Below the pieces are notes generated by a model. That model did not search any database, was not told the origin of the DNA, and saw only the letters and a list, made by a program, of their open reading frames with translations. DNA of 64,000 nt from Auricularia sp. M13 (Eukaryota > Basidiomycota > Agaricomycetes > Auriculariales > Auriculariaceae): NCBI GenBank assembly GCA_037042915.1, contig CM073195.1, positions 1-64,000 on the forward strand, read 5' to 3'. Made by a program: the position numbers and the translations under genes. Of the stretch, positions 1-64,000 are shown piece by piece. The first letter of the stretch is position 1; each line of letters opens with the position of its first letter.

Positions 1-52
1 GAGCGACCGCTGGGAGCATGTCCTTCTATGCGCGCGCTGACCATTTTTGTAG

Positions 53-2081
53 TCAACGACGCAGCCAAACGCCCTGCATGTATTCTCGGCGGCTACGCTC
101 GATCCTGTGCACGTCGTGCCCTCAGACCAGCTAGCGGCTACGTCACCAGTCTTCGCTCTCTCTGGCCGCCTGCTCGCGTTCGCCAGCCCGCAACCGCCCG
201 CCAGCCGCGGCGACCCTCCATCGCCCCTTTCGCTAGGAAGCACAGGGTCCAGCCCGGCAGCCAACATCGCGAGCATGGCGTGGCGCATGGGCGAGGGTGT
301 GTGGAGTGGCATCCGCGCGCTCGCAAGCCCTGCGCCTGTGCCGATGCCAATCCATCACGAACGCGGCTATTCTGAGCGTACCGGCGCAGGCGGTTTTGCC
401 AGCAAGAGCGCGCCTGCGTCCAGCGCGGTGTACGAGACGCTCCGTGCGCGCTGGGAGAGTGTCGCCGGACCCGGTTCGGGCTCCCCTCCGTCGCCCACTG
501 CGTCCACCACCCGACGCAGAACTTCGGACACGCTGTCTGACGGCGGTGCCTTTGGGGGCAGCGGCAGCGGCTTCGTGACCGTGCTCGACCTTACACGGCC
601 TACCGCAGCGGCCCTGTGCCAATGGGATGCAGCGCACCGGTCGATTGTTGACCTGTCGTTCAACACGGCGGGCACGATACTCTCCGTGGCACCTGCGGAT
701 GGTGGCGTTGTGCGCCTATTCAACGTCGCCAGGCAGCCCGTGCATATGTACGATTTGCGGCGGGGTTATTCTGCTGCTAGCGTGCGTGCGGTAAGCTGGA
801 CTAGCGATATGCGCTGGGTAGGCGTCGTAACGGGACGTGGGACTATTCGTGAGCGAACGGTCTTCTACCCACAGACATACTGACACCACTCAGATGTCTT
901 TCCGACCAACCCGTACGGCGGCAAACCGGACGAGCGTAGTCATATCCAAGGTGCGGTGCACAACGCCCGCGAACAGGTAAGCAATTGATTTGCTTACTTC
1001 TTCGACTTATTACTGACGGCCGCTCAAGCTTTCACATCCTACGGAGCTTCGCCCGCTCGTGCGCTTGCGCCCACCGCATCCCTCCCAGCATCAACAACAG
1101 CAGCAGACCCATCAGCAACACCACGCCGTCGCAGTTTGCGCGGCATTTCTACCCGCTCGCTCACAACTACCGCACCTCCTCCGCCCCAGCGCGGGCAGGG
1201 CAGTGCAAGACGTGCTGGTGTTTGAGCGTGCGCAAGGCACGCTTTCACTCAGCCGCGTCGAGATGGGTCTCGGAGGGGAGGGCAGCGAGGCTGTCGTAGC
1301 GACATGGCGGCTTGGCCGTGGGCACGAGTGGGGCGAAGTGCGCGAGGTGTTCCCGTGCGCGCTACCGTCTCCGCCGTCCGCACCTACCGGAAAGTCAGTA
1401 TCCAGTCTAGTCTCCTCTGCTCACAAGTCTGACCGAGCCATTAGCTGGCTAGCTCAAGCGGAACTCTCGACGTGCGTTGCCACCGCGTCCAGCAGCATCT
1501 ACCGCGCGCACCAGTTCGGGTTCACTGCGCTGAGGGACGATTTCCACGCGCTCATACGGCGCGGACAGCTGGAGCTGCCGTGTGCGAGGCTGGAGGTGCG
1601 ACGTGCGCCGCCGCTCGGGCGGAAGTATCGTGATGAGGAGGAGGACGGGTTCGGCGACGGGAGGTGGGCTGTGGACGAGGCAATGCGCTCGCACCTGGAA
1701 CTCGACCTGAGCGGCGCGGCGCCCGTGCTGCCCATGCTCCCCAACGGCGGAGTCCGCGGCAACCAAGGAGTGGGCGGCGTCCTCGGCGAGGGCCTTGGCC
1801 GCATCCGGCGTGAGGTGCGCAAGATGCGCTCACCGCGGCTCGCGCCAGCGCGCACCGGCAGCGACGACGACCTAAGCGCGTCTGCGTCCGCGAGCTTAAG
1901 CACGCCGAGCACGCGTGCGGCGGAACTCGTACCGTTTGGTGAGGAGGAGGGCTGGGAGCCGCAGGATGCGCGGGCTGTCGAGGAGGCCGAGATGTTCGAC
2001 GAGATTTGCCCAGCCGGGATTATGGATGAGGAGTTGGCCGCGCTCGAGAGCCTCAAGGGGAAGAAGAGCCGGGCTGAGTGA
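53..2081 (+). CDS. BCAS3-like WD40/PROPPIN-type protein, 5' partial
   Basis: Three exons are visible: <53-848, 894-976 and 1029-2081, with introns 849-893 and 977-1028, and the frame continues across both. The first exon opens after a pyrimidine-rich TTTTTGTAG acceptor, so the true start lies left of the window. The visible part is about 643 aa. A propeller blade is clear (FVTVLDL, then VDLSFNTAGTILSVAPADGG), followed by DLRRGYSAASV and, across the first intron, GRGTIHVFPTNPYGG. These are hallmark stretches of the BCAS3 family. Further on come QDVLVFERAQGTLSLSRVE and the conserved C-terminal block around SSIYRAHQFGFTALRDDF. BCAS3 proteins are beta-propellers related to Atg18/WIPI and bind phosphoinositide-rich phagophore membranes in other organisms; a similar role here is inferred. 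A Q/H-rich stretch (HPSQHQQQQQTHQQHH) is a local expansion. The gene converges with SAC3. Confidence 0.85.
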
Positions 2082-2688
2082 TCCGCGATGTCGACATCGA
2101 CCGACGTGTAATACCACAAGTGTATACTGCCACGCTCGTTTTGCTATCCACTTTGGCTTTGAGTTGCCACACGGTATCACACATGAGAATATACACCAAC
2201 AAACACAGTCAAGCCAGTCTTCGTTGCACGACAGATCCGAAGGAGACGAAGGCAGATACAGACCTACAAATACTACACAAGATCAAAAGCAAGGGAAATC
2301 CAAGTAAGCTGGACACAGAGCAGCAGGCAACATGCGTGACTAGTGATACAAAGCAACACCCAGCAGATTCGACGATGGTGATCAAAGCACGAAAGCGTGT
2401 TTACGATAATAGACGGGATGCGAAGATTTCATGCTTCGGCAAACGTGTCTTCACCGCGCAGCGACGCGCGCATCTTGTCCATCATGGCGCGCAAGCGCGC
2501 ACCACGTTTCGTAGATGATATACTCGTTCCCGACATGAGTGAATTGTCAGACCGCGTTGGGGAGGGTGTTGTCTCATTCGTGTGCCCATTCCCAGTCTTG
2601 ACCCGTTTGGTGCCGCCATGCACGTAGCCGTTAATGACACTATCCACACCTCGTCAGATTATGTGGCCTGTCGTCTTGAGCATTCTAC
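2082..2688. other. Convergent intergenic region
   Basis: About 600 bp lie between the stop codons of the BCAS3-like gene (+) and SAC3 (-). It should hold the two 3' UTRs. I see no further gene, repeat or RNA gene in it; short open frames here lack coding character. Confidence 0.6.
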
Positions 2689-5600
2689 TCACAAGTTCGC
2701 GTCGTCTTCCCACTCAGTGTCCTCCATACTGCGCTTCTTCGCTGTTGTTGACAACGAGAGAGTCGCCGTTGCCGCGGCAGTGCCGTTTGCGTCGTGATAC
2801 GTCGGCGACTGTGATGGCGACGCGGGAGACGGCGGACTATAACGAATCAAGCCCTCGAGGCCAGCCAGCTGGTTTTGCAGCAGCGTGCGGAATTCGTCTG
2901 TGACCGAGTCCGCGGTCGCGCCCTTGGGAAGATATAGATGTTTTACCCTGCGTGTGGCGGTCGAGGCACGGAATGCGCTGGCAATGACTTGACTGAGCCG
3001 CTCAGGGAAGGCATAGATAGGGAAGTCTACGCCTGCTGCTGCTGCTTCTGCCAACTGCGTCTTCAGAAGTTGTGCATCAGCGTCTTCCGCCAGAGTGGGA
3101 TGGGAGAGGAAGTCGAGCGCGGCCTTGAAGGCTGATGGCGAGTCTGTCGCGATTTTCCAGTCCAATGTAGGGATGCGAGGGATCTGAGATACGCAGCTCG
3201 TGCCCGCAACGGTGCCCAGGTGGAACACTATCTCGTTGAGCATTGGCAAGAGCACCGTCATAACGGGGCCATAGAGCGACCAGTTGACTGCGTCTGAATG
3301 TTAGCAACGAGAAAGGTGATGGACATGGACTCTCACAGCCAGAAAAATCGGTACAAAGGCCCACCCACGAGTGAAGCATCACTTGCCAAGTCGAAAAAAA
3401 TGCACTCGCGTAATTGTCAATGGACACGCGTTGGACAAGAGAGCCAGTCAGGTCGAGTTTCAGCGACGAGACGGCACGTAAGAACTGCTTGTCCATATCT
3501 TGCGTGGCAGACAAAACCAACACACGAGCATCCGCGAGCGTGCCTGCATTGCCGAGTGAACGGATCTTGAACTTGTCAGGCGCACATTCCAATCTCGCAC
3601 ACATTGGCTTACAAGGTCCTTCAGCGAAGGCGCAACCTCAGACTCGGAGCCGGTAAACTTGACCAAGAGGAGTGAAATGGCGTAATGTCGTTGCTCAGGC
3701 AGGGCTTGCACGATCTGACGCAGGCGACGGCTGGAAATAAGTAAGCAATTGAAATGCACTCGGACGTTGGGCCTACCAGTCGGCATCTGAGTCCTGGCTG
3801 ACTTCGAGGACAAGAAGCCCAGGAGAATTCGGAGAGTTGAAGTATTCTTTGCTCGTATCATCATGCACTGTGATGCGATGAACGTCTGTGTCTCCAGCGT
3901 CGATTCCAAACTTGGTCTTCAACCAAGCGGACGATGCGCCATCGCTCGAAGATACGGAGAGCCAAACCTCCCAGAGCGGAATTGGGCCTACAAGACCTTG
4001 AATGCAGGAGAGGAACGATCCAGGTGCCCAGAGCCTGGCATGACGTGCGGATTCCTGATACGAAATTAGTCAAACCCGACGATCTGAGCACGTCGCTAAA
4101 TGGTATACCTCTTCCAGAGCTCGCGCGCGATCATCATCGGAAATGGGCGTAGAATTTTCCTCATGCGCGCAATGCGACGCTGAACCGGCGAGCCGCCCGC
4201 ACCCGCAACGAGGTCTTTGATGGTGCTCCTGAACTCCTCTCGCTTCTTCTGCAGTTGCTCGCGTTGCTCCAGAAGAAGCGCGATCTGGACTGCGCGGTCA
4301 GTCCACCGGTTCCACATCTTGCGTAGCATGCGTGCGCGGTTCCACTCCTCCGCGATAAGAGGCATCTCCAGGCGGCGCATCATTTCCTCTTGCATCTTCG
4401 CATTGAACGCGTCCGCCTCTGCCTGCCGGCGGGCAGTCTCTGCTGCGGCCGCCAGCGCCTCCTCAGCTCGACGCTGCAGCTCAGACTCCTGCTCCTCGGC
4501 GCGGCGACGTTCCTCGCGTTGCTGCAGCATGGCTTTAAGTTCTTGCTCGCGCAGTCGGTTTTTCTCCTTCTCGTCTTCCTGTCGCCGAATAAATTCGGCT
4601 CTCTGAGCGGCCGCCAGCTCCGCCCTCACATGAGCCTGGCGCACGGCCTCAGCCTCTGCTGCTGCAGCTTCGGCCTCCGCGGCTTCCTCCGCGGCCCGAG
4701 ATTCCTCGTCTGCGAGGGCAGCCTGAGCATCGTCCACACCGACTGCTTGAACCTCCGGATCGTCTCCGCCAGTCGGTTGCGAGGGGGAAAGCTTTGCCAG
4801 TAGAGAGCCGCTGGCAGGCCATGACGACGAAGAGGTCGCGAACAGTCCGGTTGGTGTTGGTGCAAACTAAGATAGGGTCAGCGTGCGCTTGAGACAAGTG
4901 AGATTGCGCGGTGCTGACGGAGTTGGATGCTTTCGTGCCCTTATCCGTCGCGGTGAAGCCGATGCCTGATATGGCCGACTTGTCTGTGCTGCTTGTTGGG
5001 TCCACTGCCCGTCCAGACGACGAGGTCGACGCCTGAATCGCAAAACCGCCGCTGAAAGCAGACGCTGCTGGGGCAGGCGGCCATTGCGCTGGCATGAATG
5101 CAGACGCGGCGGGGTTGAGCGTCGACTCCTTCTGCGACTGTCCGAATGGCCCCTTTCCAAATATGCTCGAGCTACCGAAAAACGTCGTGCTGCCGGAAGG
5201 AACCCCGAATGCGTTCGTGGATGTCGCAGTAGGCGGCATTGCTGAAGTGGGTGCAGTTGCGAATGCACTTGAAGCTGGCTGAAAAGCAGTGGCGGCGGTC
5301 TGCGACGCTGCAGGCAAGGGCGCGGCAGGCACGTGTTCCCTGAATGTGCTGGTCGAGTATGGCCGTTCAACTGGGCCAGGGCGAGATTTTGCCACATAAG
5401 CACCGGGAGCTGCACCAAGCGAGGCGTGGATTGGTATTCCAGACAAAACAGCCTGCGGTAAGGATGTCTGCTGGGCAGGCTCGTAGTAACCATCGATGAT
5501 GTCGACAACAGACGGGTCGGTCAAAGCGGGCTCCAACGGTGTCTTCGATGCTCGAATTTTGTCGAATGCTGTGGACGAATGTTAATGGAATTTAGGCGCG

Positions 5601-6718
5601 AAGCGTGACAGAATGGCTGACCCGCGTAGAATGCTTGGCGAGAATTTCGAAAAGCGATGAACTCGGCCTCGTGGGGGAAGACGTGTCCTGCTTTCTTGCC
5701 ATCGTCGTAAACCTCCAGAAGAGATTGCAAGGCTAGGGTAAATAATATAGTCAGCGAGTGCATGAACGGACTGAAGACCAAGCGTACATTTATCCAGTTG
5801 CTCTCTTTCGTGTTTGATGGAGAATTTCGCTTCTTCAAGGTGCGAAAAGCGGAACAAGCAGAGTGCATGGTAGCGGGCGATGCGTTCAAGGATCTCGGCC
5901 ACTTCAGGGCCATCTAGTCGCTGGATGACGAACTCGCGCCGGATGGCACGCGTGCGGTCCCATATAAACTCGTGCGTGGCCGCCAAGCCATGCTCGGCCA
6001 GTAGAGTGTGGAAGAGGTAGTCGAGGGTTTTCTGTTCGTGTTAAGGGGCTGGATGAGCACGTTGATATCGGCAGTCGCATTTCCTATCGCACCTGCAGCA
6101 CAGGCAGAGGGCGAAGGTCTGACGGCAGCGGTTCTGTGCCCTGCGTTGGCCGCTTGAATGCCTTGACTGCGCGTACGTGGTCAATGCGCCTGGGACGGGC
6201 GTTGGGGTCGATCTAGCGATGAATGAGCGGGCGGCGGTGACTGGTGGTGGCGAGTGCAAACTGACTGCCTCCCAGCGGTCGACGCTCTGCTGGTACTCGC
6301 GCTCGTGGCGCTCAAACTCCGGGCACATGTCCATGCATAGGCCGACGAGGGTGATGGCGTCTTCGAGACGGTAGGACTTGTACGAGTCTTGCATTAGGCC
6401 CTCGGCGATGAAGCGCTCCTTCTCGGCCTCGCGATGGTCCTTCATCTGAAACCGCGTTCAACCGCACACATGTGCCTGCTAGCAGGGACCACATACCTCG
6501 AGGTATCGGTTGCCCGCCATTCCGCGCATTTCCGCGTCTTGCGCGTGCGCGCTGGCGCTGGTGCTGCCATTCGGCTCCGGCGCGGCCTTCTCCTGATCGC
6601 TGTTCTCGTCGTTGTTGTTATTGCGTATCCGACGACCACCTGGCACGGCGGGCTTGCCACCGCGCCAATGTCCCTCGGGTATTGCGGCTGGGCGCGTGCG
6701 ACGTCCGCGGGATGACAT
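2689..6718 (-). CDS. SAC3: SAC3/GANP-family nuclear mRNA export factor
   Basis: Twelve exons on the minus strand give 1156 aa: 6718-6497, 6445-6266, 6212-6093, 6031-5788, 5732-5622, 5568-4919, 4866-4210, 4159-4109, 4054-3777, 3730-3613, 3571-3337, 3293-2689. All junctions keep frame. The SAC3/GANP/THP3 domain begins near residue 109 with GLCMDMCPEFERHEREYQ and continues through VKAFKRPTQGTEPLPSDLRP, FIWDRTRAIRREF and ARYHALCLFRFSH. A central Ser/Ala/Phe-rich stretch with FG-like dipeptides (FGVPSG, FFGSS, FGKGPFG) resembles nucleoporin-type FG repeats. A highly charged coiled coil follows (about 555-720), then a C-terminal segment with LWEVWLSVSSSDGASSAWL that recurs in fungal Sac3 proteins. 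Sac3 is the scaffold of TREX-2 and couples transcription to mRNA export at the nuclear pore. The intron 4209-4160 has an unusual GTTGCG donor and is inferred from frame. A copia element sits 205 bp upstream of the ATG. Confidence 0.9.
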
Positions 6719-6917
6719 GGTCTGGTACAAGGATCGCGGAAGCGGAGTCCCAATTCGCGGCGCCCAGGTCTTGGCGCGTACTCAGAGCCAAGCTCCTCCC
6801 CAGCAGGCCCAACGATCGCGTTATTGGGTGACTTCCCGTCGCCGTTTAGAACGACGTTTCTAGATCTAAACGTTTCTACAGTACATTTGCATCCGACCAT
6901 TCAGAACCCGTTTAGCC
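6719..6917. promoter_or_regulatory. SAC3 upstream region
   Basis: About 200 bp separate the SAC3 ATG (6718-6716) from the target-site repeat of the copia insertion. This is the only native 5' flank left next to the gene. It should hold the 5' UTR and core promoter. No clear TATA box is seen. Confidence 0.4.
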
Positions 6918-6922
6918 TTCTT

Positions 6923-7183
6923 TATTAGACGTGGTACACGTCGAGTGAGCCCCAGTCGTAGTGAGAAACACAGAAAGACTGTATATGCGAACCTATTAGA
7001 CGTGGTACATGTCGAGTGAGCTACATGCAAGTGAGCAAGGCGATACATGAGCGAATATAGACGGATACACACCCCCAGTCGTAGTGAGAAACACAGAAAG
7101 ACTGGGGGATCGGAGACCGAACGCGCCACCGGACATATGCGAGATCTAATCTAATCTACTGCGGTGCGCTTGCACATCTAATA
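6923..7183 (-). repeat. 3' LTR of the copia element
   Basis: 261 bp, nearly identical to 11896-12156. Two sub-repeats occur inside the LTR: one starts TATTAGACGTGGTACA and the other is CAGTCGTAGTGAGAAACA. Each appears twice per LTR. Confidence 0.95.
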
Positions 7184-7190
7184 CCCCCCC

Positions 7191-8588
7191 TCAAGCGGAA
7201 CGCAGGCCCAACCTATCGGTAAACGATTTGTGTTTGGCTGGTGATAGCGGTTTTGTGAAAATGTCCGCAAGCATGTCGTCTGTCGATTTGTACTCCACGG
7301 TAAAGTCGCGATTGGCGATGCGTTCGCGCAGCCAGAGCATTTGGATCATCATATGCTTCCAGTGGTTGTGGTGTTTCGTCTCGGTAGTCAATGCCATAGC
7401 ACTCTGGTTGTCCATGTTGAGCGGAATCGGACCATCGGAGAAGCCGAGCTCATGCAGAAGGTTGCCAATCCAGAGCGCTTCTTTCCCACCGTCTTTCCCA
7501 GCCTGGGTCTCAGCTTCAGTTGACGATAGGGCAATCGTCTTCTGCTTGCGAGAGCTCCATAAGATTAAGCAGTTGTGGAAAAAGAAAGCGTAGCCAGACG
7601 TGCTGCGTCGCGTGTCGGGACAGTTGCCCCAGTCTGCGTACGTAAAGCACTGAGCACCATGTCCGCTATGGAACTGGGACGTCTGAGCAGAGACCTGACC
7701 AATGAGTCCAACGCCAGTACCGTCAGGACAGTAGTGAAGACCCCAATCCCTCGTGCCGCGCAAGTACTGCAGAATGTGTTTGCCCGCCTCGAAATGCCAG
7801 GGCTTTGGATCAGCAGTAAACTGGGACACTTGGGCAAGCGCGAGCGAGATGTCAGGCCGTGAGACTATCGACAACCAAGTCAGGCTGCCGACTAGCTCTT
7901 TGAACGGTACGCGTTGCATGTGCGCGCGTTCTTCCGGCGTGAGTTCACGACCAGCAGACAAGTACTTCGACGGGACGCCAGGAGTAGTAACCGCGTGGCA
8001 GTTCTCCATGCCAAAAGCGCGCAAGACTTGGTCGGTGTACGCGGGCTGAGAAATCGTGAGCGAGCGTTTCGCGCGGTCGCGAGTTATCTTCATCCCAAGG
8101 AACCAGTGCGCCTCACCCAGATCCGTAATTGTGAACTGAGTCTCTAGCGCCTTAACGACCATATCAATTGCCTCAGATGTATTGTCCACAAGTAGCATGT
8201 CGTCAAAATGCACGGCAATGATGCACATGCGACCGTTCTCCGTGCGTTGGAAAACACACGGGTCATTGACGCAGCATGTGAAACCGAGGGAGATGAGAAC
8301 TTCCTTGAGCTTCTTGTACCAGCAACGTCCTGCTTGCTTGAGCCCATATAGAGCTTTCAGCAGCTTCAGGACGCTTTCGCCGGCCGAGTCGAAGCCTTTT
8401 GGTTGCCTCATGTAAATCTCCTCCTCGAGTTCCCCGTTCAAGAACGCTGTTTTGACGTCAATATGACGTGTCTCCCAGCCATTGAGTGCCGCTAGTGCGA
8501 GCAGAGCTCTGACTGACTCAGGACGGCACGTAGGCGCGCTCGTCTCGACAAAATCAAGACCGGGACGTTGGGTAAAACCCTTCGCCAC
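7191..8588 (-). pseudogene. copia reverse transcriptase and RNase H region
   Basis: Reverse transcriptase motifs include HIDVKTAFLNGELEEEIYM, an FDD catalytic box (VHFDDMLL) and the C-terminal RNase H with SSTEAE and LADIFTKPLSPAKH. This is the usual end of copia pol, just before the polypurine tract. Confidence 0.92.
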
Positions 8589-8621
8589 AAGACGCGCTTT
8601 GTACTGAATGGGATTCCCATC

Positions 8622-10166
8622 TTAGTCGTGCTTAAGGTTGTACACCCACCGACAGTCCACGATCTTGCGATCAGGTGGAACTTTGTCGAGCGGGATAACT
8701 TCCCAGACGCCATGTTCGTCCATTGACTGGATTTCCATGTCCATAGCTTTCAGCCATTGCCTAGCATATGGGGAATTGACAGCTTGCTCGTACGTAAACA
8801 GGATGCGATCAGGATATTCCCCAGTCGCATGGAGCGCATATAGGGAGTCACCGGTGAAAGCCGCCGTTGCAAGCATGCCACGAAGAGGGATCCCATCGTG
8901 CAGTGCCTCACCAACAATCTCAGAAACGAGATTCTCGACCTTGCGTTGCTTGTTAAGGCGTTCGCATAGGGCTTGAGACTCCTCTGTGGAGAGGCGCGGA
9001 CCGCTGACATGCTGAGCACGCTGTGTTTGTTTGTCCGTCGCCTCCCTAACCTTCCTCGCCGGGATCCGGACGCGACCAGAACGGCGCAGACCGTTGTCCT
9101 TAGGCTCGGGTAATGAGAGGGCGGGTGGAGTGGGCGGCATAACCGCCTTGTGGAGTTCAAACGGGCCAAGAGTACGGCTCGTAGGGTCCTCTTCTTTGGG
9201 CGTTACACCCTCCGAGGTACTGTCCGAATCAGAATCGGAGTCATCGTCTTGGGCACAGATAGCGTCAGGCGTAGGCTCTGGAACAACGAGGTCCGGATCA
9301 GTAGAGTGAATATTGGACGATAGACGATGGAGATCTTTCGACTCAATGAAGTAGATGTTGCGGGATTTGATTACGCTGCGCGTCGCAGGGTCCCAGCAGC
9401 GATACGATTTGCTGTGTTCGTAGTAACCAAGGAAGATGCACTTGATTGACTTGTCGTTGAGCTTCGGTTTGCGTTTCTTCGTGCCCTTGAGGACGTAGCA
9501 GGTGCACCCAAATTCGCGTATTCGAACGTATGTTGGTTTCTTGCCATGGAAGATTTCGTACGGAGTGCGGCCCTCGTGGTGTTTGCACGGTAGGCGGTTG
9601 GCCAAGTACGCGGCGGTGGACCAGGCTTCCGCCCAGAAGGTCTTTGGCAAGTTGGCAGCGCTAAGCATAGCACGCGCACGTCGCGCGATCGTCTGATGAG
9701 TGTGTTCGACAGGTCCAATCTGCGAGGAGGATTCCGGTGCGGTGGTCTCGTGGACGATTCCACGCCGTAGTAACATCTCGTGGTAGTCCTTTTCGAATTC
9801 GCCGCCGTTGTCAGTGCGTACGATCGCGATCTTTTCCTTCGCGATGGCCTCCAGCTCCGAGAAAGTCGTCTCATGTGCAGCTGCGACATCGTCCTTGTTG
9901 CGCAAGAAGTCGTAGACAACGTAGTCAGAGAACTCGTCGATTAAGCCAGCACCATAGAGTTTATGAGACAGAGATTCAGTATCCACAGGTCCAGTCAGGT
10001 CCACAATTACTTGTTCCAGCCTACGTGTCGCACGTGTCTCCGATTTGCGAGGGAATGGTTGTACTTTTCCTTTCGCTGTGAGACAGTGTTCACAAATAGG
10101 TGGAGCAGCGGATGACGAGACGTGCAGACCTGGTGTTACACCCGTGCCCCGGTCCGCGGACCCCAC
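8622..10166 (-). pseudogene. copia integrase region
   Basis: Contains the Cys pair of a zinc-binding segment (CEHCLTAKG) and the catalytic core with VIVDLTGPV, IVRTDNGGEFEKDYHEML and GPVEHTHQTIARRARAML. It then runs into the copia-type GYYEHSKSYRCWDP segment. Part of the element's pol; broken overall. Confidence 0.9.
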
Positions 10167-10830
10167 GTGCTCTCGGCATCACTCGGCGTCATTCTACGTC
10201 ACTCGGCCAACTCGGTCAACTCGGCCAAGCTCCCGAATACCTGGCTTATCTCCCCTCGTGCTCATATGCTCGGGATATGTTCTCCTCATCGTCCTCTACC
10301 TCTAGACCTCTCCCTCTCATCTCTAGCTTCTCTCCTTACTCGCATACATCCACCTGACTTGCCTTGTCTCTACTGTATCGATAGTGTTCATATCCGGTTC
10401 GCTCCACTCATCTTAGTCATTCGCCTCTCGTCATTCGTCCGATCCCCCAATACCTTACCCACTCGCTCTTACTCATCCTATCGGCCGATGACGAAGATCT
10501 CTATTGATCTGAGGCCCCCTCTCCTTCGTCTCTAGGATACACTCCGATTACATCGGATCACCTCCCCAGGTATAAAAGACCCTCGACTTTGTATCTAGCT
10601 CCCCAGTTACGAAATCGACATAGTCGTGCCCCTCGCACACTCTATCTCTCTCTCTCGACTTCGCCTCTGGGTTCTCCCCTCACCCGACTTACTCGTCTGA
10701 GTCCTCTGTTGCTCGTGGTCCCCTCGGTCGTGCTACTCGACGTAGCCGGTGTGCTCAATAACGCACCGAAGGCTCTAGTTGTTCGTTCGAGTGTTCTCTG
10801 CGCCCGGACGTTCGACTATCCTTGTAACCA
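10131..10830. mobile_element. LTR-like insertion nested in the copia element
   Basis: About 700 bp unlike the surrounding retrotransposon sit between its gag and integrase parts. The block starts TGGTGTTACA and ends TGTAACCA, giving short inverted TG/CA termini typical of LTRs. It is rich in CTC/TCG tracts, has a TATA-like GGTATAAAAG near 10570, and holds no convincing coding sequence. A solo LTR of a second element is the best reading. I cannot see a clean target-site duplication, so the ends are approximate. Confidence 0.5.
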
Positions 10831-10839
10831 AACCCCCAA

Positions 10840-11718
10840 GACACAGCAGGCTTAACATACCTCCGCCGTCTTCAAAACAATGCGGAAGGTCATGCGTAGC
10901 GCTGCGGCCAGATGCGACACACGGTGGGTTCGTGCAGCCTGTGCCTTTGTCCTTCTTATTGTTCGGCGTCGATGCTACGCGCGTTGCGACCAAAGCCTGA
11001 ATGTGTGCCTGTTCGCTGGCACGAGATGACCGAATATGTTCTTCGCTGATGAGGTCTTGAACGAGAGCTTTGTGCTGGTCGAAAGCATGCTTGTGTTGAA
11101 GCGTCCGGAGCGTGTCTTCCCAATCGGGTGGCGCGGAGATGATGAGCACCATGGAAATGAATTCCTCCAGCAGAAGTTGCCCAGCGGTTGCGTATGCGCG
11201 TTTCGCCTTCGTCAGAACCTCGTCGTGCCAGGTACTCCAAGACTTATCGGTTGGCTTTCGAGATGTGAGAAGCTCCTTGAAGAGCAGGACACGAGTAGCA
11301 GCAGAGTCGGTGCCGAAGCGAACAGTGAGGTCACGTAGCGCAGCCGCGGGGTCGTTCTTCGACGTCGCCTTGATAGCTTTCCGGCAGTCAGATGAGACGG
11401 TCATGCAGAGACCAGCGTAGCATATCATGCGGCGCGCCTGCTACTCGCCGTCGGTAGCAGGAACACCGGGTGCAGCGCGATATGTCTCCTTCTTGAAAGC
11501 CTCGCCAGCATCCTTTGCAGCTTTTTCGAGCTCTTGTTGCCTTTCTTCATGCGCGGTTTTGATCTGAGACGGCGCCCATTGGCACGGACCCTCGACGTAT
11601 AGCCAAAGCAAATCATTCGACACCAGCCATAGCTCGATATCTGCGCGCCAATCCGCGAACGTCGCGGGCCCGGTGAGTTTCTCACCAGCGTAGGCGGTCA
11701 GCTTGTAGCCAGAGGACA
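10840..11718 (-). pseudogene. copia gag region
   Basis: Begins with an ATG (MSSGYKLTAYAGEKLTG) shortly after the primer-binding site and contains the copia-type gag core (FADWRADIELWL, then TSRKPTDKSWSTWHDEV). A short Cys/His stretch near its end resembles a degenerate nucleic-acid-binding knuckle. Fossil gene of the element; broken. Confidence 0.8.
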
Positions 11719-11895
11719 TTGTGGGGAATGTGTGGCGGTGGCGGTGTGGGAGGGCGTGGCACCAAAGAACAAAGGGCCGGTCAAAGGAACGGACCGCGAG
11801 AACGATAACGACAGCGAGCAAGGAGTCTAGAGTGAATCGCGTGGGACTCAAGCGTCTGTACGTGCAGAGTTTACACGTGCGGATGGCTCATAACC

Positions 11896-12156
11896 TATTA
11901 GACGTGGTACACGTCGAGTGAGCCCCAGTCGTAGTGAGAAACACAGAAAGACTGTATATGCGAACCTATTAGACGTGGTACACGTCGAGTGAGCTACATG
12001 CAAGTGAGCAAGGCGATACATGAGCGAATATAGACGGATACGCACCCCCAGTCGTAGTGAGAAACACAGAAAGACTGGGGGATCGGAGACCGAACGTGCC
12101 ACCGGACATATGCGAGATCTAATCTAATCTACTGCGGTGCGCTTGCACATCTAATA
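11896..12156 (-). repeat. 5' LTR of the copia element
   Basis: 261 bp partner of 6923-7183, with the same terminal inverted heptamer TATTAGA/TCTAATA. The primer-binding site abuts its inner edge and the TTCTT duplication its outer edge. Confidence 0.95.
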
Positions 12157-12408
12157 TTCTTGCTGTTCCAGTTCCCAAGGGATCCGCAAAAAAAGACACA
12201 GGGCCGAAAATCCGAATAAGCCCTCGAACCTCCCTCCCCCATTTGCTTCCGAAAAGCTTCCGGCACGTGTCATATCGTCGGTTTCAGGCTCTGCAGACTG
12301 CTGGGGCTGCTTTGTCTTGTCTGGCGACGGTTTCCTGGCTCAGAAGCAGGCTCGGAACTCTCAGCCGTAGCTCCGACAATCTGATCCGGTGGTTCCGCAG
12401 AATCCGCA

Positions 12409-13440
12409 GTTTTTTTTTTTTTTTTTGTGGAGTGTCATCTCGCACTGAGGCCACATGGTGGTCCAGTCACGAGCCTATCTGTCGACTATGTCATCAGAGC
12501 TGGGGGGTGCAACTTCACGTTGCCCGAACATACACACTGACGTCTCCTCCCAGGGAAATCACGCTTAGCACGCCTTCTTGGGGCAGTGTGGGACTCGGAG
12601 TTGGGTGTCTAACCGACACCGCTCGCAACTTGCTCTCCCATACCCACTAAAACCCCGGGTTCTTTTTGGATATTACTTTTCAGGTACGGCCTGTGTTCAG
12701 TGTTGTTGCGCCAGGTCATCCAGCGAAGACCAGCATCAAGCGCATTTTTGCCGAACCTTTGCCGGTCTGTCAATCTCAGGTCCAAGAGTACACAGGTTTT
12801 CAGCATTCTCTTCCACCTGGCTTGGACTTGGTCCGTCGTCCATCTCCAGTCAGGGTCTTCCCCATGTTCTATGTGTCGGTGGCATCAGAGTTTCCAAATA
12901 AGGAACACCGATTCTGCCACTACAATTTTGAAGGCTCAGGCCAGGCCGCTCGTGCGCTGGTGCCATGTTCCTTCTGGGTGTACGCTCGTGCAGCCCCATA
13001 ACACGCCTAGTGATGGTCCGATCGTTATCTGTTTTTTCCCCATGAAAGCCGCTACCAAACGCCATATGGTCTCCTGGCCCAAGTCCGGGCACTCAAGTAG
13101 TATGTGATTCATCGATTCTGTCACGTGACAGGTGGGACATAGCACGTGCGATTTCCAAGGTTCTGGCATCTTTTTGAAGTAGTCTCCGACTTTGTGCGCA
13201 TCATGCAGTCCTTTCCAGAGGAATACTCTCGTGCCTGTCGACAGGTCCTTGCTCTGTATCCCTGTCCAGATTTGCTTGTCTGTGGGGGCTGTACCACAGG
13301 CTCGAGTTATGTCGGTCTTAACACGTTCTAGGATTGACTTGGTCGCCTTACGCATGCTGTGTCGGGCCAGCTTTGCCTCTTTGATGGCCTGGTGTGCAGA
13401 TTGTTGGCTCAGGCCTAGTTGCTCAGGCCGGGAAGGTCGA
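12409..13440 (-). mobile_element. 5'-truncated LINE remnant with poly-A tail
   Basis: Minus-strand frames carry the C-terminal region of a basidiomycete non-LTR retrotransposon. They read ILERVKTDITRACGTAP, DLSTGTRVFLWKGLHDAHK, CPTCHVTESMNHILLECP, then RQRFGKNALDAGLRWMTWR and VLVGM. The CxxC-H-C pattern matches the zinc-binding tail behind the RNase H domain of these elements. The reading switches frame at least twice (near 12.94 and 12.81 kb) and has an in-frame stop near 13.42 kb, so it is dead. A run of about 17 T (12410-12426) reads as a poly-A tail at the right place for its 3' end. The 5' end is not resolved. Confidence 0.7.
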
Positions 13441-13880
13441 AGGCCTCCAGTGTCGTGCTGTCTATGTTATATAGAGGGGGGGGGGGGAGTACTGCTGTTG
13501 CTGCCCGCTGCATGTTATCCTTAACCTCAGTGTGGGCTGGGACTTGCTTTTTTAATACCGTAGCGCCGCTAGAGCCGCGGCAGTCACCGACTCCTGGTGA
13601 CAGGAAGCTGAGACTCTCTTGCGAAGCTCTGTCTTCATACAGGCTGATTTTCTGATTTGCGGGCGCGATGCGGGACGCGCAGTGTCCCGCTGAATCGCGC
13701 GGTGAATGCACACTGGATAATGTGTCGCAAATGGATGATTGTCGCGGCCGCTTCACCTGCACCTGCACACACATATCGTAGATTTTGGGTGCTATTTCAT
13801 ACCAAAGTACAAGCGCGCACGATCTTTGTGGTATCCCGGTTTGTGGATCCAGCTTTTGCTGTGCGGCTGCAACATCAAAA

Positions 13881-14727
13881 TCAAGTATCAGCCTCTGAGG
13901 AGCGCACTTTGACGTTGGTCTGGGCGCTTGGGCACGAGCGAGAAGCAGAACACGACGGTGCAGTTGAAACTAGTGACGACTTCCAAGTCTTCTCGTCGAC
14001 GCGCAAGTCGGAGCTGCTGTTTGCAGTCATAAGAGCGGTACCGGTAAGCAAATTCTCCGGCAGCTGAGAGTCGAGCCAGCAGATCAGCGTGTCCGTATAC
14101 AAAAGGTGCTGAGGAACGTTGTGCTGGGAGGTCTGTAAACAAGCATCACAAAGGCGATTGAGTTTCAAGGCACGGTCTAGCAAATCTCAAAGCAGGCCAA
14201 AAGATGAGCAATGAGCTTGCTCTTGCGATACGCTGAAGTCTTGATGCTGGTATCGAAGTTTGTAGCGAGCGCAGGAAGGGTATTAAGTTGGAGTCTATCG
14301 AGCGAGGCCCAGAGAATGCTAATGCGTATGGGCTTGCCGCACCATGGCACGACGAGGTCCAGCTGATCATCACGGCTGTCCGGAGCACGAGCAGAGCGAC
14401 GGGGGCCAAGACAGCACGAAACGTTTGCTGCGCCTTGTCACATTCGGCGTCGACTACGTCGTCCAGAATAGACTGAACGCGGGGTATAACACGGGCAGCA
14501 AGAACGGCCTTGGTGACTCCAATGGGGAACACAACGACGGTTTTGGAGCAGACAGTACAAAGAGTTTTGGAGTATATAGAGTGAAAGCGAGATGACACTA
14601 CGGCAGCGGTTTCTAGACGCTGAAAGCACAGTTGGCTCTGTAGTACGAGCAAGCAGAAAGTGGGTAGAACCCAGCGGAAATGCGGATAAGTGCCATGCGG
14701 CAGCGGAAGGACAGAGCAAGCAGGCAA
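13881..14727 (-). CDS. Unrecognised minus-strand open segments
   Basis: Two adjacent minus-strand open segments may be exons of one gene: 14727-14146, with hydrophobic stretches such as FPIGVTKAVLAARVIP and AVLAPVALLVLRTAVMI, and 14183-13881 (LNRLCDACLQTSQHNVP, LICWLDSQLPENLL). A GT-AG junction near 14.17 kb could link them. No family is recognised and no clear start is seen. It may be a decayed small membrane-protein gene or chance open frames. Confidence 0.25.
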
Positions 14728-15039
14728 GCAGCAGCATCAGTGCGCAGGAAACGAAAGAATACGTCAGCGGGGTTGCTGTAGAGAAGCACATGGACGTACA
14801 GGGCAAGTGGCAGCGTGCGAGTCGAGCGAGATGGCAACCAGTTTCCGATGCAAACGGGAAAATCTGTGGGCGAGTGAACGTGCGGTCACCGAAGCGAACA
14901 TAGAGCATTGAATGACCAAGCTGGCGTCCATATACAGAGTGTTTGAATAATGAAATTTGTTTCATTATGTGGCACACATGTGGAGGGCATTGGATAACGA
15001 TGGAAGAAAAGCTCCGTCGGTAGCAAATAAAGGCCCATG

Positions 15040-16349
15040 CACTGGGAGCACAGACAAGAATCTAAAGAGTATCTGACGAGTATATAGGCTTGATATTCGG
15101 ATGAATGTCGAGAGTATCTCAAGAGTATCACGGTGGAAAATACTCTCAGGATACTCTATGCAGGAGACGAAAGATTTCACTGAGGACCCAACGAGTATAT
15201 TACCATAGGATCCTCATGAGATACTCTAGCAAGACTGAGGAAATGGCAACAAGATTCTCATGAGATTACCAAGAGTATCCCTCACAGTGATACTCATTGG
15301 ATCCTCGAGTGTGTTTTTGCCATTTTTCATGAGTATTTCCTGTGTATCTCATGAGAGTATCCACCAAGTATCCCTTGAGAATTCCTAATGAGAATCCCAC
15401 GAGTATCCCACCCACGGATACTCGTAATATCCTCTCAGAATTTCGCAGAATTTGGGTGGAGAACCCAATGTGTTGAAAACCGACAAATCCTCGTCAAATC
15501 CTCGAACAATAGGCCCAATGTGCACTAGAGTATCCCCTTTGTACATCATGAGTGTTCCAAGAGGACTACATTCGAGGATATTTAGAGAATAATCGCCTGG
15601 GATACTCGGGTGAACCTCCAAGTAATCCAATGTAATATGAGCCAGAATTTCATGAGGTGATTACCTAAAGATACTCATGGGATACTCGACCCTAACACCT
15701 CCTTTACTGCCAAATATACAAGAGGTTTCCACAAGTAGAAATTGAGGATACGTGCCAATGATCCTCGAGATATCCTCTCGTCAGATTCTCATAGGATACT
15801 CTATCCAAATACTCGAGGAATCCTCTCACAAGAAGCTCGTAGGATCCTCAAGCCCAACCAAGATGAAAGGTCTGAGATTTTCTTGTGAATAAAATTCAAG
15901 AATACCGAACAGATCCTCGACAAATCATGGTCATTTTGTATCAAAAATCACAGGGATATTTCTCAAGTATCCCCTGAGGATGTCACAAGGGGATCCTCTG
16001 GAGATGTATCAGAAGTCGCAGGAAGATTCACTGGGAGCAGAGTAGAGAATCCATAGAGTATCTATTGAGTATCCCAACTTGACATTCAGATGAATTGCAC
16101 GAGTTTCCTAAGAGTATCATATCCTGAACTACTCTGGAGATACTCTATGCACAAGGTAATATATTGAATGAGTATCTCATGAGAACATTTGTGCCTCAAG
16201 GGATACTCATCCAATATATTACCTTGTGTATAGTGTATCACCAGAGTGGTTCAGAATATCATACTCTTGGGAAACTCGTGCCATTCATCTGAATGTCATG
16301 GCAGGATACTCAGGAGATACTCAAGGGATCTTCGTCCTTGCTCCCAGTG
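15040..16349. repeat. GAGTATC/GATACTC-saturated repeat block
   Basis: About 1.3 kb of AT-richer DNA in which GAGTATC or its complement GATACTC recurs every few tens of bases on both strands. The left end begins CACTGGGAGCA and the right end is its complement TGCTCCCAGTG. The first about 130 bp match, with mismatches, both arms of the foldback at 16029-16349. No coding sequence is seen. It looks like a non-autonomous DNA element with inverted termini or a mosaic of several copies. A target-site duplication is not evident. Confidence 0.65.
16029..16349. repeat. 321-bp foldback element
   Basis: Imperfect palindrome with arms of about 147 bp (16029-16175) and 149 bp (16201-16349) around a spacer of about 25 bp. 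Both ends begin CACTGGGAGC reading inwards. Shared internal landmarks include CATTCAGATGAAT and AAGGTAATATATT. It would form a long hairpin and resembles a foldback or MITE element. Confidence 0.8.
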
Positions 16350-16941
16350 ATTGCTTTGGTATCCGATTCTGCAAAGAGCCGTCCCGGGTTTTGAACCACT
16401 AGTCCCAAGGAATACCGTCCCAAACTTGTGATACATGTCCTTGAAAGTCGAGACTTCATAAGTGGACGGCCATGGCAAGATATGGCATTGTGAGAGCAGA
16501 GTGATTTCCCCTGAGCTCGAACTCTTTGGGCAATTATTGACCTTACCTTCGCGTCCATGAGAAGTATCATTTAAGCATCGATGTGAATTTAAAGCACGGG
16601 AACATGTTCCCATTCGCCGTCAAGGTACTCATCACCGCGCTGCAGATTGCCACCGGACGCCCTTCACCGCGACTTGAGCGCATCGCAGAGGGCGTCGCGT
16701 GTCCGCGAGTCATGCCAAGCTTCTGAGGCTCCAATCAATACGAAATCCATGAGCGGATGAATATAGGATGAGGGAGCCATATCAATAGGAGAGACCTCTC
16801 CATCTCACAGTTCATTCACAATCATTATATGACGGGCAGAATACACATTCACAAAAAAAATTTGAGGCAGCACAATGGCATTATACTCATTTGTTTAGAC
16901 GCCTGTCAAACGCGACAGCTCCCTTCACCTTGCTTTTCAGC
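16350..16941. other. Region between the foldback and orphan gene A
   Basis: Mostly non-coding. A 39-codon open frame (ATG at about 16606, MFPFAVKVLITALQIATGR) ends with TGA near 16724. It may be a gene fragment but has no recognised family. The last about 100 bp precede the ATG of gene A and should hold its promoter and 5' UTR. Confidence 0.3.
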
Positions 16942-19485
16942 ATGGACCCAAGCGCGCCCACGGCTCCATGGCTGCGATACGAGCCTGGGCTTGCGCACAA
17001 CGACGTCGCCAACCAAAGTAACAGCACGCCGCCGAGCGTGTCTTGCCCTGACGGGCCGACGGCTTCGCCAAACGCATTTAAGCGCGAGCCAGTGGGCGTC
17101 CACTCGGCGCGCATGCTCAACGCCCTCCTCGACGACACGATCGAAAGGATGGCGAACGTGCCGCCTTTTTCTAACGTACCGTATGCTCTCCGAGCGTGGA
17201 ATGAGGACGGCAGGCCGGCGAGCGCGCCCGCTCATCGGCCGCCCGATGTCGTCGTGTCCGTGAGCGTGCAGCAAACGAACGCTCACGCTAGCCGCGCTCT
17301 GTGGGGCGCTGGCTATGAGCCTCACGGGCACGGAGCGCAGACCACCGACAACCCTCGCCGGCTGTCCACTGTCGTCTCGTCCGACGCTCTCGCCGCGTCC
17401 AACCCGGCCGTGAGCGTGAGCGTGCGTTCCGTGCACGCTCACGGCAGCCGCGCTATATGGGCCGCTGGATACGAGCCCCGCGCGCGCGGAACGCAGAACA
17501 TGGACAACCAGCCGGGGAGCGTGCCCGGTAGCCCGCTGCCCGCGCTGCCCGCTTTCGTCGCGTCCAACCCGGCTGTGAACGCGCAGCAAGCGCACGCTCA
17601 CGAACACCACGTTCTGTGCTGCGCTGGCTGCATGCCCTGCGCGCACCGAGCGCACAAAATTGCCAGCAGGCTGGAGAGCGCGCCCACTCGCTCGCCGCCC
17701 GCTCGACCGCCCGTACGCCCGCTGCCTGCACTCTTCGCGAACGACACGGCCGTGAGCGTCCAGCAGCGGCACGCTCACGACCACCACGCTCCGTGCGGCG
17801 CCGGATACGAGCCCTGCGCCCACGGAACGCAGAAAATCGACGTCGGTGCCGTCTGCGCGCCCGTACGCCCACCGCTCGCTCTCCTCGCGCCGCAATCTCC
17901 TCTGCGTATCGACTCCGACCGCGTCCGCAAACCCCTCCGCAAGGTTCATGAGCTTCCGCCGGCGTCCGCTCATCTCGCGGCGAACGAGGCCGTAAATGCG
18001 CTGTCCAGGCACTTGAACGACACACGCGACCTGTGCGACGTCGTACTCCAATTCTGCGCGCATGGGGTGCTCGGCCTCGATGCAACGCCGGCGACCGAGC
18101 CCACGCTCGCGCCCTCCGCGCTCCTCGAGGCCCACAACGCCGTCAAACACGCCCAGTGCGACGCGGGCCTCGTTCTTGAGACTTCGCCCCCCCGTTTTCT
18201 TGCGACCACGGCGGACAGGCGCCCGCCGTTCACTCTCGTCGCGTCCAAAGAGGCCCAGAGCGCGTACATCGCCGACGACGACGATAAGCTCACCCTTTGC
18301 GATGCCGACCGCGCGCTCCGCCCTGCCGGATTGGACACCGCACTGGCAAGCGCGTCTGCGTCCGCTGGTGATGAGCCCGCCGACGTTGCCGTGAGGGCGC
18401 TCTCGGCCCGCGCACACGACGGACGTGCTCTGTGTGCCGCCGGTCACAAACGCCCGTCGTCCGCTCTGCTCGCGCCAAATAATGTCGTGAGCGCGCAGCC
18501 GGCGCACACGTACGATATCCGTGGGCTTTGCAGCCCTGGCCGGCACGACACTTGGCCGCCGACTGAGCCCGGCAGTCCGCCAACCGTGCTCCCCGCGGCC
18601 AATGACGCCGATGAACGCGGTCACCGCAGCGTCGACGATAAGTTGAGTCATGCGGACTCGGCCAGCGCGTGCGTGCGCCGGCCGTTCAAGCGCTGTGCCG
18701 CCAAATTCCTGGACGATGTCATGCTCGACCGCACGCCACCGAGCGCGCCCGCACTCCCGTCATCCGCTCTCCTCGCGTCCAACGCCGTCGTGAGCGCAGA
18801 ACGCGGTCTGTGTAGCGCCGGCCACCACAACTCCATGCCGGTGACCGGGCTCGCTCTCCCGCAGGCCGCGCTCATCGCGGCCCAGGCTCACGAGAGTCGC
18901 GTTCAGTGCGGGGTTGGCCAGGAGCTTTGCGCCGCCGGTTTGTGCTTACCCGACAGCACGCCGGCGAGCGCGTCTGAGCGCCCGCTGTCCGCGGTCATGT
19001 TTGATGATTCTGTGCCCGTCGGCGCCGTTTGCACCACACAGATCGACCACTTGCGCCGCTCAGAAGCTGATCTCGATGCGCCCACCAGCAACATTCTCAC
19101 CGCATTCCAGGTGGACGACGACGCGGTCCACGGTCTGCCCCGTGAACCGAGCACCGTGCAGGTCCGTTTCATCAGCATTATATTATTTCGCCGTTCCTTT
19201 TGACTTACTTTATAGGCTATCGGGACCGTGCTGGCATATTTCTGGGACGGCATCGCCCAGGGACGTTTCGACTTGCCGCCATTTTGCGTTCTGACGGTCC
19301 TCGCGCTCGCCAGCATTCCGATCATCTTCATCTGCGCCGTATCCCTTGCTATAAAAATTCCCAGCCACAGAACATCTATAATGTTCTACCTCGGCACAGC
19401 GGGCGCCAGCGGAATGGCCTCCCTTTTTTGTGCCGTGTTCGCACAAGCCTGCTACTCACGCTTGTCTCGTAGACTGCCCGTATGA
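16942..19485 (+). CDS. Orphan family member A: repeat-rich protein with C-terminal two-helix membrane module
   Basis: Two exons, 16942-19161 and 19216-19485, give 829 aa. The intron 19162-19215 is phase 0. The ATG chosen opens MDPSAPTAPWLRYEPG. Most of exon 1 is an array of roughly nine or ten degenerate units of about 45-60 aa, built around V-[NS]-[AV]-x-Q-x-x-H-A-H, a Cys- or Trp-containing AGYEP/AGHK-type step and a CAHG-like turn. Blocks of Pro/Ala-rich sequence ending in LLASN- or LLAPN-like motifs separate them. Exon 2 encodes AIGTVLAYFWDG followed by two hydrophobic helices (VLTVLALASIPIIFICAVSL and a second in FYLGTAGASGMASLFCAVF) and a short basic tail. No family is recognised. Members B and C share exon 2 at the same splice position. 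A membrane-anchored protein with a variable N-terminal domain is inferred; its function is unknown. Confidence 0.75.
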
Positions 19486-20461
19486 AGCTGTGCCTCGCGC
19501 CGCACTCACGTTTCTTGCACTTTCCTTGTCCTGCTCGGCCGTCCGCAACCCGGATTCCCTGCTCACCAATCTTCTTGACAGTTTTGTAGTGCACTGCCCG
19601 GTAAAAGTGACTTCCTTTTCGCATTAGTCTCACGAATGTTCTGCAAATGCAAATAATGAACATCCGCTAGCAGATGGTGCAAGTACATACCTTCGCACAG
19701 CGCTTCAGGCAAGCTCTGCCTATGCAGAACCACCCAAGCAACAATTCACCAATCTTGAGCACTGCAGATAGATTGCAAGTTATCACAAGTAGTTGAAGGG
19801 AAGTCTATATACGGTTTCGACATGAAACACGACAAGATGCGGGAACGTGAACTGCTCCGAGGTGTCTGGGATCGTGGTGCGGGGCCAGGTGCGCACGATG
19901 GATGCATTGGTGAAAGTCGCGACTGCTGGGAGGTTCATGCATCGAGGCATCAGGAGTGCCGAGGCTGGCGCGCGAGTATCATAGAGTCGCGATCGGTGGT
20001 CGTCAGACCCCGAAATTCGGGAGAACGAGATAGCCGTAGCTCGTTGCGTCGCAATGCGTGGTGGTGTTGGGAAATATCGCAAGCAGCGCCTAGGCGGCGG
20101 TACATACGAGTGAGAGCTCCGGGAAAGAACGGGAAGGCTGAGGGGTGGTGGTCAAAGAACCATATTTTCGATCGAGTTTATGGGCGCAGGAATCAGGTGT
20201 CGAGTTGTGGCTGGCCAAGAGGGGATGGCATTCGAGAATCGCGGCTTGTGGTGGTGGTAGCAAGACACTGGCAGTGCTTCGTGGGTATTCCCAGCCAAGT
20301 GCCAGACGGGTAAACGTCTCGTGAATGAAAGCAGCATGCTGAGGGTGGACAGGCATTGCGGACACATGGTACTTGTCGCAGCACTATACAGGGACACCCT
20401 CGGACTCGAGGGCGCACGCTGTGATGGTGCTCTGGCAATGCCGCAAGGACGGCTGCGCTGA
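19486..20461. other. Intergenic and repeat-derived DNA downstream of gene A
   Basis: No gene is supported. From about 20.1 kb the sequence contains short stretches complementary to the 21.6-22.2 kb repeat, for example a GTGGTGGTGGTAGCAAGACA segment against TGTCTTGCCACCACCACGAA. It is therefore part of the same repeat family in opposite orientation. Confidence 0.4.
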
Positions 20462-21565
20462 CGGCGGGCAGCTCTGGGTGCGGATAGCCGCGTGGACCAC
20501 CGAGGCACGCAGAACCCAGGCGGCTGTCACGGTGCGCACAAGAGAAGCAGCAGGAGCCAACACACGGTCGGCTGCGAGCGGCATTTCCATACCGGGACAT
20601 CGCAACGTTTGAAAGCTCGCGGTTTCCCGATTAGGATCCCGTCATCGGCCCTGCACCGCCACTGCGACTCTTCCCTGGTGGTCACGGTTCCGGCTGGGAT
20701 CACCACCACGAATCGCAATGCAACGCCGCCACGGCGGCTCTCTCGCTCTCCCGTATCGCGCACCATGGATCGCGAGCTGAACAATCTGCGCTCTCTCACT
20801 CGCACCGCAATCTGGACGCACTTTTCCGGGCTGCCTGACGTCTCGGCGCCGCTGAGATCTCGCCGCTGAGATCTCGCCGCACGATTCCTGAGCCCACATC
20901 CCAATCCTCCTCACTCGCTCAGATCGCTTTAGTTCTTTGGCAATCACCGATCGCAGATTCACCGTTACGGATCTCGCCCTCGTATGCACCGCCGCCACGT
21001 CGCTGGACGGGATTGCGCCTCACCGATCCCCGCACCACCACGATTCTACGGATCGCAATCCAATATCCTACCGGTCTCCCATTGTACTCATGCTGGATCA
21101 GGAGACTCTGACAACCCCTTCCGGCCGTTTCTGCGCGTCCCCCTCGGTAACATGACGATGCGCCGCCATTTTCTTGCCACCACCACGAATCTCGATTTGA
21201 AAACTCCCTGCCTCCTTTCCTCCCATTGGATCTTTCGTCTCACGTGCCGATTCATAGACAACCACGAATCGCATGCGAAGTGGCCACGGTTTTCCCGCTT
21301 CTCCCGGATCTCGACCTGACCTATCAGGCTCTCGTACGTACTGGCGCTGTGCCATCACGTCTCGCCACCAGCCTCAGCGCAGCTGATATCTCTCTGCCCG
21401 ATTCCTGAGTTCACATCCCAATCCTTCTCACTTGCCCAGATCGCCCTGGTTTTTTGACAATTACCGATCACAGATTCACTGTTACGGATCCCTCCCCCGT
21501 ATCCACCGCCGCCTCGGTGCTGGATCAGATCGAGTCCCATTGGTCCCAGCTCCACCACGATATTA
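20462..21565 (+). repeat. 1.1 kb dispersed repeat, copy 1
   Basis: Matches 39195-40215 in inverted orientation with few differences. One is an extra stretch of about 80 bp here near 20.50-20.57 kb. It is rich in GATC, CACGAATCGC and CTCGCC motifs. Part of the unit recurs nearby: a segment starting CAATCACCGATCGCA or close variants occurs at about 20.94, 21.46 and 22.14 kb. No coding sequence is convincing. The family is unknown. Confidence 0.75.
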
Positions 21566-22260
21566 CGCACGATTCAATGGCCCACCGGTCTGCCATTGTG
21601 CTCATGCTGGATCGCGATGCTCTGACATCAGAGATCGCGACGCCCCATCGGTGATATTACGATGCATCGCCAGTGTCTTGCCACCACCACGAATCGCGAC
21701 TTGAGAACGCCCTTCCTGTCCTCCGTCTACCGTCTTTCTTCTCACGTGTGGACTCACAGACAGCCACGAATCGCAATGCAACGCGACCCGATCTATCAGG
21801 CCGTTTCTGCGCCTCCTCACACGCGACGCAATGTGTCGGATGCACTCGGGCTGCCATTAGATGATCGCTCTGGTTCTAGAATCAGCCTTCGGCAGGAGTG
21901 GTGCAGCAACTTCTGTTCCGCCTGAGACTGTGCGGTCCTCAATATCTATTTTCCTGTGCTTTGCCGTTGATAGATAGACTAAATAGACTCTTCTCAAGGG
22001 AGCTCCTATTCACCTTCCTGGATGGTTGAATATACCCATGGGAATCCACGGCCGGCACCGGATCGGTCACGGATATGTAACAGATCACGTGATGAGGCGG
22101 GTTTTCGGCCGGGCCTATCTTACCCAGATTGCCCTGGTTCTTTGACAATCACCGATCGCAAATTTATTCTTACGGATCTCGCCTTCGTATGCACCGCCGG
22201 CGCCACAGTCGTCGGCACTGTCACCAACGCTCAGCCCGACAAACCACTCATGGTGCGTTA
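21566..22260 (+). repeat. Further partial units of the same repeat
   Basis: Carries another CACCACCACGAATCGC stretch and a unit of the CAATCACCGATCGCA type at about 22.14 kb, more diverged than the core. It has no counterpart next to the inverted copy at 39 kb, where homology stops near 21.57 kb. Confidence 0.5.
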
Positions 22261-22299
22261 CCACGTTCAAGATTAGCTCATCGCCTTGGTCTAATGTGT

Positions 22300-22917
22300 T
22301 CTGGATATGTTCTTCAGCCGGCCAAAGTCCTTAATCCACTGTACGTCCGTAGTTCACAGAACTTTGGTCCTGCTGAACTTGGGACCCACGCAGAGCATCT
22401 GTTACTCAACCAGGCTTTTCGACGACGCATACCGGTATGCAGCACCTATACAACGGCTGCAAAATGTACAGCGCTGATTGCCCCAAGATGCCCGACGAAC
22501 ACTGCCCGCTGCTGCCCAAACCGGGGCTGCACCTTCGATGCTAGTGCACCTCTCTCCCGTCGCGCAACAAGTGCAATAAAACCCGACCAAGCTGTCTGTA
22601 GGGTCGGTGCAAAAGGCCACAAAGCCTGCCAAGTCTGTTCAACCCGACGTTGTCGCCAAGAAACCCCGCGTGCACGTTGTACAACCAGAGTAAGTGCAGT
22701 AGCCCGTGCATACCGTCTTACTTACCCCGTTACCTTATGCTACTTTGCAAGCGGGACTGGTGAGATAAAAATACTGGCGACACAGAGGCGCCTGGCAGAC
22801 TTATTGGAAAGCTATGGCTGCCTCAGAGCGGCAGGTGCGTCACCTCCGCGTTGTGTGTTTCAGATACTAATCCAGAAGGGTGTCATTCTATCTCAAATTT
22901 CGAAAAGCCAACAATAA
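22300..22917 (+). pseudogene. Possible small gene or gene remnant
   Basis: A plus-strand open frame ends at 22917. Its 3' part (TGEIKILATQRRLADLLESYG, then FQILIQKGVILSQ) has coding character. A GTAAGT donor at about 22691 and a TGCAAG acceptor at about 22751 could join it to an upstream Lys-rich stretch (VQKATKPAKSVQPDVVAKK). Upstream frames are inconsistent and no start is clear. No family is recognised. Confidence 0.25.
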
Positions 22918-23109
22918 ATCGCAATTATGGCCTGCATTATTGCAAGCTTAGCCCGTCTTGCAGGTGTAGGTACTGCATGACAGTCGATCATACCTCTTCG
23001 CATTTAATGCCACAGAACTTGCGGTAGCACGACCATCTCCGCCGTCCGATTGAGCCGGCCAAATGGGAAGAGTTATTTCAGATAGGCATCGTCCTTGACG
23101 GTTTGTCAG

Positions 23110-23298
23110 TCACTTATACGAAATAAAGTGTCGTACGTGACCTTGATAGCGGATCGCGGATAAGATGCGATCGGCAAGGAGGAGCGCATGACTCGTCTGA
23201 GCGTCTGCGTAGCATTGTGCTGCCTCATCCGATAGTAGCTTCCATTCGGCTTCAGCATGTTTGACAGAAGTCTCCAGAGTTTCGCGGCGATGATCCAT
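23110..23298 (-). CDS. Small helical protein, 62 aa, unknown
   Basis: A complete ATG-to-TGA frame on the minus strand. The sequence is strongly helical (METLETSVKHAEAEW-like, then LLLADRILSAIRYQ). It lies divergently about 260 bp from the next gene. A low-confidence single-exon gene or terminal exon. Confidence 0.3.
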   Translation of the reverse strand: MDHRRETLETSVKHAEAEWKLLSDEAAQCYADAQTSHALLLADRILSAIRYQGHVRHFISYK

Positions 23299-23557
23299 GA
23301 CTTCGATGTGCGTGTCTTGGGGAAGGGCAGTATGATAGCCATATTGGTTTTATATCTAGTGTGGCAAACCACCACCTTCGTCCGAGCCTCGCAATGTACA
23401 AGCCACACTCCTCGATAGTATCGAGGGCTCATATCCTAGCCGCGCCAATACATAAACCACGTGGCACATGTGCGCCACATTCCACCACACGCAGCGTCGC
23501 AGAATACTTATACCCACTGACCACCATCTGAGCTTACTGCGACACCAACCAGCTTCA

Positions 23558-24349
23558 ATGTCTCACGCGCATTATACACCTGCCTCTGGTGCGGAGGTCT
23601 CAAACTGGGATAGTGGGGGCGACCCTCTTCCCCCTCCCTTGGAAGAGACGGTGGGCACCGAACTTGCCAATCGAGGACCGCTACCGCGGCAGGAGGTAGT
23701 TGGCGAGGCGCAGTCGTTGCATGCCTTTGCTGCTGCTGCTGCTGATGTGAGTCGTGCCCCCACCCTCAGTCCCCGGCTTGACACATATAAGGCTGCCGAG
23801 GAAATGTCCTTACTTATAGGGCAGCAGCAAGCTGAGATCGAACGCTTGACAGCCCAGTGCGGCCATGCTGAGAGAGATCTTAAGAAGGTAGGGAAGCATT
23901 CTTTTGGCTCCATCTGCGGCGCTGACGACATGCTTCTAACAGCTGCAAGATATAGTGGAATCCGTGGCGCGGTGCAAAAATGTGGTCAGATATCGTCACA
24001 GCCATGGATGTACGTTGTGCTTCCATGGAAAACATGATATTAACATGCATCCGTGAAGGCTACCCGACTGCGGTGAGTATGCAATGCAAGTGACATTCGC
24101 AAGTATTTATGGGGACGCAGGTTGCGTTGCGTGTGACGTATGTATCACCTTCAGTTTCGAGCACGTCGACTTTGCGTGTTGCATTTGCGGCACGAGAGCT
24201 TGGCATGCGCCGCTGCCGGACCAAAAATTGAGCAATTGGTTGTCTCCGTGCTCGAGGCAAGAGGTCTCCGCCCTCTAGAAGAAAGAAGGATCGACCGGGC
24301 GGAGTGGTATACGAAGTTTCCGGGATGTTTTATTCATCTTGGTAGATGA
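23558..24349 (+). pseudogene. Unknown coiled-coil gene with a probable +1 frameshift
   Basis: Exons 23558-23887, 23943-24072 and 24155-24349 with good GT-AG introns. The start ATG opens MSHAHYTPASGAEVSNW. Exon 1 ends in a coiled coil (EEMSLLIGQQQAEIERL). Exon 2 begins LQDIVESVARCK in frame with exon 1. After an A5 run near 23989 the coding signal moves to another frame (MWSDIVTAMDVRCASMENM), so exon 2 is one base too long. Exon 3 (GPKIEQLVVSVLEARGLRP, then DRAEWYTKFPGCF) closes the frame. Either a pseudogene with a one-base insertion or an assembly error in a homopolymer. No family is recognised. Confidence 0.5.
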
Positions 24350-24465
24350 TAATCATACACAGCGCGTCCGCCCGCTCCAATTTCCATCAATCGTAGCGCC
24401 GCTAGCGGCAATCACCGCCTTCTAAGCTCATAACTTAACAATAACATAATCCCGGCCTTTGCGTG

Positions 24466-25490
24466 TTATGTACTCAATTTTGCAGTTGCCAGCACAGACC
24501 ACTCAGAAGTACGCCGACTCGGGGGCGGCAACGGCCGCGCTGCCCGCGTGCTGATGCAGCGGCGCTTCTTCTACCTACCCACCTGAGGCTACCGTTCAGA
24601 CCCAGCACCGCGAGTGCGAGTCACGGGCATTGTCTTGAGCCTCGCGTGCGCCAGGTCGCTCTATATCTGTCTATACGTATCCCGCTGATGGTTGCGCGTC
24701 ACGGGCTGCCTCCTCTGATTTTACAGGCACATGCACGACCGCGACACTGCAAGCGCAAGTTTGTCACATTCTATAAGCACCCATTGATTGCTCGCCGATC
24801 CGATTGTGACGCTAATTATAAGTACCCTCTGCAAAGGAACAAGGAAGCACCTGTCTGACGTTGAGCTTTACTTGCAACGGCGTCTCGGCTGTCAACGCCG
24901 TTGGCGACGAACAGGCTCACCCGCTCGCCGCGCATCTCGCACGACTGCAAGGACTCGACGTGCTGCACGTCGACCGATGCGACGCTGCGTACCGCCCCAC
25001 CTTCCCCGGCAGCATCCACAATACCGCAGGGTGAGCCTCCAATTCTCATCTGAGGCGCACCACTTCATGGTCTCCTTTGCATCCTCTGTTGGAAGATACT
25101 TCTGCAAATTCGCTCCGCCCTCTCGCTCCGCCGCTGCCCCTGCTGGTAACCCCTCCACCGAAATCCTGGCGCCCTGACCACTGGTTTGGGCCCGACGCCA
25201 CGAGCGCCGCGAGTTCGCTCTCAAGATCACCGCGTTCCCTCTGTCTGCTCTTGGTAGTCAGGCACACCTTCGTGCCCTCCTGGCGCAATGCCATGCTACT
25301 TCTTCGTGGCAGTCCGTCTCGGATGTCCACATACTGTGTTCTCACCACCCTGGAGTACTATTCAGGGTTACTGGCATTGCTTGGAGTTCAGGTGCTGGAT
25401 TGTCGATGTTGCTGATTAAATATAGGTGGCACCGGATCATTCGCGTGGCACAAAGAATCTTTCAGCGATCGGCGGCCGTGACTCGAGCCA
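24466..25490 (+). pseudogene. Decayed gene fragments, family unknown
   Basis: Islands of coding character on the plus strand: a possible terminal exon at about 24486-24553; AHPLAAHLARLQGLDVLHVD with a GTGAGC donor near 25032; and RREFALKITAFPLSALGSQA running on to about 25490 (RVAQRIFQRSAAVTRARQAA). The Leu spacing of the second island suggests a leucine-rich F-box-type protein, but this is weak. The islands do not connect in a single frame. Confidence 0.3.
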
Positions 25491-25689
25491 GGCAAGCTGC
25501 TTTGTGATTACAAAAAGCTGCACCTCCAATTTGGGGTATGAATGACGGTATGTGCCTCTTAGAATTGTGAAGCGTCACAATTGCACGAGCCAGGTTGCAC
25601 TCACTCTTGCCACTGTGCCACCGATGGGAATACTTATAAACGAGTGCACCGACTTGGCATTTCAATGTCGTGCATCTGATTCATTCGCC

Positions 25690-26254
25690 ATGGCACCCAC
25701 CCGTTCTGAAGGTCCTAAGCGACGGGGTGTAAAGACCTATGCGCGTGTTCAAGACGGAGGCACACACGCCTTCAATCCCGGAGTTGAGGTCTGTCGGATC
25801 TCTCATCGCGCCCTGCCTAGAAACTGACGCGCTGCAGGGGAAGAAATCTAATGATCTCGATCTCGTGGCAGAAATGTCCAAGGCGCTTGAGTGCGTCTTC
25901 TGTATGCTACATGTGAAAAGCTTGTGGGTGTACGTTTTGCGATCAAGTCATTTGTTACCTGCCTTGCTGAAACCCGTGAGCAGATCAAGCTGCGGGCACG
26001 GGCCCTTCCACATAGCATGCTTCAAGATTTGGGTCGACAGAGAGCCGACCAAACAGCTAGTCAAGTGCCCAGTATGCGCCAAGCTCATGCATCACGCACC
26101 CACGAAGGTCTATGCGCTTGGTCCTGCGATTGAACGCATTGCCTTGCTCGCTGGGGAGGAAGATCCAGACGAAGATCATGATCACTCATGGCTCAGCAGA
26201 TCTACAACACGATTCCTCATTCCTCGCCTCAAGAATGTTCGTCCACGCGAGTAG
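25690..26254 (+). CDS. RING-H2 finger protein (probable E3 ubiquitin ligase)
   Basis: Three exons, 25690-25788, 25838-25923 and 25984-26254, give 151 aa. Introns are 49 and 60 bp with GT-AG ends and frame is kept. The N-terminus is basic (MAPTRSEGPKRRGVKTYAR). The RING spans about residues 47-87 with metal ligands C-x2-C (CVFC), C-x-H-x3-H-x2-C (CGHGPFHIAC) and C-x2-C (CPVC), a C3H2C3 RING-H2 pattern. The second intron falls inside the first loop of the finger. RING-H2 proteins recruit E2 enzymes and promote substrate ubiquitination. The substrate is unknown. The acidic tail (EEDPDEDHDH) is low complexity. No transmembrane helix is seen. Confidence 0.75.
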
Positions 26255-26299
26255 TGGTAGTAGCACCTTACTAGCATAAGCAACAACATTAGAACCCGT

Positions 26300-26610
26300 A
26301 CTCCTATCCGTGTAGCCCCAGAGAAAAAAGGGTCCGTGTAGCCCCAGAGAAAAAAGGGTCGGTGAAGTGTCGCCTAGGTGTAATGGAAAGGAGTCCGGAT
26401 ATCCGATGCGGTCTCTTTGTGGGATAATTGCCCCGCATATGGGGTACCCCACATATGCGGCCGGGGGCGGGTGCCCCAGATTGTGGGCTGCATGCCCATC
26501 TTATAAGTAATACATAGTGGCGGTGTGCCTCCTGAGACCGCCTGACTGAACACGGCTGAAAGCACCGGTCAGTCGAGGCGGTCTCAGCTGCTAAGTCAAT
26601 TGTCATTACC
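26300..26610. repeat. Small palindromes and a tandem doublet
   Basis: A 25-bp unit containing GTAGCCCCAGAGAAAAAAGG is repeated twice in tandem (about 26310-26360). A near-perfect palindrome is centred on GGTACC (CCGCATATGGGG / CCCCACATATGCGG, about 26433-26461). A stem is formed by GAGACCGCCTGACTG and CAGTCGAGGCGGTCTC about 40 bp apart (26537-26586). No coding sequence is seen. Confidence 0.6.
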
Positions 26611-26739
26611 GAATGATGACACAGTCAGTCTCATGGTCAAGCAGTCAGGCTGCAAGTCATGATCTCTTTTATTCAATTCACGGCGTGAGAGCGGGTGTGA
26701 AACAAGCAACTGACTATGAAAATGTTTTATAGATTACAC

Positions 26740-27265
26740 AATGCGGACGTGCAGTCTGGTCAGGCACACGAGCGGGGGCGGCAACGGCAGGCAGACGAAC
26801 GCGCGCGCTAGTCCGGATGTGTGCCCTTGCGCGTATGTGCACGTCTGCGTGTCTGCGCGTGCGGGCGACGGCGAGAAGGCCGGCAGACGAGCGGGCGGGC
26901 GCCCGCGCAGACGCGCAGACGGGCGCGGCGGGTAGACTGCGGGCGCGCGGGACGAGACGTCGGCGACGGCGCGCAGATGAGCGGCCGTGCGGCGCCTTTG
27001 CACGGCGGGCGACGGCGAGAAGACCCGCCTACGAGCGGGCGCGCGGGAGGGTGGGCATGCGAACGGCGGGAGCGGCGGGCACGGCAGGCAGACGAGCGGG
27101 GGATGGGGGTGCAGGCAGGATGAAAGAGCAGCACGGCGGGCAAACGGACGACGGGCGCGCGAGCGTTCGGATGTTTGCCTGTGCGCGACTGCGCCTAGGT
27201 GCATCGTCTGCGCGTCTGCGCGTGCACGACGGCACTGCAGACAGAGAGCGAGCGAGCATCGGTGG
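26740..27265. repeat. GC-rich low-complexity block upstream of gene B
   Basis: Very GC-rich DNA with recurrent GGGCAGACGAGCGG- and GACGGCGAGAAG-like words. Long open frames occur in several frames because of base composition, not selection. A block of the same vocabulary lies inside the first exon of gene C (about 54.02-54.68 kb). Confidence 0.55.
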
Positions 27266-27483
27266 AGCGCCGAGGGAGCAATTCCCCGCTGTCAGGCGTG
27301 ACAGCTCCGTCTGGTCTCGCTCGCTCAATGCTGGTCGCAGACTGTCCGCCGCGCGACTGCCTGCGTCCGCGCCGTGCTGACAACGCGACGCGTTTCGCTA
27401 TGCCGGCCTCGCAAGTGGCGCCGAGCGCTCAACGTGCGCCCGCACGCCCCTGTGCGCACGAGCACACCGTGCGGCGCTATTCC

Positions 27484-28768
27484 ATGCTGCCCTCGCAGCT
27501 TGGCCCCGACCTTGTCCATTTCAAAGAACGCCCGCTTCTCGACGTCGACGTGGCAGCGCACGACGACGTCGAATTGTTCGAGCGCGGCTGCTGCGCGCTG
27601 GCCATCGGCGAGATGCTGGGTGACGTCGAGCTCACGGAAACCGTAGTCGCGTCCGAGCGCCGTGAGCCCGACGCGCTGCGTGACCACCCGCCGAGCACCG
27701 ACGTAATGCTGGATGACGTCGACCACACGGAAACCGCAGTCGCGTCCGAGCGCCGCGTGCCCGACGCTCGGCGTGACCATCCACCTAGCACCGAAGAAAT
27801 GCTCGATGATGTCGAGCACTCCGAAACCATAATCCCGTCCGAGCGCCGCGCGCCTGACGCTCTGCGTGATCGTCCGCCTAGCACCGACATGGTGCCGCGG
27901 TCCTCGCTCATGGCTCAGACACGCCCTGAACCGCGGCGCGCGTTCGTGACCGTGCGCATGTCGCAGACAGCGAGCCCGCAGTTGACCCAGGGCCGCGCCG
28001 ACTGTCCACGCGAGCTATACGCGGCTGAACTGCGCCAGTTGCGCTCCTCTGCGGGCGGGTTCGAGGCAGTTGACGCGCGCCCTACTGGCCGTCCCCGGAC
28101 TCATCGCGCCGACGGCGACCTCGCTCTGAACTTCGGACAACACCTTGCCGTATCCGCCATGCACGATTACGCTCTGACTGTGGACGCTCAGCGCGGCACC
28201 GACGATGACGGCGCCCAACATGGGCTGCTTGAGGCCTTCGAGGGAATTGATGACGAGCTCGTAGGTGACGAACTCGCAGCAGGCGCGGATGCTCGCACAG
28301 AGGGACATCATATAGCCGCCCTGACTGCTGGTGCCCCAGTGTTGCAGGTTAGCACCGTGTATCGATTGTTGCTCTTTTGACTCACTGTCTGCGAGACCTT
28401 CGCCGCTGCAGGCCATGCGCGTCAAGATACGACGCTGTCTTCTGGCTTTGGACACCTTGAGGTGCGTGTCGTGTGCTCGCCTGCCATTTCGCTCATGTGC
28501 TGATGAACAGGCAATTGGAACCGTATTTTCTTTCCTTTCGGAGACGGTCACCCGCCCGCCTTATTGCATGGCGACCGTACTCGCCTTTGCGTGTCTTCCG
28601 GTCATCTTCGCGTTCACTGCGTGCCTCATCATCCGATACCCCGACCTCGTGGAATCGATCAAGACGGTCGCTACTGCAGCGTCCGCTCTCGCCTACACGT
28701 TGTCCGTTGTGTTTGCATACGCCTGCGTAAAGTCACGCCGCCGCCGCACTCGCACGAGGAACGTCTGA
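27484..28768 (+). CDS. Orphan family member B: repeat-bearing two-helix membrane protein
   Basis: Exons 27484-28347, 28396-28461 and 28511-28768 give 395 aa; both introns are phase 0. I chose the ATG opening MLPSQLGPDLVHFKERP because gene C opens MSSQLGRDRLHLEERD. ATGs at 27328 and 27400 are in frame and possible. Residues about 43-137 hold three tandem 30-aa repeats of the type EMLDDVEHSETxxxSERRxPDA(L/R)RDxPPST (90-bp DNA units, about 27610-27890). Exon 2 is exactly 22 codons (TFAAAGHARQDTTLSSGFGHLE ends it). Exon 3 encodes AIGTVFSFLSE, helix VLAFACLPVIFAFTACLII, the RYPD loop and helix SALAYTLSVVFAYAC, then a basic tail. No known family. Membrane topology is inferred only. Confidence 0.75.
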
Positions 28769-29075
28769 AAATGACTCACATTCTTGGTTTCTTGATGTTC
28801 CCATTGTTTCTTGACCCCATGCTCGATGGGCAGCTCTGAGTCTGAGCTGTCTTCCTTTGTACTCGCTGCTGTCTTGTACTCATTACTCAAGCTATTCAGT
28901 GCTTTCTTGATGAAACAAAGCCCGAAAATTCGGATGGAAACAATAAGACTGCTCAACTTAGGTCGACATTGGCATCCGTTTAGTGTTGTACCGCAGCTCA
29001 CAGTGGATGGTATCCAGACTAGACCCGCGACACAGCGTCAGCGACGGCGGAGTAATGGAAAATGCTACTCACCGT
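28769..29075. other. Intergenic, downstream of gene B
   Basis: About 300 bp with no supported gene; probably the 3' UTR of gene B and spacer before the duplicated segment. Confidence 0.4.
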
Positions 29076-29094
29076 ACATGCGTGCGGCGACGAC

Positions 29095-29352
29095 TGAGCT
29101 GCCTACCTGTCCATCGGCGGAGTCCTCTCGCGTTCGCACCGCTCCGCCTCACGCTCTTCTGCGTCTTTCGCGAGAGCAGCGGCGTACTTCTCTCGTTGCC
29201 TCTCCAGCAGAATCCGCGGCATCTTCCGGTCATAGTCTTTTCCAGTTCGGTACGTGTCAGCGCGACGACAACTGGCACGACGCGCGGGCGACAAATACCC
29301 TGGTCCTCAGGAGTTAATTTCTGCATATTGTTGAGCGACCCGTCGGCTGACA
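29095..29352 (-). pseudogene. Duplicated exons 1-2 of the large gene at 56.5-61.1 kb
   Basis: Minus-strand copy of the first two exons of the 1463-aa gene: MSADGSLNNMQKLTPED, then a GT-AG intron, then DRKMPRILLERQREKYAAAL and a donor after PPMD. Homology stops inside the second intron and none of the later exons are present, so this is a 5' gene fragment. It keeps start, splice sites and frame. Confidence 0.75.
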
Positions 29353-29532
29353 TCGTGAGTTGCTCTGCATCGGCCCAAGCGCCACCTTAGTTGCATTCAA
29401 AGCAAGGCAGTCACGGGCTTACAGTGCGATTCGGGAGGGCGCGGCTGTTGGCTCGGCGAGATCTTCCTCGTTCGCGAGTTCCTGGGAGTCTAGCTTATTG
29501 TCAGGCACTCATACATGAATACGAATAACAGT

Positions 29533-30300
29533 GCTCGATACTGGGCACGGGCGGAAGAAAAAGGGACGACGGCCGCTCGCGCGGTCCTCAACGGTGTCAG
29601 AGGTACAAGTCAGTTCATGTCTGACGCCTGCTGAGCCCGGGCCAGCGGGCGGCACAAACCAGTGTGTGGCGCGCTGGCGCTCGAGAGAGCCGTCCTCAAC
29701 AAGGATCAAGTCATGGGCGAAGGATGACGGGGGACGCTGTAGTACCAGTACGTACCGTTGCAGACGTGGGCTTGAGTTTGCGCCAGTCGTGCGCGTTCGG
29801 GTGTCTATAATATTATGAGCAAGGGATTCACGAACGCGAGCAACGCTGCTGGACGATCCAGATCGACGGCCGAGTCGTCAACATCGTCAGAGGTACCAAC
29901 CAGTACAAGTCTGACTGCCGTTGAACCTTCGCCAGCGGGCGGCACAAGCCAGTGCAAGGCGCGCTGGCGCTCGAGCTCGACGAGGATCAAGTCATGGGCG
30001 AAGGATGACGGGGACGCTGTAGTACCAGTACGTACCGTTGCAGACGTGGGCTTGAGCTTGCGCCAGTCGTGCGCGTTCGGGTGTCTATGATATTATGAGC
30101 AAGGGATTCACGAACGCGAGCAACGCTGCTGGACGATCCAGATCGACGGCCGAGTCGTCAACATCGTCAGAGGTACCAACCAGTACAAGTCTGACTGCCG
30201 TTGAACCTTCGCCAGCGGGCGGCACAAGCCAGTGCAAGGCGCGCTGGCGCTCAAGCTCGACGAGGATCAAGTCATGGGCGAAGGATGGCGGGGATACAGC
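29533..30300. repeat. 280-bp tandem repeat array, left copy
   Basis: About three head-to-tail units with a 280-bp period (units begin near 29533, 29815 and 30095; the first is more diverged, the last partial). Each unit contains GCGGGCGGCACAA and GATCAAGTCATGGGCG landmarks. On the minus strand each unit encodes a stretch with LILVELERQRALHWLVPP. Confidence 0.9.
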
Positions 30301-30564
30301 AGCACAAGTACGCACCGTTGCGGACGCAGGCCTGTCTACAAGCTCGCGTCGAAGCCTTGATCGGTTGGGCGTCGTCAACAAGGTTACGTGCAGCACCGAA
30401 TACGGGTACGGCTCTTGGAGTGGAACTCTGGGCTCGCTGCTGTTGCGCTCGTCGATGCCCTCCACCGTCAGTAGATTGCCAATGTCCTCGATGCAGAACT
30501 CCAACGATGCTAGAGGTACAACACAGTACACTGGCGTCGAGAAGCTCTCGTCGGCGCGCGGCAC
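30085..30564 (-). CDS. Repeat-encoded minus-strand protein, unknown
   Basis: An open frame of about 159 codons on the minus strand runs from a single-copy part (PRADESFSTPVYCVVPLASL, then IEDIGNLLTVEGIDERNS) into the first 280-bp unit (FAHDLILVELERQRALHWLV). The two parts share a motif, V-[VL]-[VP]-P-x-[DG]-E-[SG]-[FS]-[ST]-x-x-V, so the single-copy part looks like a diverged unit. The 5' end is open: an acceptor-like CACTGAG precedes the first codons, with no clear ATG. A multi-exon gene whose exons have amplified is possible. No family is recognised. Confidence 0.4.
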   Translation of the reverse strand: MPRADESFSTPVYCVVPLASLEFCIEDIGNLLTVEGIDERNSSEPRVPLQEPYPYSVLHVTLLTTPNRSRLRRELVDRPASATVRTCAAVSPPSFAHDLILVELERQRALHWLVPPAGEGSTAVRLVLVGTSDDVDDSAVDLDRPAALLAFVNPLLIIS

Positions 30565-30732
30565 AACTCAGTGCGGGCACGCTGGGACGTGAGGGGCAAG
30601 ATGCGGCGCTTACTGCCAGGCGCAGATATGCCTGCGGTCGGCGCTCGAAACAGCATGATAGCGCCGACTCAACGGATCGGCAGGCTGCTAACATGATCCC
30701 TGGGTGATACTCCCATAATACCAGTTGTTATT

Positions 30733-31566
30733 TCACTCCACAGACTCGTGTGCCAGGCCAGGAAAATACCAGGGAGAAACATGTGCAGTCGCAACGACTA
30801 CCATAAAACATGAGGGCATGTAGGCATAGATGACGACATGGTAAGCTAGGTGATCACAAGGGAAGCTAGCTAACCGGAAAAAAAATTCAAAGGGGTCTGG
30901 TGCGGGCTCATCGTGGTTGTCATCGCGGCGCTTCTTGGACTTGCCCTCGGGCTCCTTGGCAGCGCCCGCGCGCTTCTTGCCCTTTCCTTTTGCCTTGGGC
31001 GCCGGCTCCTCGTCGCTCGAGGAGATTTCGATGACTTGATCCAGAGAGAGCGCCGGCGTGTTGACGAAGCGGCCCATGACGATTCCTTGCCTCGCGTGCA
31101 GATGCAGGGAAGAGTACCGTCTGAAGCGCGACCATTCCCGCGCGAGCACGTCGAAGAACTCCAGCGCGACGAGTTTGCCGGGCTTGGCGATAGCGGGGAA
31201 GCAGGGCGCGAGCGGCGGGTACGTCAGCTTGTTGTCGTTGACGGCGACGATGTGATCTTCGAAGCTGTGATCCTGCGCTCGCCGTCAGAGAGGGAGCACA
31301 AGTAGGGAAGAAAGTAGACTCACCAGGAGCTCAATGCGTACAGTGAGCGAGCAGATTTTGTTCAGAGCCGCGCGGCTGAGAGGGAACGGCGCGACGGCGC
31401 GAGGCGCCGAGTATGAGGCGGCGGTGCGGATGGAGTCCTGCGAAGCGTTGGTCGAGTGCCCCGCGGGAGCCTTCGGCTTGTCGCTCTCATCGTCACCGTC
31501 CTCGTCGGAGATGCTGGAAGCGGCGCCGGAGATGTTGGCGCCACGGAGACCGCGCGCGACTGCGGA
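30733..31566 (-). CDS. Unknown basic/Ser-rich protein, 5' end missing
   Basis: Two minus-strand exons: about 31566-31324 (NISGAASSISDEDGDDESD, then FPLSRAALNKICSLTVRIEL) and 31272-30733 (HIVAVNDNKLTYPPLAPCF, VALEFFDVLAREWSRFR, GRFVNTPALSLDQVIEISS). The 51-bp intron has a GTGAGT donor and keeps frame. The second exon continues into a Lys-rich nuclear-localisation-like run (KAKGKGKKR, KSKKRR). An intron near 30864 may remove the hydrophobic tail that ends at 30733. The 5' side stops at a CTCTCCGCAG acceptor near 31560. Beyond it lies the plus-strand CxC fragment, so the upstream exons are either lost or far away. No family is recognised. Confidence 0.55.
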
Positions 31567-32197
31567 GAGGGTGTTTTACCTGTCGACCCGGAGGGGCTCC
31601 CCGAAGGACGGCGTCGGGACGCAACGAATCGAATGCACGGTTTACGGTACTGCGCGCGCGGACAAGGTCATGATCGAGGTGCAGCTGTGCGCTGCGGAAG
31701 ACAACATGCTCGCCGGCCCAGACCTACGCGAGCTGGGGTTGTTCAACTACAATAACCACCGTGTCTTTACCCACGAGCTCCTCAACAAGTTCACCAGCTC
31801 GTTCAGCCCGCACGAGCTTCCTTTCCACGCCTTCCAGACCGTCATGCAGCAGACATACGTAGAGAACGGTTGCCCTCTCGACTTTGTGGGCGACGACGCG
31901 TTTCGTTCGGCCTGGTATTCGTTCGGGCGCGTCCAAGATCTCGGGGACAGCTTTCAATGCGACAAGTGTGGACCCAACCCGTCCATGGTCATCTTCGACG
32001 GCGTCACGGCCGGGTTTCGCGCGAAGCATCGTACCTCAACTCTCACGCCACCAACAACGATTCTCCCCGGAGCATCCACGTGCGAGTGTCTGCGGGCCAC
32101 CCGAAAGCACCTCTATTGTGTGGGGCCAACTGCGTCAGCGCGCGCAAAAAGCTGTGCGGTGGCGCATGTGTCTGACGAGCAACAAGTTGAAGCTTGA
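31567..32197 (+). pseudogene. CxC-type cysteine-cluster protein associated with KDZ transposases, fragment
   Basis: A plus-strand open frame shows the conserved core of this basidiomycete group: LRELGLFNYNNHRVFTHELL, HAFQTVMQQTY, then FQCDKCGPNPSMVIFDGVT. The CxxC and GP-x-P residues plus the Ile-x-Asp-Gly step are the family hallmark. KDZ transposons (Kyakuja-Dileera-Zisupton) of basidiomycetes often carry such cysteine clusters. After TPPTTI the frame decays; a charged stretch in another frame (LTSNKLKLDGIAPEEDEA) may be its continuation. No KDZ transposase catalytic domain is visible, so this is a partial, probably dead copy. The open frame extends left to 31334, but that part is the shadow of the minus-strand gene. 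Confidence 0.6.
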
Positions 32198-32399
32198 CGG
32201 CATTGCGCCAGAGGAAGACGAGGCCATGGCTCGCGCTGTGCCGGACGCAGACACGGAATCTCAGAAGGCGGCGCGAGAAACGGACGCCAGAGTGTCAAAG
32301 CGTGACGCAGTCGACCGCTCGACCTGCGCCGCGGCGGCACCAGCGTGTTCACAGTGGCCGCTATCTGGTCGCGCTCGCTCGCCGAGGGCACGAGCCCGC

Positions 32400-33041
32400 C
32401 CTAGGCCTGCGGAGAGTGGCTCGGACAGCGAGCAAGTAGGGCGTGCTGATGCTTGCCGGACTTCTCCAGCGCACCCGGGGCGTTCGGCGTCGCAGGGTTG
32501 TTGGCAAACCCGCGCAAATGATCGTCGTCGCTCAGGCCCAGATCGTGCCCTAGCTGGGCACGGATGGCACGCCCATCACGAGCTCTTTGCCGTGCGCGAG
32601 TTAAGCATCGCCAGTGGTGCATGATGTTGAATGATGTTCAGCATCCCTGCATGGGCACGCCCACAAGCGCGCCCACGGCTGTCTCGATTTCGGCGGGCGG
32701 GGTGGGCAGCGACGCCGCACGCAGGTGAGCCCGTCCGAGATGACTTTGCGGCGGCGCTGAGCAGCGCGAGATCCTCGTACCGCATCCACATCTTGCACCA
32801 TCGCGCCCCAGGGAGCAGCCGGGCCATCTAATGCATAGTCACAGATGTGGCCGAGGTTATTGATCGGCGTCGTGGCAGCAGCACCATGCGGGGCCCGGCG
32901 TTGGAGGTGGCGGTTGCGGTTGACGACGTGACGGATGCCTTGCGTGAGAACCGAGTCGCCTTCGGCGGAGCATACGAATAGCTTGTCGCCATGTCCAGCG
33001 CGGAGCTTCGATCTGCTGTTGCGTGATAGAGGTATGACCAA
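32400..33041 (-). other. Unassigned minus-strand coding-like stretches
   Basis: Minus-strand stretches with coding character but no common frame: IRAQLGHDLGLSDDDHLRGF (about 32.5 kb), LLPGARWCKMWMRYEDLALL (about 32.8 kb) and KLFVCSAEGDSVLTQGIRHV (about 32.97 kb). They may be exons or remnants of a decayed gene. I recognise no family. Confidence 0.25.
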
Positions 33042-34300
33042 ATATTCACTGCTGGCCTGCGTAGTGTGTGCTGCCTCTGGAACTGCTGCATCATCGGCGC
33101 TTGTGGCCTATAAGGGCGTGCTCGCCGGGGCATGCGCGCGCGGGACGGCAGGGAGGGAGGTTTGAGCGCCGTGGACCGCATATGCGAGCAAGTCTGTGAC
33201 TGCTCGAGCCGGCCTAGCGCAAATATCTAGTGTGTCGGCTGCCAATCGCCGGCACTGCATGTCACAGCTGAACGATACTGTAGAGCAGGCCACCCGGAGT
33301 CGAGGTCGGTGCGCGAGTGGGATGTGCAGCAAGAGGCACGACTCGAGTCGGACGCCGCATTGCGCGCGGCTCGCCTGGTCCGTCGTGGACAAATTCGAGA
33401 GGGCGATGGTCGCGACCAGCAAAGCCACGTGTTACTCTGGCGACCGATATGGGAGGGAGTCGTGTCGTCGAGAAGAAGTTTCACTGCAGTCGTCTTGCAT
33501 CGGCATATTCCTCACAAATCTCGACGCCAGCGACGAAGGCGACTCCACGGCGACTTCTGTTCCAGACACTGCGCTGTTCTGGTAAGTATGGCTACATATC
33601 GCTCGACCGCATCGCACTCTGACAGTTCGCTTTTGATGCAGCCTCAGTCGCATGCATTCATTTTCATATGCGTCAACAATCGCAATGTCTACGACGTAGG
33701 CGACACGAGTTTGACCGGATCTCGACGAGCAGATCGAGCTACCGTAGTGGCTCTGGAGAGCCAATCTTCCAGCTATGTTCAAAACGATAGACCCCACGGC
33801 CGATTTCTGCGTTTTGACGCGGCGAGGTGGCGCCTACCATACGGGGTATCCTAAGCGAGCAGCCAGCCAATCCGGTGGCGAGTAGGCTAGCTTAGGACGT
33901 CCGGATCAGCTGTTCCGACGTAGTTCACTTTTTTCGGAAGGGGTCTATCGTTATGAACATAGCTGTCATTCCTCTGCGCTCTAACACGTTGGCGCCCGTC
34001 GGCAGCACCCGCGCCTCACCGCCACCATGTCTGACAAGGAACTGCTTCCACGCTTTTGGTCTCTGCTTCACAGCTGGCAATAATCCTGCCGGCTCTGCAC
34101 GCTATCGGTTGACTTACGAATGCATCAGATTATTTTTTCCGTCGAGTTTACGACCGGACAATCGAATCGATGCTTCCATATTCTAACACGAAACTTGAAG
34201 CCCTAACAGCAACCGGAATGCAAAACCACTGTGCATCTTGTCTCTCCTCCGAGTCAAACATCGGAATCAATCCTGACCGTGACGCGTGCGCTTGTTGTGC
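33042..34300. other. Low-information region
   Basis: Contains a plus-strand open frame (33309-33854) without recognisable domains and otherwise non-coding DNA. No repeat, RNA gene or conserved motif is seen with confidence. Confidence 0.3.
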
Positions 34301-34350
34301 ATTTGTTTGTCCATGGTTGAACCGACAACATCCAGCGCACCAGCCCACGC

Positions 34351-34701
34351 GCCCGTTGCAAAACTCTCGACGGAGCCCTCAGGGTTGCCCACGCATCCGT
34401 GCAGCCCGCCGACCAGGAGGTTTTCTACCTACTCCGGCAGCGTGTCGTCCGGAACCCTCGAATCAGTTACTTTGGCTGCGCTGTGGTCTCGTTGCGGCAG
34501 CACGGCCGCGTTAAAGACGTGACGAGTAGCGGACAGTTCGGCATTCGGCAGCAAGAATTGATCTGGGCGACATTGTATCCTTTCATGGACGATTGTGGCT
34601 TCCTGCGTGACCGCTACGCGCCGGGCTGGACGAATACCGACAGCGTTCCGCCCGACGGAAAGCAAGAGATCGACCGCTACTTTAGGCTGTCGGGACTTTA
34701 A
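34351..34701 (+). pseudogene. Possible N-terminal fragment of an agaricomycete kinase-like protein
   Basis: An open frame ending TAA at 34701 reads VQPADQEVFYLLRQRVVRNP, IRQQELIWATLYPFMDDCGF and LRDRYAPGWTNTD. The arrangement (hydrophobic helix, LRxRYxPGW) resembles the N-terminal segment ahead of the kinase-like domain in a large agaricomycete family. This is from memory and unverified. No kinase motifs follow and no in-frame ATG begins it, so it is a fragment. An ATG at 34313 (MVEPTTSSAPAHAPVAK) lies in a different frame. Confidence 0.3.
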
Positions 34702-35492
34702 ATCAAGTTTTAATGGCCCTAGATATGGCTAGCACTTACTCGGCGTGTATAAACCGGGCAGCAGTGCGGCAAAATCCCAGAAGACATGAGACGCATAGGC
34801 GGTGTAACGCACCGCGTTCTCGATAATGTTGTACTCGGTGTCTGCAGCCCAGCAAAATGCGCCACCCGACACGCGATAGGGGCTCAATATCGTCCGCCCT
34901 GTGGTCGTGTGTGCCATTCACCAGGTTCTTGACGGAGAAATGCAGCAGCACTAGCATTAGCAGCCGGAACTTTGCTGTGTCGTCGGCGTCAGCTCACGAT
35001 GTTCCGAATGTGCATGCAAAAAAACAGCATACCGGATGCCCAGCGCGGGCGCTGTACCTCCATTAGGCGCACAGAGTTATGGTGCCCTCAAGACGGAATT
35101 GACGGGGAGTAAGCAGGCGGGACAGCACGGTGGAACAGGTGTAGTGGCGTGGGTTGCATATAGCGACAGACAGAGCTTTGAAGAACATGCACCTGCATGC
35201 GTAAAAGACTGAGATGCCTATAGACAACTCAAGTGCGCGGTTTATATAGGTAGCGCAGGCCTCCGCGTGGCGTCGAGTGCAACTGTGGAAATGTGGCACA
35301 GGGGATCATATGGTTTGTACATTATGTGCGTATAATCACATATGTACATGGGTGGCACAATGAATCTTAGAAATAGCCGGTACTCGCGATCCGTGGTTGT
35401 CAGAATCCCGCAATCCAGTAAACCGTATTGCGAGAGCCGCGGACAAGCATTGACACGTGATTCGTACACATATGTAAGCCTCCCTTCCTCTG
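34702..35492. other. Intergenic
   Basis: No gene is supported. Near 35380-35410 a short stretch (GATCCGTGGTTGTCAGAATC) resembles the 1.1 kb dispersed repeat, so a small remnant of that family may lie here. Confidence 0.3.
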
Positions 35493-35704
35493 GTATACTG
35501 GTCCCAAGTCCTCCAGTACTGAGAGTTGGGACCCAAATCCCAGCTTTCATTAGCACATAGGTCTCAACTTCTACTGGAGGTCCCAACCTCTGGAGGTCCC
35601 AAGTTCCAGAGTCCCAGATTTGGTAGTCCCAACTTTCAGGGGGCTCACATGCGACTTAGGAGTGGATTCATCTCAATGCGCAAGTCAAAATGAATTCTGA
35701 CCTG

Positions 35705-35771
35705 CACAAGATTTGAACCCTCAACCAGCCGCCAGTGCCAAACCCATCCATGCTTTAACCACTAGACCAGG
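35705..35771 (-). repeat. tRNA-derived SINE head, left
   Basis: On the minus strand the A-box-like TGGTCTAGTGGTTAAAGC and the B-box-like GGTTCAAATCT are about 40 bp apart, as in a tRNA gene. The acceptor stem does not close, so this is a tRNA-like repeat and not a functional tRNA. Confidence 0.6.
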
Positions 35772-37702
35772 GAGGAGATGATAGTGAGCTCCATTGATGG
35801 CAATATATGGTAAGACTCAAGCACCTCTGTTCAAAAGAATGCAAATAACATTGAAACTAAGAGGCCAAAAATTATGAAGTATATATGATTATTGTAGCTC
35901 TCAATGGGCTCTATAATATTATGTCTTAGTGAAGATAATATATCTAAGCCAGAGAGGAAGAATGGATGTCCAAGCATGATTTGGTATGCAACTGTCACAG
36001 CAAAGCACTTCACTCGTGCTCAGACAGGTTCAGGAGGATTCTGGAAGGAAAATATGAGCAGTACAACTGATTATATCAAATTAAGGTACATTGAACACAA
36101 TTCCAAGCAGATACATGTCACAGTACATGGCGATCATGCCCATATGCTCCCACTGGATCTGTTTTGCCACTGTGAACGCTTCTTCTTGTCATGGCAGAGT
36201 GCTCGTCACTCACCAAGACTGACACCCAAGAGAGGAGGTTGGCGCACTGTCTCCCCTTGGACTGAGACTTGGCCAGGGTTGCACACCTCAGGCTGTTTGT
36301 CACAGTGTGCTGCATACAGGACCGACCAGGAGGTATAGTCGACCAGGAAGGGTACTCAGGAGGAGAAGGTCAAACACATAATAGACCAGATCCAACCTAG
36401 GGTACATCCGAGGGCAATCGCCGGTACATATAGTCCGATCAGAGGCCAACCGGATCCGAGTGCTCCAGACGACAGAGGAAGCCAACCATCACCAAAGGGA
36501 GGTCCGAAAGCAATGGGGAAAGACATCGGGGAAGTGACCAAGGGTAATCTGGAGCCAGTGAAAGTAATGGGGGTCAAGGGAGTCAAGGGAGGGTCGAGAA
36601 AGAGTGAAGCGTCGCGCCGAAGGCGCAGAACGACTCCGGACGAAGGGGATAAAGGATGTCCATGCCTATGGAGGGTATCGGGCGGGTATCCCAGACAGAC
36701 CGAGGTGTCCTTGCATGTATGCACGCACTGACACCGGGGGAGAAAGGGGGCCGACGCAATGGCGAGCGCAGCAGTGAGCGCAACACATCGGCAAGCAGTA
36801 CAAGCGCACCACCCAACAATCGAGACTCCCAATGTGTCCAGACATCCTCCGGACCATGGACAGTGCCGAGTGCGGACCGAGGAGAGTGTGGCAGCCGAGG
36901 TCCGAGGTACTGGAGCAGTCGAGCATCCATGGGACAGAGGGTGAAGGATGGACGTCAGCAAGATCGTTGCAGCTTTGCCTGGACTCCCCGCGCGGACCGG
37001 CAATGCAGGGCAATGCCTAAGGTGTGATGTGCTGCATATCTGAAGGTGTAGGCCGTAATGTGACACCAAGGAGACGGACCGACAAGCGGCTACATGCTGG
37101 TTGAAAACCAACGCAGCAGTTGTAGAGATTGCTCCGTTCTTGGCAATCTGTCGTGCCTGCCCGCCGCGCGCTCCGGCACCACCTGATTCATGCACATCAG
37201 TGCTTATCCGGCCTGTATATAGTCGCCTTGCCCGCAACCTGATACCCTCGTGCGTTTGCCGGGGTCTTCTGCTACTTCTTCTCCGGACTGCGAGTCCGTC
37301 GTGCCGCTCGGATTCCAACAGCAGTGGTCGACGACAATGGCAATGGCGTGTTGCATCCAAGGACCGAGGTTGACAAGGGTCCAGACACCGAGAGAAGGTA
37401 TCCAAGGTGCCAGCAGTCCGCAGAGGCATGCGGGACGGGTATATTGGTCAGACAGAGCGGGCAAAACGGCAAAAGAGATCCAACGGAAGCGACGTATGGG
37501 CGCAATCACCGCGCACCGCAATTGTACCTCTTGTCTGTTCTTCCTTGTCCCTCTCTCCTCTCTTGGGCATCAGTCTCAGCAAGTGATGAGCACTCTGCCG
37601 TGACACTATCACCCCCTAGTTGGATAGAGGACAGCAAGTAGATCATATTGAGAGCTGACCAGCCCAGGATGCACCCCTGGCACATGGTCTGAGGCAGGGA
37701 GA

Positions 37703-38507
37703 TACAGTGGGGAAACATGAGAATGCTGGTCCATAAATTGCATATACCACGTAATCTACTGCAGGGAGAACTATGGTGTTAATATGGGACTTGTAGCTCT
37801 CAAAGAGCTCTATCAGGTGATATATAGTTACTGGCAAAGGGGTACAATCCGGGGGTGAGAGAGAGGATCCGATGAAGAGGTGGAAAATCACATCGCCAGA
37901 ATCAGGTCCTCCGGATCATTTGAGGTTTCCCTCTCAATCTATACGTAATTCTGAGGTGAGTTTACTAGTTCAGCCAAAGTGGTTGGATGTCCGATTCTGG
38001 AGCCAGTGGACCCACAATTTCTGCTTGCTCAACCTCTGAACGAGGCAATGGCCTACCTAACTGCATACCCCTGGACTGAGACATGGTCTAGAGTACATTA
38101 TATGTAGTTTTATGCTCTGAGAAGGATTGTCTGACCCTTGGTTGGCCCTCAAGGTCATTCAATTCCCGGATATAGAAAGCATGGAATCCAGGTTAATTGA
38201 GAAATTGCTCCAGAATGGGACATCCAACCACTTTGGCTGAAATAGTAAGCTCACCTCAGAATTACATATAGATTGAGAGGGAAACCTCAAATGATCCGGA
38301 GGACCTGATTCTGGCGATGTGATTTTCCACCTCTTCATCGGATCCTCTCTCTCACCCCCGTATTGCACCTCTTTGCCAGTACCTATATACCACCTGATAG
38401 AGCTCTTTGAGAGCTACAAGCCCCATATATACACCATAGTTCTCCCTGCAGTAGATTACGTGGTATATGCAATTTATGGACCAGCATTCTCAAGTTTCCC
38501 CACTGTA
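37703..38507. repeat. Large palindrome with about 298-bp arms
   Basis: Arms 37703-38001 and 38210-38507 are near-identical in inverted orientation around a spacer of about 209 bp. Each arm, read inwards, carries the same short peptide-like frame (MIFHLFIGSSLSPP in opposite directions), which is a by-product of the inversion. Confidence 0.85.
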
Positions 38508-38877
38508 GTGCTGAGATTCGCTACCCACCAAAGGTGAAGACCAAGGGGAAAGACGAAGCCCAAGGGCAAAAGGACATTGCTGAGGCACAGAGAATATGAG
38601 CCAGCGCACTAAAGGTGTGTAGCAGAGCCTGCAATAACTAGGATGACTGCAACAGAGTATTAATTTTTACACTCTCCATCACATCCTTCCTGTCACCTTG
38701 AGCTGCACCTGTGCCTCTAGAAAAATATACTACATTATAGAGCCTAAAGAGGGCTTCCAGAATTATATATACACCATTATGTAATTCACATTTGGTGATA
38801 CTTTATTTACAATTTATTCAACCAATCCTCGCTCACTGTAATTCTATGTATTGAACAATAACAGCCTTGTCATCATT

Positions 38878-38950
38878 GGTATCCTGGCTTAGTGGTTAAG
38901 GTCCTGGTTGTAGAATAGTGGGTTGAGGGTTCAAGTCCTTGTCTATCCAT
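38878..38950 (+). repeat. tRNA-derived SINE head, right
   Basis: A-box-like TGGCTTAGTGGTTAAGG (38885) and B-box-like GGTTCAAGTCC (38928), with GGTTGAG before the B box exactly as in the left copy. No closed acceptor stem. Confidence 0.6.
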
Positions 38951-39194
38951 CAGTATTTCTGTTTTGGTTTCTCATGTGCCAAACTTGAATATCATATGGT
39001 ATTGGTACACTAGTAGTAAACTTGGGACCTGCTAACAGACTTGGGACTGACCAGAATTCTAGCTATGGCACCCTAGCACATGTATGAATCTTGGGACCAT
39101 AGAAACCTGGGACCACAAGTCCCAGGTTTCTATACTGAGCAACTTGGGACCATTATACCAGATAATGAACACTTAACATAGCCCGATTCGTAAC

Positions 39195-40215
39195 ATCGTG
39201 ACGGTGTTGCTGGGACCAATGAGACCCGATCGTCGGTGCATACGGGGGAGGGATCCGTAACAGTGAATCTGCGATCGGTAATTGTCAAAAAACCAGGGCA
39301 ATCTGGGCAAGTGAGAAGGATTGGGATGTGAACTCAGGAATCGGGCGGAGAGATATCAGCTGCGCTGAGGCTGGTGACGAGACGTGATGGCACAGCGCCA
39401 GTACGTACGAGAGCCTGATAGGTCAGGTCGCGATCCGGGAGAAGCGGGAAAACCGTGGCCACTTCGCATGCGATTCGTGGTTGTCTGTGAATCGGCACGT
39501 GAGACGAAAGATCCAATGGGAGGAAAGGAGGCAGGGAGTTTTCAAATCGAGATTCGTGGTAGTGGCAAGAAAATGGCGGCGCATCGTCATGTTACCGAGG
39601 GGGACGCGCAGAAACGGCCGGAAGGGGTCGTCATAGTCTCCCGATCCAGCATGAGTACAATGGGAGACCGGTAGGATATTGGATTGCGATCCGTAGAATC
39701 GTGGTGGTGCGGGGATCGGTGAGGCGCAATCCCGTCCAGCGACGTGGCGGTGGTGCATACGAGGGCGAGATCCGTAACGGTGAATCTGCGATCGGTGATT
39801 GCCAAAGAACTAAAGCAATCTGAGCAAGTGAGGAGGATTGGGATGTGGGCTCAGGAATCGTGCGGCGAGATCTCAGCGGCGAGATCTCAGCGGCGCCGAG
39901 ACGTCAGGCAGCCCGAGTGCGTCAGATTGCGGTGCGAGTGAGAGAGCGCAGAAACGGCATGATTGTTCAGCTCGCGATCCATGGTGCGCGATACGGGAGA
40001 GCGAGAGAGCCGCCGTGGCGGCGTTGCATTGCGATTCGTGGTGGTGATCCCAGCCGGAACCGTGACCGCCAGGGAAGAGTCGCAGTGGCGGTGCAGATCG
40101 GGCCGATGACGGGATCCTAATCGGGAAACCGCGAGCTTTCGCAAATGTTGCGATGTCCCGGTATGGAAATGCCGCTCGCGGTGGTCCACGCGGCTATCCC
40201 CGCCCAGAGCCGCCC
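39195..40215 (-). repeat. 1.1 kb dispersed repeat, copy 2 (inverted)
   Basis: Inverted copy of 20462-21565. It begins right after the 3.7 kb block and ends about 350 bp before the F-box gene. Differences are scattered substitutions and a few small indels. Confidence 0.75.
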
Positions 40216-40335
40216 TCTCATAGCTGATGTGAGTTTGAGTTTTTATTGATTATAAGACGCTCATCTACTGTATTACTGCTTGCAGGACGGGCACAATGTG
40301 ATGGAACGGATCTATGCGTCGAACAAAGGTACGCG

Positions 40336-40343
40336 TATATAAG
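40336..40343 (+). promoter_or_regulatory. TATA-like element upstream of the F-box gene
   Basis: TATATAAG lies about 230 bp before the F-box ATG. A GTAAGTGTGC donor near 40479 with a TTGGTTAAG acceptor near 40515 suggests a short intron in the 5' UTR. Confidence 0.4.
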
Positions 40344-40569
40344 AAGTCCCATCACCACCGTGGCACTTCACAAACATAGGGAAACATACTCCCATTCCTT
40401 TCGCCAGCCGCAACGTTAGTGCAGTCTTTCGCAGCGACGCCTCCCTCTTATAGGTTTCGGAACCTGCTATCCTTGGTAAGTGTGCATTTCGCGCTCATCT
40501 TCATTTGGTTAAGCCTTTTAGGCGCTGACTCCGAGCTCGTGCGGCCGGCGTACGCCAGAGCATTCGGTC

Positions 40570-42054
40570 ATGACCACAGAAATTATCTCTGAAACATTGG
40601 CTTCTAATCTCATCGACCCGTTCCTTGTCCTTCCCACCGAGTTGCTGTGCGATTGCTTCAGGCGACTTCACCTCGCAGACCGCATCACTGTTTCGCATGT
40701 CTCCAGGGCATGGCGCAAAATTTCATTGTCTGATCCACTCTTATGGAACCAGAATGTCGCAATGTGTCGGTACAGGAGTGCCCATACGGGGAAGCTCTAT
40801 ACGCTGCTTTCTCGCTCAGGACCATTACCCTTCTCGCTGACGGTGGCCACTTCATGGGCGTTCCCTTCGATCTCGCGGAACTTCTTTCGTGTGCTCTTCA
40901 TCCACATGCACCGTATGCAGCATCTCACGCTTCTATATCTACCTGCCCACAGAATTCAACTTCTATTCGAATATGACGCCCCTGTGCTAAAGACTTTTGT
41001 CTGGGCGGGGGTGGACCAAGAGTGCGCTCTACCGACTCGCTGGGGCAGAGAACGTGCTCCTCTTCTTGAAACGCTCTGGCTCAATGCATTCACGGTGCCG
41101 CCTACACTCCAGCCTCTTGCAGCCCTTAGGTCATTCAACGGTCAGCTGGGCAGCTTCTCAGGAGGAGGAATGTCTATTTCCAGCACTTTCCCTTACCTGG
41201 AAAGCCTGCATATCGAGTCCGTCACGCAGGATAAATTACGTTATCTGTTTGACCTGCCAGCGTCGCTGAAAGCAATTACTCTGGAGACAGACATTCATCT
41301 CCCCCCTAACGCGGCCATCGACTATGCTCCCTTTGTTCGGTCGTGCCAGGGACTTCGAGTGAAGCGCTTGAGTATACAGCATGCAATGGACTTCTGGGAT
41401 GCTTTGCAACTGTTTACATCGGTCACGCACGGAACATGGGAACTTCGACTGAGTAAATTTAACAGCGATGTTGTCGCAATGCGCGCATCTTCCGAATCGG
41501 CACATTACACCGTTCACTGCCATCAGCCAGTGTCGTTGTCCCGCGAACTCCGCATCGCGGCATATCTGCGACGCATATCCTGTCTTTCGGTCGGAGCGGT
41601 GATGCTCTGGCAGCTCGAGAGCCTAGAGCCGTGGGATAGGTCTCTCCCGGAGCTGATCCGTCTAGAGATCTACTTCTGGGATGATTTACCGGATCTCCAA
41701 GGATTTCTCCGAACACCAGTCACCACTGGGGTGCGTCAGCCAATTCTGACTCCGCGGTTGGACGAAATTGGTTTTTTTGTGTGCGGCATGCTGCTTGGTG
41801 TGCATGACTGGATATTCCAACAATTTCCCGTGCTGCTGCCGACTCTATTCTCGTACCGCAGGGAACACCTGTCCAGTATCACGATCACAGAGTTCGAACC
41901 CACTTTCAGGACCCTAAACCGGAGCGACCTTATTTCCCTGATGTCACTGGCAGATATTTTACGGATTATCAACTGTAAAATGGGTGAGACACAGGACTTT
42001 AGATTCGAAGACTTGTGCGGCCGCCGCTCCGGGACTACGCTCGAACGACTATGA
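40570..42054 (+). CDS. F-box protein with degenerate leucine-rich C-terminus
   Basis: A single open exon of 494 aa from ATG (MTTEIISETLASN). The F-box lies at about residues 19-60: LPTELLCDCFRRLHLADRI, then VSRAWRKISLSDPLLW, the standard agaricomycete pattern. The rest shows irregular leucine-rich stretches (MQHLTLLYLPAHRIQLLF, FPYLESLHIESVTQDKLRY, LPELIRLEIYFWDDL). F-box proteins bind Skp1 and select substrates for SCF ubiquitin ligases. Agaricomycetes have large, fast-evolving F-box families, so the target cannot be guessed. The gene looks intact, with no intron in the coding part. Confidence 0.85.
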   Translation: MTTEIISETLASNLIDPFLVLPTELLCDCFRRLHLADRITVSHVSRAWRKISLSDPLLWNQNVAMCRYRSAHTGKLYTLLSRSGPLPFSLTVATSWAFPSISRNFFRVLFIHMHRMQHLTLLYLPAHRIQLLFEYDAPVLKTFVWAGVDQECALPTRWGRERAPLLETLWLNAFTVPPTLQPLAALRSFNGQLGSFSGGGMSISSTFPYLESLHIESVTQDKLRYLFDLPASLKAITLETDIHLPPNAAIDYAPFVRSCQGLRVKRLSIQHAMDFWDALQLFTSVTHGTWELRLSKFNSDVVAMRASSESAHYTVHCHQPVSLSRELRIAAYLRRISCLSVGAVMLWQLESLEPWDRSLPELIRLEIYFWDDLPDLQGFLRTPVTTGVRQPILTPRLDEIGFFVCGMLLGVHDWIFQQFPVLLPTLFSYRREHLSSITITEFEPTFRTLNRSDLISLMSLADILRIINCKMGETQDFRFEDLCGRRSGTTLERL

Positions 42055-42437
42055 ATACTACTGGTGCGGCGAGAATAATGTATAATTAATCGTAATTTTT
42101 TTCTTCTATCATCTAAAGATTTGCATCTGGTCGGCTGTTGTACAAGCTGGAGCCACGCCATTCGCCGACACCTCAAATCAGAGGCAGGAGCGCAGCGAGG
42201 TTGCACTTATTACTGTAACGAGGACTCAGAGAATAACGGACGTGATATCATACAATAAGCAGCGCTACGCAAACGTGCAATTCGATACGGTCCCCCACAG
42301 ACACTCATGCACTAGCCGCTATACCAATTTTTGGTTTTTCGAGGATGAGTGGAAAACATGTCAACAACGGCCCGCCATTGATGCATTGATGTTGCTAGTT
42401 ACAGGTGTATCTAAATGAATCGATAGATCGAAGAAGA
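42055..42437. other. Convergent intergenic region
   Basis: Between the F-box stop (+) and the SUN-gene stop (-). Contains A/T-rich DNA with an ATTATGTATAATTAAT stretch. No gene or repeat is seen. Confidence 0.5.
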
Positions 42438-42710
42438 TCAGTCAGCTGGAACGCCGAATGCACTGATACCAGCGAAGCATGTTACGTTCGAGTCACCACC
42501 TTGATTTTCGAGTTGCAGGACGAATGCATGATAATATGTTGGCGTCCGATGCTTAGTTGTGCCGGGGTGCTGGAGCAGGTTCATGTCGCGCGGCCACGAA
42601 GGCTCAGCATCAGCTGAGACGCGATGGAGTCCACCCGTTGTCGCACTATAGTATTCAGCTAGTGCCACCCATTTGACGTTGGACAAGCCACGGAACGATT
42701 GGACGTCCGT
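42438..42710 (-). pseudogene. SUN-domain protein gene, 3' part beyond the gypsy insertion
   Basis: C-terminal about 90 codons of the gene that starts at 49616. It reads VQSFRGLSNVKWVALAEYYS, ends DSNVTCFAGISAFGVP and stops at 42438. SUN domains end in a beta-rich lobe with a conserved Tyr near the C-terminus. The reading frame matches the 5' part exactly if the element and one copy of the 4-bp target repeat are disregarded. With the element in place this part is cut off from its promoter. Confidence 0.75.
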
Positions 42711-42814
42711 TGTGGCAGTCTCCTGGCCCTCGGATGCAGAGAGAAAGGGAAAGAGTGTGATGATGATGACGGAACCTAATCTACATCCGGATGATGTCTG
42801 AATCCTCTGGTACA
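42711..42814 (-). repeat. 3' LTR of the gypsy element
   Basis: 104 bp, starting TGTGGCAGTCTC and ending CTCTGGTACA on the plus strand. Identical to 48748-48851. It contains a GTGATGATGATGACGG tract. Confidence 0.95.
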
Positions 42815-45800
42815 GGTGCCCCCCCTGTCGAGTGCCCCTCCGGGCGCACAGAAACCCTGTGTGCAGTATCACCCTCCTTCGCCAGTGTCGTCCCGCGCGT
42901 CGGCACCCAGCGCCGCAAGCGCCGTCCCGAGACGTATAAGCCTCCATCCGTCTGATCCAGCGGCCGCACCTTCCAAGAGCCTAAGTAGCGTTCTGCTATT
43001 CGCATCGGCGCGGACCACTTCGCCGCGAGTTTTGCTGAGACCTCGAAAGTGCTGTCGAGCCGGTCCTGGTAGACCTGTACGACGTCGCCGACTGCGAACC
43101 CGGCCTCCTGCACGCCGCTGTCGAATCTTGCCTTGCGCGCGTCTGCGTGATCCATCGTGCGCGCGTGAGCGTCTGCGCGGAGGGTGTCAGCGTCCTTCAT
43201 GTGTTGTTGTGCCGACTCAGCGTCAGCTGGCTCGCCGGCGCTGGCCATCCCGTCCGTCTCCGCGATCCCAAACAGCAGCTCCCACGGCGAGTATCCGAGC
43301 GAGGGCAGCATGCGCGAGTTGATGTCCGCAATGGCGCGGTCGAAGAAGTCCGGCCAATTGGCTGGTGTCGCCTTCGCCATGTCCTCCGCCGTCTGGCCGG
43401 TCTCGTCCGCGTCGTAGTCAGGCGTGCAGTAGCGTCGCAGGCGCCCCAGCAGCAGCCTGTTGCACTCTTCCACGAGGCCGTTAGCCCACGGGGAGTACGG
43501 CGGCGTCTTTGTATACTCTATGCCGCTCTGAGAGCAGAAGTCCCGCACTTCGGCGCAGTCGAAGTGGCGGCCGCCGTCCGTGCCAAAGAGCTCCGGCTTC
43601 TGCGCGTGCTGGCAGACGTCGTTCAAGCACGTCGTCGTGTACTTGCCCGTGCCGGCCTTCTTCGTGGACTTGAAACCCCACACGAAGCGCGCGAAGACGT
43701 CGACAATCAGTAGCGCGGTGCGGTACCCACCGCGGCCCTTCGGGAGTGACAAGTAGTCCGCCGTGAAGAATTGGAACGGGCGCGACCTCGTCAAGGGTTC
43801 GAGCAGGCTCAGCGTGTGGCGTGTGCCGAATGCCTTGCATGGCGAGCAGTCCTGTATCGCCGCCACCACGTCGCGTCGCATCTCCGGCCAGAAATACCGC
43901 GTCTTGAGCGACTCGACGCAGAGGTCGCGTCCCCAGTGGCCGCTGGCGTGGCATTCCGCCGCTAGCCTCAGCCCTTCCGACCTGGTCACGCATTCGACCT
44001 TCGGCGCGCGATGCGCGCCCTGGCCACCGACGCGCCACAGTTTGCCGTCCTTGACGATGTACTCGCGCGCGCGCGCCTCGCCTGCGCCGTCGAGAGCTCC
44101 GGGTTCACGCGCAGATCCGTGAGCCAGTCGACGATGTCGCCAAAGTACTTGTCGTCCTGGAAGCGCGTCCGCAGCGCCGAGTTGGCTGCCCCCTCTGCTG
44201 CCGTCGTGAAGACCTCCGGTACCGGTTCCCGCGCCTCCCAGTCAGGCTCCACCGTCGTGTCCCCGCCGTTCACGCTGCGGTCCGGGTGCGAGCGCCACAT
44301 GCGACTGAGGCCGTCAGTGTGGTTGTCCGTCCCCGGGCGATGGCGGATGTCGATGATCTGCCGCGCTATGACGGCTTCCATCCAGCGCGTGTGAGTCGCA
44401 GACAGCTCTTCGCTGCTCAGCGTGTCGCGGAGCGCCCTGCAGTCCGTCACGATCTCGATCGGCTGCCCGAATATTGTGCGGTCGAACTTGTCGAGCGCGT
44501 ACTTCAGCGCCGCGAACTCCAACATGTACGGCGTGTAGCGTTCCTCTGTGCGGGAGGTACGCTTCGACGCGTATTCGACCGGGAACTCGCGCTCCACCTC
44601 GGCGCCGCTGGAGTCCTTGACCTTCCAGCGCTGCGTCAGCGTCGCACGAAGCCGACCTTCGACCCGTCCGTCGTGACGATGAAGGGCCTATCGTACTGCG
44701 GCGGCTTGAGGATGGGGTCCGTCGTGAGTATCGTCTTCAGTCGGATGAAAGCCTGCTTCTCGGCCAAGCCCCATCGCCAGCGGACGTCCTCGCGTTGCAG
44801 TGCCCGCTTCAGCATGCCTTTCTTGGCCCTCGTGCCCTTGGGAACGTCCACCTTGATGTCGCGCGTCAGGTCCGTGAGCGGCTTCGCGATGCGAGCGTAG
44901 TCCTTGATCAGCGGTCGAAAGTGGCCAACGAGGCTGGTGAAACCCAACACCTCGTGCGCGTTCGTCGGTTCCGGCCAGTCCAGCACGGCGGCGACCTTCT
45001 CGAGCTTGGGTCCCACCCCCGCCGCCGATATGCGCGCTCCCGCGAATGTGGCCTCGGTCTGGAACAGTTGCGTCTTGGCCGCCGACAGCGAGAGCTTCTT
45101 CTCTCTGCAGCGCTGGAAGAACCGTCGCAGTTTGGACATGAGCTCCGCGAACTCGTCGCCCCACAGGGCGCAGTCGTCCACCCAGGGCTCGACGATCTCG
45201 CCGCTCAGGCCGTCGGCGCCGTGGCGACCATCTCGCCGAATGTGTTGGGGCGCCGGTCAGGCCGAAACACATCCGCGGCGTGACGTAGATGCCGCGGCCT
45301 GGTACTGCGAACGCCGTATACGCGATGTCGTCCTGCGCGACGGGGATGGCGTTGAACCCGGCCATGAAATCCGCGACGCAGACCCAGCGATGGCCGGCCG
45401 CACGCTGGTGTTTGCTGTGCAAATCGCCCATTGGGAAGCTCGCGTGCTGGCTCACGCGATTGAGACCGATAAATGAATGGCATAACCTCCACTTAGCTTT
45501 TGCGGGGGACGTGGGCGCCGACGACGATCCACTGTCCCCCTGGCCATTACTGGCGCTGTTGTCCACGGCGGTCGCCCCGAGCTCCTCCCACATGGGTGGC
45601 AGGCCGGCCTTGACGCACTCCTCGTTGGCCCGTCGTCGCAGGTCGTCGAGCGAGAGGCCGCTCGCGCCCTTGTCCTTCGGCGCGAGCGTGATCGCCGAAA
45701 CCCATTTGGCCGCGCTGGCCGGGATGCGGCGGACGACGTCGCACTTCTCCATCTCGTCCAGCGCGTCGTATAGCCATGCCCTTTGCGGCTCCGTGAGTGG

Positions 45801-47114
45801 TTTCTGGTGGGCGACGCGCGGGCCCTCCGTGCCCGGCGGCACACCGATCTTGTGTTCGATAAAGTCGACGAGGCGCACCTCCTTGAGCGAGAGCGTGAAG
45901 ACATCCGCGTACTCGCGCACGAGGTCGCGCACCGCCTCGCGCTCCTCGGGCGCGAGGTCGTTACCGATGCGGACTGCGTCCAGGACCCGCTGCACGCGAC
46001 CTGGCGCTAGTCGCTCCTCCTGTGACATCTCCGGGGCGCGCGCCGGCGCCATGGCTTCCTGGACGAGTAGCAGGCTAGGCAGCACCTCCGCCCAGTGCAC
46101 CGTGCCGCGCGGTGCCCTCCCTGTGGCCTGGCCGGCGGGGTCCTCCCACTCGGCCAGTATGCGCGCCGCCTGTTCGGTGCGCTGCTCGTCGGCACGTCTC
46201 ATGGCGTCGGCGAGGACGGCGGTCTCCAGGGCGCGCTGCTGCGCCAGCGCGCGCCGTCTTGCACCGCGGACCCTGCGCGGTCTCTCGCCGGCGAGCGGCG
46301 TTGGCTCTGGCTCCTGCGCCGCGTCGGCTGTGCTGGGCGGTGGGTCGTCGTCGTAGAGGCGGACTGCCATGCCGGTTGCGTCTTCTATCGCGCGGTCCAT
46401 CGCGGTCCTGGTGTCCTCGGCGGCGGGCGCGGTCGCCAAAGACAGTGGACACGCCGGAGCGGGAGCCTGCGCAGCCGCAGGCGGGTCGGCGGCGCGCGAC
46501 GGCGTGGACGGCGTCGACGTGGACGCGGGTGACGACGCTATAGCGCCCGTGACAGCGTTCGGTATGAGGATTGGCGGCCGGGTGCTGTCGGCCCATATTA
46601 GCGCGTCCTGTACGAAGTCGTGCGCCAGGCCCGCGCATCGCAGCCATGGCTTTCCCAGCAGCGTTTCGAAGCTGCCCCCGGAGTCGAAGACCTCGAAGCC
46701 GGCCGTGACCACGATAGGCCCCAGTTGGACGGTGCCTGCCCACCGGCCGATGGAATCGACTACGCGGCCGTCCGCGATGCGCGCCTGCGCCGCAGACGGT
46801 TGTAGGGTGCCCATGGTGAGCCTGTTCCCGTCGTAGAACGTCCAGTCGAGGACGTTAATCATCCCGCCGCCGTCCACAGTTGCTACGGCCGACGTTCCGA
46901 CCGGCGTCGCTCCTCGCAACGTCACCAGGTGTTTGAACGGCGCCTCGGGCGCATGCTTCACGTCTTCGACATGCGCGATCTGGAACGGTGCGTCGCACGA
47001 ATAGGGGAATAGGATCGTATTCAGCCACTGACTAGAACGGTGTGACAGATACGACACTCCCCTGCGGGGGGCGCAAGCCGCTAACCCCCATGTACGTGTA
47101 TCCACTTCTTCCAT
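42815..47114 (-). pseudogene. gypsy pol region
   Basis: In order on the minus strand: an aspartic-protease-like stretch (ATVDGGGMINVLDW), a reverse transcriptase (FMAGFNAIPVAQDDIAYTAF, VDDCALWGDEF), an RNase H (EYASKRTSRTEERYTPYML) and an integrase. The integrase has an HHCC-type segment (HASGHWGRDLCVES, CSPCKAFG) and a catalytic core (FFTADYLSLPKGRGGYR, ELFGTDGGRHF, SPWANGLVEECNRLL). Broken overall. Confidence 0.9.
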
Positions 47115-47145
47115 AACCGCGATGTCTCCCCGTGGCCGCGCTCCG

Positions 47146-48560
47146 TCACGACTGGCCGCCGCTGCGCGAGCCCGCTGCGGGCGGGAAGAGCTTGATGGCG
47201 GAGGTGGCGCGCGCTCTAGAGCGCCACCTCCTCCCCATTTCCCTGTTCGGCTTCCGCGTCGTCGCCCAGCTCCGAGTAGTCGACCTCACCGTCGTGCTCG
47301 CCTGGCACCGCGCCCGCAATGTAGTGCAGCGGCGAGGGCGATGCCGGCGTGCCCGGGGCTGCGAAGATGCCTCGCCGCGGCCGCGCCAGGGTTCTGGCGA
47401 CAACGCCCCTGGCGTCATGGGTATCGGCGCGCCTCGTCCGCGTCCTGTTCCTGCGCCCGCGCTCGTCCTGTTGCGCGCCGAGACCGCATTGAAGCGGTAG
47501 CGCTGTTCCGTCTCCGGCAGCGGGTTGGGGCTGGCGCACGTATACTGATTGTGCGTCGCTGTCTCGGGTTGGCCGCACCGCGCGCATCCCACGGCGGCTG
47601 CGGCGGTTCCTGGCGTTAGCGGGTACCCGCGGTTGAGGTACGCGCGTCCGTCCGGGAAGCGTTCGGCCCACGCGCGGCGCTCCTGCGCGATGCGCGCCTC
47701 GTTGGCCGGTGTCCTCGGTGGCGGCGTCGCGTATATGTCGACGAACGGGCGCCCCACCGTGCCCGGCTGCTGCTGCTGCTGCGCCGCCTGTGGTTGCGTG
47801 TTATCGCGCGCCATCGGTGGCGTGGGCGCGTGTCCGGTGCTCGCCGCGCGCGGCGTCTGTGCGGGCAGCTGCTGGCGCCACGCTGGCTGCTGTCGAGCGG
47901 GCGGAGGCGCGCTGCGCGCTTGTGCCTCGGCCTGCGCCTGCTCGACGCTGTCGAGCCTGCTGTACACGCGCTGCTTCTGCAGCATCGTGCTCGCCTTGAG
48001 TGCGCCGAGCGAGCGGCACCACGTCGTCCAGTCTTCCCCGTGCGCGTCCATGAGCTCGGCCACTGCAGGCGGGATCTGCGCCTTCGCCTTCAGGATCAGC
48101 GCCTCGGCGGGGAGCGTCGTCTTGGCTCCCAGCCGGCGAAGTGTGTCGGCGAACAGCACGTGCGAGTACTGCGTCTTGCTGCCCACGCCAGTCGGTACCC
48201 GCACGCCAATGTCCTCGGCCGGGAATATGCAGGCCTCGAACGCTTCAATGTGCTCTTCGATGCCGACCCGTCGTGCCGCGCGGGGCGGCCACTCGTTATT
48301 GAATTGGATGAGGATGGTGGCGTGCGACGCACGCTGCACGTTTGTCAGGCCTTGCCACCATGTCTCAGCGTGGCTCCCTTCCTCGATATGCGCTTCGAAC
48401 AGGCGCGCCGAACGGCTGTCGAGGTTTGCTTGCGAGACCTCGAGCGTGGCCTCGGTTATGTACTTTTTCCACTCGCTCAACCAGACCCGCGCGTCGTCTG
48501 GGTCTTCTCCGTCAAAGTTGCGAATGCCGTGACGTGCGCGCTGTCGACTGTCTGTGTGTA
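47146..48560 (-). pseudogene. gypsy gag region
   Basis: Retrotransposon gag core: FDGEDPDDARVWLSEWKKYI, ETWWQGLTNVQRASH, QFNNEWPPRAARR. A Gln/Pro/Ala-rich linker and a CARCGQPETATHNQYTC zinc knuckle follow. The open frame is continuous with the 5' part of the SUN gene through the LTR. Confidence 0.85.
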
Positions 48561-48747
48561 AAGATTGTGGCTGATAGCTCCGGGCCGGTGGTGATTGCAG
48601 CAGATGCGGCGGTGTGTCCCGGACGAGGTTTGCGTTGTTTACGAAAAATTCGACGTGTCTCGCGCCCGTCTGCGCGGCGGGCGTTTCGTAGCGTCTGTAG
48701 GCCAGAGTGGAAGACGAGGAAGTAAGAGAAATGCAGCTGTCGCCACG

Positions 48748-48851
48748 TGTGGCAGTCTCCTGGCCCTCGGATGCAGAGAGAAAGGGAAAGAGTGTGATGA
48801 TGATGACGGAACCTAATCTACATCCGGATGATGTCTGAATCCTCTGGTACA
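48748..48851 (-). repeat. 5' LTR of the gypsy element
   Basis: 104 bp, identical to 42711-42814, with CCGT at its outer edge. Confidence 0.95.
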
Positions 48852-48855
48852 CCGT

Positions 48856-49616
48856 CATTTCGGGAGGAATGTCGCGGTGCGGGAACTCTGCAGCAAGCCG
48901 GCGCAATTGACTGCCCGGCACGCTGACGAGGCCCCAGAGGGTGAGCTGATTGGGAGTGCAAGTTTCTGCTGAGGCAACAGAAGCACGTTTGAGGGAGACA
49001 CGATCGATGCGCAATGGACGAGGCGGCGCGATCCCTAGTCGACCTCGAGTACCAGCGAAGTACCAGAGCACCCTTGGGTCAGCGAAAATTCCCAAAGCTG
49101 CTTCTGGCGCTGAAGGAGGCCCAGAGCTAGAAGCCACGGCGGCGTTTATGTGGTGGCGAAGTCCAATGCTATTGTTGAGGAGAGTGTTGGTTGGGACACG
49201 AAGTGACTGGGAAGTGAGCTCGTCGATGACCCGTGCGCCGTTTTGAAATTGAAAGTAATCGACGGCTGGGATAGCATCCGACTGAACAGACATGTGCGAG
49301 CACTGTGCCTCGGAGACGTCGTCCTTCGAGATGGTAATGCGTCTCGAGAATAGCACAAAGGAGACGTGGTCCGGCAGAAAAATCCACGCGATAACGGGGC
49401 TGATAAGTAGTACGAAAGCAATTGCCATGAGACACATGCTCTGCAGGACATCGGTAAGTCTTCCAAGGTATGTACTACCTGTGAATATGAAATTACCTGC
49501 GTGTGACCATTCTGGCGTCGTGTACCAGATATATATGGACTGCCACTGGCACCGATGCTAGATTTTGGTGTGGCGTCGAACCATTGCGAGGAGCGGAAGC
49601 GGAGGTCAGTAGTCAT
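48856..49616 (-). pseudogene. SUN-domain protein gene, 5' part, interrupted by the gypsy element
   Basis: Exon 1 is 49616-49497 (ATG, MTTDLRFRSSQWFDATPKSS); a 56-bp intron follows; exon 2 starts at 49440 and runs into the insertion. Exon 2 opens with a membrane helix (MCLMAIAFVLLISPVIAWIF) followed by a lumenal segment and the start of a SUN domain: LWYFAGTRGRLGIAPPRPLR, VSLKRAS, LTLWGLV. SUN proteins sit in the inner nuclear membrane or ER and contact KASH partners or cell-wall/ER factors. With the 3' part the gene would be about 325 codons, compact for the family. The insertion removes the last third of the SUN domain from the reading frame. Confidence 0.75.
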
Positions 49617-49759
49617 GGTCGGGTTCGAACAAAGAGAGTGTCGGAGTTTACGACCGGGCTATGACGCGCAGTCAACTAGTCAACCGCCGGTAGACCTATT
49701 ATGCCTATTATGGACTATATGTACACCCTTCCTCAATTATTTCTACTGTAATACGGCGG

Positions 49760-50254
49760 GTGTGCCAGGTACGTCCAGCGTCTCCACCGCCAACATCTGT
49801 GCGGCGACTCTTGAGCAACTCTATCAGCTTTGGCAGCGGAAGAATCAACCGAACCAAGGCTGTCGGCGACCTCCAGCGCTGGCCCAGGACACCGACCCCT
49901 ACCTCGACGCCATATTCCAACACGTCTGTTCGACCGTCATCGCTCGCGCTGCCGCCGCTGCTTTCCGGCCAACCCCGTTCGGCGCTGCCGTACGGCCAGC
50001 CGTCGTTCGCCATCGCTCGCTCGCCGTCCCCGTCTCAGCGCAATAGTTATCCGATGACGGCGACGACGAGCATCCCGCAGTCAACGGTGCGAGGGAGGAA
50101 ATCGTACGTTGCGCGCTTGCGAGGGTTGACTAGCACCCCTCGCCCCGTTTCGAGCATCAGGGGCGAGATCCTTCGCCAAGCCCATCACGCCTCACGTCGC
50201 CCGCACGTGCCATCCGGGCAAACTGGGCGAAGAGCGGGACGGCCGACTGCTTAG
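49760..50254 (+). CDS. Possible Ser/Pro/Arg-rich protein, unknown
   Basis: A plus-strand open frame of about 160 codons, divergent from the SUN gene, with a low-complexity composition (RTPTPTSTPYSNTSVRPSS, ARLRGLTSTPRPVSSIRGEI). No domain is recognised. The start is unclear: a GTACGT donor-like site at 49769 suggests an upstream exon. It may be a real disordered protein or a chance frame. Confidence 0.3.
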   Translation: MCQVRPASPPPTSVRRLLSNSISFGSGRINRTKAVGDLQRWPRTPTPTSTPYSNTSVRPSSLALPPLLSGQPRSALPYGQPSFAIARSPSPSQRNSYPMTATTSIPQSTVRGRKSYVARLRGLTSTPRPVSSIRGEILRQAHHASRRPHVPSGQTGRRAGRPTA

Positions 50255-50374
50255 CAAATGCGTCAGCTGGCTTGTTTGGCTTTAGCTTGACTGCGGGTCC
50301 TGAGAGCGAAGATTGTGATTGCCGTTATGTCGGGATGCCTCTCAGAATTGAACTTCCTTCCTTCCTTCCTGCGC

Positions 50375-50440
50375 CTGTAGCGTAGCGGTATCTCAGGTCT
50401 AGGGCGCTCATTGTTCCAATCGCAACTGCCGCTATTCTAG
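50375..50440 (+). repeat. Degenerate tRNA-like sequence
   Basis: TAGCGTAGCGGTATC resembles a tRNA A box and GTTCCAATCGC about 25 bp on resembles a B box. Neither acceptor nor anticodon stem can be closed with confidence. A tRNA pseudogene or SINE head is possible. A CTTC tandem tract precedes it. Confidence 0.25.
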
Positions 50441-50534
50441 CTAAAGCACGGCTTCGCTGACTCGATATTATTATAATACAGTCGCACCCAGCAACATAGC
50501 ATTGGATAAATATACAAAATCATCCGACTGCGCT

Positions 50535-51028
50535 TCAAATCCACTGCGGCGAGAGTTGCCGGGTATGGGGAAGCCAGAGCCAGAACCCTGAATGTACAGG
50601 ATGCTCTTGCCCTCCAATGGCTTTCGTCCAGCAGAGATCAGTGCCAGCGTGTTTGCCATCTTTGGGCACAAGCACCCATAACACAGCGTCGTCCTTCGTC
50701 AGGCATAGGTATAGATCCCCCGGCGTACCGTCGAGCTTGGACGGTTCGGAAGACTGGGGCCCAAATATCGTGGTGAATCGGTACGCGATGTCCGTGCCGG
50801 GGAGGAAAAATATATCGCTACCAAATCCATTAAGCTTCTAAATTTTATAGAGTGAATGACGTACGGTTTGGTTTCCAACATCCCCTGGGCCATAGCATGG
50901 TCAACACTCTCCGAGCCGTCTCGGCCTGCGCACCCCACGAGAACATCATCGCCCAAGAATTCCCATTGGGAATCGATAGGATTGTCGTTGAGACATTTTT
51001 CTGAGGATTTCCTTCGGGAGCTGGTCAT
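50535..51028 (-). CDS. Small single-domain protein, unknown
   Basis: Two exons, 51028-50865 and 50817-50535, give 148 aa; the 47-bp intron has a GTACGT donor and keeps frame. The protein starts MTSSRRKSSEKCLNDNP. The second exon reads IFFLPGTDIAYRFTTIFGPQ, GDLYLCLTKDDAVLWVLVPK, then HSGFWLWLPHTRQLSPQWI and stops. The regular alternation of aromatic and hydrophobic residues suggests a compact beta-rich domain. I do not recognise the family. In another frame just after the stop, FEAQSDDFVYLSNAMLLG has coding character, so the C-terminus may have been shortened by a one-base change. Confidence 0.6.
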
Positions 51029-51648
51029 TTCTAGTTCGATATATTGCCCAGCGACTCACCGTACTGCCAGATTTTTCAAAAGATAGAGAGATCGTGTCAA
51101 CTTCGCAACCTCATCCATGGCGAGACAGTCGATGGTGGCGGATTGACATCCCATTATATGTATTGGTCGACCACCACGCGAAAAGGGAGGCTGGGGGCGA
51201 CTAATCATGAGGACAACCGATAAGGTAACTCGGTGGTGGTTGAACTCGCAGATCTGGACGTGGATAATCGTGCTTTGGAGCGCGAGAGGCGATCGCGTGT
51301 CTGCTCTCCACCACCGCCTCTCAAATAACTGTAACGGCGCAAACGTTTGATTTTCACTGGAAGCAAATATACACTGCTATGAGCCCGCCTCGTCCGAGCG
51401 TATAATAGCCGTTAGCCAAGTGTGCAGAGCCAGTTCTCAGCGTGCGAGGTCGCGTATATGCCGTGTCTGGTCGATAATGCTAGAGAATAATTTCGCGTTC
51501 TTGCGCGCAAGACGGGTCACATGAAGCGAGCAAATTCGGGGTGTATTCAAGGGAAGCACCGGACACCTGGGCCAGACTACCACCGATCTCGAGCAGTTTG
51601 TGCAAGAATGAAGCGAGAAATTTCCGGATAACGCAGACCAAGTGATGA
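51029..51648. other. Intergenic
   Basis: Upstream region of the 50.5-51.0 kb gene and 3' flank of the WD40 gene. No further gene, repeat or RNA gene is supported. Confidence 0.4.
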
Positions 51649-53113
51649 CTAAGACAAGCTACGACGGTGTAACCAAAACCCACAAATGCAAGCCACGAGC
51701 GCAAGCACGATACCAACGGCACGCCATGCGACAAAGCTTCCGGTCTTCCGAATAGCTGGAAAATCCGCATTCCACACTTGAATTATGGCAAGCGTGCCTT
51801 GTGGAGTGCGAGTACCGCACGCTACTCAGAAACCTTGATCATTGTAAGTTGCCTGACGTGCATCAGCGCACGAGTATGGTAAGATATTGGCAAACTTACT
51901 GCAAGGGCACTAATGGGCCAGCCGTGATGGACTACGCATTTTGAGCGTGTGTGCATGGGGAAAGACAAGGAAGACTTACGCTTAGGTTTGAGAATGACTA
52001 TTCCCACGTCAGACTGCGAAGCCTTGATTTCCCGAATGCTCCTGAGTATAACCTTGCCGTCCTCGGTGCCGTGTATCAATGCATGGCCGTTGTGAACAAG
52101 CAGGCAAGGCATGTGAACGAGACCGCTGTGTCTGTGTGCTCCGGCGAAAAAGTTCGTTTCCGTGTCGTAGAGCTCGATTCGGCCACGAGCATAAGAAACG
52201 GCAGCTAGCGATCCAAAAAACGCGGCATCGACTCTAATCAAAATATCAGCCCCAATGGAGGGACCAAACACCACCAGAGAAGCAACGTTACCTTGGATCT
52301 TGCCCTTGGCACGATATCTCTCTGATCCGTGCCCCCTTTTCGATATCCCAAAGGCTACGAGCGATGAGTAAAGTGAAAATGGAAAGTTGTGATCAACTGA
52401 CACAAAGGGGTGATGCGTGTACGCGACAGCGAATTGGGATTTGTTCAGCCAATATAGCCCTGTCACGGTGAAGTGCTGAGGTGCGGGGCGCTTGCCACTG
52501 CCAGGGGTGACGGAGCATGCATGTTGCAGTTGCTTCCTCCGTTTCCAGTCATTCCCGTGCCCTGATGACAGCCAATGAGGTTTGCGTAGTGAAAATGTCA
52601 TTTGCTCTCGAAAACTGACCTGGGGTATTCCAGAGCACGAATCCATTGTCGCTGGCCGTGAGCAATTGACGGTTTGCTTCGCTGTATGCCATGCAGTGGA
52701 TTAACGATGGATGGTCCGGGAATGTGCACACGTCGATCTGTGCGATGCATCACATTGAGGACGAGATGAGGTGAACGATTCATGCTCACTGTGCTAGTTC
52801 CTTCGTCCCGCGTGAGGGATGTGAGCGTGCCATCCCGCCCGGCCACCACCAGCCCAATATCCAGCCATAGCACCTGCGAGAGACCAAACTTCATCTCGAA
52901 TGCGTATTCATGAGGTACTGGCGTAATGTCGTTCCCGAGATTCCAGACTACGAGATATGCCGAAAATTCGGAATCTCGATTGCCAGGTTCGACCTGGTGG
53001 CCGGCATCGATTGACGCGATATGTCGACCAGTGGGACTGAATGCCAGCGAGACAACTGCATCGCGATGGAATTGGGAAAAGAACTGGTCGGTCTCGTATT
53101 TGGCAGAGGGCAT
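51649..53113 (-). CDS. WD40-repeat protein with C-terminal membrane helix
   Basis: Exons 53113-52790, 52737-52620, 52561-51980, 51931-51900 and a last exon ending at 51649. The first four join in frame; the acceptor of the last one (about 51839) is not settled. The chosen ATG opens MPSAKYETDQFFSQFHRDAV. WD40 blades are visible: VVSLAFSPTGRHIASID then YLVVWNL; MAYSEANRQLLTASDNGFVLW; SYARGRIELYDTE; LLVHNGHALIHGTEDGKVIL. The C-terminus has GTLAIIQVWNADFPAIRK and then a membrane helix (AVGIVLALVACICGFWLHRR). WD40 propellers with a tail anchor usually scaffold complexes at membranes. An ATG at 53392 is also in frame, but the sequence between reads like UTR or intron. Confidence 0.65.
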
Positions 53114-53858
53114 TGGGGGACGTCGGTGGCGGAAGGAGAGGGCCACACGTGCCAGCCGTTTTATTGTGGTGAGGACAAAGACGTTTATCCGCGGATATTC
53201 CGTGGCACGCACGGTCACTGGAACGAACACCACTTGCACCGCAGGAAACGTACGCATTGATTCCGAAAAGGATACGCAGAAAAATGTCCCCAAAATGCAA
53301 CTCGTTCGAATGTCGTCCGCGACTGCACGGCACCCGTTCGCAATGACGATTCTGATCATTCTGCTTCCCGGGCAGGAGACCGAAATGTTCATAAGCAATT
53401 CACTGGGATATGTGAATATGCGGGGTCAACGAACGCAAGGCAGCGCAAGAAATTGGAAAAGGGGATCGAGGAACATTCCAGAAAGTTCGGTGCTTACTGC
53501 ACGTGTCAATGATCGGCATGTCAATGATGTCAACTCCAGTTTATGTAAATCGCGGCGGAAAGGGCAGAGCCCTGAATACTTACCTAGATCTCCAGTTCTC
53601 AGATCATGCCTACACCGGAGCTCTCATCCGCATCCGGCCATGGAGATCCAACATCTGAGCCATCTTCCTCGTCACGTGCCCACTGCGGACGGCGTGCATC
53701 ACTGTGTTCTACCCAACCCTCGCATTGGGCCATCCTCGCGCACGCTTGTCACCGACGCCCACCCATTTACACCTGAAGCCGGCTCCAAGGGGTGTCGCTC
53801 CCCACTGTCTGCCATGCGGAGCGCTCTAACCTAGATCTCCGGATATCCGGATTCCATC
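53114..53858. other. Intergenic between the WD40 gene and gene C
   Basis: Divergent promoter region. A long plus-strand open frame (52926-53834) is mostly the antisense shadow of the WD40 gene and is not annotated. A small palindrome, CCGGATATCCGG, lies 20 bp before the gene C ATG. Confidence 0.4.
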
Positions 53859-55933
53859 ATGTCCTCGCAGCTTGGCCGCGACCGTTTGCACTTGGAGGAG
53901 CGCGACGCGCGGCGTTGTATGGCGCTCGCTTCATTGGAGTCAAGGATTGCGCGTGTTGCAGCGCGGGCGGTGGAGGCAGCGCTGAGGCAGCGGGCTGAGC
54001 AACTTGCGGCGCGGACGATGCGATGGAAGTTGAAGCAGCGGCGGGTGCGGCGGGCGGATGAGCGGCGGGTGGGTGCAGCGGGGAGACGAGCGAGCGCGGA
54101 GCAGACGACTGCGGGCGGCGACGGCGGCGACGGCGCGCAGACAAGAGGCCGCGCGGGTGTCCGGATGTGCACGCGTCCAAGGGGCGCGCGCCTCGAGCCG
54201 ATGCGCTGCATCCGCGACGACGAACGCGAAGACCAACTCCACGGCCGCACTGTCGGGCAAGTCGGCACACACAAAGCGCACGCCGAAACTATGCAGCGGC
54301 GCGCCGCGCGGTGTCGAGCCCGAGAACGTGAGCGACTGGTTCGAGAAGCGCAGCCACGGCGGGCAGCGCGTCGCCCGACGCGAGCGTCGCGCCGTAGTAC
54401 AGTGTACCCTGGCGCGGCCGCGACGTGCACGAATGGGCATTCGAGGCCGAGGCTGAAGGACCAACCTGGCGGGATACGCGTGCGGGCGACGGCAAGAAGG
54501 ACGGCAGAAGCGGGCGTGCGCGGGAAGATGGTCAGGCGGGCGGCGGGAAGACGAAAGGGCGGACGGCAGGCGCGGCGGGCAGACAAGCGGCGGGAAGACG
54601 ACTGCGCGCAGACGAGCGCCGAGAAAACCAACGGTGGGCAGACGAGCGGCGGGCAGAAGAGCAGGCAAAAGCGTAACGGCCGATGTTTTCGCCTGTTAAG
54701 CATGACAGCTCGTCCGCCGGCTCCCGCTGCTCTCCCAATGTCCGGCAGCAAGCAGACACCGACCAACGATCCGGGCGCTGACGACGCGCACGTCGCGTCG
54801 TCACTCGATCATACGCCACAGCACGCAGACGCCGAACTGGGCGCCGCGGCTGCACGGCGTGCCTCTACGCATGCTCAACAATCCGCGTCATGCAGACGGC
54901 GCGCGGCAGCCCGACGCTGCCCTTCATCCGTTCTCCTGCACGGCCGAACCGCGGGGTCTGTTCGACGCCGTCGGCACATCACTGACGTCGAGCTCCAGCA
55001 GCACCATCCGCCCCGGTGCCGCCTGACGATGCAAGCCCATGCGTGGAGCAGCACGATGAGGAGGCCGACGCGTAGAATCCAGTCGGCCGCGCAGACCCGC
55101 TCGTGCTGCTGCAGATGCAGCTTGCTGAACTCGAGGGCGTGGGCAAGGAGCGCGACGCTCTGCAGCGGGAGCGTGATGCGCACGCACATCAGCACGCGCA
55201 GTTGGGCCAGCGCGCGCACGCAGGACGATGTCGCGCAGGAGCACGTCGCGCGCGCGGCGGCCGTCGTTCACGATGGCCCGTATGCAACCACATCGTCTGC
55301 GGACGGACTCGAGAGCATGCGCGCGCTCGGTTCCGAGCATCGCGCTCCCGTCCGTGTGCAGGGTGTGACCAAGCTCGTCCTGGACTTCTTGGCTCTTCCA
55401 ATGGATGAACCGGGCGCAGACGCAGGCAACGAAGACGTTCAAGCCGCGTCGCTGGAAGGGCTCGAAGGAGTTGATGACCGACGCACTCAGCTGCTTCACG
55501 CAACCGCGCTGCCTGCTGTCGGAAATTCTCTCGTCAGTTAGTATTCTTGTTATCATCTTCTTTACTCACCGTCCGTGCCACCGTCAAGAGCGCGGCCCAC
55601 GCCACAGACGCGAGTCGTGTCGTGACGCTGCCTTCTGGACTTGGACAGCTTGAGGTGAGCTCCGCGTGTTCACCTACTACTTCACTCACATCGCGATTAC
55701 AGGCTGTTGGCACCGTGTTTGCCTTGTTCCGGGAGGCGGTCTACGACGGCCAAGTCATTTTCCCACCGCACTGCATTCTGACCGTGCTCTCCTTTGCATG
55801 TCTTCCTTTCATCTTGGCGACTGCTTCCTACCTGACCGTCAGATACCCCGACGTCGAGCCCGCGATCAACAATATCGCTTGCTCTGCGGCCGACATCGCG
55901 TACATCTCGTGCGTTGCCTTTGCGTATGCTTGA
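53859..55933 (+). CDS. Orphan family member C: two-helix membrane protein with low-complexity N-terminus
   Basis: Exons 53859-55532, 55589-55654 and 55703-55933 give 655 aa; introns are phase 0 and sit exactly where those of gene B do. Exon 2 is again 22 codons (SAAHATDASRVVTLPSGLGQLE). Exon 3 encodes AVGTVFALFREAV, helix ILTVLSFACLPFILATASYL, loop VRYPD, and a second weakly hydrophobic helix ending VAFAYA. The start opens MSSQLGRDRLHLEERD, as in gene B. A GC-rich low-complexity block (about 54.02-54.68 kb) sits in exon 1. Around 55.10-55.20 kb a different frame has stronger coiled-coil character (LAELEGVGKERDALQRE), so small indels may have shifted part of the protein. The function is unknown. 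An alternative start at 54738 would skip the GC-rich block. Confidence 0.6.
54020..54680. repeat. GC-rich low-complexity block inside gene C exon 1
   Basis: Same word set as 26740-27265 (GGGCAGACGAGCGG, GACGGC, GGCGGGAAGACGA). After it, the sequence around 54.69-54.75 kb resembles the DNA just after the block near gene B (a TGTTAAGCATGACAGCTC / TGTCAGGCGTGACAGCTC match). The blocks therefore occupy different places relative to the MSSQLG/MLPSQLG start in the two genes. Confidence 0.5.
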
Positions 55934-56132
55934 CTTCTCACTCGCCAAAGGACAGTGTTGACGCATGCTGACCCACAGGTATTTTCGTGACGTTGCCGAT
56001 ATTTCTTGATCAAATGCTCAACGAGCATGTCTTGTCGTTACATACATCTTGTACTCCCGGATAGATTGGTCTTGGTGAAAGAACAACTCTGAGCATACTG
56101 AGACTGACTGTGAGCTGTGCTGTGAGACAATA

Positions 56133-56345
56133 GGGGGAATCACAGCTGTCGAAACGTTGCTAGAAACGGGACATCGAAACTCTTGAAAGGAACAGAAACA
56201 TCGTGAGAATCATTTGAGCGTTCCGACTCCCGGAGTAGAAAGTCGAAACGGTCGAAACTGGTCGAAACGGTCCGACCGTTTCGACTGACCGTTTCTACCC
56301 GCGTTTCGACGAGTTTCAACGAGTTTCAACCGCTGTGATTCCCCC
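56133..56345. mobile_element. 213-bp MITE with TA target duplication
   Basis: Terminal inverted repeats of about 23 bp (GGGGGAATCACAGC at both ends, two mismatches over the next nine bases) are flanked by TA on each side (56131-56132 and 56346-56347). The interior is itself palindromic, built from GTCGAAACGG and its complement. TA duplication and size fit a Tc1/mariner-derived MITE. No coding capacity. Confidence 0.8.
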
Positions 56346-56487
56346 TAATCCACCGGTACGCACCTCACGGAGTGACCGACGATGCATGCGATATGGTACG
56401 AGAGTCGTTGAAGTCGAGACTCGAAGTTCCGTTGCAAGGGAAATGATACATACGTTGAGACACGCGAGGAAATGTCCATACAGGTTC

Positions 56488-59400
56488 TTACTCGGACCAT
56501 GGCACTACTGCTGGGTACTGCATCGGGACAGGGGGCTCTCGAAAGAAGTAATCAGCGTACGTCTGCGTATATACGCGCCAGACCTGCTTCTCGAATGCGA
56601 CAAAGCCCGCCTCATCGTCGAACGCAGCAGGCGGCAACGGCAGAGCGGCACGCGGCCATGTCGATACTACCCGGTGGAACGCTCTGACCGACTCTTGCCG
56701 CGCGCGCCAGTCCGTCGCTGTGAGAGGGCTCGGTCCGTCCGGGGCAAATGACGAATCGCCCCAGATCGCGCATAGCATACCTTGCCGTTGGAGCGTTGTC
56801 TCCGTGTTCAAGGGTTTGCACCAAGTATACGTCCGTCGCAGAGAGTCGTCCAGCGCAAACAGCGCCGTACGAAATGTGAGCTCCGCCATGTCCCAAACGA
56901 TGAGTGTTCTCCATGCTGCGCTCGGCCAGGAGTAGTTGACGTCCGGCGTGTCCGCGAACTCGGGCAACTCGCGATCGTTGTAATACATCGAGCCCTTCGG
57001 CTGCAGCAACTGGTACAATGGTGTCTGAGCGCTCACAGCGGCAGCAGCAGCTTGGGGCGCAGCTTGGGGTGCCACAGACGACATAGATGTTGAAGTTGAC
57101 GTAGAGGTCGCAGTCGCCGCCGTTTGCGGCGTAGAAGACAATGATGAGGAAGTTGCGGACGGCGCTGCTGGTTGTGCCGTCTCAAGCTGCGCCGTTGACG
57201 ACGCCGCTGCTGACGCGGACGAGGAAGAGGGAGCTGCCGTGGCTGAGCGCGGTGCTGGAGGCGGTACTGACGACGGCGAGGTCGACGTCGAAGACGTGGG
57301 CGGCGCAGAGGCATTGATCGGCGCGACCTCAGTTTGCGGCTTTGGCGTACTCCCCGGCCGTGGCGCATTGGGATACACCTTTTTGTACTCGCTGTCCGGC
57401 AGAGCGAACCTCTGGCTGCGAGTGCGCGAGCCAACAGCACCCAGCGGATCGTGCGGTACCTGCAGCCTAGACAAGCTGGCGTCAGTACGATTCTTCTGTG
57501 CTATCGTTTACTCACGGCGCGCGGAATGACTGCGCTGGCCAGAGACGCAGCCGCACGGGGTTGTCCTTCGTGTTGAAGTCGTACACGGGCCTCCGACCCC
57601 CATCCATGTGAAACAAGCGCAGCGGCTTCGTCAGTCGCTCGCCGGCGATGTCACCACCCTTGCGAATGCCGTCGTTGTCAAGGAAGTAAAAAATCCGACC
57701 GCCTCCGTAGTCCCACCACGGCGCGTAGTCCTCGTATTCGTCGCGCTGTGCTGCGCCAAACAACTTGAACTCGAGGACGCCGTCGTCGCCCGGGCCGTCC
57801 TCGGCGTACCACGTGAACTCCCGTAAGCCGCGCTGGTTGCCCAGCTTCTTCCATCGCCAGCCGGACGGCTCGTACAGGTAGCGCTCGTCCTCCACCGCCA
57901 GCAGCTGGCCGTCGTCCGTGCGCTGCCCTCCAATCTGCGGCTCAAAGTATTGGCTGACGACTGCGATTGCGGAGCCGTCGGGGTTGACGCGCGTCATGTC
58001 TATGTCGTCGTCGTCCAAGTCCTCCCAGTGCTCTTGCTCGCTGTCTGATGACGAGGCCTGCGTCGTTGCCGCTGTCGAGGGTGGTGCAGAAGCCGTTGTT
58101 GATGAAGCCGCGCTGGTTGTCATCGATGACGCCTCAGAGACCGACACTTCGCACGCCATCTCCACCTCAAGCTGCTCATCTTCGTCGTCCTCGTCGACAA
58201 CAATGCGCGCGGGCTCCTGCTCCTGGCGCAGTCCAAGCTGAAGTCCCCACTCGATATCCTTCGCCGCTGGAATCACCTTGCGCAGAATGTTCCGCCAATT
58301 GCGCGCGTTGTACGTTGTGACTTCGCGCACCGGCTGCGTCGCGAGGACTCGCATGCGATGCGGACGGAGCTTCATCCACGACGCAATCATGTATGAGCGT
58401 TTCCTTTCCTCTCCTGCGAAACCAACAAGATGCTCCATGATGGGTATCAGTAGATCTCGTCCTGGATTTGCACTCAGGTCGACGGGGAAGTCGGGCGCGT
58501 CCTTGAGCATTTTCATGCGCTCCTCGTCCTGGCCTAGGGTCAGAGTTACCTGCTCGGCCGCCGGGGTCCATGGCTGCGGCCACCACTCCGGTAACGCTGG
58601 AAGCCCGTCGCGGCGCCGCCGGTAAGGGAACCTCTGTTGTAGCACAGAAGGATCCCGCTCGCTCGTGTTCGGCTTGTTCGTCTTGCGCTTCTTGTCGCCC
58701 GTGTCCCGCGGATTCTTGGCCTTCGCTGCTGAATCGCGCGCGTGTAAATATTCGTCTCGCACTGTTATGCGCAGCTGTGCTTACCGTCCCGCTTGCGTTT
58801 GGACCCCCTGCTGGTCTCTGCCCTCTCGACGGCTCCGCGAATGCTTGTCATATCGACGTCGCTGTAGTCGACAACTCCATGACCATCAGATACGAAGCTA
58901 AGTATGCTCACAGCAAACGTACATTTGCGCTTTATCGGGCTGATAGGCAACGAAGGATCCGGTGCCAATGGCAGCAGCGCCGGTGACGGAGCGCGCGCTG
59001 TGACTGGCGGCAGCGCAGCTGGAGCTTTGACTGGCGGCGGCGGAGGTGGGGGCGCAGCAGGCGCTGAGACTGGTAGCGGCGGAGGCGGCGGCGGCAAGAA
59101 ATCGTCGCCCATGACGATGTCGTCGCCCGGTGGTCGCACATCGTCTCCCATCATCACATCGCCCTCCGGCGGCACGTCGTCGTCGAGCGGCGCTGGGTGA
59201 TCGTCTTCTATCGGGTGGGGCGCCGGGTTCTGCTGGCCGCCACGCAGGTCGATGTCCTCTTGAACGGCGCGCACATGCGGCAGCATGCGCATATCGTTCC
59301 ACGCCTCCTTGACGTATTGCAGCTCCAGCAGCTGCGGTATGTATACCGGTCCTTCCGGCACAAAGTGGTCCTCGGGCGGCTTGAAGCCAGGGTTGACGAC

Positions 59401-61088
59401 CTGGACATGAAAGACGGGCACGGCGTACTGCGCGTAGCGCTGCGCGACGTCGATGTCGTCGGTGAACACGCCGCGCGTCCAACGGCGAATGAGAGGGTCA
59501 CGCGCGTCCGCAGCGGGAAGCATCGGGGGCTTGTTGAGTCGTTCTTCGTACCCGCGCAGCCAGAGACGGCAGCGCAGGTACGAGTTCCACCCTCGCACCT
59601 CGAGTAGACTGCGCTGGAAGCTCGCCAATACCTCGATAATATCGCGCGTCGAAAGTGGGTAACGCTTGAGCAGGTCGAGCGACAGCTTGGCTTGAGCGAC
59701 GGCGTTGAAGGGCTGGCCGACGAACTTGGGATATTTCGTCATGAAGTTCTCAAATCGGCCATAGTCGACTTTCCATGCTGCGATGAGCGCTTGAACGAGT
59801 TCGCGACCGAGGTAGTACGAGTCGTCGCCGCTGGGCCTGAAGTGCTGCGTGAAGTCGGGGATGTACCAAGCTACGTCGCCTTGCAGATTGCTGTGCTCGT
59901 TCAAGTGCGGCATACCGTCCTTGCGCATCATCGGGATGAACGCCGCATGCCACTGCCCGACCTGGTGCCACTGAGCATATCTTGACATCTCAGCGGGCCC
60001 CATGCGTCCATCTGTCCGCCGTCTCGACGATTTGTGGGGTGGAAGTGGCGGGATGTAGTCTACGTTCGTCCGTATGTAAACCAGGTTGCCGTTTGGGTTG
60101 GGTCTTGGGGCACGCAACAGCGTGTAGGCCACGAAGTAGCCGTGCCGACGCAGTGTGGGGGCCAGGGGATCGTTACGGTATACTTCCCGCGGCAGCGAGT
60201 TCCACAGCACACAGGGAGCTGCAGAAAGCGGTATCGGAGGCAGTGGGAGGCGCCTGCGAAACGCCTCTTCCTGCTGCTCGCGCGATTCCTTCTCCCACAG
60301 AGTACCCGTCATGAGCTCCGCCACCCTGATCTTATGGCTGTATTTCTCCACCCATTCGTCCGCCTCATTAAGCCAGTCGGTCTCGAGATGGTGCAGCAGG
60401 TCTTCCGGGCTCGTGAACGCCGCCTGGTCCGGGCGCCATGGTGGCAGTAAAGGCATAGGCCCGAGTACGAAGCTCCCATCCAACGCAGTGCCGTCTGGCG
60501 GAGACTGAAGCAGCCACTCGTGCCAGGGCGCATGGTCTAACGGGAACTTGGGTGGGTCCCGCCAGGGGGTCTCCATCGTCGCGAGCGCGTCGTTGACGCG
60601 GCGCGTGCGCCGTTTGCTGAGAAGTTCAATCTTCTGGACAACCTCGACGCAGTGAAGAAAGCGCCTCAGAACCAGGCCTTCGCTCCTGTCGGCGGAGTCC
60701 AACAGTCGCATCGGTCGCTGGAGTGCGGAGAAGTTGACCCATCTGAGCTCCTTCTCTGTCGACGAGAGGAAGGCCGACGGTATGCCGGTCCCGCTGTACC
60801 AGTGGTGAATACATGCGTGCGGAGACGACTGAGCTGCCTACCTGTCCATCGTCGGAGTCCTCTCGCGTTCGCGCCGCTGTGCCTCACGCTCTTCCGCGTC
60901 TTTCGCGAGAGCAGCAGCGTACTTCTCTCGTTCCCACTCCAGCAGAATCCGCGCCATCTTCCGGTCAAAGTCATTTCCTGTTCGGTAAGTGTCAGCGCGA
61001 CAACAACTGGCACGACGCGCGGGCGACAAATACCGCGGTCCTCAGAACTTAGGTTCTGCATATTGCTGAGCGACCCGTCGGTTGACAT
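56488..61088 (-). CDS. Large uncharacterised basidiomycete protein, 1463 aa
   Basis: Five exons on the minus strand: 61088-61034, 60977-60842, 60793-58785, 58728-57516, 57466-56488. All junctions keep frame. The N-terminus (MSTDGSLSNMQNLSSED) leads into a charged helix (KMARILLEWEREKYAAALA). The body includes RWVNFSALQRPMRLLDSAD, WNSYLRCRLWLRGYEERLN, RGVFTDDIDVAQRYAQYAVP, a proline run (LPPPPPPLP) near residue 650, an acidic Ser-rich hinge, FTWYAEDGPGDDG, a Ser/Thr/Ala-rich linker, and a C-terminal block WRTLIVWDMAELTFRTALFA. I recall similar arrangements in many agaricomycete hypothetical proteins but no assigned function. Bipartite basic clusters (KRKRD, KKRKTNK) suggest nuclear location. 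It is intact here; its first two exons are duplicated at 29.1 kb. Confidence 0.75.
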
Positions 61089-61254
61089 TGTGAGTTGCTC
61101 TGCATCGGCCCAAGCGCCACGTCAGTTGCATTCAAAGCAGGGCGGTCACGGGCTTACAGTGCGAATCGGGCGGGTGGCTGTTGGCTCGGTGAGGTCTTGG
61201 TCGTTCACGAATTCCTGGCAGTCTAGCTTATTGTCAGGAACATAAAAATTAATG

Positions 61255-62015
61255 CAAGGAAGTCTGCACGGTAATGCGCGCTCGCGGAAGACGAAGGGAC
61301 GGCGGCTGCTCGCGCGGTCGTCAGAGGTACCAACCAGTACAAGTCTGACTACCGTTGAACCTTCGCCAGCGGGCGGCACAAGCCAGTGCAAGGCGCGCTG
61401 GCGCTCGAGCTCGACGAGGATCAAGTCATGGGCGAAGGATGACGGGGACGCTGTAGTACCAGTACGTACCGTTGCAGACGTGGGCTTGAGCTTGCGCCAG
61501 TCGTGCGCGTTCGGGTGTCTATGATATTATGAGCAAGGGATTCACGAACGCGAGCAACGCTGCTGGACGATCCAGATCGACGGCCGAGTCGTCAACATCG
61601 TCAGAGGTACCAACCAGTACAAGTCTGACTGCCGTTGAACCTTCGCCAGCGGGCGGCACAAGCCAGTGCAAGGCGCACTGGCGCTCGAGCTCGACGAGGA
61701 TCAAGTCATGGGCGAAGGATGACGGGGACGCTGTAGTACCAGTACGTACCGTTGCAGACGTGAACTTGAGCTTGCGCCAGTCGTGCGCGTTCGGGTGTCT
61801 ATGATATTATGAGCAAGGGATTCACGAACGCGAGCAACGCTGCTGGACGATCCAGATCGACGGCCGAGTCGTCAACATCGTCAGAGGTACCAACCAGTAC
61901 AAGTCTGACTACCGTTGAACCTTCGCCAGCGGGCGGCACAAGCCAGTGCAAGGCGCGCTGGCGCTCGAGCTCGACGAGGATCAAGTCATGGGCGAAGGAT
62001 GGCGGGGATACAGCA
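61255..62015. repeat. 280-bp tandem repeat array, right copy
   Basis: About three units (the first truncated, then 61529 and 61809) with the same period, sequence and minus-strand peptide (LILVELERQRALHWLVPP) as the array at 29.5-30.3 kb. Units within and between arrays differ by only a few bases. Confidence 0.9.
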
Positions 62016-62025
62016 GCACAAGTAC

Positions 62026-63415
62026 TGTCAAGAACTGTCGTTGGACAGTGACGCGTCGCCTGGGGCTCGGGTCGTTGGACGCTGTGAGCAAGCCGGCGAG
62101 GGTACTTCGTGATCGCGGCAAAGACTACCTACGGCACATTCCGGTGTACTATACAGCGAGCGGAGGTTGCCGAGGGCACTACAAGCACGCAACCAGAAGA
62201 CATTCTGACACCCTCCCTCGAGCGAAGAGAGTGCCGAGGCAAGAACGGCAAAAGAAAACAAACAAGCGAAGCAACAGGAACGCAGAAGAAAAGAACATGG
62301 CAAACAGAACAACAAAACCCTCCCTGAATCCAGCAACCCTCCCTGAAGGTGCATGGAGTGACCAGAGGCGGTCACGGCCACAATGGCATGGCGGCAGTGT
62401 TGGCACCAGTAGCAGGCACAGCGGGCAGCGGCGACAACAGCGATGGCAGTGGCGATGGCAACAGCAGTGGCAAAGGTATTGGCAGTGGCGGCAATGGCGG
62501 AGGTGCGCTGGTGGTGGCCGTGCAGGAAATGCCAACGGGCTGGACTGGCTGGCATTAGGATGACTAATCAGGTGGCAGTGCCAATCCTGATGGACTGCAG
62601 GTCCAAGGGGCAAGCAGGGAGTCCAGGCCAAAGGAGGTCAAGGTGGGGCATAACGGCCCAAGGTTGCCGGCGTTGGTGGATGCTGACGCCGAGCAGGGTT
62701 GGCAACGGGATGCGAGGAGGATGCCGCGGGCAAAGGCGCAGCAAGTCGAAGTGGAGCCCAAACGAGTGAAGAGGAATGAGGGCAAGCAATGGGCAAGTGG
62801 CGGCCCAGAGAGTGTCGTGAGTCAGCAGGTCCAGAAGCGGGGTGCTGACTGCGGAGGACGACGGGGGGATGGACGAGGTGGCGGAAGGGACTGCCAAAGA
62901 ACGAGGTGCAATCTGGCACCAACGCGAGTGACTGGCCAAAGCAGGGCGAGTCGATGTGCCAAGGGCACAGAATGTGCAACAATGCACAGTGGGCGCACAA
63001 GAGGGCGCGGATGTCGGGACAACAAGTCAACCAACCACTCACATAGAGTCCGACGGCATTTAAGGCGCATAGCCCCTCCCCAACAATCAGGAGGCTACCT
63101 GGCTTGGTAACGCAGTGTGGCCTGAGCTGCGTCCGTGCGGTCAAGCAACGGAAGACACGGCGGTCAAGCCGAGGAGGTTGGTGTGCAGGCCTCACTGCAC
63201 CGCGCTGGGTGGCTGGTCACCGGCCGCGAATGTCAAGAACTGTCGTTGGACAGTGACGCGTCGCCTGGGGCTCGGGTCGTTGGACGCTGTGAGCAAGCCG
63301 GCGAGGGTACTTCGTGATCGCGGCAAAGACTACCTACGGCACATCCCGGTGTACTATACAGCGAACGGAGGTTGCCGAGGGCACTACAAGCACGCAACCA
63401 GAAGACATTCTGACA
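62026..63415. mobile_element. 1.39 kb mini-LTR element (TRIM-like)
   Basis: Two direct 185-bp LTRs (62026-62210 and 63231-63415) start TGTCAAGAACTG and end CATTCTGACA, and differ at about two sites. A perfect 5-bp target duplication AGTAC flanks them (62021-62025 and 63416-63420). The interior of about 1.0 kb has no gag or pol motifs, only GGCAGTGGCGATGGCAACAG-like low-complexity DNA. A non-autonomous terminal-repeat retrotransposon in miniature, young by LTR identity. The duplicated segment at 30.3 kb keeps the empty site. Confidence 0.9.
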
Positions 63416-63840
63416 AGTACGCACCGTTGCGGACGCGGGCCTGTCTACAAGCTCGCGTCGAAGCCTTGATCGGTTGGGCGTCGTCAACAAGGTTACATGC
63501 AGCACCGAATACGGGGTACGGCTCTTGGAGTGGAACTCTGGGCTCGCGCTGCTGTTGCGCTCGTCGATGCCCTCCACCGTCAGTAGATTGCCAATGTCCT
63601 CGATGCAGAACTCCAACGATGCTAGAGGTACAACACAGTACACTGGCGTCGAGAAGCTCTCGTCGGCGCGCGGCACAACTCAGTGCGGGCACGCTGGGAC
63701 GTGAGGGGCAAGATGCGGCGCTTACCGCCGGGCGCAGATATGCCTGCGGTCGGCGCTCGAAACAGCATGATAGCGCCGACTCAACGGATCGGCAGGCTGC
63801 TAACATGATCCCTGGGTGATACTCCCATAATACCAGTTGT
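63416..63840 (-). pseudogene. Right copy of the repeat-encoded minus-strand gene, split by the mini-LTR element
   Basis: Minus-strand counterpart of the 30.09-30.56 kb frame: PRADESFSTPVYCVVPLASL and IEDIGNLLTVEGIDERNS are kept. Near 63.55 kb the right copy differs by small indels that change the frame of a short stretch. The frame then runs into the inserted element and is separated from the 280-bp units. Confidence 0.4.
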
Positions 63841-64000
63841 TATTTCACTCCACAGACTCGTGTGCCAGGCCAGGAAAATACCAGGGAGAAACATGTGCAG
63901 TCGCAACGACTACCATAAAACATGAGGGCATGTAGGCATAGATGACGACATGGTAAGCTAGGTGATCACAAGGGAAGCTAGCTAATCGGAAATAAATTCA

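Follow-up and report, generated by a model that had tools for sequence, protein, structure and literature searches.

Three paralogous genes with a common C-terminal module and a common 19-bp upstream element in a transposon-rich region of Auricularia sp. M13

Introduction

Tail-anchored and hairpin-anchored membrane proteins are known as a general class. The wtf genes of Schizosaccharomyces pombe are reported to encode predicted transmembrane proteins without obvious orthologues outside S. pombe and to carry variable intragenic repeats, and their starts are preceded by 133-289 bp of conserved sequence (PMC6526906). In this work, we analyzed a window of 64,000 nucleotides from Auricularia sp. 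M13 (contig CM073195.1, positions 1 to 64,000), in which a first-pass annotation had proposed three dispersed genes, A, B and C, combining unrelated repeat N-termini with a shared two-helix membrane module, a pattern that it considered typical of surface or self/non-self proteins.

Results

The gene models used throughout are the following:

16942..19161, plus strand: gene A exon 1, an open frame of 740 codons, Ala/Pro-rich
19162..19215, plus strand: gene A intron, predicted, 54 bp, phase 0, GTCCGT...TATAG
19216..19485, plus strand: gene A module exon, 89 aa and stop, matched to B and C by tblastn and Smith-Waterman alignment, predicted two-helix hairpin
27328..28347, plus strand: gene B exon 1, start revised by the position of the 5' element, one coding frame
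28396..28461, plus strand: small exon of gene B, measuring 66 bp provided that a GAG acceptor is used, an uncertain model from splice enumeration
28511..28768, plus strand: gene B module exon, 85 aa and stop, with the basic C-tail KSRRRRTRTRNV
54738..55536, plus strand: gene C exon 1, start revised, frame 0 open, codon signal shifting frame
55608..55654, plus strand: small exon of gene C, 47 bp given a CAG acceptor; alternatively 55589-55654, 66 bp given an AAG acceptor
55703..55933, plus strand: gene C module exon, 76 aa and stop, without the basic tail

The three genes do end in a common module (19216-19482 in A, 28511-28765 in B and 55703-55930 in C, all on the plus strand). Smith-Waterman scores were 119 (A-B), 118 (A-C) and 169 (B-C), whereas 2000 shuffles per pair never exceeded 52, 72 and 64, respectively, which places the pairs 16 to 23 standard deviations over shuffles; 21 columns are invariant across the three genes, and identity to the B module is 49% for C and 39% for A. 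A predicted phase 0 intron with GT...AG ends lies directly 5' of the module's first Ala codon in A, B and C, as the first-pass annotation had stated. An hmmsearch run with its filters disabled revealed no fourth module copy in the window; it covered the stop-to-stop segments of all six frames that were 40 aa or longer. The additional exon of exactly 66 bp proposed for B and C stands less firmly. In-frame GT..AG models giving this length exist (two of the four listed for B and two of the five for C, in the ranges searched), but all four require GAG or AAG acceptors and C also allows the 47-bp exon. Considering the splice-site preferences that distinguish YAG from non-YAG acceptors, the claim is weaker because it rests on the latter.

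The coordinates given earlier for gene A (16942-19485) fit our results. Exon 1 is free of stops in both A and B, against 14.3 and 7.5 expected, respectively, and a leave-one-out codon model (trained on A in the case of B) found a single coding frame with no slips in each; with all six frames compared, the plus frame was the best in 21 of 28 windows of A and in 10 of 12 windows of B. An earlier codon model, for which B, the modules and an F-box ORF served as training set, had scored a reverse frame above the plus frame in 13 of 23 A windows, with one tie. The strand of A, undecided by this first model, was settled by the leave-one-out model. Open frames on the opposite strand are also long (e.g. 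617 aa at 16909-18759).

Exon 1 of A contains a degenerate unit of about 30 aa in five full and three partial copies, whose cores, pooled, have a pN of 0.35 and a pS of 0.41, a near neutral pattern with little sign of purifying selection. Two further, very weak 8-residue repeat matches were seen in the same exon. In B, a 93-bp unit encoding 31 aa is repeated in frame three times (27609-27888), with pN values (0.11-0.16) lower than pS values (0.26-0.44), that is, a purifying pattern. Selection on the repeats hence seems not to be diversifying throughout, as the previous proposal implied. The N-termini can be called unrelated for the whole first exons, as no homology among them was clearly above shuffles in the frame pairings tried, but B and C may share their first-exon ends, for which the alignment score was reached by 23 of 2000 shuffles.

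Upstream of the three genes we found a 19-bp imperfect palindrome, located 20, 20 and 26 nt 5' of an in-frame ATG in A, B and C, respectively:

16903..16921, plus strand: 5' element of A, CTGTCAAACGCGACAGCTC, ending 20 nt before the ATG
27289..27307, plus strand: 5' element of B, CTGTCAGGCGTGACAGCTC, ending 20 nt before the ATG at 27328
54693..54711, plus strand: 5' element of C, CTGTTAAGCATGACAGCTC, ending 26 nt before the ATG at 54738

With up to three mismatches allowed, the pattern, which was written after the three sites had been seen, has three matches in the window, every one at A, B or C. Pairwise mismatches amount to 10, whereas 200 random triples gave no fewer than 14 and 200 shuffles no fewer than 21, the ATGs in this test having been chosen with the element in view, and the scores of local 5'-flank alignments were reached by 0, 1 and 1 of 300 shuffles. 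Simpler forms are non-specific by count: the strict dyad CTGTCA-N4-TGACAG with two mismatches has five matches (2.68 expected), and the half-site YGACAGCTC has three (1.9 expected), all of them at A, B and C. The element is probably a transcription-factor site or possibly a 5'-UTR hairpin. Its RNA folds in all three genes with z-scores of -1.25, -0.26 and 0.66, unremarkable against shuffles, and the RNA hairpin reading was set aside since folding was not clearly better than in these. Because the element stands just upstream of the in-frame ATGs at 27328 and 54738, B and C most likely start near these positions, which replace the starts at 27484 and 53859 assigned previously.

The revision of C leaves a stretch upstream of the gene:

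53859..54692, plus strand: upstream block beginning at the former start of C, a copy of a B exon-1 block followed by low-complexity DNA

The copied block matches B in 20 of 21 bases (27491 and 53863) at the former start, 834 bp before the 5' element, and a tandem array occupies 54572-54662. In the frame formerly assigned to this stretch, the codon score was negative in 7 of 10 windows and the best of six frames in only one of 10, so it is more likely upstream non-coding DNA. The repeat N-terminus once attributed to C therefore consists mostly of low-complexity DNA scoring as non-coding, plus a frame-disrupted exon.

Gene C itself is decayed or frame-scrambled, since the codon signal of its first exon changes frame about three times, near 54849, 55009 and 55220, in the leave-one-out codon model. 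Three points nevertheless count against simple decay: frame 0 runs for 265 codons uninterrupted, against 6.1 stops expected, and has the best single-frame total (19.9 versus -91.5 and -84.5), while the frames favoured in the middle of the exon contain stops. Introns were rejected as the source of the frame changes, given that none of three candidate GT..AG pairs has a branch-site match. Two of the candidate pairs end near the change at 55220.

Regarding membrane topology, AlphaFold2 (AF2) modelling predicted a helical hairpin for the modules of B (pLDDT 75.7) and A (pLDDT 68.5), from an input of three sequences and with pTM values of 0.46-0.50. The first helix is hydrophobic (TM1, Kyte-Doolittle (KD) 2.1-2.7), but the second is only weakly so in A, B and C (TM2, KD 1.42-1.62); the predicted shape agrees with the two-helix module proposed earlier, but the proteins may cross the membrane only once. 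Over the first 50 residues, hydropathy revealed no hydrophobic N-terminus in the two genes scored (KD19 maxima of -0.36 in A and -0.18 in B). Both have basic C-tails (+3 in A, +7 in B), which by the positive-inside rule would place both hairpin ends in the cytosol, less clearly in A, whose loop also carries +2. These tails would suit A and B as proteins that face the cytosol and are anchored by a C-terminal helical hairpin. The evidence supports the earlier picture of a constant membrane anchor combined with variable N-termini amid repeat-rich DNA, but not the step from there to surface or self/non-self proteins.

In Pfam-A, no family was matched at E<=1 by full A, full B (from 27484), B exon 1 from 27328, C exon 1 in frame 0 or C exons 2-3. 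Sub-threshold matches (E 0.09-0.41) involved only another C frame, the block 53859-54737 and the opposite strand; the read-through Pfam scans were not fully sensitive, a weak RING match in one stretch being missed by one scan although another had detected it. The module profile had no match among PDB sequences at E<=10 (hmmsearch), exon 1 of A and exon 1 of B had none there either, and we found no relative of the A, B or C modules in PHROGs or of the C module in phages. In IMG/VR, pattern matches came to 4 stretches for the three-row profile, 23 for the C module and 11 for the A module; in GTDB genomes the profile gave two, and none in either collection was confirmed. In agreement with the previous statement, no described family matched in these collections, which comprise prokaryotes, viruses, phages and solved structures in place of fungal proteomes, so that absence from them says little about fungi and the family may be known elsewhere. 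No description of the family or of the 5' element appeared in the open-access literature listings consulted.

Within the window, the surroundings include RVT_2 and rve ORFs, flanking direct repeats and, at 31271-32194, an ORF with the CxC4 domain of KDZ transposases; beyond the Pfam matches, the transposon types are presumptive. Together with the short introns, they point to a fungal host, probably a basidiomycete. The ORFs of A, B and C had no Pfam match to a transposase, integrase or reverse transcriptase domain. A repeat at 29075, present again at 60810, lies 307 bp beyond the end of B. A large transposon around B, suggested by an inverted pair (20574-21567 / 39189-40179), was rejected, as no target-site duplication could be read in its flanks.

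Discussion

Taken together, these results show A, B and C to be paralogues that share the 5' element and the position of the pre-module intron, and make it reasonably probable that they belong to a small, fast-evolving orphan gene family, hairpin-anchored and cytosolic, dispersed across a transposon-rich region. The ends of the genes are constant, namely the 19-bp imperfect dyad before the predicted start codon and the last exon, which codes for a predicted C-terminal helical hairpin some 76-89 residues long. The exon between them would have been turned over via repeats, changes in length and, in the decaying or frame-scrambled C, shifts of frame. Most likely, the proteins would enter the membrane post-translationally through the hairpin, keep a long, low-complexity N-terminus on the cytosolic side and act as membrane-tethered tails or scaffolds.

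Several other explanations were considered. That the module and its intron alone represent genuine gene remnants, the first exons being GC-rich open frames of three pseudogenes, would agree with the frame changes in C, the long opposite-strand frames and the reverse-frame preference of one codon model in A; we consider it unlikely in view of the single coding frame held by A and B in the leave-one-out tests, their lack of stops, the 93-bp repeats, which are in frame and have a lower pN than pS, and the 5' element beside in-frame ATGs. The module might instead be a peptide encoded or carried by a transposon and spread by nearby KDZ or LTR elements, as the CxC4 ORF and the short distance from B to the 29075 repeat could suggest. 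This is improbable as well, given the lack of transposon domains in the three genes and the following extent of the flanking homology:

28772..28947, plus strand: 3' flank of B, aligning locally at the DNA level with C 55969-56134 (score reached by 0 of 300 shuffles)

When 300 bp were compared, the homology of B and C stopped about 180-200 bp past the stop codons, before the repeat, and the 3' flank of A had no significant similarity to that of B (62 of 300 shuffles) or C (220 of 300).

Other explanations concern the role of the proteins. Cell-surface proteins with exposed variable repeats, as proposed in the first-pass annotation, would account for membrane helices combined with repeat N-termini, but A and B lack a hydrophobic N-terminal segment and have basic C-tails, and we give this reading a low probability. 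A membrane family with a selfish or self/non-self role, comparable to the fission yeast wtf killer genes with their alternative poison and antidote transcripts, would be in line with the absence of relatives in the libraries searched, the in-frame repeats, the membrane helices, the conserved upstream element and the setting rich in transposons. However, the repeats described here lie outside the membrane part, whereas those of wtf are reported often to overlap predicted transmembrane domains; besides, the B repeats show purifying rather than diversifying change, and we regard this possibility as very unlikely. Slightly less probable still is a fungal family with constant ends and a repeatedly replaced interior, also through frame-compensated shifts such as those in C, serving as a recognition or killer system.

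If expressed, the orphan family that we favour would be a compact case of protein turnover in which the ends are fixed and the middle changes, with C as a copy in which the reading frame seems to have shifted and later come back. The 5' element would offer a handle for further members whose interiors cease to align, and the case would gain real weight if the interiors vary among strains.

Among known systems, Foldseek returned F-type ATP synthase c subunits as most of the best 50 of 95 matches (8fkj_K and others), which resemble the module in being two-helix hairpins of similar length. Nevertheless, with E at best 1.1, a rank 1 rmsd of 8.0 with 14% identity, and no hmmsearch match in PDB, we discarded homology to the c-ring in favor of a generic hairpin shape. 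The wtf genes are likewise orphan, multi-copy, membrane-associated, variable in their repeats and conserved upstream, but here the repeats are N-terminal to a single C-terminal hairpin, and the host group is presumably a different one. Tail- and hairpin-anchored proteins provided no sequence relative in the libraries searched, and the topology of A, B and C is a predicted one; they are nonetheless matched by the C-terminal anchor of the family and, in A and B, by a basic tail together with an N-terminus devoid of hydrophobic segments.

A shared C-terminal module

Genes A, B and C (plus strand; 16942-19485, 27328-28768 and 54738-55933) are a genuine small gene family, fast-changing and with conserved ends. 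Their last exons (19216-19485, 28511-28768 and 55703-55933) encode the module, a predicted two-helix membrane hairpin. Translated directly from the window sequence, the three modules align with 21 invariant columns, those of C and A being 49% and 39% identical to that of B. Each recovered the others by tblastn, at E-values between about 1e-8 (A-B) and 8e-20 (B module plus small exon, the short exon preceding the module exon in B and C, against C). Smith-Waterman scored A-B at 119, A-C at 118 and B-C at 169, where the best of 2000 shuffles for each pair reached 52, 72 and 64. Alignment, tblastn and shuffles thus bear out the common module proposed by the first-pass annotation. Identity at codon positions 1/2/3 was 0.66/0.77/0.59 (B-C), 0.56/0.59/0.38 (B-A) and 0.55/0.66/0.30 (C-A); position 3 was lowest and pN was below pS in all three pairs, the pattern that translated sequence should show. 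The module is genuine and coding. An hmmsearch with filters off against six-frame stop-to-stop segments of at least 40 aa recovered the three modules and the small exons of B and C, and no further module copy in the window above the inclusion threshold.

The phase-0 intron said to precede the module is present in all three genes, as read from predicted donors (GTCCGT, GTGCGT and GTGAGC in A, B and C) and acceptors (TATAG, AACAG and TACAG). Enumerating in-frame GT..AG models for the small exon within the searched ranges gave four for B and five for C, two in each being of 66 bp. Models of the proposed 66 bp therefore exist in both genes, but that exact length is not secure, since it depends on rare acceptors, GAG in B and AAG in C. 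C has a 47-bp alternative (CAG acceptor, donor GTTAGT); a CAG acceptor in B gives 50 bp, but solely via the poor donor GTGCCC. The likeness between the two small exons is their end, TLxSGxGxLE.

The first helix is strongly hydrophobic (KD 2.74, 2.72 and 2.09 in A, B and C) and the second weakly so (1.42, 1.62 and 1.60). Loop charges are +2, 0 and -1, and C-tail charges +3, +7 and 0, C being without a tail. From these features we infer membrane anchoring with both ends cytosolic as the likeliest topology. AlphaFold2, given three sequences, predicted helical hairpins for the modules of B (pLDDT 75.7, pTM 0.50) and A (68.5, 0.46). ATP-synthase c-ring hairpins formed the majority of the best 50 of 95 Foldseek matches, at E 1.1 and worse, a likeness that we regard as generic shape.

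A 5' element and the start codons

A 19-bp imperfect palindrome, the 5' element, lies upstream of each predicted start codon:

16903-16921, 5' element of A, CTGTCAAACGCGACAGCTC
27289-27307, 5' element of B, CTGTCAGGCGTGACAGCTC
54693-54711, 5' element of C, CTGTTAAGCATGACAGCTC

The pattern CTGTYARRCRYGACAGCTC, composed with these three sites already in view, matches the window three times with up to 3 mismatches, each time at an element (shuffles: mean 0.41; three matches in 0/100). Because of this post hoc origin, a fairer test is the best three-way 19-mer within 120 bp upstream of the starts, those of B and C having been picked with the element in view: it has 10 pairwise mismatches, whereas 200 random window triples never went below 14 and 200 shuffles never below 21. 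Aligning the 5' flanks locally gave scores equalled by 0/300 (A/B), 1/300 (B/C) and 1/300 (A/C) shuffles. An ATG in frame with the open frame to the module follows the element after 20, 20 and 26 nt in A, B and C. Strict dyad and half-site searches were each alone not specific by match number in the window. A short RNA hairpin is predicted in all three elements, folding not clearly better than shuffles. We take the element to be a family-specific promoter or 5'-UTR element.

Judged from the element, the predicted starts are 27328 (B) and 54738 (C). The earlier placements, 27484 and 53859, are not secure: both coincide with a block common to B exon 1 (27491) and a site upstream of C (53863; 20/21 bases identical). 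The block follows the element in B and precedes it by 830 bp in C, so upstream of C it probably remains from another copy. The stretch 53859-54737 (T 0.109, G 0.41) contains a 15-bp GC-rich array and, in the earlier frame, scores negatively for coding in 7/10 windows and outscores the other five frames in one of the ten.

First exons, repeats and frame disturbance in C

First exons of A and B read as coding. Leave-one-out codon models gave each one frame with zero slips (penalties 8 and 12); under the A-trained model the B frame was best of three forward frames in 12/12 overlapping windows. Across six frames, the plus frame had the highest total in both, leading in 21/28 windows of A (B-trained) and 10/12 of B (A-trained). 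An earlier codon model with other training sequences put a reverse frame ahead in 13/23 windows of A, with one tie. The open frames lack stops where 14.3 (A, 740 codons) and 7.5 (B, 340 codons) are expected.

C is frame-disturbed. When the codon model is trained on A and B jointly, exon 1 of C changes frame near 54849, 55009 and 55220 (slip penalties 12 and 16; penalty 8 yields one extra), regaining the original frame after the third change; a fourth slip, at 55536, marks where the stretch ends. The plus frame is best of six in 4/9 windows. Frame 0 is nevertheless open for 265 codons (6.1 stops expected) and has the top single-frame total; the other favoured frames contain stops. Introns explain these changes poorly: two of the three candidate GT..AG pairs end close to the change near 55220, and a branch-site match was found in none of the three. 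Exon 1 of C is thus either decaying and open by composition, or kept open by compensating shifts, or affected by assembly indels.

The N-terminal parts had been called unrelated, and no first-exon similarity clearly exceeded shuffles in the frame pairings tried, although the exon ends of B (~95 residues) and C (~75) come near (23/2000 shuffles). B and C also have a common 3' flank (28772-28947 and 55969-56134; 0/300 shuffles reach the score), which A does not share with B (62/300) or C (220/300).

Exon 1 of B includes three 93-bp repeat units, each of 31 aa (pS 0.26-0.44, pN 0.11-0.16). In A, a ~30-aa unit with core AHxxRaLCgAGYePcAHG recurs as five full and three partial degenerate copies, plus two very weak 8-residue matches, as judged with a profile seeded with four eye-picked repeats and with E-values from iteration on the same protein. 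Five aligned cores of 24 codons gave pooled pS 0.41 and pN 0.35, pN exceeding pS in 3/10 pairs (r1-r3, r2-r3 and r2-r4). Constraint can be seen in the B repeats and is slight in those of A. The surface or self-recognition role suggested earlier is without support: neither A nor B has a hydrophobic N-terminus, and pN/pS of their repeats does not indicate diversifying selection.

Transposon surroundings

Pfam matches lie in the following neighbours:

6923-12156, 261-bp direct repeats (98.9%) enclosing RVT_2 and rve/SH3 ORFs
31271-32194, CxC4 ORF of KDZ transposases
40522-42051, F-box ORF
42711-48851, LTR-like element whose 104-bp ends are identical, containing an integrase ORF and, below threshold, an RVT_1 match

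Since its ends are identical, the last was probably inserted recently. These transposon types, with the short introns, are the basis for placing the window in a fungal genome, probably that of a basidiomycete. Read-through Pfam scans covered 12150-16901 (both strands), 20000-27400 (plus only), 30900-36502 (plus) and 35000-38002 (minus) on the A-B side, and 49500-53801 (plus), 49500-54801 (minus) and 56000-60842 (both) on the C side; they added only a weak zf-RVT match and are not fully sensitive, having missed, in the ORF 25733-26251, a weak RING-finger match that is itself below threshold (zf-RING_2, E 2.6e-5, 24.9 bits vs cutoff 27.3).

The repeat 29075-30889 has another copy, split by a 1.39-kb insertion (62026-63415) that resembles a small non-autonomous LTR element: its direct terminal repeats measure 185 bp (98.9%), its ends are TG...CA, and it seems to have produced a 5-bp target duplication (AGTAC). 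Tandem arrays of one 280-bp unit occupy 29596-30326, near the KDZ-associated CxC4 ORF, and 61318-62008 (29884-30326 and 61318-61760 are 97% alike). A ~1-kb inverted pair (20574-21567 / 39189-40179; 93.8%) with internal ~500-bp duplications lies 17.6 kb apart with gene B between; as no target duplication was seen in its flanks, dispersed copies are more likely than ends of one element. The 301-bp inverted arms 37703-38003 / 38207-38507 (96% complementary, 203 nt between) are possibly a small foldback element.

Relatives and comparison with known systems

No Pfam family matched at E<=1 when the queries were full A, full B (from 27484), C exons 2-3, B exon 1 from 27328 and C exon 1 in frame 0. 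No relative of the family was found in PHROGs or PDB sequences, in phages (C module query only), in IMG/VR (profile, C module and A module queries) or in GTDB genomes (profile query). The term orphan refers to absence from these six collections only, fungal proteomes lying outside them. Among the systems compared, the closest parallel is provided by the wtf genes of fission yeast (PMC6526906); it is one of life-style and gives no evidence of kinship.
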